DNA from: Closterium sp. NIES-65
Lineage: Eukaryota; Streptophyta; Zygnematophyceae; Desmidiales; Closteriaceae
Length of the DNA: 64,000 bases
Assembly: GCA_948144175.1 (NCBI GenBank)
Contig: CANXME010002672.1
Span: forward strand, 96,468-160,467
Direction of reading: 5' to 3'
Shown here: piece by piece, positions 1-64,000 of the stretch
Numbering within the stretch: the first letter of the stretch is position 1
How the letters are laid out: each line of letters starts with the position of its first letter
Notes under the pieces: generated by a model
What the model saw: the letters and a program-made list of their open reading frames with translations, nothing else
What the model was told of the DNA's origin: nothing
Database searches by the model: none
Program-made: the position numbers and the translations under genes

Positions 1-12
1 TATCGAGCAGGC
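1..12 (+). other. Probable 3' part of the tRNA-Met primer-binding site
   Basis: TATCGAGCAGG resembles the end of the plant copia primer-binding site TGGTATCAGAGC, short by one A. The first two or so bases would lie outside the window. A complete primer-binding site is seen in the second copia element at 60582, which supports the reading. Confidence 0.45.
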
Positions 13-111
13 TCCCAAGTGGGAACTGTGCCTAGGGCCCACCACATCGATCTTTTTTTTTCCTGCCCGAAGCGCGCTCAGCCCGAGTCGCGCTCCGGGC
101 TCTCACCTCTT

Positions 112-1140
112 CGAGCCGCCCTTCTCAGCGGCCCCGCCGCCCTTCTCAGCGGCCTCGCCGCCCTTCACTGCGGCCCCGCCGCCCCACATTGCGGCCCCGC
201 CGCCCTTCTACGCGGCCCTGCCGCCCTTCGCTGCGGCCGCGCCGCCCCTCGCTGCGGCCCCGCCGACCTTGGCTGCGGCCGCGCCGCCCCTCGCTGCGGC
301 CCCGCCGCCGTTCGCTGCGGCCCCGCCGCCCGTCTCAGCGGCCCCGCCGCCCTTCTTTGCGGCCTTGCCGCCCTTCGCTGCGGCCCCGCTGCCTCACGTT
401 GCGGCCCCGCCGCCCTTCGCTGCGGCCCCGCCGCCCGTCTCAGCGGCCCCGCCGTCCGTCTCAGCGGCCTCGCCGCCCGTCTCAGCGGCCCCGCCACCCG
501 TCTCAGCGGCCCCGCCGCCCTTCGCTGCGGCCCCGCCGCCCTTCACTGCGGCCCGGCCGCCTCTCTCGCTGCGGCCCCGCCGCCCTACTCAGCGGCCCCG
601 CCGCCCTTCACTGCGGCCCCGCCGCCTCTCTCGCTGCGGCCCCGCCGCCTCTCTCGCTGCGGCCCCGCCGCCCTACTCAGCGACCCCGCCGCCCTTCACT
701 GCGGCCCCACCGCCTCTCTCGTTGCGGCCCCGCCGCCCTACTCAGCGGCCCCGCCGCCCTTCTACTGCGGCCCCGCCGCCCTTCTACTGCGGCCCCGCCG
801 CCCTTCTCAGCGGCCCCGCCGCCCTACTCAGCGGCCCCGCCGCCCTTCTACTGCGGCCCCGCCGCCCTTCTCAGGGGCCCCGCCGCCCTTCTCAGTGGCC
901 CCGCCGCCCTTTACCAGCGGCCCTGACGCCCCTTTCACCAGCGGCCCTGCCGCCCTACACCGCCCGCGCCGCCCGAGCCGCCCGAACCGCCCGAGCCGCC
1001 CGAGCCGCCCGACCTGCCCGAGCCGCCCGAGCCGCCCGAGCCGCCCGAGCCGCCCGACCAGCCCGAGCCACCCAAGCCGCCCGAGCCGCCCGAGCCACCC
1101 GAGCCGCCTGAGCCGCCCGAGCCGCCTGAGGAGCCGAGCC
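112..1140 (+). repeat. GC-rich leader minisatellite of copia 1
   Basis: From 112 to about 950 the leader consists of degenerate units of about 20 bp containing GCGGCCCCGCCGCCCTT with alternations of CTCAG, CGCTG and CACTG. From about 960 to 1140 it becomes 9-bp steps of GAGCCGCCC. Because the DNA is so biased, several frames on both strands stay open for hundreds of codons and predict only Ala/Pro/Arg-rich low-complexity peptides. I treat it as untranslated leader rather than a gene, although an unusual N-terminal gag extension cannot be excluded. Confidence 0.7.
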
Positions 1141-1302
1141 GCTGGTGCCACGGAGCCGCAGTTGCTGCTGTGCCGTCCGAGCAGCCGTGTTGCCGTGCTG
1201 CTGTACTGCTGAGCTGCCCGACCCGCCCTGTCTGGTGAGAGCAGCGCTTCTGTCACTGCACTGCCCCTGTCCTACAGTTGGTACTGCTAGTCTACTGCTG
1301 TC

Positions 1303-4300
1303 ATGGCTACCCCCAGTGTTCTCGCTTTAGACGCTGAGGGTCGAGCCATTGACTTTGAGGTTTGGGTAGATGACCTGCAGCTTTTCCTACAGTGCGATAG
1401 GGCAGACGGTCTCTCCCTCTTTGACCTCACCTCTGGTGCTTCCCCTGCCCCTGCTGCCGATGTCGACGCCACTGTTCGCTCACAGTGGGCCACTCGCGAT
1501 GCTGCTGCACGTCTTGCTGTGCGTCGCCACCTGCCTACCACTGAGCGCGCGCACTTTAGTCAGTACAAGAGTGCTCACACCTTGTACGACGCTGTAGTTG
1601 CACGCTACTCTTCCCCTGCCACTGCTGCACTGAGCCGCCTCATGCTACCGTACCTCTTTCCTGACCTTGCTGCCTTTCCCACAGTCGCTGACCTCATTAC
1701 GCACCTCCGCACTAGTGACATCCGCTACCGCGCCGCGCTTCCTGCTGAGTTCCGCGCCAAGAACCCCCCCCCCATGTACATCACTCTCTATTATATAGTC
1801 ACCCGCCTCCCCGACTCCCTTCGCGTAGTCAGGGACCACTTTCTCTCAGTCTGTCCCACCACTCTCACTGTTGACCTCCTAGAGAAGGCCCTCCTAGCAG
1901 CGGAGAAGACCATAGTCGCTGTAGGAGCCTCTCGTGGTGACCCACGCACCCCCATCTTTGAGGGGTGTTCCCCTTCCCCCCTGTTGCCCTCTGTCGCCTC
2001 TAATGCTGCGGCCGACCTCGTTGGTCTTGAGTCGGTCGGTGCAGCGTCTGCCCCTAGCGGGAGACGTTGCTCTGGCAAGGGCAAGGGGGGCAAGGGCGCG
2101 GGTGGAGCTAGCGGGGGCGGTGGAGGTGGTGGTGGAGGCGGCGGACGGAGTGGGGGTGGTGGTGGGAGTGGTGGCGGAGGTGGAGGTGTCGGTGGCAGCA
2201 GCGGAGGCGGAGGCGGCGGAGGCGGTAGCGGTGGGAGCGGAGGCGGCGGTGGTGGCAGAGGTGGAGGCGGCGGTGGTGGAGGAGGTGGAGCTGGTCGGGG
2301 TGGTGCTTCGCAGCGGATCGGCTCCGGTGGTTGTCAGCGCCAGCAGCAGCAGCAGCAGCAGCGTTCTCGAGACATCCCCCCTCCTCAGCAGCTCCGTGAG
2401 TGGTACACGCAGCGTCAGCGTGGTGGGGGTTTTGGCCCGTGCACCTACGTCCTTCGCTCCGGCGACCGCGCGGGTGAGCAGTGTGGGGGTGCCCACTCCA
2501 CCCAGCGCTGCTTAAGCCGCCTGACGGATGCTTGGCGTCAGCAGTTCCCGGAGGCTAGTGAGATCCCCCGCTCGGGAGAGCTATCTAGGGCAGGTGTCGC
2601 TATCTATGATCTTGACTTTGATGCTATCCTTGCTGCCATGTATGCTGTGACTATTAGTGATGAGGGTGACTGTTACCGGTGTTTCCCGCCCGACCCGGGC
2701 ATTGGTACTGCTGCGCTAGGTGCTAGTGAGGCTGCGGCTCTAGGTGCCAGCGCGACTGCGCCCTCAGGTACTGGTGAGGCTGCGCTCTCAGGTACCGCGT
2801 CGGCTTCGGCCTCCCTCACCTTCACACTTGACTCGGGGGCTTCTCGCTCCTTCTTTCGAGACCGCACCACACTCACGCCACTTGGTCGGCCGGTTGCAGT
2901 CTCCCTGGCAGACCCCTCTGGGGGTCCTGTCCTCTCTCACTTCTCTACTGTCCTCCCGTGTCCGGCTGCCCCCTCTGGCACCTTGTCTGGTCTTTACCTC
3001 CCCTCGTTCTCGACGAACTTGGTGAGTGGTGCTGACCTGCAGGATGCGGGGGTTCACCAGTTTACTCCTACGAGTAAGCGGGTGACCCACTGCTCGGACG
3101 CACGCACGGGCCGACACCTAGCCACGTTTTCGCGTCGGCCGGGGTCGAGCCTCTACACTCTGACCACTGGGTCCCCTCCTGTCCCTGCTTCTGGCCAGGT
3201 AGCTGCGTCGGGTCAGGTGTTTGCTGCAGCGTCCAGGTCTGGTCCTGAGTCTGCCCCCTGCTCGTGTCGCCTCCTGTCTCACGAGACTCTCCTGTGGCAC
3301 CACCGTCTTGGTCACCCCTCCCTGCCTCGTCTCCGAGGCATGGCTTCCCGTGTCCTTGTCTCTGGTCTTCCCCGGTCCCTCCCTCCCCTTCCTCCGGGGC
3401 CTGGTCCTTCCTGTGTCCCCTGTGTCGAGGGGCGGCTCCGGGCTGCCCCTCACTCCTCTCAGTTTCCCCTGACAGAGGCCCCGCTGCAGACGCTTCACAT
3501 GGACGTGTGGGGCCCAGCCCGCGTCCGTGGACAGGGTCACGAGCGCTACTTCCTGCTGGTGGTTGACGACTACTCGCGTTACACCATAGTCTTCCCCTTA
3601 AGCAGCAAGGTTGATGTCACTGAGGTGTTGATCGACTGGATCCGCGCAGCTCGTCTCCAGCTCAGGAGGAGCTTCGGCTCGGACTTTCCTGTTCTGCGTC
3701 TGCACTCTGACCGAGGCGGAGAGTTCTCCTCTGGCCTTCTGCGAGCCTTCTGTCGTGCGCGAGGCATCCGCCAGACCTTTACGCTTCCGGACTCTCCACA
3801 GAAAAATGGGATTGCTGAGCGCCGCATTGGCATGGTCATGGACGTCGCTCGTACGTCCATGATGCATGCGGCTGCCCCCCATTTTCTATGGCCGTTTGCG
3901 GTTCGGTACGCGGCGCATAAGATCAACCTTCACCCCAGGGTCTCCAGACCGGAGACCTCCCCAGCCTTGCTGTGGACGGGGAAGGTCGGCGATGCGTCTG
4001 CGTTCCGTGTCTGGGGATCTCGGGCGTTTGTCCGCGACTTGTCTGCGGACAAGCTGTCCCCTCGTGCTGCTCCCTGTGTCTTCCTTGGCTTCCCCCCTGA
4101 CGCCCCTGGGTGGCAGTTCTACCACCCCACCTCTCGTCGTGTTCTGTCCTCCCAGGACGTCACGTTCGACGAGTCAGTCCCCTACTACCGCCTCTTCCCC
4201 TACCGCACTCCTTCCCTCCCCCCGCCACCGCACTTCCTTGTACCAGGTCCACCTCCGGTAGACCCCCTCCCTCCTCCGGGTCCTGCCCCTTCAGGTGTGT

Positions 4301-7215
4301 CCCAGGTAGACGCAGTCGAGCCGGTCGAGGTTGCTGGTGACTCTAGTACTGCTGCGGGTGCTGAGCCTGGGGGTGCTGAGTCTGGGGGTGCTGCGATTGG
4401 GGGTGCTGAGCCTGGGGGTGCTACGACTGGGGGTGCTGAGCCGGGGGGTACTGCGACTGGGGGTGCTGAGCCCGGGGGTGCTACTACTGGGGGTGCTGAG
4501 CCTGGGGGTGCTACGTCAGGAGCTGCTGAGCCTGGGGGTGCAGCGTCTGGAACTACTGAGCCTCGTGGTGCGGAGCGAGCGGCCGCTGGACCTGCTCGTG
4601 TGGCGTCTGGCGGTGCTGGGCCTGGAGGTTCTCCGGGTGCTTCGTCTCGGCGGGAGCTGCGCGAGTGGTTTGCCCGGCGCTGGAGGCGTACTGCTGGAGC
4701 TGGAGCTTCTTGGGCCGCTGAGGGTACTTGTGTCGCCGGTCTCGGAGGTACTCGCCCTGGGAGTGCTGGAGCTGCTGGGCCTGCGGGTACGATTGGAGCT
4801 GGAGCTGCTGAGGGTGTTGGCGCTGAGGCTACTGCTGTCAGTCCTGGCGGTGGTCCTGCTGCGGGTGCTGCTGGTACTGCTGGAGGTTCTGCAGCTGGAG
4901 GTGCTGTTGACGCTGGTGCTGCCGCTGAGGGTACTGGTGCTGTCCCTGCTGTGTCTAGAGTCGCCGCGCGGCCTCGGCCGTACTTCGTTCCGCTCCTTCA
5001 GCAGGTTCTTGGTCCTTCTCCTCCTGTAGAGTGTCCACCGCCTGTCCAGTCACAGTCACAGTTACCGCCCGCCTCCCCACTGCCTGCTCCCTCTCCTTAC
5101 ACTGGTCCTACTAGAGGTCTTGCTGAGCGTCGTGAGCCTGCGTCTCGTCCCGCGTCGCCTGTTCGTGCTGCTCGCGCTAGTCGTAGCGGTTCGCGTCAGC
5201 GTCCTCCTCCTGTCCCTGGCACGCACCGGATGTCTCTGCGTCCGTCCACTGCTCCTCTGCGTGTCCCTTTGCCTTCTCCTCCTGAGTCCTTTCTTCCTGC
5301 GCTTGCCGACCCGGAGTCGGACTCCCTTCGTGCTGCCAGTACTACCTTCACGCGTCTCCTTACTATTGTCGTCACTGACCCCTCTTTTGAGTCCACTGCT
5401 GCGTCTGCTCTTGTTGCTGAGCTCGTTGACTTTGCTGCTTGCTGTCGTCTAGACTACGCTGCTAGTCTTGTTGCTGAGTCTGCGTCTGTCTGTCCTCCGT
5501 CCGTCGGGGGTGAGTGTGCTCTTGGCACGGACGTCCTTGAGGACAGGCAGGAGGAGCTCCAGTGTCTGGCTGCTGCTTCACCTCATCTCGCGTCCGTACT
5601 GCTTACCTCTGAGGGAGACCCGGATGCACTAGACATCCCGACTCCGCGCTCTTACGCGGAGGCCGTAGAGGGTCCCTACTCCTCTCAGTGGCAGGCAGCT
5701 ATGGATGGAGAGATGGCTTCCTGGAAGTCCACAGGCACCTACGTTGACGCGGTTCCTCCTCCTGGGGCGAACATCGTCAGTGGCATGTGGATCTTCAGGG
5801 TGAAGCGGCCGCCGGGCTCTCCACCTGTCTTCAAGGCGCGGTACGTGGCTCGTGGCTTCAGTCAGCGGCAGGGAGTTGACTACTTTCAGACCTTCTCTCC
5901 CACCCCGAAGATGACCACTCTTCGGGTGCTGCTACACATAGCCGCTCAGCGTGACTACGAGCTCCACTCCCTTGACTTCAGCACTGCTTTCCTGCAGGGT
6001 AGCCTGCATGAGGAGATCTGGCTGCGCCGTCCACCTGGCTTCATTGGGACTTTCCCTCCTGGCACCCAGTGGAGCCTCCGACGGCCAGTCTACGGTCTCC
6101 GCCAGGCACCGCGCGAGTGGCACGACACACTCAGGACTACGCTTGCGGCTCTTCGGTTTGCTCCTTCTACTGCTGACCCGTCGTTGTTTCTGCGCACCGA
6201 CACCTCTCTGCCGCCGTTCTACATCCTCGTGTACGTCGACGACTTGGTCTTTGCCACAGCTGACACTGCTGGACTCGCCCACGTGAAGTCCGAGCTGCAG
6301 AAGAGACACACGTGCACAGACCTGGGTTAACTGCGCAACTACCTTGGTTTGCAGATCACCCGGGACAGAGCACGCCGCACCATTACCTTGACTCAGTCAC
6401 ACATGGTGCAGCAGGTCCTTCAGCGCTTCGGCTTCACGTACTCCTCGCCTCAGGCCACTCCTCTGTCTACTCGCCACTCGCTCTCAGCTCTGCCTTCGGA
6501 TGAGTCCGTAGAGTCAAGTGGCCCGTACCCAGAGCTTGTTGGCTGCCTCATGTACCTGATGACCTGCACACGACCTGACCTTGCATACCCTCTTAGCATT
6601 CTTGCACGCTATGTTGCTCCTGGGAGACACAGACCAGAGCACATGGCTGCAGCGAAGAGGGTGTTGCGCTACTTGTGTAGTACGTCGGGCATGGGGCTAG
6701 TGCTTGGAGGGCAGAGTCCAGTGGTCCTCACTGGGGACGCGGACGCTTCTTGGGCTGACGACCAGGCTACGCAGCGGTCGTCACAGGGTTACACCTTCAG
6801 CCTTGGTTCCGGCTCTGTTTCGTGGCGGGCTACTCGCTCGTCTTCTGTTCTCGGCTCCAGTTGTGAGGCTGAGATCTACGCCGGGGCCATGGCTGCACAG
6901 GAGCTTCGCTGGCTCACCTACCTGCTGACTGACCTCGGAGAGCCGCCTCGTTCTCCTCCAGTGCTGTACGTAGACAACAAGGCCATGCTGGCCTTGTGTC
7001 GGGAGCAGCGCCTGGAGCACAGAACGAAGCACATTGCTCTCCGCTACTTTCTTGCTCGTGAGTTGCAGCAGCGTGGTCAGTTGCGACTTGCGTACGTGGC
7101 CTCTGAGGCCAACACTGCTGATATCTTCACCAAGGCACTTCCGCCTTGTGATCATCAGCGCTTCTGCACTCAGCTGGGTCTTGTGCCTGTCTTGCCTCAC
7201 TTGCTCACCCCTTGA
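1303..7215 (+). pseudogene. Copia gag-pol polyprotein, interrupted by one in-frame stop
   Basis: ATG at 1303 opens a frame that runs to a TAA at 6328-6330 and resumes in the same frame to a TGA at 7213-7215 (about 1970 codons). In order it has gag; a Gly-rich tract (nt about 2100-2290); an atypical Cys/His knuckle C-X13-C-X3-H-X4-C near nt 2437; protease LDSGAS (residue about 509); integrase HHCC (WHHRLGH...CVPC, from about 664); the integrase core with catalytic Asp about 733, Asp about 802 and Glu about 838; a long Gly/Ala/Glu/Pro-repeat linker (residues about 1015-1090); reverse transcriptase with YVDD near residue 1645; and RNase H ending with ADIFTKALP. The stop falls just after YVDD, in the conserved segment CTDLG*LRNYLGLQ, so RNase H is cut off. 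No frameshift was seen, so the damage looks recent. Confidence 0.9.
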
Positions 7216-7420
7216 CCTTGCTTGTACTCTTACATATATATATACCTGCTCTTGCTTTTTTAGCCTTATATATATGTGTACTCCTGCATGTGAACTGGCC
7301 TTGTGGCCTTGACCTTGTGCTCGGACTGTGTGGTGACGTTGTGATCCACCTTGAGCTTTGTCTGCTTTGCTTGACTGGTCTTGTGACCCCTTGTTCTCCC
7401 CCACTTTGCCTATGGGGGTG

Positions 7421-7696
7421 TGTCAAATTATAATATTGTGTAGGCTATAGTGGGGTAGCCCATATGGGGTACACATTTCTAGGGTTGCATATTTGTATCA
7501 CTTCCATTCCTTAGTCAATCATTCTTGTTCTACTTTCCTCAGCTACATCATAATTGAGTTTGGTGAAGTTTTCACGCGGGACTTTTCGTCGACAACGCTT
7601 CTTGTGAATTTGACGTTTCTGGCCAGAGTTATAGACCAGCGATTTTGTGTTAATTCAGTCCCTGATCTTCATAGACTCCGTCCTTAGTCTCTAACA
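7421..7696 (+). repeat. Probable 3' LTR of copia 1
   Basis: The sequence starts TGTCAAATTATAATATTG directly after the purine-rich tract TATGGGGGTG (7411-7420) and ends CTCTAACA, giving TGT...ACA ends typical of copia LTRs. The end is placed at 7696 because the 181-bp tandem repeat begins immediately afterwards. The partner LTR is outside the window, so neither LTR identity nor target duplication can be tested. Confidence 0.45.
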
Positions 7697-8517
7697 GCGA
7701 GCATCATCGATCATCGGCGCTCGCGAACGAAGAGCGTCCGCTGCACTTCATGCACATGTGCGGATCCTTCCGCGTTTTGGGGGTGGAAGCGCTCGTTACA
7801 AGCATTTTTCTTTCGCCGTGTAACGCGGATGCGCTTGTCTGGTCCTATTACCCAGCCAGCGAGGGCGTGCGAGGGTTGCGAGCATCATCAGTCATTGGCG
7901 CTCGTGAATGAAGAGCGCCCGCTGCACTTCGTGCACATGTGCGGATCCTTCCGCGTTCTGGGGGTGGAAGCCCCTTGTTCCGAGCGTTTTTCTTCCGCCG
8001 GGTCACGCGGCTACGCTTTTGTGGGCTTATTGCCCAGCCAGCAAGGGCGTGGGAGGGTTGCAAGCATCATCGGTTATCGGCGCTCGCGAATGAAGAGCGC
8101 CCGCTGTACTTCATGCACATGTGCGGATCCTTCCGCGTTTTGGGGGTTGAAGCGCTCGTTCCGAGCGTTTTTCTTCCGCCGGGTCACGTGGCTGCACTTG
8201 TCTGGGCCTATTACCAAGCCTGAAAGGGCGTGGGAGGGTTGCGAGCATCATCGGTCATCGGCGCTCGCGAATGATGAGCGCCCGCTGCACTTCCTACACA
8301 TATGCGGATCCTTCCGCGTTTTTGGGGTGGAAGCGCTCGTTCCGAGCATTTTTCTTCCGCCGGGTCACGTGACTGCGCTAATCTGGTCCTATTGCCAAGC
8401 CAGCAAGGGCGTGGGAGGGTTGCGAGCATCATCGGTCATCGGCGCTCGCGAATAAAGAGCGCGCGCTGCACTTCCTGCACATGTGCGGATCCTTTCGCGT
8501 TCTGGGATTAGAAACGC
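7697..8517 (+). repeat. 181-bp tandem satellite, about 4.5 copies
   Basis: Units start with GCGAGCATCATCGG at 7697, 7878, 8060, 8241 and 8422, spaced 181, 182, 181 and 181 bp. Each contains GTGCGGATCC, CGTTCCGAGCGTTTTTCTT and a closing GGGCGTGGGAGGGTT. The copies differ by scattered substitutions, and the last is cut at about 8517 where a different repeat begins. Open frames across the array have no recognisable protein similarity and are explained by the repeat. Confidence 0.9.
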
Positions 8518-9437
8518 TGGTCCAAGTGACGACTTGGTCCAAGCCAGCACCTGGTCCAAGCAAACACCTGGTTCAAGCGACGACTTTGTCCAAGCGAGTA
8601 CTTGGTCCAAGTGACGACTTGGTCCAAGCGAGCACTTGGTCCAAATGATGCCTTAGTTCAAGCGAGCACCTGGTCCAAGTGACGATTTGGTCCACCGGCA
8701 CCTGGTCCAAGTGACGACTTGGTCCAAGCGAGCACCTGATCCAAGTGACGCCTTGGTCCAAGCGAGAACCTGGTCCAAGTGACGACTCGGTCCAAGCGAG
8801 CACTTGGTCCAAGCGAGCACTCGGTCCAACCGAGCACTCGGTCCAAGCGAGCATTCGGTCCAAGCGAGCGCATTGTCCAAGCGACGACTTGGTCCAAGCA
8901 AGCACCTGGTCCAAGCGACGGCGAGCACATGGTTATAGTGACAATTTGGTCCAAGCAAGCACCTGGTCCAAGCGACGACTCGGTCGAAGCGAGCACCTGG
9001 CCCAAACGACGACTTGGTCCAAGCGAGCACTTGGTCCAAATGACGCCTTGGTTCAAGCGAGCACCTGGTCCAAGTGACGATTTGGTCCACGAGCACCTGG
9101 TCCAAGTGACGACTTGGTCCAAGCGAGCATCTGATCCAAGTGACGCCTTGGTCCAAGCGAGAACCTGGTCCAAAGGAGGACTCCATCCAAGCGAGCACTT
9201 GGCGTAAGCGAGCACTCGGTGTAAGCGAGCACTCGGTCCAAGCGAGCGCATTGTCCAAGCGACAACTTGGTCCAAGCAAGCACCTGGTCCAAGCAACGAC
9301 GATCACATGGTTGTAGTGACAATTTTGGTCCAAGCGAGCACCTGGTCCAAGCGACGACTTGGTCCGAGCGAGTAATTGATCCAATTAACGACTTGGTCAA
9401 AGCGAGCACCTGGTCCAAGTGACGACTTGGTCAAGCG
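8518..9437 (+). repeat. 17-bp minisatellite (TTGGTCCAAGCGAGCAC) with ~385-bp higher-order repeat
   Basis: Units alternate between CTGGTCCAAGTGACGAC and TTGGTCCAAGCGAGCAC. A larger period is visible: the variant CACATGGTTATAGTGACAA near 8927 recurs as CACATGGTTGTAGTGACAA near 9305, and TGGTCCACCGGCACC near 8690 recurs as TGGTCCACGAGCACC near 9084. Long open frames on both strands are by-products of the repeat. Confidence 0.9.
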
Positions 9438-10402
9438 ACGATCCCTCGGTTGAAACATTTCATAGGACATTCCGTGGTTCCGACTTTGAGTGCATTTCAT
9501 CTCGTGAAACCTACGCAATCTCATAGCACATGCGGTTTGCTACCCTGACCCGAGGTGAAACACGAGCCCAACATTGAGGAATACGCCCTCCACCTTGGTT
9601 ATTCCATATGCGCCTGTATGTCGATGATGGAAATACAGTAGCCTTTCAACCCTAGATCGCTTCTAGGTCAGTAGAAAGCCCATTAGTGGGCTTGCCGCTT
9701 TTCTCTCCGTGGAGCCAGATCGTATCCTGAGCTCCTGGAGCGATCACAAGCGGGAATCCGCGATTGATCTCTGCGCTTCGTGGCCTGACGTCAACACCTC
9801 TCACTCACCACCCAGCTTGGACTGCCGTCGCTCGCCTCGTCCTTCCAGTCATTCTCGCCTCGCGGACTCTCCGTTATAGGCCGTCTCGATTGTAGCCATG
9901 CTGTCGCGAAGGCAAGCCTCGGGATTCGCGCGGTTACTGGCGTCGTCAGCGCTGCGTGTGTTCCCGCTCGTGGATGGTCATGGTGAGACGATCCGGAACC
10001 AGCTCGATAGTCCATTCGATATCTGTCACTCGACTTTACAAAGCCGCGAGATTTCTCACTCGTGTGTGTGCATGGGAAACAATGCCAAGACTTAGTTCTT
10101 GTATTGTTAACTCGGCCTTCAAGTCGTGGGGAGGCACTGAGTGGTTCTCCCGTTAGTGGCCGTTCATGTTAAGCCCGGATAGACTTTGATTGGACGATCT
10201 CATGGGACGAACGGATGAGACGATTTGATGTCGCGATCTCATAGACGCGCGTCTTTGATGGCGATCCGGGTTTCGAGGCGCCTCTAGAGTCATCTGATAA
10301 ACGGGTGAATTGTAGCTTATTCTGAAGATGACGCTCGGTTTTGTTGACGATCCGGAATAGATCCGGAATAGACAGGTTCGGGTGAATTGTAGCTTATTCT
10401 GA
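9438..10402. other. Non-coding upstream region of NDUFA9; no gene recognised
   Basis: No convincing coding exon is seen. The stretch probably holds the NDUFA9 promoter and possibly an undetected 5' exon. A 28-bp segment ending TAGCTTATTCTGAAGATG is present twice (about 10303 and 10381), separated by a GATCCGGAATAGA duplication. Confidence 0.5.
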
Positions 10403-13400
10403 AGATGGCGTTTCCTTGTTGATTGTCCCGTGAGATACAGCTCAGTACTTTCGCAATGGAACGCCCTCCGCCGTCCGCAGTACAAGGGAAGGGTGAAAGG
10501 CAGCAAAGCACTGCGAAAGCACTGCGAAGGGTTTCGCACTGTCACGTCCTCCGCCGTCCTCCATTCCTCAGCCCTATCTCTCTCCCCGCATTCTCGACTC
10601 GCAGGGACCTCCGCTGTCAGCAGCAGCGCTGGCGATCTGTCTCCATCCATCGCCAGCCGCACTGCGACGTCACTCGCGGTTCGCAGCAGCGTCGCCGCGC
10701 GCGGCCCTGGCGGTCGCTCGTCCGTCAGGTGAGCGGCGAGTCTCAAGCTACAGCCAAGACTGCCTCTTTTCCCGTTGTTTGCGCGGCCCTGGCGGTCGCT
10801 CGTCCGTCAGGTGAGCTCGCCGCGTCTGCAGCGACTTTCGAGTCGACTCAAAGTTGATTCCTGACTGTCTGTATGAGTATCAAGATATTCTACATTCTCG
10901 TTTTTCTTTAAGGACCTGCTTGCTGCTAGCTCTCCCCCAGCACGTGTTTAAAGATTGGTTTTGAGGCGTCTCAAAATCAATCTTCTATCACGTGATGCCT
11001 GCCTGTCTGATATTTTACCCCCGCCTCACCCTTCCTAGGTGACTTTTGAGTCGACTCAAAAGTCAAATCAATCTTCTATCACGTGATGCCTGCCTGTCTG
11101 ATATTTTACCCCCGCCTCACCCTTCCTCCCCCTTGCCCCCACCCCCCCTGCATGCGTAATTTGAAATTCCCTCCCTGCAGTGGCATGGTTGCGACTGTGT
11201 TTGGCGCCACGGGCTTTCTGGGGAGATACGTGGTGCAGCAGTTAGGTAAGAGAAACCCTTACTATAAAACTTCTGGTAGCTGGTTTGGTACTCCCTGCAG
11301 TGGCATGGTTGCGACTGTGTTTGGCGCCACGGGCTCTCTTGGGAGATACGTGGTGCAGCAGTTAGGTGAGTGAAGCACTTACAAGGTGGAGAGATCATGC
11401 AACAGTCTTTGTCCCATCGACTTTTGAGTCGACTCATAAGTCCACTTACAAGTGGAGAGATCTTACAAGGTGAAGCAACAATCTTTGTCCTTCGATTGTG
11501 CAATCTTCAGATTCGAATCTGAAGTCGCAATGGATGGTGCCCTGTCATCTGCCATCGCCTTTGTTTCCCTTTTCCGCTCGTTCCCTTCAGTCCTGTCATC
11601 AACCCACCCGCCGCCGTCTCCCCGCCTCCACTATCTTTCCTTCTCCCCCCACAGCCCGCTCGGGTTCCCAGGTGATGGTACCCTACCGCTGCCTGGGGGA
11701 TGGTCACAGGCACCTCTTTCGAATCCTTGTATATCCCCTCCGTATAATTCCCCTCCCTCCCCTTCCTCTCCTGCCCTCTCATTCTTTCTCCCTCGCAGCC
11801 CGCTCGGGTTCCCAGGTGATGGTGCCCTATCGCTGCCTGGAGGACGACCACAGGCACCTCAAGCTGTGCGGGGACCTGGGGCAGGTGAGGCATGGGGAAG
11901 GTGACACGTGAGGCAGGTTGAACTGGGGCCGGGTGGGGTATGGGACAGGGGTATGGTGCCCTATCGCTGCCTGGAGGACGACCACAGGCACCTCAAGCTG
12001 TGCGGGGACCTCGGGCAGGTGGGATATGGGGCAGGTGGGATGAGGGGGAAGGTAATATATGGGCTAGGTGGGCTGTGAGTCAGGAGCCTGGAGGACGACC
12101 ACAGGCACCTCAAGCTGTGTGGCGACCTCGGGCAGGTGGGATATGGGGCAGGCAAGATCTGGTGAGGTATGGGGCAGGTGAGCCGAGGTCTGGGGCAGGT
12201 TGATTTGAAGCATTGCTGCTGGGATCGCTTGTTCGGCTGTCATTCACGCGTTCCTTATATATACCTATGTTCCGTCTCTCCTTCCTCCTGAGCCTCTCTT
12301 CTTGATCAGGTGGTCCCCATTGTACCGATCTTCCATTGCCCGCGTCCCTTACCCTTTCCTTCTCCCGCCCTTTCCCGCGTCCCTTACCCTTTCCTTCTCC
12401 CGCCCTTTCCCGCGTACCTTACCCTTTTCTTCTCCCGCCCTTTCTCACCAGGTGGTGCCCATGCCGTTTGACGTTAGGAGCGATGAGAGCATTGCTGCGG
12501 CTATTGCCAAGTCGAATGTTGTCATCAACCTCATTGGTCAGTGGTGGATGTGTTCTCAACATGTCTTCGAATTCGAGTTCTTGTATGCATCTTAATATAA
12601 ATATATGGAACATAAATAACCATATACGTTGAAGCAAACATTTGCTCATGCCTCTCCTGCCCTCTCTTCTGGCCCCTCTCCTCTCTCCTCGTCTCCCCTC
12701 TTTGTCTCATCTGCACTCCCTCGTTTCCTCCCTACCCCACCCACCCAGGTCGTGACTTTGAGAAGCGCAATTTCAGCTGTGAGGACATCAACATCTCAGC
12801 GCCTATCTCCTCCCCTCCTCCCTCCCCCTCTCTGCTCCCATTTCCTTTCCTCCTCTGCTCCCCACCCCACCCAGGCCGTGACTTTGAGACGCGCAACTTC
12901 AGCTTCGAGGACATCAACATCTCTGCACCGCAGCGCATTGCCAGGGTGAGCTGACTTGGAGATTGGAGCTGGCCTGAGTTGGCCTGAGTTGACCTGAGTG
13001 ACCTGCGTTGACTTGTGTTGACCTTCATTGACCTGGGCTGTATGAGTCAACTTCAGCTTCGAGGACATCAACACCTCAGTGCCTCAGCGCGAGGACATCA
13101 GCACCTCATTGCCTCAGCGCGAGGACATCAACACCTCAGTGCCTCAGCGCGAGGACATCAACACCTCAGTGCCTCAGCGCGAGGACATCAACACCTCAGT
13201 GCCTCAGCGCGAGGACATCAACACCTCAGTGCCTCAGCGCGAGGACATCAACACCTCAGTGCCTCAGCGCGAGGACATCAACACCTCAGTGCCTCAGCGC
13301 ATTGCCAGGGTGAGACAAGATGACGCTCCTTCCCCTTCTTTCAAACCAACCCCCATTCCTCTGCCAGATCGCCAGGGAGCATGGGGGCATCGCACGCCTG

Positions 13401-16400
13401 CTCTGCTGCACCTTCCCTGCCTGGGCACTGCCCCCCGCACTCTCATACCTCCACTCAACTTACCACCCTTTCCCGCTTTCCATGTGCACTTTTTTTCCTC
13501 TTTCCCCCTACACCTTCATCAGATCGCCAGGGAGCATGGGGGAATCACACGCCTGGTGCACCTCTCCTGCCTGGGCTCCGCCCCCCGCACTCCAATTCTT
13601 CCACTCTTCTCGCTCTTTCCCTCTTTCCCTCTTTCCCCTCTACTCCTTTCACAGATCGCCAGGGAGCATGGCGGCATTGCAAGGATGGTCCACCTCTCCT
13701 GCCCGGGCGCTGCTCCCCTCACTCTTATTCCTCCACTTATTTCCCCCTTTCCGCATTCTCTTTTTGTCAGATCGCCAGGGAGCATGGCGGCATTGCAAGG
13801 ATGGTCCACCTCTCCTGCCCGGGCGCTGCTCCCCTCACTCTTATTCCTCCACTCAATTCCCCCTTCCCGCATTCTCTTTTTGTCAGATCGCCAGGGAGCA
13901 TGGCGGCATTGCAAGGATGGTCCACCTCTCCTGCCCGGGCGCTGCTCCCCTCACTCTTATTCCTCCACTCAATTCCCCCTTCCCGCATTCTCTTTTTGTC
14001 AGATCGCCAGGGAGCATGGCGGCATTGCAAGGATGGTCCACCTCTCCTGCCCGGGCGCTGCTCCCCTCACTCTTATTCCTCCACTTATTTCCCCCTTTCC
14101 GCATTCTCTTTTTGTCAGATCGCCAGGGAGCATGGCGGCATTGCAAGGATGGTCCACCTCTCCTGCCCAGGCGCTGCTCCCCTCACTCTTATTCCTCCAC
14201 TCAATTCCCCCTTCCCACATTCTCTTTTTGTCAGATCGCCAGGGAGCATGGCGGCATTGCAAGGATGGTCCACCTCTCCTGCCCGGGCGCTGCTCCCCTC
14301 ACTCTTATTCCTCCACTCAATTCCCCCTTCCCGCATTCTCTTTTTGTCAGATCGCCAGGGAGCATGGCGGCATTGCAAGGATGGTCCACCTCTCCTGCCC
14401 GGGCGCTGCTCCCCTCACTCTTATTCCTCCACTTATTTCCCCCTTTCCGCATTCTCTTTTTGTCAGATCGCCAGGGAGCATGGCGGCATTGCAAGGATGG
14501 TCCACCTCTCCTGCCCAGGCGCTGCTCCCCTCACTCTTATTCCTCCACTTATTTCCCCCTTCCCACATTCTCTTTTTGTCAGATCGCCAGGGAGCATGGC
14601 GGCATTGCAAGGATGGTCCACCTCTCCTGCCCGGGCGCTGCTCCCCTCACTCTTATTCCTCCACTCATTTCCCCCTTCCCGCATTCTCTTTTTGTCAGAT
14701 CGCCAGGGAGCATGGCGGCATTGCAAGGATGGTCCACCTCTCCTGCCCGGGCGCTGCTCCCCTCACTCTTATTCCTCCACTCATTTCCCCCTTCCCGCAT
14801 TCTCTTTTTGTCAGATCGCCAGGGAGCATGGCGGCATTGCAAGGATGGTCCACCTCTCCTGCCCGGGCGCTGCTCCCCTCACTCCTATTCCTCCACTTAT
14901 TTCCCCCTTTCCGCATTCTCTTTTTGTCAGATCGCCAGGGAGCATGGCGGCATTGCAAGGATGGTCCACCTCTCCTGCCCGGGCGCTGCTCCCCTCACTC
15001 TTATTCCTCCACTTATTTCCCCCTTTCCGCATTCTCTTTTTGTCAGATCGCCAGGGAGCATGGCGGCATTGCAAGGATGGTCCACCTCTCCTGCCCAGGC
15101 GCTGCTCCCCTCACTCTTATTCCTCCACTCAATTCCCCCTTCCCACATTCTCTTTTTGTCAGATCGCCAGGGAGCATGGCGGCATTGCAAGGATGGTCCA
15201 CCTCTCCTGCCCGGGCGCTGCTCCCCTCACTCTTATTCCTCCACTCAATTCCCCCTTCCCGCATTCTCTTTTTGTCAGATCGCCAGGGAGCATGGCGGCA
15301 TTGCAAGGATGGTCCACCTCTCCTGCCCGGGCGCTGCTCCCCTCACTCTTATTCCTCCACTTATTTCCCCCTTTCCGCATTCTCTTTTTGTCAGATCGCC
15401 AGGGAGCATGGCGGCATTGCAAGGATGGTCCACCTCTCCTGCCCAGGCGCTGCTCCCCTCACTCTTATTCCTCCACTTATTTCCCCCTTTCCGCATTCTC
15501 TTTTTGTCAGATCGCCAGGGAGCATGGCGGCATTGCAAGGATGGTCCACCTCTCCTGCCCAGGCGCTGCTCCCCTCACTCTTATTCCTCCACTCATTTCC
15601 CCCTTCCCACATTCTCTTTTTGTCAGATCGCCAGGGAGCATGGCGGCATTGCAAGGATGGTCCACCTCTCCTGCCCGGGCGCTGCTCCCCTCACTCTTAT
15701 TCCTCCACTCATTTCCCCCTTCCCACATTCTCTTTTTGTCAGATCGCCAGGGAGCATGGCGGCATTGCAAGGATGGTCCACCTCTCCTGCCCGGGCGCTG
15801 CTCCCCTCACTCTTATTCCTCCACTTATTTCCCCCTTTCCGCATTCTCTTTTTGTCAGATCGCCAGGGAGCATGGCGGCATTGCAAGGATGGTCCACCTC
15901 TCCTGCCCGGGCGCTGCTCCCCTCACTCTTATTCCTCCACTCATTTCCCCCTTCCCACATTCTCTTTTTGTCAGATCGCCAGGGAGCATGGTGGCATTGC
16001 AAGGATGGTCCACCTCTCCTGCCCGGGCGCTGCTCCCCTCACTCCTATTCCTCCACTTATTTCCCCCTTTCCGCATTCTCTTTTTGTCAGATCGCCAGGG
16101 AGCATGGCGGCATTGCAAGGATGGTCCACCTCTCCTGCCCGGGCGCTGCTCCCCTCACTCTTATTCCTCCACTCATTTCCCCCTTCCCGCATTCTCTTTT
16201 TGTCAGATCGCCAGGGAGCATGGCGGCATTGCAAGGATGGTCCACCTCTCCTGCCCGGGCGCTGCTCCCCTCACTCTTATTCCTCCACTCATTTCCCCCT
16301 TCCCGCATTCTCTTTTTGTCAGATCGCCAGGGAGCATGGCGGCATTGCAAGGATGGTCCACCTCTCCTGCCCGGGCGCTGCTCCCCTCACTCCTATTCCT

Positions 16401-17884
16401 CCACTTATTTCCCCCTTTCCGCATTCTCTTTTTGTCAGATCGCCAGGGAGCATGGCGGCATTGCAAGGATGGTCCACCTCTCCTGCCCGGGCGCTGCTCC
16501 CCTCACTCTTATTCCTCCACTCATTTCCCCCTTCCCGCATTCTCTTTTTGTCAGATCGCCAGGGAGCATGGCGGCATTGCAAGGATGGTCCACCTCTCCT
16601 GCCCGGGCGCTGCTCCCCTCACTCTTATTCCTCCACTCATTTCCCCCTTCCCGCATTCTCTTTTTGTCAGATCGCCAGGGAGCATGGCGGCATTGCAAGG
16701 ATGGTCCACCTCTCCTGCCTGGGCGCTGCCCCCCACGCGCCCTCCAAGCAGCACCAGACCAAGGCGCTGGGGGAGGCAGCAGTATTGTCGGAATTCCCAC
16801 AGGTGAGTGGTGTGAGGGCTTTTCACGCTCGTTTCTATCTAGGGGGGTTCGCTGTTCAGGTTCAGGGTCTAGGGTTTAGGGAGTAATGCCCCCGTCCTGC
16901 ATGGGCGCTGCTCCCCACGCGCCCTCCAAGCAGCACCAGACCAAGGCACTGGGGGAGGCAGCTGTGGAGTTCCCACAGGTGAGTGGTTTGAGGGCTTAAT
17001 ACTGTCAGTCAGTTCAAGGGGGGTTCTTGGGTCAGGTTCATGGTCTTGGGTTTAGGGAGTCATATCCTTGTCTGCTCCCCACGCGCCCTCCAAGCAGCAC
17101 CAAGGCGCTGGGAGAGGTGGCTGTACTGGCTGAATCTCCACAACCACAGGCGAGTAGGGTGGGGCCCAAGGGGTGAAGTTGGGGTTTGTGACTCTCTGGG
17201 AGTAGGACTCTCACAAAGTAAGGCGATAGTTCAGAAGCACCATGAGCCATGGTCAATTTCGGTGCTCATGGCGAAGAAGCTTTGTCCTCTGCCTGCCCTG
17301 TGTCTCCACACCGCCACGTCTCCATCCCCTTTCCCTCCCCTGTCCTTGCCCCTGTCACCAGGCCACATTCTGAGGACTGGTCCGCTGGCAGGCACGGAGG
17401 ACCGCCTGCTCAACAGCTGGGCTGGGCGCTCAAGGGGAAAAAGCTCGTACCCTCTTCTGCTCCTCCCTTCACTCAACTCGTGTTTCCTCTGTGCACCCTT
17501 ACCACCAGGCCACCATCCTGCGGACTGGTCCCTTGGCAGGCACGGAGGACCGCCTGCTCAACAGCTGGGCGCTCATGGCCAAGAAGTTCCCGTTTGTCCC
17601 CGTTATAGCAGGCGGCAAGACTCTGTAAGTGGCGTTATAGTGTAGATTCATAGTTTGTCCCCGTTATAACAGGGGAAATACACTGTTGATGGCGTTACGA
17701 TGTAGATTGATTCCCAGTTTGTCCCGTTATAGCAGGCGACAAGAGACTTCAATTCCAGAAACCACACATTAACTTATTCTGTACATAAATTCCCCTTGTA
17801 CTCCCTCTCTCCCCACCACCAGCATTCAACCCGTGCACGTGTTGGCAACAGCAGTCAACACCACATTAGTCTTGGCCTCCTTCC

Positions 17885-17979
<95 letters not shown>

Positions 17980-20564
17980 GATATCCTCCCCTCCCTTTTC
18001 CCCCACCAGTATCCAGCCAGTGTAAGTGCTGCAGGTGGCAACAGCAGTCAACGCCACCGTCACTGACCATGGCAGCGCCTGTTACCCTTGGTGTTTGCAA
18101 GCCCTCTCTTATCCTTGCCCTCGCCTCCCCCTCTTTCCTTGCCCCCCACCCCCAACCGGGATCCAACCGGTATATGTGCTGGACGTGGCAACAGCAGTCA
18201 ACGCCACCGTCACTGATTATGGCAGCAGCTGATGTCAATGTTTCAACTCATCCCTTCTATTTCTCACCTTTCCCCCTTTTTTCCCCACCAGCATTCAGCC
18301 GGTATACGTGTTGGACGTGGCAACAGCAGTCAATGCCACTGTGACTGACGACGGCAGCAGCTGCGGGCAAACGTACGAGCTGGGTGGGCCAGAAGTGCTG
18401 CAAATCAGGGACCTGGTGAGTTGAGTTGCAACAGCCGGGCTGTAAGGCGTTTAGGATTGGATTGTACGAACTGGTAGAGCCTCAGTCATAACAGGGTACT
18501 GATGACCGCAGTAGCTGTGTGGGTAAACGTACGAGCTGGGGGGACCAGAGGTGCTGCAAATCAGGGACCTGGTGAGTCTGGATTCAACACCTGTACTTGA
18601 TGGTGGTAGCAGCAGGCAGCACCTGCGCACAGCTGCACTGTGAATTGGAAACCATTCGCCAGCACTCCTCCATTCTCAGCGTCCCTCCTCCTTCTCCTCC
18701 CCTGCCCCCTCCCTCCTCCTCCCACCTTCCCCTCTCCTTCCTCCCTCCCTCCCTTCTCCCTTCTCCCTTCTCCCTTCTCCCCTTCACAGGTGAACCGTGT
18801 CTTGGAAACCATTCGCCAGCACTCCTCCATTCTCAGCGTCCCTCTTCCTGTCGCCCGGGTGAGTGCGCGGTGCAAATAGGTTGAGGAGTGGTGTGTGAAA
18901 GTTAGAAGAAAGAAGAAGGATTGCACTAGCAAGAATGGGGATACAAATAGGAAACCCTAGAAGGGTTGTACTCGCTATAGAGCACCCCACTACAGGCTAG
19001 AGCATAAGATAACATTCTGACATGGTGTACATAAGATGGCGAGTGGTGCAGGTGGTGGGTGGGGCAATGAGTAGCTGAGCACTCTCCTCAGCACTCTTCA
19101 TTTCGCAGCATCCCACTTCTTTTCACTTGGGTGGGTGCATGGATGCTTTGTGCATGGAGTGGGATTTCCCACGGACGCCATCCCACTGGATTTCCCACTC
19201 CACCGCCCATGGATGCTCAGGACGCCCATGATTCCCATGGCTCCTGCCTATTCCCCTCCCCATTCCCTCCTCCCCCCCCCATACCTCCCCTTCTGCACCC
19301 TCTATTCCCCCCCCCCCTTAGGCCCTCGCCACCCCACGGGAGTTTCTCCTCCACCGCGTGCCAACGCCCATCCCCAGCCCCACCATGTTCACGCTCGACT
19401 ACATCAACTCCCTCTCCTTCCCCCACATTGTCTCGCCCAACGGTACGCCCACACTCTCTTGGTATCTTGTTCTGGGCTTCCAAAGCCCGACAGTAAGCCT
19501 CGTATCATCTGCGGGAGGAGGCATTTCACAACACCTTGCAACGTTTATCCCCAGCCCAACCATCTTCATGGTCGATTACATCAACTCCCTCTCCTTCCCC
19601 CACATCGTCTCGTCCTCCTCCCGTCCTCAGTAACTGTGTCTTTGCGTCCCAGGGGTCACCCTGACTCATGTTTCGAAGGGCTGCAGTAGCAGAGAGGACG
19701 CTTAAGCAAAGGAACAAACAGTGAAAACTGGTGAAAAAAAAACGCAGTCCTCCTCCCGTCCTCAGTAACTGTGTCTTTGCGTCCCTCTCTGGCCTTCTCC
19801 CCGTTCCCCCTCTTCACAGCGCTCACTTTCAACAACGTTGCGATCATCCCGCACCCTCTCACGGACCTGGTTTTTTAGACTTCTCAAAAACAAGCTCTCA
19901 CAGCCCTCACAATCAACTATCTCTTTGCTTACCTTGTCCGCCCTTCCTTGTCTTCACTACCTCATTTACAGTCTCTTTGCGTCCCACTCTTGTCTTTTCC
20001 CCCACCCTTCTCCCCCCAGCGCTCACGTTCAAGGACCTTGGGATCATCCCGCACCCGCTCACGGGCCTCACAATTGACTACCTCTTTGCTTATCGCAGCG
20101 GCGGGCCGCAGTACGGCCAGACTGTCGGCGAGAATGTGTCTGGCGCTGGCGTCTGGTCACTGAACCCAAATACTTGTTCCCTTGGTCTTTCTCCCCCTCC
20201 CCCCCCCCCCCCCCCCCGCCCCCCAGCGCTCACGTTCAAGGACCTTGGGATCATCCCGCACCCGCTCACGGGCCTCACAATTGACTACCTCTTTGCTTAT
20301 CGCAGCGGCGGCCCGCAGTACGGCCAGACTGTCGGCGAGAAGGTGTCTGGCGCTGGCGTCTGGTCACTGAACCTAAATACTTGTTCCCTTGGTCTTTCTC
20401 CCCCTCCCCCCCCCCCCCGCCCCCCAGCGCTCACGTTCAAGGACCTTGGGATCATCCCGCACCCGCTCACGGGCCTCACAATTGACTACCTCTTTGCTTA
20501 TCGCAGCGGCGGGCCGCAGTACGGCCAGACTGTCGGCGAGAAGGTGTCTGGCGCAGGCTTCTAG
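10403..20564 (+). CDS. NDUFA9: NADH:ubiquinone oxidoreductase 39 kDa subunit (complex I, NDUFA9)
   Basis: This is the accessory subunit of mitochondrial respiratory complex I, an atypical short-chain dehydrogenase (SDR) that binds NADPH structurally. Exons, supported by GT/AG sites and matching phases: exon 1 ?-10728, then 11181-11245, 11799-11884, 12452-12536, 12875-12945, 16671-16802, 17509-17624, 18292-18415, 18790-18858, 19322-19442, 20428-20564 (stop TAG 20562). Exons 2-11 encode about 335 residues. Exon 1 ends GGRSSV and splices into SGMVATVFGATGFLGRY, the family's nucleotide-binding start (GATGFLG). Later family blocks include VVINLIG, AREHGG, VHLSCLGA, LAGTEDRLLNSW, PVYVLDVATAV, TYELGGPEV and SGGPQYGQTV. 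Exon 1 is Ser/Arg-rich, as expected for a mitochondrial presequence, but no in-frame ATG lies between the stop at 10400 and 10728. The start codon must be in an unrecognised upstream exon, or the sequence has an indel. Almost every exon has extra copies nearby. Confidence 0.92.
10782..10814 (+). repeat. Duplicate of the 3' end of NDUFA9 exon 1 with its splice donor
   Basis: The last 29 bases of exon 1 plus GTGAG (10700-10733) recur here with the same sequence around GGCGGTCGCTCGTCCGTCAG followed by GTGAGC. The copy lies in a different reading frame relative to its upstream sequence, so it would not extend exon 1 directly. It could act as an alternative donor. Confidence 0.75.
10833..10856. 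repeat. Palindrome (TCGA centre), imperfect
   Basis: Near-palindrome ACTTTCGAGTCGACTCAAAG in NDUFA9 intron 1; member of the TTTTGAG/CTCAAAA palindrome family. Confidence 0.75.
10951..10984. repeat. Palindrome (GCGT centre) with extended arms
   Basis: Core TTTTGAGGCGTCTCAAAA with outer arms AAGATTG and CAATCTT. It is followed by a 63-bp segment (10974-11036) that is repeated after the next palindrome at 11040. Confidence 0.8.
11040..11065. repeat. 26-bp perfect palindrome (TCGA centre) between two 63-bp direct repeats
   Basis: Core TTTTGAGTCGACTCAAAA, extended to TGAC...GTCA. Direct copies of a 63-bp segment starting AAATCAATCTTCTATCACGT lie on each side (10974-11036 and 11065-11127). Confidence 0.9.
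11301..11365 (+). repeat. Second full copy of NDUFA9 exon 2
   Basis: The copy has the same 65 bp length, acceptor CTCCCTGCAG and donor GTGAGT as exon 2 (11181-11245). It differs in the coding part only at GGCTTTCTG versus GGCTCTCTT, giving GATGSLG instead of GATGFLG. Because 65 is not a multiple of 3, using both copies would break the frame, so the two would have to be mutually exclusive. Which one is used cannot be told from sequence; the Phe version matches the family. Confidence 0.85.
11419..11442. repeat. Palindrome (TCGA centre), one mismatch, in a flanking duplication
   Basis: GACTTTTGAGTCGACTCATA then AGTC. The flank CACTTACAAGGTGGAGAGATC before it (from about 11376) reappears after it as CACTTACAAGTGGAGAGATC (from about 11444), and CAACAGTCTTTGTCC recurs as CAACAATCTTTGTCC. 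Confidence 0.85.
11655..12136 (+). repeat. Partial copies of NDUFA9 exon 3
   Basis: A 5' copy at 11655-11718 keeps the acceptor CCCCACAG but diverges before the exon end and has no donor. The true exon is 11799-11884. Two 3' copies, about 11951-12019 and about 12090-12137, keep the end of the exon (GACGACCACAGGCACCTCAA ... GGGCAG) with donors GTGGGA but have no acceptor. The exon's left half is thus duplicated upstream and its right half downstream. Confidence 0.85.
12305..12808 (+). repeat. Partial copies of NDUFA9 exons 4 and 5
   Basis: A short copy of the exon 4 start follows CAG at about 12308 (GTGGTCCCCATTG). The CT-rich intron between 12340 and 12450 is itself a triplicated CCCGCGTCCCTTACCCTTTC block. 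A copy of exon 5 follows CCCAG at 12749 (GTCGTGACTTTGAGAAGCGC) but decays after ATCTCAGCGCC and lacks a donor. The functional exon 5 is 12875-12945. Confidence 0.75.
13061..13309 (+). repeat. 30-bp in-frame array derived from NDUFA9 exon 5, 8 copies
   Basis: Eight units of GAGGACATCAACACCTCAGT plus GCCTCAGCGC (10 codons, EDINTSVPQR) are flanked by exon-5 sequence: CAACTTCAGCTTC before and ATTGCCAGG followed by GTGAG after. It is an exon 5 copy whose middle has been amplified in multiples of 3. No clear acceptor precedes it, so inclusion in mRNA is uncertain. Confidence 0.9.
13368..13654 (+). repeat. Two diverged 5' copies of NDUFA9 exon 6
   Basis: Copies begin after CAG at 13367 and 13522 with ATCGCCAGGGAGCATGGGGG and keep about 70 bp of exon-like sequence before pyrimidine-rich DNA. 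They lead into the regular 116-bp array. Confidence 0.8.
13655..16670 (+). repeat. 116-bp tandem array: 26 copies of the exon 6 splice acceptor and exon start
   Basis: ATCGCCAGGGAGCATGG recurs every 116 bp exactly from 13655 to 16671, giving 26 repeat units before the true exon. Each unit holds a pyrimidine tract, the acceptor TTCTCTTTTTGTCAG and about 70 bp of the exon 6 start (REHGGIARMVHLSC) but no donor. Units differ by a few recurrent substitutions (CCCGGG/CCCAGG, CTCATTT/CTTATTT/CTCAATT, CCGCAT/CCACAT). 116 is not a multiple of 3, yet all three forward frames stay open for more than 1100 codons. Those long frames are a by-product of the repeat. Confidence 0.95.
16897..17150 (+). repeat. 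Two 3' copies of NDUFA9 exon 6
   Basis: CACGCGCCCTCCAAGCAGCA and following exon sequence recurs at about 16915-16978 (donor GTGAGTGG retained) and about 17079-17150 (donor changed to GCGAGT). Neither copy has an acceptor. Confidence 0.85.
17362..17430 (+). repeat. Partial copy of NDUFA9 exon 7
   Basis: After CACCAG, GCCACATTCTGAGGACTGGT matches exon 7 (17509-17624), but it carries a frame-changing difference (CATTCTGAGG for CATCCTGCGG gives a stop) and decays after AACAGCTGGGC. Confidence 0.8.
17823..18230 (+). repeat. Three partial copies of NDUFA9 exon 8
   Basis: Copies start at about 17823, 18010 and 18160 with ATTCAACCCGTGCACG, TATCCAGCCAGTGTAA and GATCCAACCGGTATAT, and share GTGGCAACAGCAGTCAACGC or a close form. 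The second has TAA in the exon frame. The full exon is 18292-18415. Confidence 0.85.
17888..17978. repeat. (CA)n then (TA)n microsatellite
   Basis: About 37 CA dinucleotides followed by about 8 TA dinucleotides, inside the first exon 8 copy region. Confidence 0.95.
18497..18700 (+). repeat. Partial copies of exon 8 (3' end) and exon 9 (5' part)
   Basis: At about 18511-18573 the exon 8 end (AAACGTACGAGCTGGGGGGA to GGGACCTG) recurs with donor GTGAGT. At about 18642-18687 the exon 9 block TTGGAAACCATTCGCCAGCA recurs without an acceptor. Confidence 0.85.
19549..19630 (+). repeat. Partial copy of NDUFA9 exon 10
   Basis: TATCCCCAGCCCAACCATCT and ATCAACTCCCTCTCCTTCCC repeat the 3' half of exon 10. 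The following CTCCTCCCGTCCTCAGTAAC is itself repeated at about 19748. Confidence 0.8.
19824..20366 (+). repeat. Three copies of NDUFA9 exon 11
   Basis: A diverged copy begins at about 19824 and is interrupted at 19870 by a degenerate palindrome. Two near-perfect copies start at 20020 and 20227 with good acceptors. They run past the stop position (GGCGTCTGG instead of GGCTTCTAG), so only the last exon, 20428-20564, has the stop codon. The repeat period of about 205 bp includes a poly-C acceptor tract. Confidence 0.9.
19870..19893. repeat. Degenerate palindrome inserted in an exon 11 copy
   Basis: GTTTTTTAGACTTCTCAAAA plus AC lies between CTCACGGACCT and CTCACAGCCCT, which look like an 11-bp duplication of the exon sequence CTCACGGGCCT. 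This is the clearest case of a palindrome entering a known sequence. Confidence 0.6.
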
Positions 20565-20910
20565 GCTCTGAGATGCAAACCTGTTGCTTCTTAGAAAAGT
20601 ATTTGGGTAATTCATCTGGAATGTCTGGCGCTGGCTTCTAGTTTCTAGTGTCTTGTGCTGGTTAGAGAAATAAGCTGCCGAAAGTAATTTCGCCTTTTTA
20701 ATCATCAGCAAATTGGCTGTAAGGAAATTCTACAAATTCATTAAGGCGTATGTTCTCACCCTGACGCAGTTAACGAAAGCGAGCTAGCTGTAACGCGTAT
20801 ATGCTGTATTTTTCATTCGCAGCACAATCCCTCTCGCGGATATCTTTTCAGTTGTGGTTTATCGCGCAAGTAGAGAGCTCAGCATTTTGGTCTGCGCCAA
20901 TTCCGCCACC

Positions 20911-23900
20911 ATGGCCGCCACCATCAACGCTTCGCTCGCAGCAATCTCCGCGAAAGCCGCTACTCCCTCGAGCCTGGCGTCGCCTGCCACGTGGCAAAAA
21001 CGTGTTGGTCCTTCGACGGCGTTCGTCGCACGCGGTCAGCCGCTTCCTTCGTCGCTCGCCTCTCGTCGCATTCCCGTGGCGCCTGCGACGAATGCGGGCG
21101 CGTGCGACCGCCGAGCGACGGCGCTTCGCGTCGTCGCCTCAGCCGTGAGCGACAAGCCTGCCACAGCGGCGACTCCTGGCGGCGGCGCGGGAGTTGGCAA
21201 GTCGTACAACGTCGTCGTTACGGGATCGACTAAAGGTTAGGCCCGCCGTCTGTAGCTTGGTTTGAATGGGCTCACCATTACGACAGGGGCTGCATCGCGT
21301 TTGGACTCGATAACAAGCGGCCACTAAGGAGTCAATTCTCCACCCAAATTCTCTGCCCTTCTTGTCCCCTTCTTCTCCCTCCACCATCCTCACCCGTCCC
21401 CTCCCCTCCCCTCCCTCCCCTCCCCTCCTCCTTTTCCCTCTTTCCCCCCTCCCTACATTCCACTCATCTCCTCTCCCATCCCCAAGGCATCGGCCTGGCA
21501 TTGGTGTGCGAGTTTCTGAGGGCGGGCGGCAGAGTCGTTGGGGATCGTGGTGGTGATCTCTGAATGACGTGATCCGTGTTACTCATTTGCTCCCCCTTGC
21601 CTATTTCCCCCTTCCCCCCTCCTCTCCCCCCTCTCCCATCCCCAAGGCATCGGCCTGGCATTGGTGCGCGAGCTTCTGACGGCGGGTGACAGAGTCGTGC
21701 TGGTGGTGGTGGCGGTGGTGGTGGTGCTTTTGGGTTCTTATTTGTCTTCCCACTGCCTGCTTCCCCCTCCCCCCCATTCTCCCCAACCCCATATCCTCTC
21801 TCCCCCACCTATACAAGGCATCGGCCTGGCATTGGGGCGTGAGTTCCTGAGGGCGGGAGACAGAGTCGTCGTGGTAATGGTGGTGGTTAGTTAGTTTGTC
21901 CCTGTGTTCCTATTTGCTGCCCCTTGTATTTTCGTATCCTTGCGTGTTTCCTCCACCCTTCCTCCCCATTCAAGGCATCGGCCTGGCATTGGTGCGTGAG
22001 TTCCTGAGGGCGGGAGACAGAGTCGTGGTGTGCTCACGATCAGGTGAGAGCGTTGGAGTGTGGTGTTGTGCGGTGGAGCGTGGTTGAACACAGTGTGTTT
22101 GTGATCTGGCATTGGTGCCGCGCGACTTCCTGAGGGCGGGAGACAGAGTCATGGTGTGCTCGCGATCAGGTGAGAGGAATAGAGAGTAGTGAAGTGCGGT
22201 GGCGTGTGGTGGTGTGTGGTTGAACACACAGAGTCGTCGTGTGCTCACGACAAGGTGAGAGGAGTAACGTGTGCGGTTGTGTGTGGTGGTACGTGGTTGA
22301 GAACCCAGGAACGCAATGGTGTGCTTGCGTTGCAACCTTGCCCTGCTTTCAGGACCCGTTGACTTTTGAGTTGACTCCCGTTGACTTTTGAGTTGACTGA
22401 AAAGCCAAAATGCTGATGCCCTGAAAATTCATATCGGAGGGCCTGAATTTCCGTCTTTGCCCTTTTGTCTTTGCTTGCCTTCTTTCCCTTTCTCGTCTTT
22501 GTCTTATGTGAGAGCAGGGGAGAGGGTGGATGATGTGGTTGCTCAACTGCAGAAGGAGTTTGGCAAAGAGAACGTGGTGGTGAGTGGCGGAGAGTGGTCG
22601 AGAGTGGTCTGTGCGTCCTGTATGCATGGCGTGAGTGAGAGCAGGCGAGAGGGGACTTTTGAGTACACTCCAAAGGCACTGAGCAGGCGAGAGGAGACTT
22701 TTGAGTACACTCCAAAGGCACTGAGCAGGGGAGAGGAGACTTCTGAGTACACTCCAAAGGCACTGAGCAGGGGAGAGGAGACTTCTGAGTACACTCCAAA
22801 GGCACTGAGCAGGGGAGAGGAGACTTCTGAGTACACTCCAAAGGCACTGAGCAGGGGAGAGGAGACTTCTGAGTACACTCCAAAGGCACTGAGCAGGGGA
22901 GAGGAGACTTCTGAGTACACTCCAAAGGCACTGAGCAGGGGAGAGGAGACTTCTGAGTACACTCCAAAGGCACTGAGCAGGGGAGAGGAGACTTCTGAGT
23001 ACACTCCAAAGGCACTGAGCAGGGGAGAGGAGACTTCTGAGTACACTCCAAAGGCACTGAGCAGGGGAGAGGAGACTTCTGAGTACACTCCAAAGGCACT
23101 GAGCAGGGGAGAGGAGACTTCTGAGTACACTCCAAAGGCACTGAGCAGGGGAGAGGAGACTTCTGAGTACACTCCAAAGGCACTGAGCAGGGGAGAGGAG
23201 ACTTCTGAGTACACTCCAAAGGCACTGAGCAGGGGAGAGGAGACTTCTGAGTACACTCCAAAGGCACTGAGCAGGGGAGAGGAGACTTCTGAGTACACTC
23301 CAAAGGCACTGAGCAGGGGAGAGGAGACTTCTGAGTACACTCCAAAGGCACTGAGCAGGGGAGAGGAGACTTCTGAGTACACTCCAAAGGCACTGAGCAG
23401 GGGAGAGGAGACTTCTGAGTACACTCCAAAGGCACTGAGCAGGGGAGAGGAGACTTCTGAGTACACTCCAAAGGCACTGAGCAGGGGAGAGGAGACTTCT
23501 GAGTACACTCCAAAGGCACTGAGCAGGGGAGAGGAGACTTCTGAGTACACTCCAAAGGCACTGAGCAGGGGAGAGGAGACTTCTGAGTACACTCCAAAGG
23601 CACTGAGCAGGGGAGAGGAGACTTCTGAGTACACTCCAAAGGCACTGAGCAGGGGAGAGGAGACTTCTGAGTACACTCCAAAGGCACTGAGCAGGGGAGA
23701 GGAGACTTCTGAGTACACTCCAAAGGCACTGAGCAGGCGAGAGGGGACTTCTGAGTACACTCCAAAGGCACTGAGCAGGGGAGAGGAGACTTCTGAGTAC
23801 ACTCCAAAGGCACTGAGCAGGGGAGAGGAGACTTCTGAGTACACTCCAAAGTCACTGAGCAGGGGAGAGGAGACTTCTGAGTACACTCCAAAGTCACTGA

Positions 23901-26013
23901 GCAGGGGAGAGGAGACTTCTGAGTACACTCCAAAGGCACTGAGCAGGGGAGAGGAGACTTCTGAGTACACTCCAAAGGCACTGAGCAGGGGAGAGGAGAC
24001 TTCTGAGTACACTCCAAAGGCACTGAGCAGGGGAGAGGAGACTTCTGAGTACACTCCAAAGGCACTGAGCAGGGGAGAGGAGACTTCTGAGTACACTCCA
24101 AAGGCACTGAGCAGGGGAGAGGAGACTTCTGAGTACACTCCAAAGGCACTGAGCAGGGGAGAGGAGACTTCTGAGTACACTCCAAAGGCACTGAGCAGGG
24201 GAGAGGAGACTTCTGAGTACACTCCAAAGGCACTGAGCAGGGGAGAGGAGACTTCTGAGTACACTCCAAAGGCACTGAGCAGGGGAGAGGAGACTTCTGA
24301 GTACACTCCAAAGGCACTGAGCAGGGGAGAGGAGACTTCTGAGTACACTCCAAAGGCACTGAGCAGGGGAGAGGAGACTTCTGAGTACACTCCAAAGGCA
24401 CTGAGCAGGGGAGAGGAGACTTCTGAGTACACTCCAAAGGCACTGAGCAGGGGAGACGGCGGACGATGTGGTTGCTCAACTGCAGAAGGAGTTTGGCAAA
24501 GAGAACGTGGTGGTGAGTGGTGGGGTGGGGAGTGGTGGGGAGTGGTGGAGAGTGGTGGAGAGGATTGTGTGTCAGATCATCCGGCCAGTTAATTCCCCGA
24601 TTGAATTCCTCAATTCCCTCAGCTCGCTGTAGTGCTGTGCTGTACCATCACTTCCCCCCTTCACCCCCTTATCCTACCCCACTCCTTCCCACCCCATCCC
24701 ACCCCACCCCACCCCACCACATCCTTTCTCAACCGTCAGCATCCTCCTTAACCCAAAGCACCGAATGCGATGTCTTTAGAAAGGACAACGTCAAGCTCAC
24801 TCTGCTGTCCAGTCAACTCATCAGACCCACTTGACCCTCTCCCTCTTGTTGCTTGTTCCTTTCTGTCGCATACCATCTGTGTTTCGAGGTGACTTTTGAG
24901 TCGACTCAAAAGTCATCTCTTGTAACGTGTTCCTTTCTGTGGGATGCCATCTGTGTTTCCCCTCCACCGCTGCTCATCCCGTCCGGTCCCACTCTACCCT
25001 ACCCCACCGCACGCCAACCCACACCACCTCACTCCACTCCAGGGCACCGCATGCGATGTGTCTAAGGCGGGGGGTGTGAAGGCGCTGGGTGATCTTGCTT
25101 GCTGTCAGTCCAGTTTTGAGACAACTCATACGCACTAAACCCTATCCCACCGATTCTCACCCCACTTCACCCTTTCCCACTCCAGGGCACCGCATGCGAT
25201 GTATCTAAGGCAGAGGATGTGAAGGCTCTGGCTGAATTTGCTGTCAAATCACTTGGATCCGTGGATGTGTGGGTGAGTTGACTAAGTTGACTCGTGTTGA
25301 CGCAAGTCGATCTGACTAATCTCAAATCACTTGGATCCGTGGATGTGTGGGTGAGTTGACTTGACATAAATTGCGCTGACCTGAGTTGACCTGAGTTGAC
25401 CTGGGAGCTGGCTCTCCTGTATACTCACCACGCATGTATTAGTTAGGCGCCTAAAACATCGTCTGTGTGGGAGCCTTTCCTGTCCACTCTGCACGCATGC
25501 ATTCTGTCTTACCTGCATGCGCTCATGTAACTTCTCCCTGCATGCTTGTGTGTGTGTGCGTGTGTGCACGCATGTGTTATTGATGCACCTCAAAAATCGT
25601 CTGTGTGGGAGCCTTTCCTGTCCACTCTGCACGCATGCATTCTGTCTTACCTGCATGCGCTCATGTAACTTCTCCCTGCATGCTTGTGTGTGTGTGCGTG
25701 TGTGCACGCATGTGTTATTGATGCACCTCAAAAATCGTCTGTGTGGGAGCCTTTCCTGTCCACTCTGCACGCATGCATTCTGTCTTGCCTGCATGCGCTC
25801 ATGTAACTTCTCCCTGCATGCTTCTGTGCGTGTGCGCGCGCGTGTATGTCTGTGTGTGTGCATGCGTGTGTGTGCGTGTGTGCGTGTGTGCGTGTGTGTG
25901 TGCGTGTGTGTGTGCGTGTGTGTGTGCGTGTGTGTGTGTGTGTGTGTGCGTGTGTGCGTGTGTGCGTGTGTGTGTGCGTGTGTGTGTGCGTGTGTGTGTG
26001 CGTGTGTGTGTGT

Positions 26014-26097
<84 letters not shown>

Positions 26098-29000
26098 ATG
26101 CACGCGTGTGCATGTGTGCATGGGTGGGCGCATGGCAGATCAACAATGCAGGCTCCAACGCGTATGAGTACGCTCCTTTGGTGGAGGCGGGAGATGCGGC
26201 CTTAGAGTGAGTGAGAGGAGGGATTAGAGTGACACAGGGGAACGGGAGGGGAGGTTCACGAGGCTCCAACGCGTATGAGTACGCCCCCCTGGTGGAGGCG
26301 GGAGATGCAGCCATAGAGTGAGTGAGCACAGGGAGAGTAGAGAAGAGTGGGAGTGGGCATGGGGCATGCCTGTGGTGCATCAGGCTCCAACGCATATGAG
26401 TACGCCCCCTTAGTGGAGGCGGGAGATGCTGCTTTAGAGTGAGTGAGCACAGGGAGTGTGGGATAGCCTTCAAGTGAGGGGAGATTAGGGGAGAGGGAGT
26501 GGGAGGTAGAATCATGCAGGCTCCAACGCGTAGGAGTACCCCCCCCTAGTGGAGGCAAGGGATGCCGCTTTAGAGTGAGAGAGCGCAAGCAGTGAGGGAA
26601 CGGCAAAATGCCTAACATAGTGCTTCCCCATGATTAGGGCTCCCAACGCGTACGAGTACGCTCCTTTGGTGGAGGCAGGGGATGCGGCTATCGAGTGAGT
26701 GAGCACCGGGAGTGTGGGATAGCCACAGAGGGAGGAGGGGAGGGGATGTGATGTGAGGTGCAGGCTCCAACGCGTACGAGTATGCTCCTTTGGTGGAGGC
26801 GGGAGATGCGGCCTTAGAGTGAGTGGGAGGAGGGAAGGATGGGTATTGAGAACTGATGGGATGAAATGAAGCCAAGGAGGGCAGGGCAAGTGCGTTTCAT
26901 AGGGCTGTCTTTTGAATCGACTCAAAAGTCACCAGGAGGGCAGGGGAAGTGCGGTTCATAGGGCTGTCCAATGCGTGTGAGTGCGCCCCTTTGGTAGAGA
27001 CAGGCTCATGCAGGCTCCAACGCATATGAGCGCGCTCCGTGAGTGGAGACGGGAGAGGGTGTAGAGTGAGTGGGGAAGATCAGGGAACAGCCATATAGTG
27101 AGTAAGTGCAAGAAGAGAGGTTCATTGGGCTGTCGGTCCAACCCAACGTGTGTATTCATAGGGCTGTTCAACGTGTGTGAGTACGCTCCTTTGGTGGTGG
27201 CGGGCGATGCGGCTTGAGAGTGAGTGAATCTGCAGGGAGGGATCGGGAACACAGAAATAAAGTGTTTTGAGACGTCTCAAAACATTTCTCCACTCAGATC
27301 TGCAGGGAGGGATCAGGAACACAGAAATATGATGGGAAAGAATATTAGTACTGCAGGGAGGGATCGGGAACACAGAAATATGATGGGAAAGAATATTAGT
27401 ACTGCAGGGAGGGATCGGGAACACAGAAATATGATGGGAAAGAATATTAGTACTGCAGGGAGGGATCGGGAACACAGAAAGAAAGAAAGGGGGAGAAAGA
27501 GAGAGAGAGCTTGTTTTGACACGTCTCAAAACGTTGAGTGAGCGCACACAGGCAGGGAGCAGGAGGAGCGCAGGAGAAGACTTTTGAGTCGACTCAAAAG
27601 TCACCTCGGAGCAGGAGGAGCTCAGGAGAAAGCGGGAGAGGGAACGGTAAGTGCGGTTGTTTAGGCACCAACACGTATGCTGACTCTGTTGACTCTGCTG
27701 CCTCTGCTGTCCCCGTCTTTCTCTTTTCTTCCACAGGGAGATCGTGCAAACCAACGCACTGTTGCTGTCATGCTGTGCTGCCGCCAGGCCATGCGACTCA
27801 TGAGGGAGCAGCTCAGTACCCCGCACTGCCATTCCCCTTCCCCCGTCCCCTCCGACCACCCATCCCCTAACCCTCCCCTACACAGGGAAATAGTGCGAAC
27901 CAACGTGCTGGGCGTCATGCTGTGCTGCCGCCAGGCCATGCGCCTCATGAGGGATCAACCCGGTGGGGTGGGGGGCTACTTGCAGTCTCCTGCTCATACC
28001 TTGCCCGTCCTCCTCTCTCCTCCATCCTATCCCCTCCCCCCTTTTAACAGGGAGATCGTGCGAACCAATGTGTTGGGCGTGATGCTGTGCTGCCGCCAGG
28101 CCATGCGCCTCATGCGGGACCAGCCTGGAGGGGGACACATTTTCAACATGGACGGGGCTGGGGCTGATGGGAATGCCACCCCGCGGTGAGTGCATGTGCT
28201 GCTCTGTCTGCCCTGCACTGTGAAGCAGCCCTACATCTGTATCAAGTTGACTTTTGAGTCGACTCAAAAGTCAACTCCCTGCACTGTGAAGCAGTCCTAC
28301 ATCTGTATCAAGTTGACTTTTGAGTCGACTCAAAAGTCAACTCCCTGCACTGTGAAGCAGTCCTACATCTGTATCAAGTTGACTTTTGAGTCGACTCAAA
28401 AGTCAACTCCCTGCACTGTGAAGCAGCCCTACATCTGTATCAAGTTGACTTTTGAGTCGACTCAAAAGTCAACTCCCTGCACTGTGAAGCAGCCCTACAT
28501 CTCTATCACACACACACCATGCGCCTCATGAGGGACCAACCCGGAGGGGGCCACATATTCAACATGGATGGGGCTGGGGCCGACGGCAATGCCACCCCCC
28601 GGTGAGTATATTTGTATGGGTTGCTCAGTAGTGTGAAGCAGAGTCAGTGCTGCATCTGTGTCGCGCAGGACCGTGCTCTGAATTAGCCTCATGTTTTTGA
28701 GACGTCTCAAAATGCATCTGTGTCGCACACACTCCGTGCTCTGAATTAGCCTCATGAGGGAGCAGCCCGGAGGGGATCACATTTGCTTACCACCAAGCGC
28801 AGCCTGGCGCAGTTCACCAAGTCAACTCCAAGCCCCATTGTCGGCCTTCCTGTTCCCTCTCTACGATCCCTTCCCTCTATCAGCTTTGCAGCCTACGGAG
28901 CAACCACGCACTGCGTACCGCAGTTCACCAAGTCAACTCCAAGCAGAGCTGAAGATGTACCTTCACCTATTCCTCTTCTACCTTTCCTCCTTTCGGCTTA

Positions 29001-32000
29001 CTCCCGCCACCAGCTTCGCAGCCTACGGAGCCACCAAGCGCAGCCTGGCGCAGTTCACCAAGTCACTGCAGGCAGAGACACACCCTCCCCTTGCTTACCC
29101 TGCTCCTTGTCCATCTACCCTCTGTTGCCCCTCCTCTTCTCCTCCCTACCAGCTTCGCAGCCTACGGAGCCACCAAGCGCAGCCTGGCGCAGTTCACCAA
29201 GTCACTGCAGGCGGAGCTGAAGATGCTTAAAGTCCCCAACGTCGTTGTGCACAACCTGTCGGTGAGCCTTGTGGTTGGTTGTGCACAACCTGTCGGTGAG
29301 CCTTGTGGTTGGTTGTGCACAACCTGTCGGTGAGCCTTGTGGTTGGTTGTGCACAACCTGTCGGTGAGCCTTGTGGTTGGTTGTGCACAACCTGTCGGTG
29401 AGCCTTGTGGTTGGTTGTGCACAACCTGTCGGTGAGCCTTGTGGTTGGTTGTGCACAACCTGTCGGTGAGCCTTGTGGTTGGTTGTGCACAACCTGTCGG
29501 TGAGCCTTGTGGTTGGTTGTGCACAACCTGTCGGTGAGCCTTGTGGTTGGTTGTGCACAACCTGTCGGTGAGTCCCTGTTGGTGGGATGTGTACTTGTGA
29601 CCCTATGTAGGGTGTGGGTTCTTCTTAGTTGCAGCACCGCTGCATCACTGCTCCATGGTCACTGCAAGCGGAGCTGCAACTAAGAACCCACACCACTCCA
29701 TGGACACAGTTCACCCAGCAGTCACTGCAAGCGGAGCTGAAGATGCTCAGACTCCCCAACGTGTAGAGAGGGTGTTTTTGAGACGTCTCAAAAACACCCT
29801 CTCTACACTACAGGCCACAGTTCACCCTCTCTACACTGCAGGCGGAGCTGCAGATGCTCAGACTCCCCCACGTTGTCGTGCACAACCTCTCATTCAGTCA
29901 CACACATGCACGCACACAAGCACACACACGCACACCTTCCCCCTTTCCATCCTCCTCTCCCCCTTCCCGTCCATCCCATCAGCCCGGCATGGTGACCACA
30001 GCCCTGCTCACGGCAGGCGCCAACACTCCATGCACTCATGTGCCCTGCATTCTTTCTTTCCAACCCTTCCCTCTCCTCTTCACCCCCTTCCCGTCCATCC
30101 CATCAGCCCGGCATGGTGACCACAGCCCTACTCACGGCAGGCAGGCTCCAACACTCTCACGCGCTGAGGCACAGTGCGTCCTTTTCTTTTGTCTTGAATC
30201 CCTCTCCTGCTTCCTGTCCCCCTTTCCATCATCCCATCAGCCCGGCATGGTGACCACTGACCTGCTCATGTCCCCCGCCAACACTGCAGGCACTCATGCA
30301 CCCTGCATTCTCCTCCTCGCCCCCTCCTCCCTCCCCATCCCATCAGCCCGGCATGGTGACCACTGACCTGCTCATGTCCGGCGCCCAACACTGCAGGCAC
30401 TGAAGCACCCCCGCCAACACTGTGTTCTTTCTTCCTTTTTCATTCGCTCCCTCTCCCCTTCACCCCCGTTTCTCCCCTTCACCTCATCCCATCAGCCCGG
30501 CATGGTGACCACTGACCTGCTCATGTCCGGCGCCAACACTCCTCAGGTTAGAGAGGGGGGAGAGATGAGGAGAAGGGGTCAGTCAGTGCTCTGTATCCCT
30601 GGTGCTGATTTTTTTGTCGACTCACTACACAAGGGGTCAGTGCTCCGTATCCCTTCCCTGGTGCTGGTGCCAGTACAGCTACTGCTGTTCAAGTGCTCCG
30701 TATCCCTTCCCTGGTGCTGGTGCCAGTACAGCTACTGCTGTTCAAGTGCTCCGTATCCCTTCCCTGGTGCTGGTGCCAGTACAGCTACTGCTGTTCAAGT
30801 GCTCCGTATCCCTTCCCTGGTGCTGGTGCCAGTACAGCTACTGCTGTTCAAGTGCTCCGTATCCCTTCCCTGGTGCTGGTGCCAGTACAACTACTGCTGT
30901 TCAAGTGCTCCGTATCCCTTCCCTGGTGCTGGTGCCAGTACAGCTACTGCTGTTCAAGTGCTCCGTATCCCTTCCCTGGTGCTGGTGCCAGTACAGCTAC
31001 TGCTGTTCAAGTGCTCCGTATCCCTTCCCTGGCGCTGGTGCCAGTACAGCTACTGCTGTTCAAGTGCTCCGTATCCCTTCCCTGGTGCTGGTGCCAGTAC
31101 AGCTACTGCTGTTCAAGTGCTCCGTATCCCTTCCCTGGTGCTGGTGCCAGTACAGCTACTGCTGTTCAAGTGCTCCGTATCCCTTCCCTGGTGCTGGTGC
31201 CAGTACAGCTACTGCTGTTCAAGTGCTCCGTATCCCTGGTGCTGGTGCCAGTAGTGGGTGGTATTTGCACTGCACTGGGACGGCAGTAGCTGTAGTAGTG
31301 CTGGTGACCACAGACCTGCTTATGGCAGGCCCCAACACACCGCAGTTGATGCGAGGATGGAAAGGAAGGATGGACGGTGATATGATATGCCTTTGATTAA
31401 GATGATTTGCTAAGTGTATCTCTCCAGATTGGTGTGATGATGTAGCCACTGGAAAATCATTCTCTTGTAATGTAGTTCTAGTTGTAACTCTCTGGATAAG
31501 AGTCTTGATGTCGACACGGGAAGTAATACTTTGAGGCGCCTCCAATCCAATCTCCTTGGAGATTTGCCTGCCTCCCTGTTTTCCCCCTCTTCCCAATATG
31601 AATCTGTTTGTTTATGCAGGCCAAGTTTTTCATCAATGCCCTGGCAGAGCCAGCAGAGGAGGTATGTTCGTAGGTTTAGTGCGATGCATCGAGGTGTAGT
31701 GCGGTGCAGTGCAACCCCCTTCCCATTTGCAGGCCAAGTTTTTTGTCAATGCCCTGGCAGAACCAGCAGAGGAGGTGCGTGGTTAACTGCTCAGTGCAGT
31801 GCAGTGGAGTGGAGTGCGGTGGAGTGGATTGCAGTGCTTTGCAGTACCTAAGGTTCCTTGTGCCACCATGCCACGAGTGCGAGAAGCGCCTGTTTGTAGA
31901 GCCAACCAACACCTCTTTTCCTGTTTGTAGAGCCAACCAACACCTCTTTTCCTGTTTGTAGAGCCAACCAGCACCTCTTTTCCTGTTTGTAGAGCCAACC

Positions 32001-35000
32001 AACACCTCTTTTCCTGTTTGTAGAGCCAACCAGCACCTCTTTTCCTGTTTGTAGAGCCAACCAGCACCTCTTTTCCTGTTTGTAGAGCCAACCAGCACCT
32101 CTTTTCCTGTTTGTAGAGCCAACCAGCACCTCTTTTCCTGTTTGTAGAGCCAACCAGCACCTCTTTTCCTGTTTGTAGAGCCAACCAGCACCTCTTTTCC
32201 TGTTTGTAGAGCCAACCAGCACCTCTTTTCCTGTTTGTAGAGCCAACCAGCACCTCTTTTCCTGTTTGTAGAGCCAACCAGCACCTCTTTTCCTGTTTGT
32301 AGAGCCAACCAGCACCTCTTTTCCTGTTTGTAGAGCCAACCAGCACCTCTTTTCCTGTTTGTAGAGCCAACCAGCACCTCTTTTCCTGTTTGTAGAGCCA
32401 ACCAGCACCTCTTTTCCTGTTTGTAGAGCCAACCAGCACCTCTTTTCCTGTTTGTAGAGCCAACCAGCACCTCTTTTCCTGTTTGTAGAGCCAACCAGCA
32501 CCTCTTTTCCTGTTTGTAGAGCCAACCAGCACCTCTTTTCCTGTTTGTAGAGCCAACCAGCACCTCTTTTCCTGTTTGTAGAGCCAACCAGCACCTCTTT
32601 TCCTGTTTGTAGAGCCAACCAGCACCTCTTTTCCTGTTTGTAGAGCCAACCAGCACCTCTTTTCCTGTTTGTAGAGCCAACCAGCACCTCTTTTCCTGTT
32701 TGTAGAGCCAACCAGCACCTCTTTTCCTGTTTGTAGAGCCAACCAGCACCTCTTTTCCTGTTTGTAGAGCCAACCAGCACCTCTTTTCCTGTTTGTAGAG
32801 CCAACCAGCACCTCTTTTCCTGTTTGTAGAGCCAACCAGCACCTCTTTTCCTGTTTGTAGAGCCAACCAGCACCTCTTTTCCTGTTTGTAGAGCCAACCA
32901 GCACCTCTTTTCCTGTTTGTAGAGCCAACCAGCACCTCTTTTCCTGTTTGTAGAGCCAACCAGCACCTCTTTTCCTGTTTGTAGAGCCAACCAGCACCTC
33001 TTTTCCTGTTTGTAGAGCCAACCAGCACCTCTTTTCCTGTTTGTAGAGCCAACCAGCACCTCTTTTCCTGTTTGTAGAGCCAACCAGCACCTCTTTTCCT
33101 GTTTGTAGAGCCAACCAGCACCTCTTTTCCTGTTTGTAGAGCCAACCAGCACCTCTTTTCCTGTTTGTAGAGCCAACCAGCACCTCTTTTCCTGTTTGTA
33201 GAGCCAACCAGCACCTCTTTTCCTGTTTGTAGAGCCAACCAGCACCTCTTTTCCTGTTTGTAGAGCCAACCAGCACCTCTTTTCCTGTTTGTAGAGCCAA
33301 CCAGCACCTCTTTTCCTGTTTGTAGAGCCAACCAACACCTCTTTTCCTGTTTGTAGAGCCAACCAACACCTCTTTTCCTGTTTGTAGAGCCAACCAACAC
33401 CTCTTTTCCTGTTTGTAGAGCCAACCAGCACCTCTTTTCCTGTTTGTAGAGCCAACCACCACCTCTTTTCCTGTTTGTAGAGCCAACCAGCACCTCTTTT
33501 CCTGTTTGTAGAGCCAACCAACACCTCTTTTCCTGTTTGTAGAGCCAACCAACACCTCTTTTCCTGTTTGTAGAGCCAACCAACACCTCTTTTCCTGTTT
33601 GTAGAGCCAACCAACACCTCTTTTCCTGTTTGTAGAGCCAACCAGCACCTCTTTTCCTGTTTGTAGAGCCAACCAACACCTCTTTTCCTGTTTGTAGAGC
33701 CAACCAACACCTCTTTTCCTGTTTGTAGAGCCAACCAACACCTCTTTTCCTGTTTGTAGAGCCAACCAACACCTCTTTTCCTGTTTGTAGAGCCAACCAA
33801 CACCTCTTTTCCTGTTTGTAGAGCCAACCAGCACCTCTTTTCCTGTTTGTAGAGCCAACCAACACCTCTTTTCCTGTTTGTAGAGCCAACCAGCACCTCT
33901 TTTCCTGTTTGTAGAGCCAACCAACACCTCTTTTCCTGTTTGTAGAGCCAACCAACACCTCTTTTCCTGTTTGTAGAGCCAACCAGCACCTCTTTTCCTG
34001 TTTGTAGAGCCAACCAACACCTCTTTTCCTGTTTGTAGAGCCAACCAGCACCTCTTTTCCTGTTTGTAGAGCAAACCAGCACCTCTTTTCCTGTTTGTAG
34101 AGCCAACCAGCACCTCTTTTCCTGTTTGTAGAGCCAACCAACACCTCTTTTCCTGTTTGTAGAGCCAACCAACACCTCTTTTCCTGTTTGTAGAGCCAAC
34201 CAGCACCTCTTTTCCTGTTTGTAGAGCCAACCAACACCTCTTTTCCTGTTTGTAGAGCCAACCAGCACCTCTTTTCCTGTTTGTAGAGCCAACCAACACC
34301 TCTTTTCCTGTTTGTAGAGCCAACCAACACCTCTTTTCCTGTTTGTAGAGCCAACCAGCACCTCTTTTCCTGTTTGTAGAGCCAACCAACACCTCTTTTC
34401 CTGTTTGTAGAGCCAACCAACACCTCTTTTCCTGTTTGTAGAGCCAACCAACACCTCTTTTCCTGTTTGTAGAGCCAACCAACACCTCTTTTCCTGTTTG
34501 TAGAGCCAACCAGCACCTCTTTTCCTGTTTGTAGAGCCAACCAGCACCTCTTTTCCTGTTTGTAGAGCCAACCAACACCTCTTTTCCTGTTTGTAGAGCC
34601 AACCAACACCTCTTTTCCTGTTTGTAGAGCCAACCAGCACCTCTTTTCCTGTTTGTAGAGCCAACCAACACCTCTTTTCCTGTTTGTAGAGCCAACCAGC
34701 ACCTCTTTTCCTGTTTGTAGAGCCAACCAGCACCTCTTTTCCTGTTTGTAGAGCCAACCAGCACCTCTTTTCCTGTTTGTAGAGCCAACCAACACCTCTT
34801 TTCCTGTTTGTAGAGCCAACCAACACCTCTTTTCCTGTTTGTAGAGCCAACCAGCACCTCTTTTCCTGTTTGTAGAGCCAACCAACACCTCTTTTCCTGT
34901 TTGTAGAGCCAACCAGCACCTCTTTTCCTGTTTGTAGAGCAAACCAGCACCTCTTTTCCTGTTTGTAGAGCCAACCAGCACCTCTTTTCCTGTTTGTAGA

Positions 35001-38000
35001 GCCAACCAACACCTCTTTTCCTGTTTGTAGAGCCAACCAACACCTCTTTTCCTGTTTGTAGAGCCAACCAGCACCTCTTTTCCTGTTTGTAGAGCCAACC
35101 AACACCTCTTTTCCTGTTTGTAGAGCCAACCAGCACCTCTTTTCCTGTTTGTAGAGCCAACCAACACCTCTTTTCCTGTTTGTAGAGCCAACCAACACCT
35201 CTTTTCCTGTTTGTAGAGCCAACCAGCACCTCTTTTCCTGTTTGTAGAGCCAACCAACACCTCTTTTCCTGTTTGTAGAGCCAACCAACACCTCTTTTCC
35301 TGTTTGTAGAGCCAACCAACACCTCTTTTCCTGTTTGTAGAGCCAACCAACACCTCTTTTCCTGTTTGTAGAGCCAACCAGCACCTCTTTTCCTGTTTGT
35401 AGAGCCAACCAACACCTCTTTTCCTGTTTGTAGAGCCAACCAGCACCTCTTTTCCTGTTTGTAGAGCCAACCAACACCTCTTTTCCTGTTTGTAGAGCCA
35501 ACCAACACCTCTTTTCCTGTTTGTAGAGCCAACCAGCACCTCTTTTCCTGTTTGTAGAGCCAACCAACACCTCTTTTCCTGTTTGTAGAGCCAACCAACA
35601 CCTCTTTTCCTGTTTGTAGAGCCAACCAACACCTCTTTTCCTGTTTGTAGAGCCAACCAACACCTCTTTTCCTGTTTGTAGAGCCAACCAGCACCTCTTT
35701 TCCTGTTTGTAGAGCCAACCAGCACCTCTTTTCCTGTTTGTAGAGCCAACCAGCACCTCTTTTCCTGTTTGTAGAGCCAACCAACACCTCTTTTCCTGTT
35801 TGTAGAGCCAACCAGCACCTCTTTTCCTGTTTGTAGAGCCAACCAACACCTCTTTTCCTGTTTGTAGAGCCAACCAACACCTCTTTTCCTGTTTGTAGAG
35901 CCAACCAGCACCTCTTTTCCTGTTTGTAGAGCCAACCAACACCTCTTTTCCTGTTTGTAGAGCCAACCAGCACCTCTTTTCCTGTTTGTAGAGCCAACCA
36001 GCACCTCTTTTCCTGTTTGTAGAGCCAACCAGCACCTCTTTTCCTGTTTGTAGAGCCAACCAACACCTCTTTTCCTGTTTGTAGAGCCAATTAACACCTC
36101 TTTTCCTGTTTGTAGAGCCAACCAGCACCTCTTTTCCTGTTTGTAGAGCCAACCAACACCTCTTTTCCTGTTTGTAGAGCCAACCAGCACCTCTTTTCCT
36201 GTTTGTAGAGCCAACCAGCACCTCTTTTCCTGTTTGTAGAGCCAACCAGCACCTCTTTTCCTGTTTGTAGAGCCAACCAGCACCTCTTTTCCTGTTTGTA
36301 GAGCCAACCAGCACCTCTTTTCCTGTTTGTAGAGCCAACCAGCACCTCTTTTCCTGTTTGTAGAGCCAACCAGCACCTCTTTTCCTGTTTGTAGAGCCAA
36401 CCAACACCTCTTTTCCTGTTTGTAGAGCCAACCAGCACCTCTTTTCCTGTTTGTAGAGCCAACCAGCACCTCTTTTCCTGTTTGTACAGCCAACCAGCAC
36501 CTCTTTTCCTGTTTGTAGAGCCAACCAGCACCTCTTTTCCTGTTTGTAGAGCCATCCAGCACCTCTTTTCCTGTTTGTAGAGCCAACCAGCACCTCTTTT
36601 CCTGTTTGTAGAGCCAACCAACACCTCTTTTCCTGTTTGTAGAGCCAACCAACACCTCTTTTCCTGTTTGTAGAGCCAACCAACACCTCTTTTCCTGTTT
36701 GTAGAGCCAACCAACACCGCTACTCCTGTTTGTAGAGCCAACCAACACCTCTTTTCCTGTTTGTAGAGCCAACCAGCACCTCTTTTCCTGTTTGTAGAGC
36801 CAACCAGCACCTCTTTTCCTGTTTGTAGAGCCAACCAGCACCTCTTTTCCTGTTTGTACAGCCAACCAGCACCTCTTTTCCTGTTTGTAGAGCCAACCAG
36901 CACCTCTTTTCCTGTTTGTAGAGCCAACCAGCACCTCTTTTCCTGTTTGTAGAGCCAACCAACACCTCTTTTCCTGTTTGTAGAGCCAACCAACACCTCT
37001 TTTCCTGTTTGTAGAGCCAACCAGCACCTCTTTTCCTGTTTGTAGAGCCAACCAGCACCTCTTTTCCTGTTTGTAGAGCCAACCAACACCTCTTTTCCTG
37101 TTTGTAGAGCCAACCAACACCTCTTTTCCTGTTTGTAGAGCCAACCAACACCTCTTTTCCTGTTTGTAGAGCCAACCAACACCTCTTTTCCTGTTTGTAG
37201 AGCCAACCAGCACCTCTTTTCCTGTTTGTAGAGCCAACCAACACCTCTTTTTCTGTTTGTAGAGCCAACCAACACCTCTTTTCCTGTTTGTAGAGCCAAC
37301 CAACACCTCTTTTCCTGTTTGTAGAGCCAACCAACACCTCTTTTCCTGTTTGTAGAGCCAACCAACACCTCTTTTCCTGTTTGTAGAGCCAACCAACACC
37401 TCTTTTCCTGTTTGTAGAGCCAACCAACACCTCTTTTCCTGTTTGTAGAGCCAACCAGCACCTCTTTTCCTGTTTGTAGAGCCAACCAGCACCTCTTTTC
37501 CTGTTTGTAGAGCCAACCAGCACCTCTTTTCCTGTTTGTAGAGCCAACCAACACCTCTTTTCCTGTTTGTAGAGCCAACCAGCACCTCTTTTCCTGTTTG
37601 TAGAGCCAACCAACACCTCTTTTCCTGTTTGTAGAGCCAACCAACACCTCTTTTCCTGTTTGTAGAGCCAACCAGCACCTCTTTTCCTGTTTGTAGAGCC
37701 AACCAACACCTCTTTTCCTGTTTGTAGAGCCAACCAGCACCTCTTTTCCTGTTTGTAGAGCCAACCAGCACCTCTTTTCCTGTTTGTAGAGCCAACCAGC
37801 ACCTCTTTTCCTGTTTGTAGAGCCAACCAACACCTCTTTTCCTGTTTGTAGAGCCAACCAACACCTCTTTTCCTGTTTGTAGAGCCAACCAGCACCTCTT
37901 TTCCTGTTTGTAGAGCCAACCAACACCTCTTTTCCTGTTTGTAGAGCCAACCAGCACCTCTTTTCCTGTTTGTAGAGCCAACCAGCACCTCTTTTCCTGT

Positions 38001-41000
38001 TTGTAGAGCCAACCAGCACCTCTTTTCCTGTTTGTAGAGCCAACCAGCACCTCTTTTCCTGTTTGTAGAGCCAACCAGCACCTCTTTTCCTGTTTGTAGA
38101 GCCAACCAGCACCTCTTTTCCTGTTTGTAGAGCCAACCAGCACCTCTTTTCCTGTTTGTAGAGCCAACCAACACCTCTTTTCCTGTTTGTAGAGCCAACC
38201 AGCACCTCTTTTCCTGTTTGTAGAGCCAACCAGCACCTCTTTTCCTGTTTGTACAGCCAACCAGCACCTCTTTTCCTGTTTGTAGAGCCAACCAGCACCT
38301 CTTTTCCTGTTTGTAGAGCCATCCAGCACCTCTTTTCCTGTTTGTAGAGCCAACCAGCACCTCTTTTCCTGTTTGTAGAGCCAACCAACACCTCTTTTCC
38401 TGTTTGTAGAGCCAACCAACACCTCTTTTCCTGTTTGTAGAGCCAACCAACACCTCTTTTCCTGTTTGTAGAGCCAACCAACACCTCTTTTCCTGTTTGT
38501 AGAGCCAACCAACACCTCTTTTCCTGTTTGTAGAGCCAACCAGCACCTCTTTTCCTGTTTGTAGAGCCAACCAACACCTCTTTTCCTGTTTGTAGAGCCA
38601 ACCAACACCTCTTTTCCTGTTTGTAGAGCCAACCAACACCTCTTTTCCTGTTTGTAGAGCCAACCAACACCTCTTTTCCTGTTTGTAGAGCCAACCAGCA
38701 CCTCTTTTCCTGTTTGTAGAGCCAACCAACACCTCTTTTCCTGTTTGTAGAGCCAACCAGCACCTCTTTTCCTGTTTGTAGAGCCAACCAACACCTCTTT
38801 TCCTGTTTGTAGAGCCAACCAACACCTCTTTTCCTGTTTGTAGAGCCAACCAGCACCTCTTTTCCTGTTTGTAGAGCCAACCAACACCTCTTTTCCTGTT
38901 TGTAGAGCCAACCAACACCTCTTTTCCTGTTTGTAGAGCCAACCAACACCTCTTTTCCTGTTTGTAGAGCCAACCAACACCTCTTTTCCTGTTTGTAGAG
39001 CCAACCAGCACCTCTTTTCCTGTTTGTAGAGCCAACCAGCACCTCTTTTCCTGTTTGTAGAGCCAACCAGCACCTCTTTTCCTGTTTGTAGAGCCAACCA
39101 ACACCTCTTTTCCTGTTTGTAGAGCCAACCAGCACCTCTTTTCCTGTTTGTAGAGCCAACCAACACCTCTTTTCCTGTTTGTAGAGCCAACCAACACCTC
39201 TTTTCCTGTTTGTAGAGCCAACCAGCACCTCTTTTCCTGTTTGTAGAGCCAACCAACACCTCTTTTCCTGTTTGTAGAGCCAACCAGCACCTCTTTTCCT
39301 GTTTGTAGAGCCAACCAGCACCTCTTTTCCTGTTTGTAGAGCCAACCAGCACCTCTTTTCCTGTTTGTAGAGCCAACCAACACCTCTTTTCCTGTTTGTA
39401 GAGCCAACCAACACCTCTTTTCCTGTTTGTAGAGCCAACCAGCACCTCTTTTCCTGTTTGTAGAGCCAACCAACACCTCTTTTCCTGTTTGTAGAGCCAA
39501 CCAGCACCTCTTTTCCTGTTTGTAGAGCCAACCAGCACCTCTTTTCCTGTTTGTAGAGCCAACCAGCACCTCTTTTCCTGTTTGTAGAGCCAACCAGCAC
39601 CTCTTTTCCTGTTTGTAGAGCCAACCAGCACCTCTTTTCCTGTTTGTAGAGCCAACCAGCACCTCTTTTCCTGTTGTAGAGCCAACCAGCACCTCTTTTC
39701 CTGTTTGTAGAGCCAACCAACACCTCTTTTCCTGTTTGTAGAGCCAACCAGCACCTCTTTTCCTGTTTGTAGAGCCAACCAGCACCTCTTTTCCTGTTTG
39801 TACAGCCAACCAGCACCTCTTTTCCTGTTTGTAGAGCCAACCAGCACCTCTTTTCCTGTTTGTAGAGCCATCCAGCACCTCTTTTCCTGTTTGTAGAGCC
39901 AACCAGCACCTCTTTTCCTGTTTGTAGAGCCAACCAACACCTCTTTTCCTGTTTGTAGAGCCAACCAACACCTCTTTTCCTGTTTGTAGAGCCAACCAAC
40001 ACCTCTTTTCCTGTTTGTAGAGCCAACCAACACCGCTACTCCTGTTTGTAGAGCCAACCAACACCTCTTTTCCTGTTTGTAGAGCCAACCAGCACCTCTT
40101 TTCCTGTTTGTAGAGCCAACCAGCACCTCTTTTCCTGTTTGTAGAGCCAACCAGCACCTCTTTTCCTGTTTGTACAGCCAACCAGCACCTCTTTTCCTGT
40201 TTGTAGAGCCAACCAGCACCTCTTTTCCTGTTTGTAGAGCCAACCAGCACCTCTTTTCCTGTTTGTAGAGCCAACCAACACCTCTTTTCCTGTTTGTAGA
40301 GCCAACCAACACCTCTTTTCCTGTTTGGCTCTACAAACAGGAAAAGAGGTGCCTGTTTGTAGAGCCAACCAGCACCTCTTTTCCTGTTTGTAGAGCCAAC
40401 CAGCACCTCTTTTCCTGTTTGTAGAGCCAACCAACACCTCTTTTCCTGTTTGTAGAGCCAACCAACACCTCTTTTCCTGTTTGTAGAGCCAACCAACACC
40501 TCTTTTCCTGTTTGTAGAGCCAACCAACACCTCTTTTCCTGTTTGTAGAGCCAACCAGCACCTCTTTTCCTGTTTGTAGAGCCAACCAACACCTCTTTTT
40601 CTGTTTGTAGAGCCAACCAACACCTCTTTTCCTGTTTGTAGAGCCAACCAACACCTCTTTTCCTGTTTGTAGAGCCAACCAACACCTCTTTTCCTGTTTG
40701 TAGAGCCAACCAACACCTCTTTTCCTGTTTGTAGAGCCAACCAACACCTCTTTTCCTGTTTGTAGAGCCAACCAACACCTCTTTTCCTGTTTGTAGAGCC
40801 AACCAGCACCTCTTTTCCTGTTTGTAGAGCCAACCAGCACCTCTTTTCCTGTTTGTAGAGCCAACCAGCACCTCTTTTCCTGTTTGTAGAGCCAACCAAC
40901 ACCTCTTTTCCTGTTTGTAGAGCCAACCAGCACCTCTTTTCCTGTTTGTAGAGCCAACCAACACCTCTTTTCCTGTTTGTAGAGCCAACCAACACCTCTT

Positions 41001-44000
41001 TTCCTGTTTGTAGAGCCAACCAGCACCTCTTTTCCTGTTTGTAGAGCCAACCAACACCTCTTTTCCTGTTTGTAGAGCCAACCAGCACCTCTTTTCCTGT
41101 TTGTAGAGCCAACCAGCACCTCTTTTCCTGTTTGTAGAGCCAACCAGCACCTCTTTTCCTGTTTGTAGAGCCAACCAACACCTCTTTTCCTGTTTGTAGA
41201 GCCAACCAACACCTCTTTTCCTGTTTGTAGAGCCAACCAGCACCTCTTTTCCTGTTTGTAGAGCCAACCAACACCTCTTTTCCTGTTTGTAGAGCCAACC
41301 AGCACCTCTTTTCCTGTTTGTAGAGCCAACCAGCACCTCTTTTCCTGTTTGTAGAGCCAACCAGCACCTCTTTTCCTGTTTGTAGAGCCAACCAGCACCT
41401 CTTTTCCTGTTTGTAGAGCCAACCAGCACCTCTTTTCCTGTTTGTAGAGCCAACCAGCACCTCTTTTCCTGTTTGTAGAGCCAACCAGCACCTCTTTTCC
41501 TGTTTGTAGAGCCAACCAGCACCTCTATTCCTGTTTGTAGAGCCAACCAACACCTCTTTTCCTGTTTGTAGAGCCAACCAACACCTCTTTTCCTGTTTGT
41601 AGAGCCAACCAACACCTCTTTTCCTGTTTGTAGAGCCAACCAACACCTCTTTTCCTGTTTGTAGAGCCAACCAGCACCTCTTTTCCTGTTTGTAGAGCCA
41701 ACCAACACCTCTTTTTCTGTTTGTAGAGCCAACCAACACCTCTTTTCCTGTTTGTAGAGCCAACCAACACCTCTTTTCCTGTTTGTAGAGCCAACCAACA
41801 CCTCTTTTCCTGTTTGTAGAGCCAACCAACACCTCTTTTCCTGTTTGTAGAGCCAACCAACACCTCTTTTCCTGTTTGTAGAGCCAACCAACACCTCTTT
41901 TCCTGTTTGTAGAGCCAACCAGCACCTCTTTTCCTGTTTGTAGAGCCAACCAGCACCTCTTTTCCTGTTTGTAGAGCCAACCAGCACCTCTTTTCCTGTT
42001 TGTAGAGCCAACCAACACCTCTTTTCCTGTTTGTAGAGCCAACCAGCACCTCTTTTCCTGTTTGTAGAGCCAACCAACACCTCTTTTCCTGTTTGTAGAG
42101 CCAACCAACACCTCTTTTCCTGTTTGTAGAGCCAACCAGCACCTCTTTTCCTGTTTGTAGAGCCAACCAACACCTCTTTTCCTGTTTGTAGAGCCAACCA
42201 GCACCTCTTTTCCTGTTTGTAGAGCCAACCAGCACCTCTTTTCCTGTTTGTAGAGCCAACCAGCACCTCTTTTCCTGTTTGTAGAGCCAACCAACACCTC
42301 TTTTCCTGTTTGTAGAGCCAACCAACACCTCTTTTCCTGTTTGTAGAGCCAACCAGCACCTCTTTTCCTGTTTGTAGAGCCAACCAACACCTCTTTTCCT
42401 GTTTGTAGAGCCAACCAGCACCTCTTTTCCTGTTTGTAGAGCCAACCAGCACCTCTTTTCCTGTTTGTAGAGCCAACCAGCACCTCTTTTCCTGTTTGTA
42501 GAGCCAACCAGCACCTCTTTTCCTGTTTGTAGAGCCAACCAGCACCTCTTTTCCTGTTTGTAGAGCCAACCAGCACCTCTTTTCCTGTTTGTAGAGCCAA
42601 CCAGCACCTCTTTTCCTGTTTGTAGAGCCAACCAACACCTCTTTTCCTGTTTGTAGAGCCAACCAGCACCTCTTTTCCTGTTTGTAGAGCCAACCAGCAC
42701 CTCTTTTCCTGTTTGTACAGCCAACCAGCACCTCTTTTCCTGTTTGTAGAGCCAACCAGCACCTCTTTTCCTGTTTGTAGAGCCATCCAGCACCTCTTTT
42801 CCTGTTTGTAGAGCCAACCAGCACCTCTTTTCCTGTTTGTAGAGCCAACCAACACCTCTTTTCCTGTTTGTAGAGCCAACCAACACCTCTTTTCCTGTTT
42901 GTAGAGCCAACCAACACCTCTTTTCCTGTTTGTAGAGCCAACCAACACCGCTACTCCTGTTTGTAGAGCCAACCAACACCTCTTTTCCTGTTTGTAGAGC
43001 CAACCAGCACCTCTTTTCCTGTTTGTAGAGCCAACCAGCACCTCTTTTCCTGTTTGTAGAGCCAACCAGCACCTCTTTTCCTGTTTGTACAGCCAACCAG
43101 CACCTCTTTTCCTGTTTGTAGAGCCAACCAGCACCTCTTTTCCTGTTTGTAGAGCCAACCAGCACCTCTTTTCCTGTTTGTAGAGCCAACCAACACCTCT
43201 TTTCCTGTTTGTAGAGCCAACCAACACCTCTTTTCCTGTTTGTAGAGCCAACCAGCACCTCTTTTCCTGTTTGTAGAGCCAACCAGCACCTCTTTTCCTG
43301 TTTGTAGAGCCAACCAACACCTCTTTTCCTGTTTGTAGAGCCAACCAACACCTCTTTTCCTGTTTGTAGAGCCAACCAACACCTCTTTTCCTGTTTGTAG
43401 AGCCAACCAACACCTCTTTTCCTGTTTGTAGAGCCAACCAGCACCTCTTTTCCTGTTTGTAGAGCCAACCAACACCTCTTTTTCTGTTTGTAGAGCCAAC
43501 CAACACCTCTTTTCCTGTTTGTAGAGCCAACCAACACCTCTTTTCCTGTTTGTAGAGCCAACCAACACCTCTTTTCCTGTTTGTAGAGCCAACCAACACC
43601 TCTTTTCCTGTTTGTAGAGCCAACCAACACCTCTTTTCCTGTTTGTAGAGCCAACCAACACCTCTTTTCCTGTTTGTAGAGCCAACCAGCACCTCTTTTC
43701 CTGTTTGTAGAGCCAACCAGCACCTCTTTTCCTGTTTGTAGAGCCAACCAACACCTCTTTTCCTGTTTGTAGAGCCAACCAGCACCTCTTTTCCTGTTTG
43801 TAGAGCCAACCAGCACCTCTTTTCCTGTTTGTAGAGCCAACCAGCACCTCATTTCCTGTTTTTAGAGCCAACCAACACCTCTTTTCCTGTTTGTAGAGCC
43901 AACCAACACCTCTTTTCCTGTTTGTAGAGCCAACCAACACCTCTTTTCCTGTTTGTAGAGCCAACCAACACCTCTTTTCCTGTTTGTAGAGCCAACCAAC

Positions 44001-47000
44001 ACCTCTTTTCCTGTTTGTAGAGCCAACCAGCACCTCTTTTCCTGTTTGTAGAGCCAACCAGCACCTCTTTTCCTGTTTGTAGAGCCAACCAACACCTCTT
44101 TTCCTGTTTGTAGAGCCAACCAGCACCTCTTTTCCTGTTTGTAGAGCCAACCAACACCTCTTTTCCTGTTTGTAGAGCCAATCAACACCTCTTCTCCTGT
44201 TTGTAGAGCCAACCAACACCTCTTTTCCTGTTTGTAGAGCCAACCAACACCTCTTTTCCTGTTTGTAGAGCCAACCAGCACCTCTTTTCCTGTTTGTAGA
44301 GCCAACCAACACCTCTTTTCCTGTTTGTAGAGCCAACCAACACCTCTTTTCCTGTTTGTAGAGCCAACCAACACCTCTTTTCCTGTTTGTAGAGCCAACC
44401 AACACCTCTTTTCCTGTTTGTAGAGCCAACCAACACCTCTTTTCCTGTTTGTAGAGCCAACCAACACCTCTTTTCCTGTTTGTAGAGCCAACCAACACCT
44501 GTTTTCCTGGTTGTAGAGCCAACCAACACCTCTTTTCCTGTTTGTAGAGCCAACCAACACCTCTTTTCCTGTTTGTAGAGCCAACCAACACCTCTTTTCC
44601 TGTTTGTAGAGCCAACCAACACCTCTTTTCCTGTTTGTAGAGCCAACCAACACCTCTTTTCCTGTTTGTAGAGCCAACCAACACCTCTTTTCCTGTTTGT
44701 AGAGCCAACCAGCACCTCTTTTCCTGTTTGTAGAGCCAACCAGCACCTCTTTTCCTGTTTGTAGAGCCAACCAACACCTCTTTTCCTGTTTGTAGAGCCA
44801 ACCAGCACCTCTTTTCCTGTTTGTAGAGCCAACCAGCACCTCTTTTCGTGTTTGTAGAGCCAACCAGCACCTCATTTCCTGTTTGTAGAGCCAACCAACA
44901 CCTCTTTTCCTGTTTGTAGAGCCAACCAACACCTCTTTTCCTGTTTGTAGAGCCAACCAACACCTCTTTTCCTGTTTGTAGAGCCAACCAACACCTCTTT
45001 TCCTGTTTGTAGAGCCAACCAACACCTCTTTTCCTGTTTGTAGAGCCAACCAGCACCTCATTTCCTGTTTGTAGAGCCAACCAGCACCTCTTTTCCTGTT
45101 TGTAGAGCCAACCAACACCACTTTTCCTGTTTGTAGAGCCAACCAGCACCTCTTTTCCTGTTTGTAGAGCCAACCAACACCTCTTTTCCTGTTTGTAGAG
45201 CCAACCAACACCTCTTCTCCTGTTTGTAGAGCCAACCAACACCTCTTTTCCTGTTTGTAGAGCCAACCAACACCTCTTTTCCTGTTTGTAGAGCCAACCA
45301 GCACCTCTTTTCCTGTTTGTAGAGCCAACCAACACCTCTTTTCCTGTTTGTAGAGCCAACCAACACCTCTTTTCCTGTTTGTAGAGCCAACCAACACCTC
45401 TTTTCCTGTTTGTAGAGCCAACCAACACCTCTTTTCCTGTTTGTAGAGCCAACCAACACCTCTTTTCCTGTTTGTAGAGCCAACCAACACCTCTTTTCCT
45501 GTTTGTAGAGCCAACCAACACCTCTTTTCCTGGTTGTAGAGCCAACCAACACCTCTTTTCCTGTTTGTAGAGCCAACCAACACCTCTTTTCCTGTTTGTA
45601 GAGCCAACCAGCACCTCTTTTCCTGTTTGTAGAGCCAACCAACACCTCTTTTCCTTTTTGTAGAGCCAACCAACACCTCTTTTCCTGTTTGTAGAGCCAA
45701 CCAGCACCTCTTTTCCTGTTTGTAGAGCCAACCAACACCTCTTTTCCTGTTTGTAGAGCCAACCAACACCTCTTTTCCTGTTTGTAGAGCCAACCAGCAC
45801 CTCTTTTCCTGTTTGTAGAGCCAACCAACACCTCTTTTCCTGTTTGTAGAGCCAACCAACACCTCTTCTCCTGTTTGTAGAGCCAACCAACACCTCTTTT
45901 CCTGTTTGTAGAGCCAACCAACACCTCTTTTCCTGTTTGTAGAGCCAACCAGCACCTCTTTTCCTGTTTGTAGAGCCAACCAACACCTCTTTTCCTGTTT
46001 GTAGAGCCAACCAACACCTCTTTTCCTGTTTGTAGAGCCAACCAACACCTCTTTTCCTGTTTGTAGAGCCAACCAACACCTCTTTTCCTGTTTGTAGAGC
46101 CAACCAACACCTCTTTTCCTGTTTGTAGAGCCAACCAACACCTCTTTTCCTGTTTGTAGAGCCAACCAACACCTCTTTTCCTGTTTGTAGAGCCAACCAG
46201 CACCTCTTTTCCTGTTTGTAGAGCCAACCAACACCTCTTTTCCTGTTTGTAGAGCCAACCAGCACCTCTTTTCCTGTTTGTAGAGCCAACCAACACCTCT
46301 TTTCCTGTTTGTAGAGCCAACCAACACCTCTTTTCCTGTTTGTAGAGCCAACCAACACCTCTTCTCCTGTTTGTAGAGCCAACCAACACCTCTTTTCCTG
46401 TTTGTAGAGCCAACCAACACCTCTTTTCCTGTTTGTAGAGCCAACCAGCACCTCTTTTCCTGTTTGTAGAGCCAACCAACACCTCTTTTCCTGTTTGTAG
46501 AGCCAACCAACACCTCTTTTCCTGTTTGTAGAGCCAACCAACACCTCTTTTCCTGTTTGTAGAGCCAACCAACATCTCTTTTCCTGTTTGTGCACATCAA
46601 CCTTATTACTGAAGCATTCTTGCTCATCCCCCTCTCGCTTCTCTACCCCCCTGCTTCTGCCGCAGGTCGCGCAATTCCCCGTGCCACGAGAGAGAGAGGT
46701 GCCTGCTAGCAGTCCCAACCAGCACCTCTACCTGCATTGAATCATTCCTCACCCCCTCTCGCCTCTCTACCCCTTTGCTCTTGCCTCAGGTCGCTCAATT
46801 CCTCGTGCCACGAGTGAGAGAGGTGCCTGCTAGCGGAGCCACAGCTCCCCTTCCTCTCTGTCACAGGTCTTCAGAGTTTTTGAGTCGACTCATAACACGG
46901 CTCCCTTACCCGCTACTTCCTCCCTCTCTCTCCGTCTTCTCTGTCACAGGTCGCTCAATTCCTCGTTCCACGAGTGCAAGAAGTCCCTGCCAGATGTGCC

Positions 47001-47462
47001 AACACCTCCACCTACATCAAGGTTCTCACCAGGCCTTAAGGCATTTTCCCTTGTTCTTTCCCCCACGCTCTAACCCGCCTTGTTTCTGTCACAGGTCGCT
47101 CAATTCCTCGTGCCACGAGTGAGAGAGGTGCCTGCTAGCGGAGCCAGCACCTCCACCTACATCAAGTTTCTCACCAAGCCTAAAGCCTTCTCGCAAATAT
47201 TCCAGGTATGCCATGGCATTACGTACATAACAGGTTCTTTTATATTGGTAATAGTGTTGTCAACCTTATGAAAACGAAGGGTTAATAGTATAGAAGTGCA
47301 ATGCAAAGATATGTGATTAAACACCAATGTTTTTCACAAGCAACATTGCAACCTTGACAACCGTCATGTCTTTCATGACTTTTTTTCTGCCTGGTTTTCT
47401 CTATTGTCTCTCAGCGTGCCCTCTTCGGCCAGAGGAAGAACCGTTATGTGAAAGAAGACTGA
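20911..47462 (+). CDS. NOL: Chlorophyll b reductase NOL (NYC1-like), chloroplast SDR
   Basis: NOL reduces the C7 formyl group of chlorophyll b, the first step of chlorophyll b to a conversion, and in plants works with NYC1 at the thylakoid. Exons: 20911-21235, 21975-22043, 22518-22579 (or the copy 24451-24512), 25186-25272, 26139-26206, 28051-28185, 29153-29261, 30496-30546, 31620-31661, 47095-47205, 47415-47462 (stop TGA). All junctions are GT/AG, phases match throughout, and the total is 368 codons. Exon 1 (ATG in CCACCATGG) encodes an Ala/Ser/Arg-rich plastid transit peptide of about 85 residues, then VVTGSTKGIGLAL (TGxxxGIG). Further SDR marks are CDVS, NNAGSNAY, the catalytic YGATK with upstream DGAGADG, and SPGMVTTDLL. 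The end RALFGQRKNRYV matches NOL orthologues. The gene is stretched to 26.5 kb by exon copies and minisatellites; the penultimate-exon intron alone is 15.4 kb. It starts 346 bp after the NDUFA9 stop on the same strand. Confidence 0.93.
21488..22254 (+). repeat. Five extra copies of NOL exon 2
   Basis: GGCATCGGCCTGGCATTGG follows an AAG acceptor at about 21487, 21647, 21818 and 21975. Only the last (21975-22043) continues to TGCTCACGATCAG and donor GTGAGA. Copies 1-3 end at AGAGTCGT and lose the donor half. Two further copies (about 22108-22169 and 22228-22253) keep the donor half but lack the acceptor. Left-half copies lie upstream and right-half copies downstream, as in NDUFA9. Confidence 0.9.
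22361..22407. repeat. Two degenerate palindrome half-copies in tandem
   Basis: GTTGACTTTTGAGTTGACT occurs at 22359 and 22381, the second followed by GAAAAGCC. Both are diverged members of the palindrome family, lying upstream of exon 3. Confidence 0.65.
22639..24450 (+). repeat. 42-bp minisatellite, 43 copies, each carrying the exon 3 splice acceptor
   Basis: The unit is GAGCAGGGGAGAGGAGACTT plus CTGAGTACACTCCAAAGGCA plus CT, with period exactly 42 (22639 to 24445). It contains CTGAGCAG followed by GGGAGAG, the acceptor and first bases of exon 3, fused to a decayed palindrome (ACTTTTGAGTACACTCCAAA in the first two units). 42 is a multiple of 3, so both strands show open frames of 600-740 codons, which are artefacts. 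Copies are nearly identical apart from a few GGCGAG and AAGTCACT variants. Confidence 0.95.
24451..24512 (+). repeat. Second copy of NOL exon 3 (62 bp) at the end of the array
   Basis: It has the same length and donor (GTGAGTGG) as 22518-22579, with 3 substitutions near the start (GGGAGACGGCGGACGATGTG). Both copies have acceptor and donor. Since 62 is not a multiple of 3, only one can be used per mRNA. Confidence 0.88.
24755..25352 (+). repeat. Copies of NOL exon 4
   Basis: A diverged copy (GCACCGAATGCGATGTCTTT) lies at about 24757-24800. A copy with acceptor CTCCAG at 25043 decays after CTGGGTGATCTTGC. The true exon is 25186-25272. A 3' copy (AAATCACTTGGATCCGTGGA then TGTGTGG, donor GTGAG) lies at about 25323-25352. 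Confidence 0.85.
24890..24915. repeat. 26-bp perfect palindrome (TCGA centre) between direct repeats
   Basis: TGACTTTTGAGTC joined to its complement. TGTTCCTTTCTGT...CCATCTGTGTTTC flanks it on the left (about 24854-24885) and again on the right (about 24928-24959). Confidence 0.9.
25456..25845. repeat. 138-bp tandem repeat, about 2.8 copies
   Basis: GTCTGTGTGGGAGCCTTTCC recurs at 25461, 25599 and 25737. Each unit ends in a TG-rich stretch that runs into the large TG tract. Confidence 0.92.
25846..26100. repeat. (TG)n microsatellite next to NOL exon 5
   Basis: About 250 bp of TG dinucleotides with interspersed CG (TGTGCGTG). It ends 38 bp before the exon 5 acceptor GCATGGCAG. Confidence 0.97.
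26262..27226 (+). repeat. About eight donor-side copies of NOL exon 5
   Basis: The block GGCTCCAACGCGTATGAGTA through GCGGGAGATGCGGC...AGAGTGAGTGAG recurs at about 26262, 26383, 26518, 26637, 26761, then as shorter, more degenerate pieces at about 26968, 27015 and 27165. Spacing is about 120 bp at first. All lack the acceptor and the first bases of the exon (ATCAACAATGC); most keep the splice donor. Confidence 0.9.
26909..26928. repeat. Palindrome (TCGA centre), one mismatch, between direct repeats
   Basis: CTTTTGAATCGACTCAAAAG. AGGAGGGCAGGG and CATAGGGCTGTC flank it on the left (26875-26909) and again on the right (26934-26968), a 34-35 bp direct repeat. Confidence 0.9.
27263..27284. repeat. 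22-bp perfect palindrome (ACGT centre) between direct repeats
   Basis: TGTTTTGAGAC joined to its complement. ATCTGCAGGGAGGGATCGGG plus AACACAGAAAT precedes it (27229-27259) and recurs after it with one change (27298-27328). Confidence 0.9.
27301..27482. repeat. 51-bp tandem repeat, about 3.6 copies
   Basis: TGCAGGGAGGGATCGGGAAC recurs at 27301, 27352, 27403 and 27454; units include ATGATGGGAAAGAATATTAG. Confidence 0.93.
27513..27532. repeat. Palindrome (ACGT centre), one mismatch
   Basis: GTTTTGACACGTCTCAAAAC; no clear flanking direct repeat seen here. Confidence 0.8.
27579..27602. repeat. 24-bp perfect palindrome (TCGA centre) between direct repeats
   Basis: Core TTTTGAGTCGACTCAAAA. GAGCAGGAGGAGCGCAGGAG precedes it (about 27557) and GAGCAGGAGGAGCTCAGGAG follows (about 27609). 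Confidence 0.9.
27737..27970 (+). repeat. Two 5' copies of NOL exon 6
   Basis: Copies start after CACAG at 27737 and 27886 (GGAGATCGTGCAAACCAACG and GGAAATAGTGCGAACCAACG) and include TGCTGTGCTGCCGCCAGGCC. The first has GCACTGTTGCTG where the exon has GTGTTGGGCGTG; the second decays after CCCGGTGGGGTG. Neither has a donor. The true exon is 28051-28185. Confidence 0.88.
28207..28500. repeat. 66-bp tandem repeat with a 32-bp palindrome in each of 4 units
   Basis: CCCTGCACTGTGAAGCAG then CCTACATCTGTATCA alternates with a perfect palindrome, AGTTGACTTTTGAGTC joined to its complement. The palindromes start at 28245, 28311, 28377 and 28443. The array runs from just after the exon 6 donor to about 28500. 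Confidence 0.95.
28516..28775 (+). repeat. 3' copies of NOL exon 6
   Basis: ATGCGCCTCATGAGGGACCA through GCCACCCCCCG with donor GTGAGT lies at about 28519-28602. A short remnant, GCCTCATGAGGGAGCAGCCC, lies at about 28748-28775. Confidence 0.88.
28695..28712. repeat. Palindrome (ACGT centre) between direct repeats
   Basis: TTTTGAGACGTCTCAAAA. GCATCTGTGTCGC...GTGCTCTGAATTAGCCTC precedes it and the same segment follows with small changes (about 28651-28693 and 28714-28756). Confidence 0.9.
28884..29095 (+). repeat. Two 5' copies of NOL exon 7
   Basis: Copies begin after CAG at 28884 and 29014. The first has diverged (CACGCACTGCGTACCG for CAAGCGCAGCCTGGCG); the second matches up to CTGCAGGCAGAG. 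A piece of the same block (GCGCAGCCTGGCGCAGTTCA) also sits at about 28798. The true exon is 29153-29261. Confidence 0.88.
29247..29571 (+). repeat. 34-bp minisatellite: about 9.5 copies of the exon 7 splice donor
   Basis: The unit GTGCACAACCTGTCGGTGAG plus CCTTGTGGTTGGTT has period exactly 34. Each contains the exon 7 end CACAACCTGTCG followed by the donor GTGAGC, so the exon-intron boundary is repeated in tandem. Confidence 0.95.
29611..29693. repeat. Inverted repeat with about 21-bp arms
   Basis: GGTGTGGGTTCTTCTTAGTT plus GCAG (from 29611) is mirrored by CTGCAACTAAGAACCCACAC plus C (to 29693), apart from a 3-base gap. The loop carries an exon 7 fragment (CACTGCAAGCGGAGCTG). Confidence 0.85.
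29649..29890 (+). repeat. 3' copies of NOL exon 7
   Basis: Fragments CACTGCAAGCGGAGCTGAAG and CTCAGACTCCCCAACGT occur at about 29726-29765. CTGCAGGCGGAGCTGCAGAT and CACGTTGTCGTGCACAACCT occur at about 29838-29886. A 48-bp palindrome lies between them. Confidence 0.85.
29761..29808. repeat. 48-bp perfect palindrome (ACGT centre)
   Basis: GTGTAGAGAGGGTGTTTTTG plus AGAC is followed directly by its exact reverse complement, with no spacer. It contains the family core TTTTGAGACGTCTCAAAA. CACCCTCTCTACACT recurs just downstream (about 29825). Confidence 0.95.
29983..30400 (+). repeat. Four copies of NOL exon 8
   Basis: CCCGGCATGGTGACCAC follows CATCAG at 29983, 30107, 30241 and 30347 before the true exon at 30496-30546. 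Copies run about 50 bp and vary (GCCCTGCTCACGGCAGGC versus GACCTGCTCATGTCCGGC). They lack the donor GTTAGAG. A later fragment lies at about 31302-31343. Confidence 0.88.
30640..31255. repeat. 53-bp minisatellite, about 11 copies
   Basis: The unit TGCTCCGTATCCCTTCCCTG plus GTGCTGGTGCCAGTACAGCT plus ACTGCTGTTCAAG has period 53 from 30641 to 31224. It lies in NOL intron 8; no exon origin was recognised. Confidence 0.95.
31733..31774 (+). repeat. Full copy of NOL exon 9
   Basis: GCCAAGTTTTTTGTCAATGC through GCAGAGGAG, with acceptor TTTGCAG and donor GTGCGT, is 42 bp long like exon 9 (31620-31661). It changes Ile to Val. At 42 bp it could be included without shifting the frame. Confidence 0.88.
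31891..46590. repeat. Giant 31-bp minisatellite, about 474 copies, in NOL intron 9
   Basis: The unit TGTTTGTAGAGCCAACCAGC plus ACCTCTTTTCC has period 31 from 31891 to 46583. Two main types alternate (CCAGCACC and CCAACACC), with rarer variants TGTACAGCC, GCCATCC, GAGCAAACC and CCGCTACTCC. The left edge is fused to a decayed exon 10 copy (GTGCCACGAGTGCGAGAAGC...). The unit itself resembles the exon 10 segment CCTGCTAGCGGAGCCAGCAC, so the array appears to have grown from exon DNA. Because 31 is not a multiple of 3 and the reverse strand lacks stops in the unit, reverse frames stay open for up to 2878 codons. These are not genes. Confidence 0.96.
40327..40352 (-). repeat. Single inverted unit inside the 31-bp array
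   Basis: GGCTCTACAAACAGGAAAAG plus AGGTG is the reverse complement of the normal unit, flanked on both sides by normally oriented units. Confidence 0.95.
46666..47036 (+). repeat. Three copies of NOL exon 10
   Basis: GTCGCTCAATTCCTCGTGCC (or a close form) follows CAG acceptors at 46666, 46790 and 46950. The first reads GAGGTGCCTGCTAGCAGTCC then CAACCAGCACCTC, intermediate between exon 10 and the 31-bp unit. The second decays after GGAGCCACAGC; the third reaches CACCTACATCAAGGTTCTCACC. The true exon is 47095-47205. Confidence 0.9.
46875..46895. repeat. Palindrome (TCGA centre), imperfect
   Basis: GTTTTTGAGTCGACTCATAA plus C, between two copies of exon 10. CTCTCTGTCACAGGTC (about 46854) before it is matched by TTCTCTGTCACAGGTC (about 46937) after it. 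Confidence 0.8.
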
Positions 47463-47789
47463 TGTTATGGATTTACCAGGTGACATGTAATGTATCCAAA
47501 GAGTTGTAAGAAAGTGTTATGAAATTAGAATCGTCAATCTTTAGAGGCTCCTCCACAAGGCTCGGGTCGGGTACACCCTAGTTAAAGCCTCTGTCGTCAC
47601 CAAAGAGTTAGTAGTAGATTTGTGAGCATGTGCCTTAGGGCGTGTCTGAATCTAGAGTTTACCTTAAGTTTAGGTTTTTGACTCGATTGTAGCAAGTGAA
47701 CACTAAGCGAACCTGACTCGATTTTGAGTGTTTGCAAGGGTCGAACCGCAAGTGTCAAAAGTTGTAAACTCACAACCACACGCGCAAGT
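47463..47789. other. NOL 3' flank; no gene seen
   Basis: AT-richer sequence after the NOL stop, presumably 3' UTR and intergenic DNA, up to the hAT element. Confidence 0.5.
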
Positions 47790-47800
47790 CAGGGCTGACG
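47790..47800 (+). repeat. Left terminal inverted repeat of the hAT element
   Basis: CAGGGCTGACG, exact reverse complement of 51955-51965. Confidence 0.7.
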
Positions 47801-48494
47801 ATATCAAGGTAATTACCCGGATTTCAGGGTGATTACAGGCTTCTGACTTGGTGGTCCCTGCAAACTCAGGTTTTGTATTTTGTGAACTCTGATCCAATCA
47901 GAGAAGCTACTTAACGGACTCTGAATTCTTGTAACCAGGCTCAGAGTAGTGTACTTGCGGACTCTGTCTATGCAGGGTATGCGTTCCGTGGACCCTGAAT
48001 GCGAGGGTCTCGGGACGAAGTTTCCTAGAAGCTTCGTTTCGATAACCCCCTTGTGCGTAATCATTTCTTCGAGTGGCCCCATGTGAGGTACCCCCTTCAC
48101 GCGCCCGTGAGTGACGTAATACCGACAAAGGAAAACATTGACGTGCTGTACATCACAGCTGGCAACAGCGCCAACGCAGCCAAATCAATGATCCGGTCAG
48201 CGCACCGCACAATGCACAGCATGTGTCTGCCATTGGCCACAATGGCCTGTTGACAGCATGCGGTGGCAACCAAGGAGTCCGTGAATGAATTCGGCCTTGA
48301 ATGCAACGACGAAGTCATCGTCGAATGTTGCCATCAAATCCGTGGAATCGCGGCGCGGTAGTTTCGCACTCCCGCCATCTCCAACCTCCCCTTCCCTCCC
48401 CATACCAACGGCCAACGTTCCTTTGTTCACTGGTGTGTTCTTTCCATTACGTACATTCATTGTCTCATTTTCCTCTCGTTCAGTTTAGCCACCA

Positions 48495-51400
48495 ATGGAG
48501 GCCATGCCGGCCGATGAAGCTGCTTCGGACACTGGCCCCGACGAGCCGCCTATAACAGCGAAACCAACAGCGCCGTCCCAGCCGGAGAAAGCTTCGGATG
48601 CTCCCCGCTCTGGGCTAGATTTTCTTAGACCTACGGCTGCTCCCGTCACACCTGAACCGCCTAGGTCTACCGTTCACGACTCTGCCCCTGTAGTAACCCC
48701 TACTCCTACTGGTTCTCCTATTCCCGTCCCGTTCACTCTCCCCCCGGCTGTTGCTGGCTGCAGCAAAGATCCTCCACCGCCCTCGCCCAGTCTTACTCCA
48801 AGCACGGTGCGGGTGTCCCTTGGCCCGCCGTCGGCTACTTCCGCTCCCAAGCGTGCGCGATCTGGAAAGTGGGCGCAGAGTACTCTGCTGGTGGGAGGCC
48901 GCCGTATTCCACCGCCGGAAAAGCCCGATGAGCCTGCACAGAAAGAAGCTGAGCTGCCGGAAGAAGGTGACATCCCGGTGCGCGCGGATACCGGCTCGCC
49001 GGCAAGACGCAGCTGCGAGAGCAGATGTACCTGGAGGCGAGTATTAATTACGAGACGAAGTGGGCGGGATACTTTTCTTGGCTTGTGTTTGGGAAAACCA
49101 AGGACGGTTTCCCGTACGTGAAGTGCAGCATCTGCATGTTGTACGGTAAGGGGAACACGAGGTACGCCATGCAGGGAGATGATGGAGGCCGTGACTTGCA
49201 GACGCAGTCGTTCCGGGCGCACGAGCATACGGACGCACACATGGCGGCGGTGGACCGCCGGATGAAGATTGCGGCGGGAATCCGCGAGGGGCAGCAGGTG
49301 ATTTCGGACTTCATCAGCTCCGACGTCGAGGGCCGCCGCGCGATACGGCTGATGCGGTCGACTCAGTTCATGTGCCAGTGCGACGCGCAGATTAGCATGT
49401 TTCCTAAGCTGATGTGGCATCTTGCGGAGCAGGACACGCCAGACATTCCCCGGCAGTCGTACGGCGTTTATCTCACGCGGTAAGTGACGGTTCAAATTGA
49501 TTGCAAATTTAGACATGCACGTCAAACAACTTGCTTGACTATCGTGTTCTCATAATTTCTCTGTCCTTTGTTGCAGCTACGGCTTCCAGCAGATGGTCCA
49601 CAGCATGAGCACTTACCTCACCCGGCTGCAGATGGACCACGTCCTGGCATCACCGTTCCTGGGCATCCAGTGCGACGAGAGCACTGACCGCACGCGAGGG
49701 AAACACATGATTGCGTACCTTACATTTCTGAAGAACCGCCAAGTTGCATGCGAGTTTTTCACTTTGCTGACGGTCGAGCGGTGTGATGCAGGGTCCTTGT
49801 TTGAGGTGCTTCTGAACCATCTTCCCTCCGCTGCCGTCGATGTGTCCAAGATCGTCGGCATCAGCACGGACGGGGCGTCGGTCATGACCGGGAGAGAGAA
49901 CGGATTGGTGGCGCGTCTTCGTGAACACGTCCCTCATCTGTTCTCATGCCACTGCATCGCCCATCGGTATGTGAGTTGGTCTGTATTGTAGCATGTTATC
50001 TACGCTGATTGGTTTACTAACAAACCATAATACTTGTTCCCTGCTTTACACAGTGAGGCGTTGGCTGTGAAAGACGCCGCTGACTCAAACCCGGATCTCG
50101 ACATGGTCGACAAGGTGGTGCGCACTGTGGCGACTATGCTCGGAAACTCCAGCGTGTGGAGTCAGCGGTTCAAGTGCCTGCAGCGTGTGATTTACAAGAC
50201 CAACCTGGAAGTCCAAGGCATCCACACGGTGCGGTGGCTGTCTCGAGGAGATGCGGTGGCCAGGCTGTGCAAGGTCCTCGGCACTTGCATCGTGCTGCTC
50301 TGGGAGCATAATCACAAGGCGTACGAGATTGTCACCTGCTACAAGTTTCAGTTCTGCTTGTTTTTCTTGGCGGACATGAACGACCTCAACCGCTGCTTCC
50401 AGAGACGAGAGGTGAGGTCGCATGTTTGTATGATGTTGCTACGTGAGGTTCGTCACTACGCTGTTGCTCATCCTTCTCCCTCTTGTCTACCCCTGCTCTA
50501 ACACAGCTGGACGTGACTGAGATTGCGAAGATGATCGAGTCCACAACGAGTGACCTTATGGAGCGCTACTTGACGCCAGAGAAAGCTTTCGGGGGCGAAG
50601 GGAAGAGCTGGCTGGTGAACTTCCTCAAAGTCCACAAGGAGGGTGGAGGCAAGCAGGTCCGGGTGCGCGGCGTGGACAGTGTTGGACGCCCGATCAATCA
50701 CCTGTACACCATGCATGAGCGAAAGCTGAAGGGGCACAAACACGGAAGCACCTACGCAGACTGCGTGAAGCTGTGCCGCAAATTCGCCCGTGACTGCGTG
50801 GACAACCTCAACAACCGACTGGATGACCTTGGGAAGCTCGGGCCGACGAAGCTGTTCCGGGCGGGGAAGTGGCCGAAGATCAAGGCCCAGCGAGAGAAGA
50901 AGTGTAAGGAGTGGCTGAACGGATGCAGCAGGCTGTTCCGCAACAAGCTGCCGGGATTCGACCTCAAAGCAGCAGAGAGGGAGCTTCCAACCTTCTGCGC
51001 GATCATGGAGGCACACCATGAGATGGAGAGCTTCACCCAAGGCCTGTCCAACTTCCTTGGGAGTGCAGACTCCAAGAGGTAGCCTATACTTTGCTAACAT
51101 GGGTTTTACAATCTTGTTGCGCATCGCTAACTGTTTCCGTTGTGTTGTGTGTACAAATGTGCCTGGCAGGAGATGGCCCAACCTCATCCTGCTAAGGCAG
51201 GCGCTGGCTGTGCTCCCCCTCTCCACCGTGGACTGCGAGAGAGGGTTCTCCAGGCAGAACGTCATCAAGTCCTGGGTGCGAGGAGCGCTGTGCAACGCGC
51301 GTCTGGGGGAGCTGATGCAGATATCGCTCCTCAAGTATGAGATCGACTGGTCGGAGGCACTGGAGGTGTGGAGGTCCCTGTGGAGGAGGCGCCCTGCGAA

Positions 51401-51701
51401 GAGCTTGAAGCTGGCTGTGGCAGAGAGGGAGAGGAGGGGGAAGCAGAAGGAGGGTGAAGATGTGGCTGCTAAAAATGCCGGAGAGAATGAGGATGAGGAG
51501 GAGGAGGAGGAGGAGGAGGAGGAGGAGGAGGAGGAGGAGGAGGAGGAGGAGGAGGAGGAGGAGGAGGAGGAGGAGGAGGAGGAGGAGGAGGAGGAGGAGG
51601 AGGAGGAGGAGGACGATGAAGTGGAACAGTCATTCGGCGACGATCAGGAGATCGTGGGGGGAGGAGGAAGCGGAGGACAAGTCATTCCTGTCGGACGATG
51701 A
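48495..51701 (+). CDS. hAT-family transposase (DUF4371/ZNF862-like, hAT dimerisation C-terminus)
   Basis: Exons with GT/AG sites and matching phases: ...49025-49479, 49577-49966, 50054-50411, 50507-51078, 51170-51701. Recognisable parts are an N-terminal zinc-finger-like block (YVKCSICMLYGKGN...H-X4-H), the RNase H-fold core starting FLGIQCDESTDRT (catalytic Asp) with GISTDGASVMTG (second Asp) and HCIAHR, an insertion domain with TVRWLS, and a C-terminal dimerisation block (ALAVLPLSTVDCERGFS). A Pro/Ser-rich N-terminal frame from ATG 48495 is open to 49121 but is offset from the exon frame, which opens at 48971 with its first ATG at 49025. Either a one-base frame break, an unusually short intron (35-47 nt) or a start at 49025 is needed. 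The protein ends in a Glu tract (about 40 residues) and an acidic tail. Transposon-borne rather than a host gene, given the terminal repeats. Confidence 0.82.
51491..51614 (+). repeat. (GAG)n trinucleotide repeat coding poly-Glu
   Basis: About 40 GAG triplets in frame with the transposase C-terminus. Confidence 0.95.
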
Positions 51702-51954
51702 GGATGTGGAGGAGGTGTACTTCATAGACAAGCCCGTGCACTGGACTAGATAGAGTAGGAAAGTGCATGCAGTTGTATCATTTTGGAAAATAGTGCACTG
51801 TTAATAGCAACCCTGTTTTTGAGCTGTGAACCCTGTCCGGTCAGAGTTGGACTTCGTGTAACACTGAGTTATCAGGGTAGCTACCTTGCGAAAAATGTGC
51901 CCTCATAATAGAGGGTCAAATTTTTTACTGGAATCAGGGAGTCCTAAGACGAAA

Positions 51955-51965
51955 CGTCAGCCCTG
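51955..51965 (-). repeat. Right terminal inverted repeat of the hAT element
   Basis: CGTCAGCCCTG, exact reverse complement of 47790-47800. Confidence 0.7.
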
Positions 51966-53101
<1,136 letters not shown>

Positions 53102-53681
53102 ACTCAATTCTGCCCTGTATAGACCTTCGCCTGGTTTGCTCTGGCATGCGCCTGTTTTCTCAACATGGTAGTGTTAACACTTTGAATGTAAGTTTCTTTT
53201 ATTATGAAGCTGATGGGTTGATCTATGCTGTTTTTTAACTTCAAATTTGGTTTATGCAAAAACTCTTGCTACCTTGGGCGGCATATAACATTGCTCATTT
53301 TTTTCAACCACTTACACAATGGCCTCACGGTTGAAGCACCTGATCTAGTTCTAGATGGTGGTAGTCTTTTCCAGCTTGCTTGAAATGATCAAGCTGATTG
53401 AGGTGATGTTTGGCTAAGATCACGACATGTTCCGTACTAGTTCCTAGACGGAGAACAGTGGAGCACATAATTAGCATTCCCCATTTCAGCATCTTGGACA
53501 TCTCAAAACACGATGTGTTGGCTACAAGAAAAGAAAAAACATTTCATACAGGAGGACAGCAGTTCCTCATACATTGGTCTAATAAAGCAAAAGTAGGCAT
53601 CTACATGGGGCATCTCATAACTGAGTTGTGGCTTCGACCAGTAGTTGGGAGGACCTTGCGGAATGATGGAGGAAGGCGGGA
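53102..53681. other. 3' flanks of convergent H4 and MUB genes
   Basis: AT-rich sequence with no coding signal; it should contain both 3' UTRs. TTTTTTTCAACCAC and AATAAAGC (53580) could serve as processing signals, but none can be assigned. Confidence 0.5.
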
Positions 53682-55853
<2,172 letters not shown>

Positions 55854-57138
55854 TGGCTCCCCCAGCTTCACGCAACCCTAAATAGGGGTAAAATACCCCT
55901 ATTAAGCTATATTTACGGAAGGAACTGCTATGTTCAGTAATTCCTACTCAGGGCCGATAATCCAGCCTAAAGTTCAGTCTAGATCACGAAAAATAGGGAC
56001 GCTTGCAGCACACAATTGTGAAATCCATGGAGGCGAACCCGCATCGGTAACTATATGTAGAACGCCGGCAGATGAAGTAAACAGTTTAGATCTGTCCACG
56101 GCAAGGACAGGGAAAGAAAACCTAACTAACGTGTGGTGGGGGAGGACAAGGTAACAGGGAAAACGAAAATATCACCAGTGAGTGAAGTTTGTTGAAGCGG
56201 AAACACCTAGGGACGGAGTAGCCTCGGAAGAAGGGAAAGCAGGGGAAGGCGGGGAGAGGAAGCAACGCGTGTGGGTGGGAGGGACTAGAAGCACTGGGGG
56301 AAGACCTGGGGAACGGTGGGTGGGGTGGGGGGGGGACCGGGGGTACAGGCGCACACAGGTATGTTGCGGCGATGGGGAGAACAGTTCAACCTGTGCAAGG
56401 GGCACCGGGAATGGAGCTCGGGGAAGGGGGGAAGCCTGGCTCAGCGGGAGGGAGGGGGGAGGGGCTGTTGGCGGGGGGACTATGCGGAACTGAGATGGGC
56501 GGAGGTGGCGTGGGGAAAGGAAAGCGCGTGGCGGGAGCGTGGGTGTTGTGGCGGTTGGTTTCGTCACGCGGAATTCTTGTAACGTGAAGCTGCACTTTCG
56601 CCATTCTCGGACAGTAGGCACAGACTTTTCGTGACAAACTGTTGCCGATTTATCTCGTTTGTTCTATCCACACTGTATCCTGACCACTCATTAAGCACCC
56701 ATATACCATCTTGTATTGTAAAACGCACTACCCTACACCGACATAATGCGAGTCGCAACAGCGAGTCAGGGCAGTCAGCGAGCTTGGCCGTTCAATTTTT
56801 TACCGCGCCGTGCCAGAAGCTTGCCGCCATCGGCGCGAGTCCAGTGCTTCAACCACCGCCGTCGATCTCGCGAAATACAACACATGTCTGCTACTCCATC
56901 TTCCCTTTCCTCCTTCCCCTCCTCTTGCTCATTCAAGTTTCTCTCTCCCTTTCATTTTCAATCATCAACATTCCTGAGAACACAGCTTAGAGAAACTTGA
57001 GGCAGCTTTCCGTGTTAGTACGTTGCAAGAGTACTACTATCCTTTCGCATGTTTTCAACATACGGACGATAATCAACAGGCCGTTTTCTTAGCCGCCTCT
57101 TTGAGACGCTGCCGTCATAAACTCCTCCTAGCTGCTGA
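55854..57138. other. Intergenic region between divergent MUB and LRR genes
   Basis: No recognised gene. 56210-56530 is strongly G-rich on the plus strand. The missing 5' exon of the LRR gene may lie between about 56700 and 57138. Confidence 0.5.
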
Positions 57139-58710
57139 TTGACTCAGGAAGCCCTGAACGCAATAAAATTCGCACTGTGGTCTGCACAGCCTTCTCACGG
57201 TTTCCGCGATGGCGCCAACGTCGTCACCATTGCGCATACTTTCCACCATCAAGTCACTTCGTCGATTCTCGTCACTCCGTCGGTGTCTGCTACTCCACCC
57301 TTCGTCCCTAGCCATCGCTTCTCTCTCCATCTTCTCCTCCTTCCCTTCAGCCTAGTCTCGACGGCTCCAGACGATTTCCCGCCTCCCCATCCCGACGATG
57401 TCGCCGCGTTAATCGCGGTCAAGGCGACTTGGGGCGAATTCCTGGGCTCCGACACGTGGCGCGTAACCCGCTCTTGCCGCGAGTGGAAAGGCGTGACGTG
57501 TGACCCATCCAGCGGTCGAGTCAGGCGGATCGATTTGTCAGGATGTCAGATTCAGGGGAGGCTGCATAGGGATATCGGCAATCTTCCCGCTATGGAGTCA
57601 CTCATTCTAAGCAACAACGAAATCGACGGTTTCTTGCCCGCCACTTTATCTCGTTTATGGAAGCTGCAGTCGCTGTTTCTAGATAGGAATGGAATTAGTG
57701 GGCATATCCCGGCTGGGTTGGGCTCGTTACCGAATCTTCGCATGCTCGACTTTGGTTACAACAATTTGACCGGCACGATCCCAGACGATATCGGTAACAG
57801 TAGTTCGATCACTTCGCTCATTCTACAGCACAACCAGATTGGCGGGAAGATCCCGCCCTCGTTAGGAGCATCCCCGTCTTTGTCTGTGCTCATCCTCAAT
57901 AACAACCGCATAGATGGGCAGATTCCGTACGCGATAGGAACAGCTTCGAATCTGTATTCGCTGGACTTGAGTCACAATCGACTGTACGGACGGATTCCCG
58001 ATGTGTTCTCGCATTCGCCCAGCCTTTACATGCTCAATGTGGCGAATAATTTTCTCACCGGTCAGCTGCCCGATTTCCCTGCGAAAACTGGCGATATCAA
58101 CGGCGAATCCGAGTTTTTCGTCGACGTGTCAAACAACTACTTGTACGGGCCGCTGAAAATGATGATGGGAAACGTTTCAATCTGCCCGACAAGTGACCGC
58201 GTGCCTGGCTTGCGGGTTTCAGTGGGGGGGAACTGCATGTCCGGTTCTTTCAGCTGCCCCGCTACACTTTCTCCAGCCTCAGCGAAAACCCGCCAATTGC
58301 AACGCGTTCTGCAAAACATTTCGTTCGCCGGGCAGTGCGGCGGGCAGGGAACATGCATTCCCAAAAGCTCGGTTTCTCAACGGCTGATGCGGAATGTGAC
58401 GTGTGCTTGTAACGAGGGCTACCTGCCCGACCCTAAAGATCCTTTTGCATGTCGCGAGGAGGGGGAGCTTTTGGAGCAAAAGGAGGACGTATTGCGGAAA
58501 GAAGCACTGTGGAGGGCGGAGGCGGCGGGGGAAAGCGGAGGAGAGGCGGAGGTGCGGGGAGGGGCGGGAAGAGGAGGGGAGAGAGGAAACTGTGCGGGGG
58601 GGGGATTATCAGGGGGAGGGGGAAGAGGAGGAGGGGAAGGGCAATGGGGTGTCGGTCGGAGATTTAGCAGAGCAGGAAGCGGAAACAGGTGGGGCGGAAG
58701 GGGGAGATGA
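57139..58710 (+). CDS. Secreted or membrane LRR protein with EGF-like module (5' end unresolved)
   Basis: The frame contains a hydrophobic stretch (SLHLLLLPFSLVSTA, a likely signal peptide), a plant LRRNT_2 cap (HPDDVAALIAVKATW...CREWKGVTC), about seven plant-type LRRs of LxxLxxLxLxxNxxxGxIP form (residues about 130-320, e.g. LQSLFLDRNGISGHIPAGLG), a Cys-rich linker, and an EGF-like module (CGGQGTCIPKSS...CACNEGYLPDP...CREE, to about nt 58460). After that the sequence turns G-rich and the frame gives Gly/Arg low complexity to 58710, probably intron or untranslated sequence. No kinase or transmembrane segment is seen. There is no in-frame ATG between the stop at 57136 and the signal peptide. 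The nearby ATG at 57209 is in another frame and runs into a stop after 48 codons (hydrophobic, signal-like). An upstream exon or a one-base indel is implied. Role unknown; the layout fits an extracellular recognition protein. Confidence 0.8.
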   Translation: MTQEALNAIKFALWSAQPSHGFRDGANVVTIAHTFHHQVTSSILVTPSVSATPPFVPSHRFSLHLLLLPFSLVSTAPDDFPPPHPDDVAALIAVKATWGEFLGSDTWRVTRSCREWKGVTCDPSSGRVRRIDLSGCQIQGRLHRDIGNLPAMESLILSNNEIDGFLPATLSRLWKLQSLFLDRNGISGHIPAGLGSLPNLRMLDFGYNNLTGTIPDDIGNSSSITSLILQHNQIGGKIPPSLGASPSLSVLILNNNRIDGQIPYAIGTASNLYSLDLSHNRLYGRIPDVFSHSPSLYMLNVANNFLTGQLPDFPAKTGDINGESEFFVDVSNNYLYGPLKMMMGNVSICPTSDRVPGLRVSVGGNCMSGSFSCPATLSPASAKTRQLQRVLQNISFAGQCGGQGTCIPKSSVSQRLMRNVTCACNEGYLPDPKDPFACREEGELLEQKEDVLRKEALWRAEAAGESGGEAEVRGGAGRGGERGNCAGGGLSGGGGRGGGEGQWGVGRRFSRAGSGNRWGGRGR

Positions 58711-59414
58711 GGTGAGCGTGGGGGAGTGGGGAGAGGTGCAGGTGGGGAGAAGGGCGGGGGAAGGACGGGGGACGGGGGAAGCGGGGGGAGCGGGAGGAGC
58801 AGGGGGAGCGGCGGAGGGGTAGAGTGGATAGGATGTTGAGGGGAAGCTGGGGGGGAGGGAGGGCGGGGGGGGAAAGCGGAAGGAGGTGGGGGGAAGGGGT
58901 TGACTGGGGACAAGGGGGGGACGCGCGGAGTGGGGGGATGTGGAGGAAAAGATACTCTAACACGAGTATATGACAGATATGACGCGTTTCCGTAGAAAAA
59001 GCAGCTGCTGCAATTGAGGTTCTTGCAAGGGAGCCGAATATAGGAGGGTTTTAACAGGAAGGGGAGAATGGGGATATCTGGTCTGGCGGAGACACTAGGG
59101 GGTGTGGAGGAGGAGGTTGAATTGCTGCCTTTTCTTGGGAAAGCTTTGTTTAGCATAGGTAATGCCATTCCGAAGGGGGGGAAAGGGGGGTGTTGAGCTT
59201 GGGGTTTGGTTTAGGAGATAACCAACTCCAGAACATTAGTATTCATCTACCCAGACAGTTTAGTCAGGTAGTAGCTGACCTTTCGTCTGACATAATCCTG
59301 ACTCTTGTAGTTAGCTTTGTACCGTAATGTCAAATGTCGTAAGAGCATGATATTGACCTTTGAGGAGCATTACACATGGTGGTCCTAAGCTTGAAATATA
59401 GAACCCCGGGTCTA
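58711..59414. other. G-rich then AT-rich intergenic DNA; no gene recognised
   Basis: 58470-58950 is dominated by GGGGA-type purine sequence. The rest up to the solo LTR shows no coding signal. Downstream exons of the LRR gene cannot be excluded. Confidence 0.45.
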
Positions 59415-59419
59415 AACCC

Positions 59420-59855
59420 TGTTGGGCTGAACGCCCTAGGATCTTTGTAGAGTTAAAGTCTGAGTAAACGATGTAGTAGCGGAAGCGTTTTGAATAAAGT
59501 CCTTGAACCACCTTGCGCTAGTATGTGAGGGCAAAGTAAGTTGATTAAAGCAAAGAGATACAAGAAAAAATATGAGTACAGAGAATATGAAGAGACACAA
59601 GTTGTAACTACGTTTTACTCTTGCGGTTCGATACAGTGCGACTCGGGCAACTGCTCAATGTCGAGTCAGTTGTGTGTCCTTGCTGTCGCGCTGCATTTGT
59701 CAGGTCAAAAGGTCGCTGACCTTTGACTTTCGCGTAACCTCCAGCGGTTACATCAACCTCCGAGGGTTGACTCGCTGGTAGCTTCGATGCGTTGCTTCGC
59801 TTGTGTCTTGGAGTTTCGACACGACAGAGGCGCTTAAGACTATTTGTTCCCAACA
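59420..59855 (-). mobile_element. Solo copia LTR with 5-bp target duplication
   Basis: On the minus strand it begins TGTTGGGAACAAATA and ends CAGCCCAACA, homologous along its whole length to the LTR at 60135-60581. AACCC flanks it on both sides (59415-59419 and 59856-59860), a perfect 5-bp target duplication. It carries no internal sequence, so it is a solo LTR left by LTR-LTR recombination. Confidence 0.92.
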
Positions 59856-60134
59856 AACCCCAAGCACATATCAAGATAGCATTTCATATATTGAACGTGT
59901 GATTGAAATGTACTGATTGCAAGCCCGGCCCCACTCACTTAGACAACTGATTGAGAAAGCTTGCTTCTGTAGCAATATGCATCGTTCTCATTACAATGGT
60001 GCTCAAGTACAATGGTTCCTAGCAATAATAATAATAATACACCATCACATCCAAAATGTCTAAGAACTACTACTCTCTAAAGATTACTAGCATGGGGAGG
60101 GTGGGTGGGAATTGAACTTGAGAGATTGTAAAAA

Positions 60135-60581
60135 TGGTTGGGAACAAATAATCTTAAGCGCCTCTGTCGAGTCGAAACACCAAGACACAAGCGAAGCAAA
60201 GCATATCGAGGCACAAGCGAGTCAACCCTCGGAGGTTGATGTAACAGCTGGAGGTTACGCGAAAGTCAAAGGTCAGCGACCTTTGACCTGACAAATGCAG
60301 CGCGACACCAAGGACACACAACTGACTCGACATTGAGCAGTTGCCCGAGTCGCACTGTATCGAACCGCAACAAGCAACAGTAAAGTAGTTATAATTATGT
60401 CTCTTCATATTCTCTGTATTCATATATATATTCTTGTATTTCTTTGCTTTAATCAACTTACTTTGCCCTCACATACTAGCGCAAGGTAGTTCAAGGACTT
60501 TACTTAAAACGCTTCCGCTACTACATCACTTTACTCAGACTTTAACTCTACCAAAGATCCTAAGGGGCACTCAGCCCAACA
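60135..60581 (+). repeat. 5' LTR of copia element 2
   Basis: It starts TGGTTGGGAACAAATAATC and ends CAGCCCAACA, directly followed by a primer-binding site. It is homologous to the solo LTR at 59420-59855 but in opposite orientation, 279 bp away, so the two form an inverted pair. Confidence 0.9.
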
Positions 60582-60593
60582 TGGTATGAGAGC
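60582..60593 (+). other. Primer-binding site for initiator tRNA-Met
   Basis: TGGTATGAGAGC directly abuts the LTR end, one base different from the common plant copia site TGGTATCAGAGC. Confidence 0.85.
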
Positions 60594-60642
60594 TGGTTAG
60601 AGTTAAAATCATTTCTCCTCAACACCTAATACACCAAGAGAC

Positions 60643-63600
60643 ATGTCTACTAGAAAGGAGAGGAGCTCCTCCAACGGCTCTCCTGGCACTACTCCTACTC
60701 CACCTCCTGCCTCTGGCCTACAGACAGAGGAAGGGACAACAACGAGACCGGCAGCTGGGTCTACTGAAACACCCGCAAACCAAGGCGTGGGCTTCGATCC
60801 AAGCATGATGGAGAAGTTCTTCTCCTTCATGTTCTTCTACGAGCAGCATCAGCAAGGAGGACATGTGCAATCAAACAACAGCAACAACAACAACAACGTG
60901 ACGCCCATGAGTCTTGATGGCTCATCCTACGCACGCGCGAATCAACAACAACAACCTACCTTCGCTCCGTACGAGCCTCACCGCGGCTCCGTCAGCTTCA
61001 TGCCACAACCAGAACCTGCACCGGGACAAGAGAGAACGTTGGACACACTACAAGTTCAGTCGCAGTTTGCGCACGTTCTAAAACTGCAAACGACAAAACC
61101 CTTCGACGGGAAGTACTTCTTTACCTTGTCATTCGAATTTGAACTGATGATGGAAGGAGCGCAAATCCTCGGCTTCTTCGACGGGTCCCTGCCATACCCA
61201 ACAAACGGCACACAGTATGAGAAGCAGCACTACACCTATCAACCAATGATGGCGTACACGATACTGCTGAGGAACATCACTTCATCTCAACAACAAAACA
61301 TTCGGTCTTACGAGGCTACGGCAACTCCGCGGAGCTCGCGTACAATCACTTGAAGACCCTGTATCAAGCAACAGACAGCGTAAACCAAAGTCAGTTAATG
61401 GCGCAGCTAACTACAATCGAAATGAAACCGGGCGAGAAGGGAATGGCGTATATCAGTCGCTGCCGCGAGCTGCGCAACAAGCTTCTTCGATGTGGAGGAT
61501 CGATTTCAGATGACGCCTTCGTCACGGTTGTCATCGGCGGTCTTGGTCTTCACTGGCGCTCCACTCGCGCCATACTACGAGCCCACGGGAAAATCTCTGA
61601 AGCGGCACTTTGCGCCGAAATCCACGCCGAACAGCAAGACATGGACCTGCAAGAAGAATGACAAAGGAGAAAGGTGTCAGTGTCCGAATTCGCGTTTCAC
61701 ACTCAACGGCGCTACAACAAGAACAACAATCGACCGAAATTCATACCTCCGTTCTGCCACCTCTGCAAGACTTCAGGGCACCCTCGTACGCACTGCCCAA
61801 ATCGACAACGCCAACTTCGCCCTTCAAGCAGTCAAGTGGCTTCAACGCAAGCAAACCCGACAACTTCAGTCCACGTCTCAACAACATCAACGGGACAACC
61901 TGCAAAAGAAACAAGAAACATCGTCAGCTGCATGGCAAGGCTGAGTAACTCCTGCGTAACTGAGTCACCACCATATTACTCACCAGAAGAACAACTCGAC
62001 AACACCGTCTCGCTGCGAGTCACTTCAACAAAACCCGACGTACGCCGCCATCGCCCAAAGCGAGCCGACCGGAAAGGATACATGGTTCCTGGACAGTTGC
62101 TGCGGACAACACATGTGCTCTTCAGGACGTTTCGTTCAACGCGAGCACCAACTTCAACGAGAAGTCGTCATCACTGTCGCCAACAATCAGAACCTGCGCA
62201 CACGACGACAAGGGGTAGTGCAACTTCAGTCACGAGAGACGAATGTCGTACTACAAATGTCCAAAGTCCTAATAGCAGAAGGACTTGGCTACAACTTACT
62301 GAGCGTCAGTCAGTTGATGGCGAAAGGCATACATCTGGAAGCCGACAGTACCACCCAGGAGTTCAAGCTGTACCACGGGAAGGGCGCCCTCTACATCGGA
62401 AAAGCGATCCTGAAGAACAATGTCTTCGTCCTCGATTTTGTCCCAGACCTGGGCACCGCAGACAGTGACGGGATCGTCACCTTCACATCTTGGATGCACC
62501 CGCCGGATCTCGACCCCGACTTCAGTCCGGAAGGCTTCTGGTATTCCCATACCATTCCTGAAGCAGAACGAACACGTGCGTTAGTAACAATACAACATTC
62601 AGCAGCAGCACAGTGACAACATCGGCAGCAGCAGTGACAACATCGGCAGCAGCAGAGACAACATCGGCAGCAGCAGTAACAACATCGGCAGCAGCAGAGA
62701 GACAACATCGGCAGCAGCAGAAACAACGACACCAGTCCTCGTTGACGAAGCACCACCAACACCCGCACAGCAGCTGAATCCGACTCAACGGGAAGTCCAT
62801 AGAAGCGCAAACTTCATCGCCAGCTTCTACTCCAACTCCGACGCGTATCGACGTTCACCCGGACACCGCGCCTCTGAAGACATCTGGCACGCACGCATGG
62901 GACACCCAAGCAACACTGTGTTAACAACACAATAAGAGCAGGAGTCCTTGACAAGGACTCATTACTACTACTCGATGGCAGAGAACTTCAACGAGCACGA
63001 TGAACTTGTCTTACCTGCCCCGAAGCCGACTTACCACATCAGCCGTTCATTCCTCATCACAACCCGAGCGCACCCGCGTACGCACCACTCGAGAAGGTGT
63101 ACAGCGATATCCTGTTCAATCGGGAACCAGGAAAAGTTACATACAACTACACGATCACCTTCATCGACGCCACCACCCGTTACGTCTGGCACCTAAACCT
63201 ACCTAGCCGCGACATGGCATTCGCAGCCTTCGTTGCCTGGCTACCAGTAGCAGAGAGAGAATCGGGCGTGCAACTGAAAAGCTTCCAGTCAGACGGAGGA
63301 GGAGAATACACCTCTTAGCGATTCAAGCAGTACCTGGCGTAAAGGGGAATCAAGCAGCTCATCTCCCTTCCCTACGCCCATCAGCAGCAAGGAGAAGCAG
63401 AAAGAATGAACAGGACCCTGTAGAACAGCATGCACAAACTGTTACGTGGCATGCGGCTACCCAACCACCAGTGGCCTGCAGCAATGGACCACGCTGTCAT
63501 GCTGCACAACTTGATGTCGTCGTCTTCACTCCGAACAACGCGTCACCGCATCTGCTGTGGACAGGGAAACAGGGCAGCACAAAAATGTTACGAGTTTTCG

Positions 63601-63978
63601 GGTGCATGGTACAGTACCGACCCCCAGAAGCACGAGCGGGCCGATTTTCACAACGCGCACAGTGGGAACTACACCTCGGCATCGAAATGAACTACAAAGC
63701 GTGGAAAATCTTCGATGTCCACTCCAAGGAAACAGTAGCAACACGTGACGTAATTTTCTACGAACGACTCACGCTTCAGACGTACCTTGCCAACTTGCAA
63801 GAAAATGAAGATCCCACAAGTGGCTTTCGTGGTGACCGAGCCTTCGCCTCAGCAGCGGACGAAGCAGACTGGGACGAACATAATGTGTACAATGCATCAG
63901 AAGAAGCCGGACCTCTCCCTTTTGCTCCGTCAATGTCCCCATGGACGAAGACAACCCTCGCGAAAGCGCCAACGCCAA
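60643..63978 (+). pseudogene. Degenerate copia gag-pol (gag, protease, integrase)
   Basis: Gag starts at ATG 60643 (MSTRKERSSSNGSPG). A frameshift near 61305 carries it into NHLKTLYQATD...CRELRNKLLR. A stop at 61659 precedes a canonical zinc knuckle CHLCKTSGHPRTHC (near 61760). After another frame change, protease has WFLDSC, where the family has Asp-Ser-Gly, near 62075. The integrase zinc region starts IWHARMGHPS (about 62880). The integrase core is at 63097-63690 with FIDATTR, SDGGGEY and GEAERMN. It has three in-frame stops, at 63316, 63340 and 63421. The frame is still in the integrase/RT linker at the window end. It is older and more decayed than copia 1. Confidence 0.85.
62620..62730 (+). 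repeat. About 18-20 bp CAG-rich minisatellite
   Basis: GACAACATCGGCAGCAGCAG is repeated about five times with GTGACA, AGACA and GTAACA junctions, in the copia 2 linker before the integrase. Confidence 0.9.
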
Positions 63979-64000
63979 AGTCTTCTACCACTTCGCCGAC

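Follow-up and report, generated by a model that had tools for sequence, protein, structure and literature searches.

The window analysed here is a 64,000-nucleotide stretch of contig CANXME010002672.1 from Closterium sp. NIES-65, in which palindromes of one family are interspersed with genes that have exon copies nearby, and with a Copia polyprotein, within an 874-Mb assembly. Two host genes had been named in the initial annotation; NDUFA9 is supported by the sequence, whereas NOL is supported as a short-chain dehydrogenase only. A pattern scan for TTTTGAG-N4-CTCAAAA found 11 exact cores in the window (Table 1) in addition to decayed ones, in agreement with the shared arms and variable 4-base centre first noticed there. 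Besides the near cores (1–2 mismatches) included in the table, more decayed cores occur at 19872, 22386 and 25114, and every listed unit of the 42-bp minisatellite, from 22657 to 24421, holds one decayed core. With up to two mismatches and a 4-base centre, copies are confined to 10.8–46.9 kb, as had been noted; three matches with 3 mismatches, at 10271, 31529 and 47540, are probably noise. Copies within the range of 18–48 bp first given are present, but the upper bound was too low, as 54-bp forms exist. TCGA and ACGT are usual centres, whereas GCGT (at 10959), listed alongside them, departs from the usual centres by one base. When folded as single strands, three of the window palindromes form strong hairpins. 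Only one exact core match arose across 20 third-order Markov simulation runs and, together with the genome-wide excess over a control pattern given below, this rules out a chance origin of the cores.

Table 1. Loci of the palindrome family in the window (window positions; near, near-core)
Positions	Feature	Core start (centre)	Remarks
10836..10853	Near-core palindrome, 2 mismatches	10836 (near)	No adjoining duplication
10941..10994	54-bp long-arm element CACGTG-N12-TTTTGAG-GCGT-CTCAAAA-N12'-CACGTG	10959 (GCGT), to 10976	Some arm mismatches; no adjoining direct duplication
10974..11127	63-bp direct duplication (10974-11036 / 11065-11127)	11044 (TCGA), to 11061	Copies identical; insert 11037-11064
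11376..11490	Gapped duplication (11376-11414 / 11443-11490)	11422 (near)	Insert 11415-11442
19856..19907	13-bp duplication (19856-19868 / 19895-19907), 2 mismatches	19872 (decayed)	Decayed insert 19869-19894 splits exon copy; boundaries by eye from alignment
22639..24456	42-bp x 43 minisatellite		Decayed core in units; GACTTTTGAGTACACTCCAAAGGC in first two
24843..24959	43-bp duplication, 86% identical	24894 (TCGA)	Insert 24886-24916
26875..26968	35-bp duplication	26910 (near)	Insert 26910-26933
27228..27329	32-bp duplication	27265 (ACGT)	Insert 27260-27297; segment recurs in 51-bp array just after
27514..27531	Near-core palindrome	27514 (near)	No adjoining duplication
27556..27630	23-bp duplication	27582 (TCGA)	Insert 27579-27607; also in close copy L033
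28211..28508	66-bp x 4.5 minisatellite of segment-palindrome units	28252, 28318, 28384, 28450	4 cores; 5 in L033
28651..28756	43-bp duplication (28651-28693 / 28713-28756)	28695 (ACGT)	19-bp insert 28694-28712; insert absent and segment single in L033 and L034
29694..29873	48-bp palindrome 29761-29808	29776 (ACGT)	Lies between direct copies of 69 bp that have diverged (about 29694-29762 / 29806-29873; limits uncertain); present in L033 and L034 too
46878..46895	Near-core palindrome TTTTGAGTCGACTCATAA	46878 (near)	No adjoining duplication

Abundance and structure of the palindromes

The initial annotation had suggested looking for the core throughout the genome. The assembly (874,075,685 bases) contains 30,327 exact cores, compared with 4 matches for a reversed control pattern. 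The 4-bp centre is strongly preferred over 26 other spacings (5–30 bases), which together gave 2,251 matches against 164 for the control, and many of the listed matches at these spacings consist of two palindromes lying close together. In 49 of 55 loci the centre is TCGA, ACGT, GCGC or AATT, and in the remaining six it is one base off one of these; CCGG, another palindromic centre, occurs in 4 copies only. Half-elements of the form CACGTG-N12-TTTTGAGACGTC number 1,120 genome-wide (control, 0), and two of the listed places are 54-bp elements with identical arms. A larger parent element was rejected for interiors of up to 30 bases: spacings in this range are rare and, by eye, the listed half-sites mostly resemble decayed or tandem palindromes. 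An exact 24-mer had 0 matches in viral and 0 in prokaryotic collections, from which records of or near this genome were possibly left out.

The outer arms vary from copy to copy, but the two arms of any one copy correspond. Arm matching within copies at the 55 loci scored 191.5, compared with a permutation mean of 66.7 and maximum of 116 (0 of 20,000 permutations), and the test likewise gave 0 of 20,000 in the 29 TCGA loci and in the 26 others; five loci files in this sample had been obtained by similarity searches with palindrome-bearing queries. For the 13 window loci alone the count was 2 of 20,000, but within the 8 TCGA loci among them it was 3,198 of 20,000. In most copies, pairing above expectation is limited to the first eight or so bases outside the core. 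The joint change of the two arms in each copy and the persistence of a palindromic centre make it probable that copying proceeds by way of a self-complementary intermediate. This may be a hairpin with mutually templating arms or, alternatively, a half-element dimerised head to head via its 4-base self-complementary end.

Flanking duplications and empty sites

In the window, direct repeats were scored as abutting when they lay within 16 bases of a core and reached a score of at least 38. The exact and near cores make up 13 independent loci when the array at 28252–28450 is counted as one. Nine of these have such repeats, namely 11044, 11422, 24894, 26910, 27265, 27582, 28252, 28695 and 29776, while 10836, 10959, 27514 and 46878 do not. 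All of the sites at which flanking repeats had initially been described (11040, 11419, 24890, 26909, 27263, 27579, 28245–28470 and 28695) pass this test. A score of 0 was obtained for each of the weaker sites (19872, 22386 and 25114) and one of 31 for the 42-bp array, the duplication at 19872 being too short for the test; at that site (given as 19870) an exon copy is indeed split, but the duplication is 13 bp with 2 mismatches rather than the 11 bp first reported. Among 3000 control positions each, the test was positive for 0.87% in the window, 1.8% for 10.8–30 kb without tandem arrays and 33% with arrays. It was used instead of a looser first control, in which 33% of 2000 random positions reached a score of 30 because the region is repeat-rich.

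An excess of flanking direct repeats over random positions, a check set beforehand, was also found elsewhere in the genome. In a 190-kb sample, a direct duplication adjoins 25 of the 35 intact core clusters (the other 10 lack one), compared with 61 of 4000 control positions, from which tandem arrays were excluded even though some core clusters are arrays; an earlier control with arrays retained gave 11.5% of positions. Most of the sampled stretches were picked for holding a core. In the same sample, abutting duplications accompany 11 of 27 decayed palindromes and 0 of 11 unpaired half-sites. The duplications at 30 delimited loci measure 16–94 bp (median 34.5), with no clear sequence motif at their ends, and a search extended 1500 bp outwards added one longer case of 237 bp, which is doubtful. 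Some inserts are extended at one end by bases that are not part of the palindrome.

These lengths bear on whether the palindromes are what extensive deletion has left of ordinary MITEs from a cut-and-paste superfamily, namely the terminal repeats. Inverted arms and the existence of 54-bp copies with longer arms are consistent with such an origin, but the target duplication is not short and constant, centres of 5–30 bases are rare within the covered range of up to 30, and the arms vary among copies while agreeing within a copy. We therefore regard this origin as highly improbable; that the structure is not that of a classical MITE, as first proposed, is upheld by the inconstant duplication and by arms that meet at a 4-bp centre.

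As can be seen at 28695, two close copies of the window locus (L033 and L034) are empty and hold the 43-bp segment once. Clear paralogous empty sites were found for 19872, in three tandem exon copies downstream of the insert (by alignment), and for L017:1164, in two paralogues. Since the empty sites lack the palindrome and have a single segment, palindrome and duplication probably arise together. Empty sites at which the duplication came first, named at the outset as evidence against insertion, were not found at the few loci for which empty copies are available, and at these few a duplication older than the palindrome is rejected. An empty site might also be restored by deletion between the two segments; against this, the empty copies of 28695 retain ACACACACC, which is also found in a related exon copy. 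Among sites comparable between the window and L033 only 28695 differs; both contain the palindrome at 27582, in the 28211 array and at 29776. L010:1299 is filled in all three close copies and aligned on one side only, and the candidate empty sites L009:8805, L018:3264 and L021:3749 gave no clean alignment. L011:971 has a 73% match in L007, L016:6400-7900 one 97% match spanning the whole query, and L011:5337 three identical places.

The initial annotation also considered that the palindromes might be cleavage or fork-stalling sites, in which case a pre-existing palindrome would be a fragile site triggering tandem duplication of its flank. Hairpins destabilise DNA, and the three strong window hairpins are in keeping with such fragility. 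However, the empty sites miss the palindrome and the second copy together. Furthermore, 27 of 34 clusters tested contain a single palindrome (19 of these 27 one-core clusters abut a duplication), which fits fork-stalling poorly because a palindrome already in place should often be duplicated along with its flank. Fragility also sits badly with the finding that 59 of 66 perfect palindromes of at least 16 bp belong to one sequence family (array members counted, in a sample enriched for cores). We give this explanation very little credence.

A candidate insertion mechanism

The excess of cores across the genome, the duplications beside them and the empty sites together support the tiny mobile palindrome with long, variable target duplications envisaged in the initial annotation. 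With moderate confidence, we propose that these are ultra-short, non-coding palindromic insertion elements that duplicate the target between widely staggered nicks and seed minisatellites. The putative element would comprise 18–54 bp, with fixed TTTTGAG half-sites, a palindromic 4-bp centre and variable outer arms, and would have spread through the nuclear genome. The palindrome would enter between a pair of strand breaks with a stagger of roughly 13–94 bases, and gap filling would then duplicate the target, as suggested by the insert, duplication and empty sites seen together at a few loci. Such an element is presumably non-autonomous and mobilised by putative enzymes. Against this reading, the duplication length varies, to our knowledge, more than for any known transposase. 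Segment-palindrome-segment units may subsequently expand to minisatellites by unequal exchange or slippage; array copy number does differ, with 4 cores in the window and 5 in L033.

Alternatively, the host could repair staggered breaks by filling paired nicks and joining in any short DNA, the abundant palindrome being simply the commonest filler. The variable duplication lengths and the one-sided extra bases in some inserts are consistent with such capture, and so is the finding that, of 91 segment-spacer-segment structures in 254 kb, 59 have a spacer that does not belong to the family. None of those 59 spacers is palindromic (score of at least 7), however, and many of the 59 structures have longer segments, which in the window include exons (by eye) and are possibly of other origin. 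In addition, 24 of 47 spacers of 15–40 bp belong to the one family, in a sample enriched for cores, and 30,327 copies with fixed half-sites require a copying source in any case. Filler capture is the chief alternative, although a less likely explanation than the proposed element. In patch-mediated break repair, staggered breaks and fill-in likewise yield tandem duplication around filler, but a recurrent filler family is not expected there, whereas here one family recurs.

That the insertion elements proposed above form a new class of mobile DNA, a self-complementary unit with an 18-bp core that integrates across a wide, flexible stagger and is, in this alga, a major source of new minisatellites and of changes in intron length, is a suggestion that we make tentatively, at somewhat less than even confidence. 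If it is true, a sequence of 18–54 bases with neither gene nor interior has multiplied to 30,000 exact cores within the nucleus of a eukaryote. We know of no transposon class that does so with long variable target duplications and, with an 18-bp core sufficing, it would be the smallest self-spreading sequence of a nuclear genome known to us. It would also explain, in a way open to testing, how minisatellites arise (duplicate, insert, expand) and how local duplications form in introns, and would point to undescribed integration or break-repair machinery that could be searched for in this alga, several related and partly crossable strains of which have been sequenced, with assemblies of 438–975 Mb (PMC10407611). 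No description of such elements was found in titles and abstract openings of the open-access literature, outside which lie most subscription papers and all preprints.

Comparison with known systems

MITEs are non-coding and have inverted arms, an interior and a short constant flanking duplication; inverted arms and flanking duplication are shared, but neither an interior (spacings up to 30 covered) nor a constant short duplication was seen here. Bacterial REP sequences are imperfect palindromes of about 20–40 bp, present in high copy number, not known to have long target duplications, and moved by RAYT transposases encoded elsewhere. The Closterium palindromes are similarly short and numerous, whereas 25 of 35 clusters carry long duplications. 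In non-LTR retrotransposons and SINEs, two separate nicks give rise to target duplications that vary in length, as they do here, but the inserts in this genome are palindromic, 18–54 bp long and by eye have no recurrent 3' tail. In CRISPR acquisition, Cas1-Cas2 integrates short DNA of about 30 bp across a wide stagger and a segment of about 30 bp is duplicated, giving segment-insert-segment arrays. The resemblance is one of geometry only: diverse inserts enter a fixed target there, whereas one insert family enters diverse targets here.

The SIRC elements of Arabidopsis, in the parts of the report consulted, consist of short direct repeats with short diverse spacers (PMC10342631), whereas in Closterium it is the spacer that is conserved, and the repeats vary from locus to locus. 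The organelle palindromes of Volvox carteri are described in the sections consulted as hairpin-forming sequences of 11–77 nt with 3–5-nt loops, located in non-coding DNA and judged selfish (PMC2670323). Both are short hairpin-forming palindromes of the green lineage, but those of Volvox are organellar and were judged inert in the nucleus (PMC2670323). The window palindromes instead lie near a Copia polyprotein and genes with locally copied exons, and at one site close copies differ in whether the palindrome is there. Those sections on Volvox mention no long flanking duplications, and TTTTGAG does not appear in the main text (PMC2670323).

Core copies and flanking duplications

A pattern search for the core TTTTGAG-N4-CTCAAAA found 11 exact copies in the window, compared with a total of one match in 20 runs of simulated sequence, and near and decayed (mismatched) copies occupy eight further places plus one entire minisatellite, bearing out the palindrome family with shared arms described in the initial annotation. 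The segments said to be repeated beside the palindromes were confirmed: direct repeats lie immediately on both sides of the core at 9 of 13 independent loci (a four-copy array being taken as one), compared with 0.87% to 1.8% of control positions when arrays are excluded and 33% when they are included, and no abutting duplication was detected at 10836, 10959, 27514 and 46878. The same test was negative at three further decayed sites in the window, including 19872, where the duplication previously noted near 19870 is present at 13 bp, not 11 bp, a length too short for this test.

In the whole assembly (874,075,685 bases in 2400 contigs of the one genome analysed, where the window is C2374:96468-160467), exact cores number 30,327, compared with 4 matches to the core pattern when read backwards. 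Their distribution is uneven: 30 are listed in 100 kb of contig C6, and the first in the 2-Mb contig C10 lies only at 350 kb. Half-sites spaced 5 to 30 bases apart total 2,251 (control 164), and many of the listed matches consist of two adjacent palindromes.

The test for flanking duplications was applied to 19 stretches of 10 kb, 18 of them picked for a listed core, which hold 50 cores in 35 clusters. A duplication adjoins the core in 25 of the 35 clusters versus 61 of 4000 positions outside arrays, as well as in 11 of 27 decayed palindromes and in 0 of 11 unpaired TTTTGAG sites from these stretches. When arrays were kept in both sets, 24 of 34 clusters were duplicated, and 19 of the 27 single-core ones, versus 11.5% of 3000 control positions. 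BLAST of the stretches and window together found duplications at 33 of 42 clusters, with 11044 merged into the 10959 cluster and scored as a miss; one of these, a 237-bp match at 72%, is doubtful. At the 30 loci delimitable by script, first units of arrays included, duplications measure 16–94 bp (median 34.5) and inserts 18–38 bp (median 24.5). An 11-bp repeat at L014:3287, in another stretch, may be due to chance.

Empty sites and the order of events

Related loci lacking the palindrome were sought as a check. L033 and L034, both closely similar to the window locus, lack the 19-bp palindrome of 28695 and contain its 43-bp segment once; L033 matches the window at 99.7% over 1544 bp rightward and about 98% leftward, and L034 at about 98%. 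Within the window, the right segment is one base off the empty sequence and the left differs at several bases, close together; the newly made segment may have been copied with errors. Three tandem exon copies are likewise empty with a single segment at 19872, as are two paralogues of L017:1164 within its own stretch. From these empty, single-segment sites, insertion and duplication are therefore best seen as a single event. Fork stalling or cleavage at an existing palindrome, offered in the initial annotation as a trigger of duplication, fits poorly, the segment being single where the palindrome is absent. Loss of the palindrome by recombination between the repeats may account for an individual empty site. 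The empty site at L010:1299 has support from one side only, and comparison was not clean for three additional candidates. Other sites comparable between the window and L033 are filled in both, and one array has four units in the window versus five in L033.

Anatomy and a candidate mechanism

Among 55 loci, the centre is TCGA at 29, ACGT at 11, GCGC at 6 and AATT at 3 (49/55), the remaining six being one base away from these tetramers; CCGG, likewise palindromic, occurs 4 times in the genome. In TCGA copies the bases beside the core are most often TGAC: counting each arm of 39 copies, those in arrays among them, T stands at 71%, G at 78%, A at 73% and C at 88%. ACGT copies show a longer form, CACGTG-N12-TTTTGAG-ACGT-CTCAAAA-N12'-CACGTG, half of which occurs 1,120 times in the genome versus 0 for the control; two of the places listed carry the complete 54-bp element, its arms identical, and a third has two differences. 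N12 is highly variable among copies, and the arms within one copy agree.

Arm pairing over the 55 loci scores 191.5, whereas permuted arms average 66.7 and never exceed 116 (0/20,000). The result holds within and outside the TCGA group, and pairing exceeds expectation chiefly in the eight bases adjoining the core. The 13 window loci give 2/20,000 overall; their eight TCGA loci alone are not significant (3,198/20,000). In five copies selected for their long arms, a pairwise difference has its counterpart in the opposite arm in 49 cases and lacks one in 23. Folded as single strands, three of the window copies form strong hairpins.

Dispersed copies, flanking duplications of 16–94 bp, a few loci with empty sites, arms that vary in concert and a difference in array size agree with the tiny mobile element with long, variable duplications proposed initially. 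The two strands would be nicked some 13–94 bases apart, short self-complementary DNA would enter between the nicks, and gap filling would complete the insertion. The variable stagger argues for two separate nicks and against a rigid transpososome. A hairpin intermediate would account for matching arms but not for the palindromic centre, because the loop has no template; we suggest that two half-elements joined via a 4-base self-complementary end could account for both. Were an abundant palindrome instead taken up as filler at staggered breaks, the geometry and the duplications outside the family would be accounted for, but neither the share of one family (24 of 47 short spacers) nor its multiplication.

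CRISPR spacer acquisition has a similar geometry, as a likeness only. Nearest in form are REP elements, MITEs and the Volvox organellar palindromes described in PMC2670323; each departs from the core family in one or more of the defining features tested, and ordinary MITEs are a poor fit. A search of open-access full text listed no account of the core family, and no word starting with palindrom occurs in the main text of PMC10407611.

Other palindromes and local duplications

In 254 kb enriched for cores, perfect palindromes of at least 16 bp, low-complexity excluded, number 66, of which 59 belong to the family (array members included), compared with about 3.7 of any kind expected by chance. 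Segment-spacer-segment structures with spacers of 10–60 bp number 91 in a sample likewise enriched; 32 carry the family, with up to 3 mismatches allowed, and no palindromic spacer was found among the other 59. The two minisatellites below look as if grown from a segment-filler-segment ancestor lacking the family's palindrome.

Coordinates of further features (window positions unless prefixed)
Feature	Position	Description
Copia-type polyprotein ORF	1303-7215	this ORF ends at 6330, the range given covering the second ORF too; RVT_2, integrase core
Second ORF	from 6349	same frame as Copia-type ORF
NDUFA9-like and dehydrogenase gene segments	11171-30400; 46628-47040	many local copies; exons with splice flanks (by eye); spacers unrelated, non-palindromic
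Minisatellite	27300-27480	fractional copy number 3.5
Minisatellite	29244-29572	fractional copy number 9.7
Satellite	31889-46591	14.7 kb made up of about 474 copies of a 31-bp unit (97% matches)
ORF	49025-49483	zf-C17orf113 zinc-finger match slightly under curated cut-off; possibly, as a guess, a transposase remnant
Second dispersed repeat, unrelated to core family	L016:7470-7551 (another stretch)	82 bp; near-perfect 44-bp palindrome plus T-rich tail; at least 38 further near-full places
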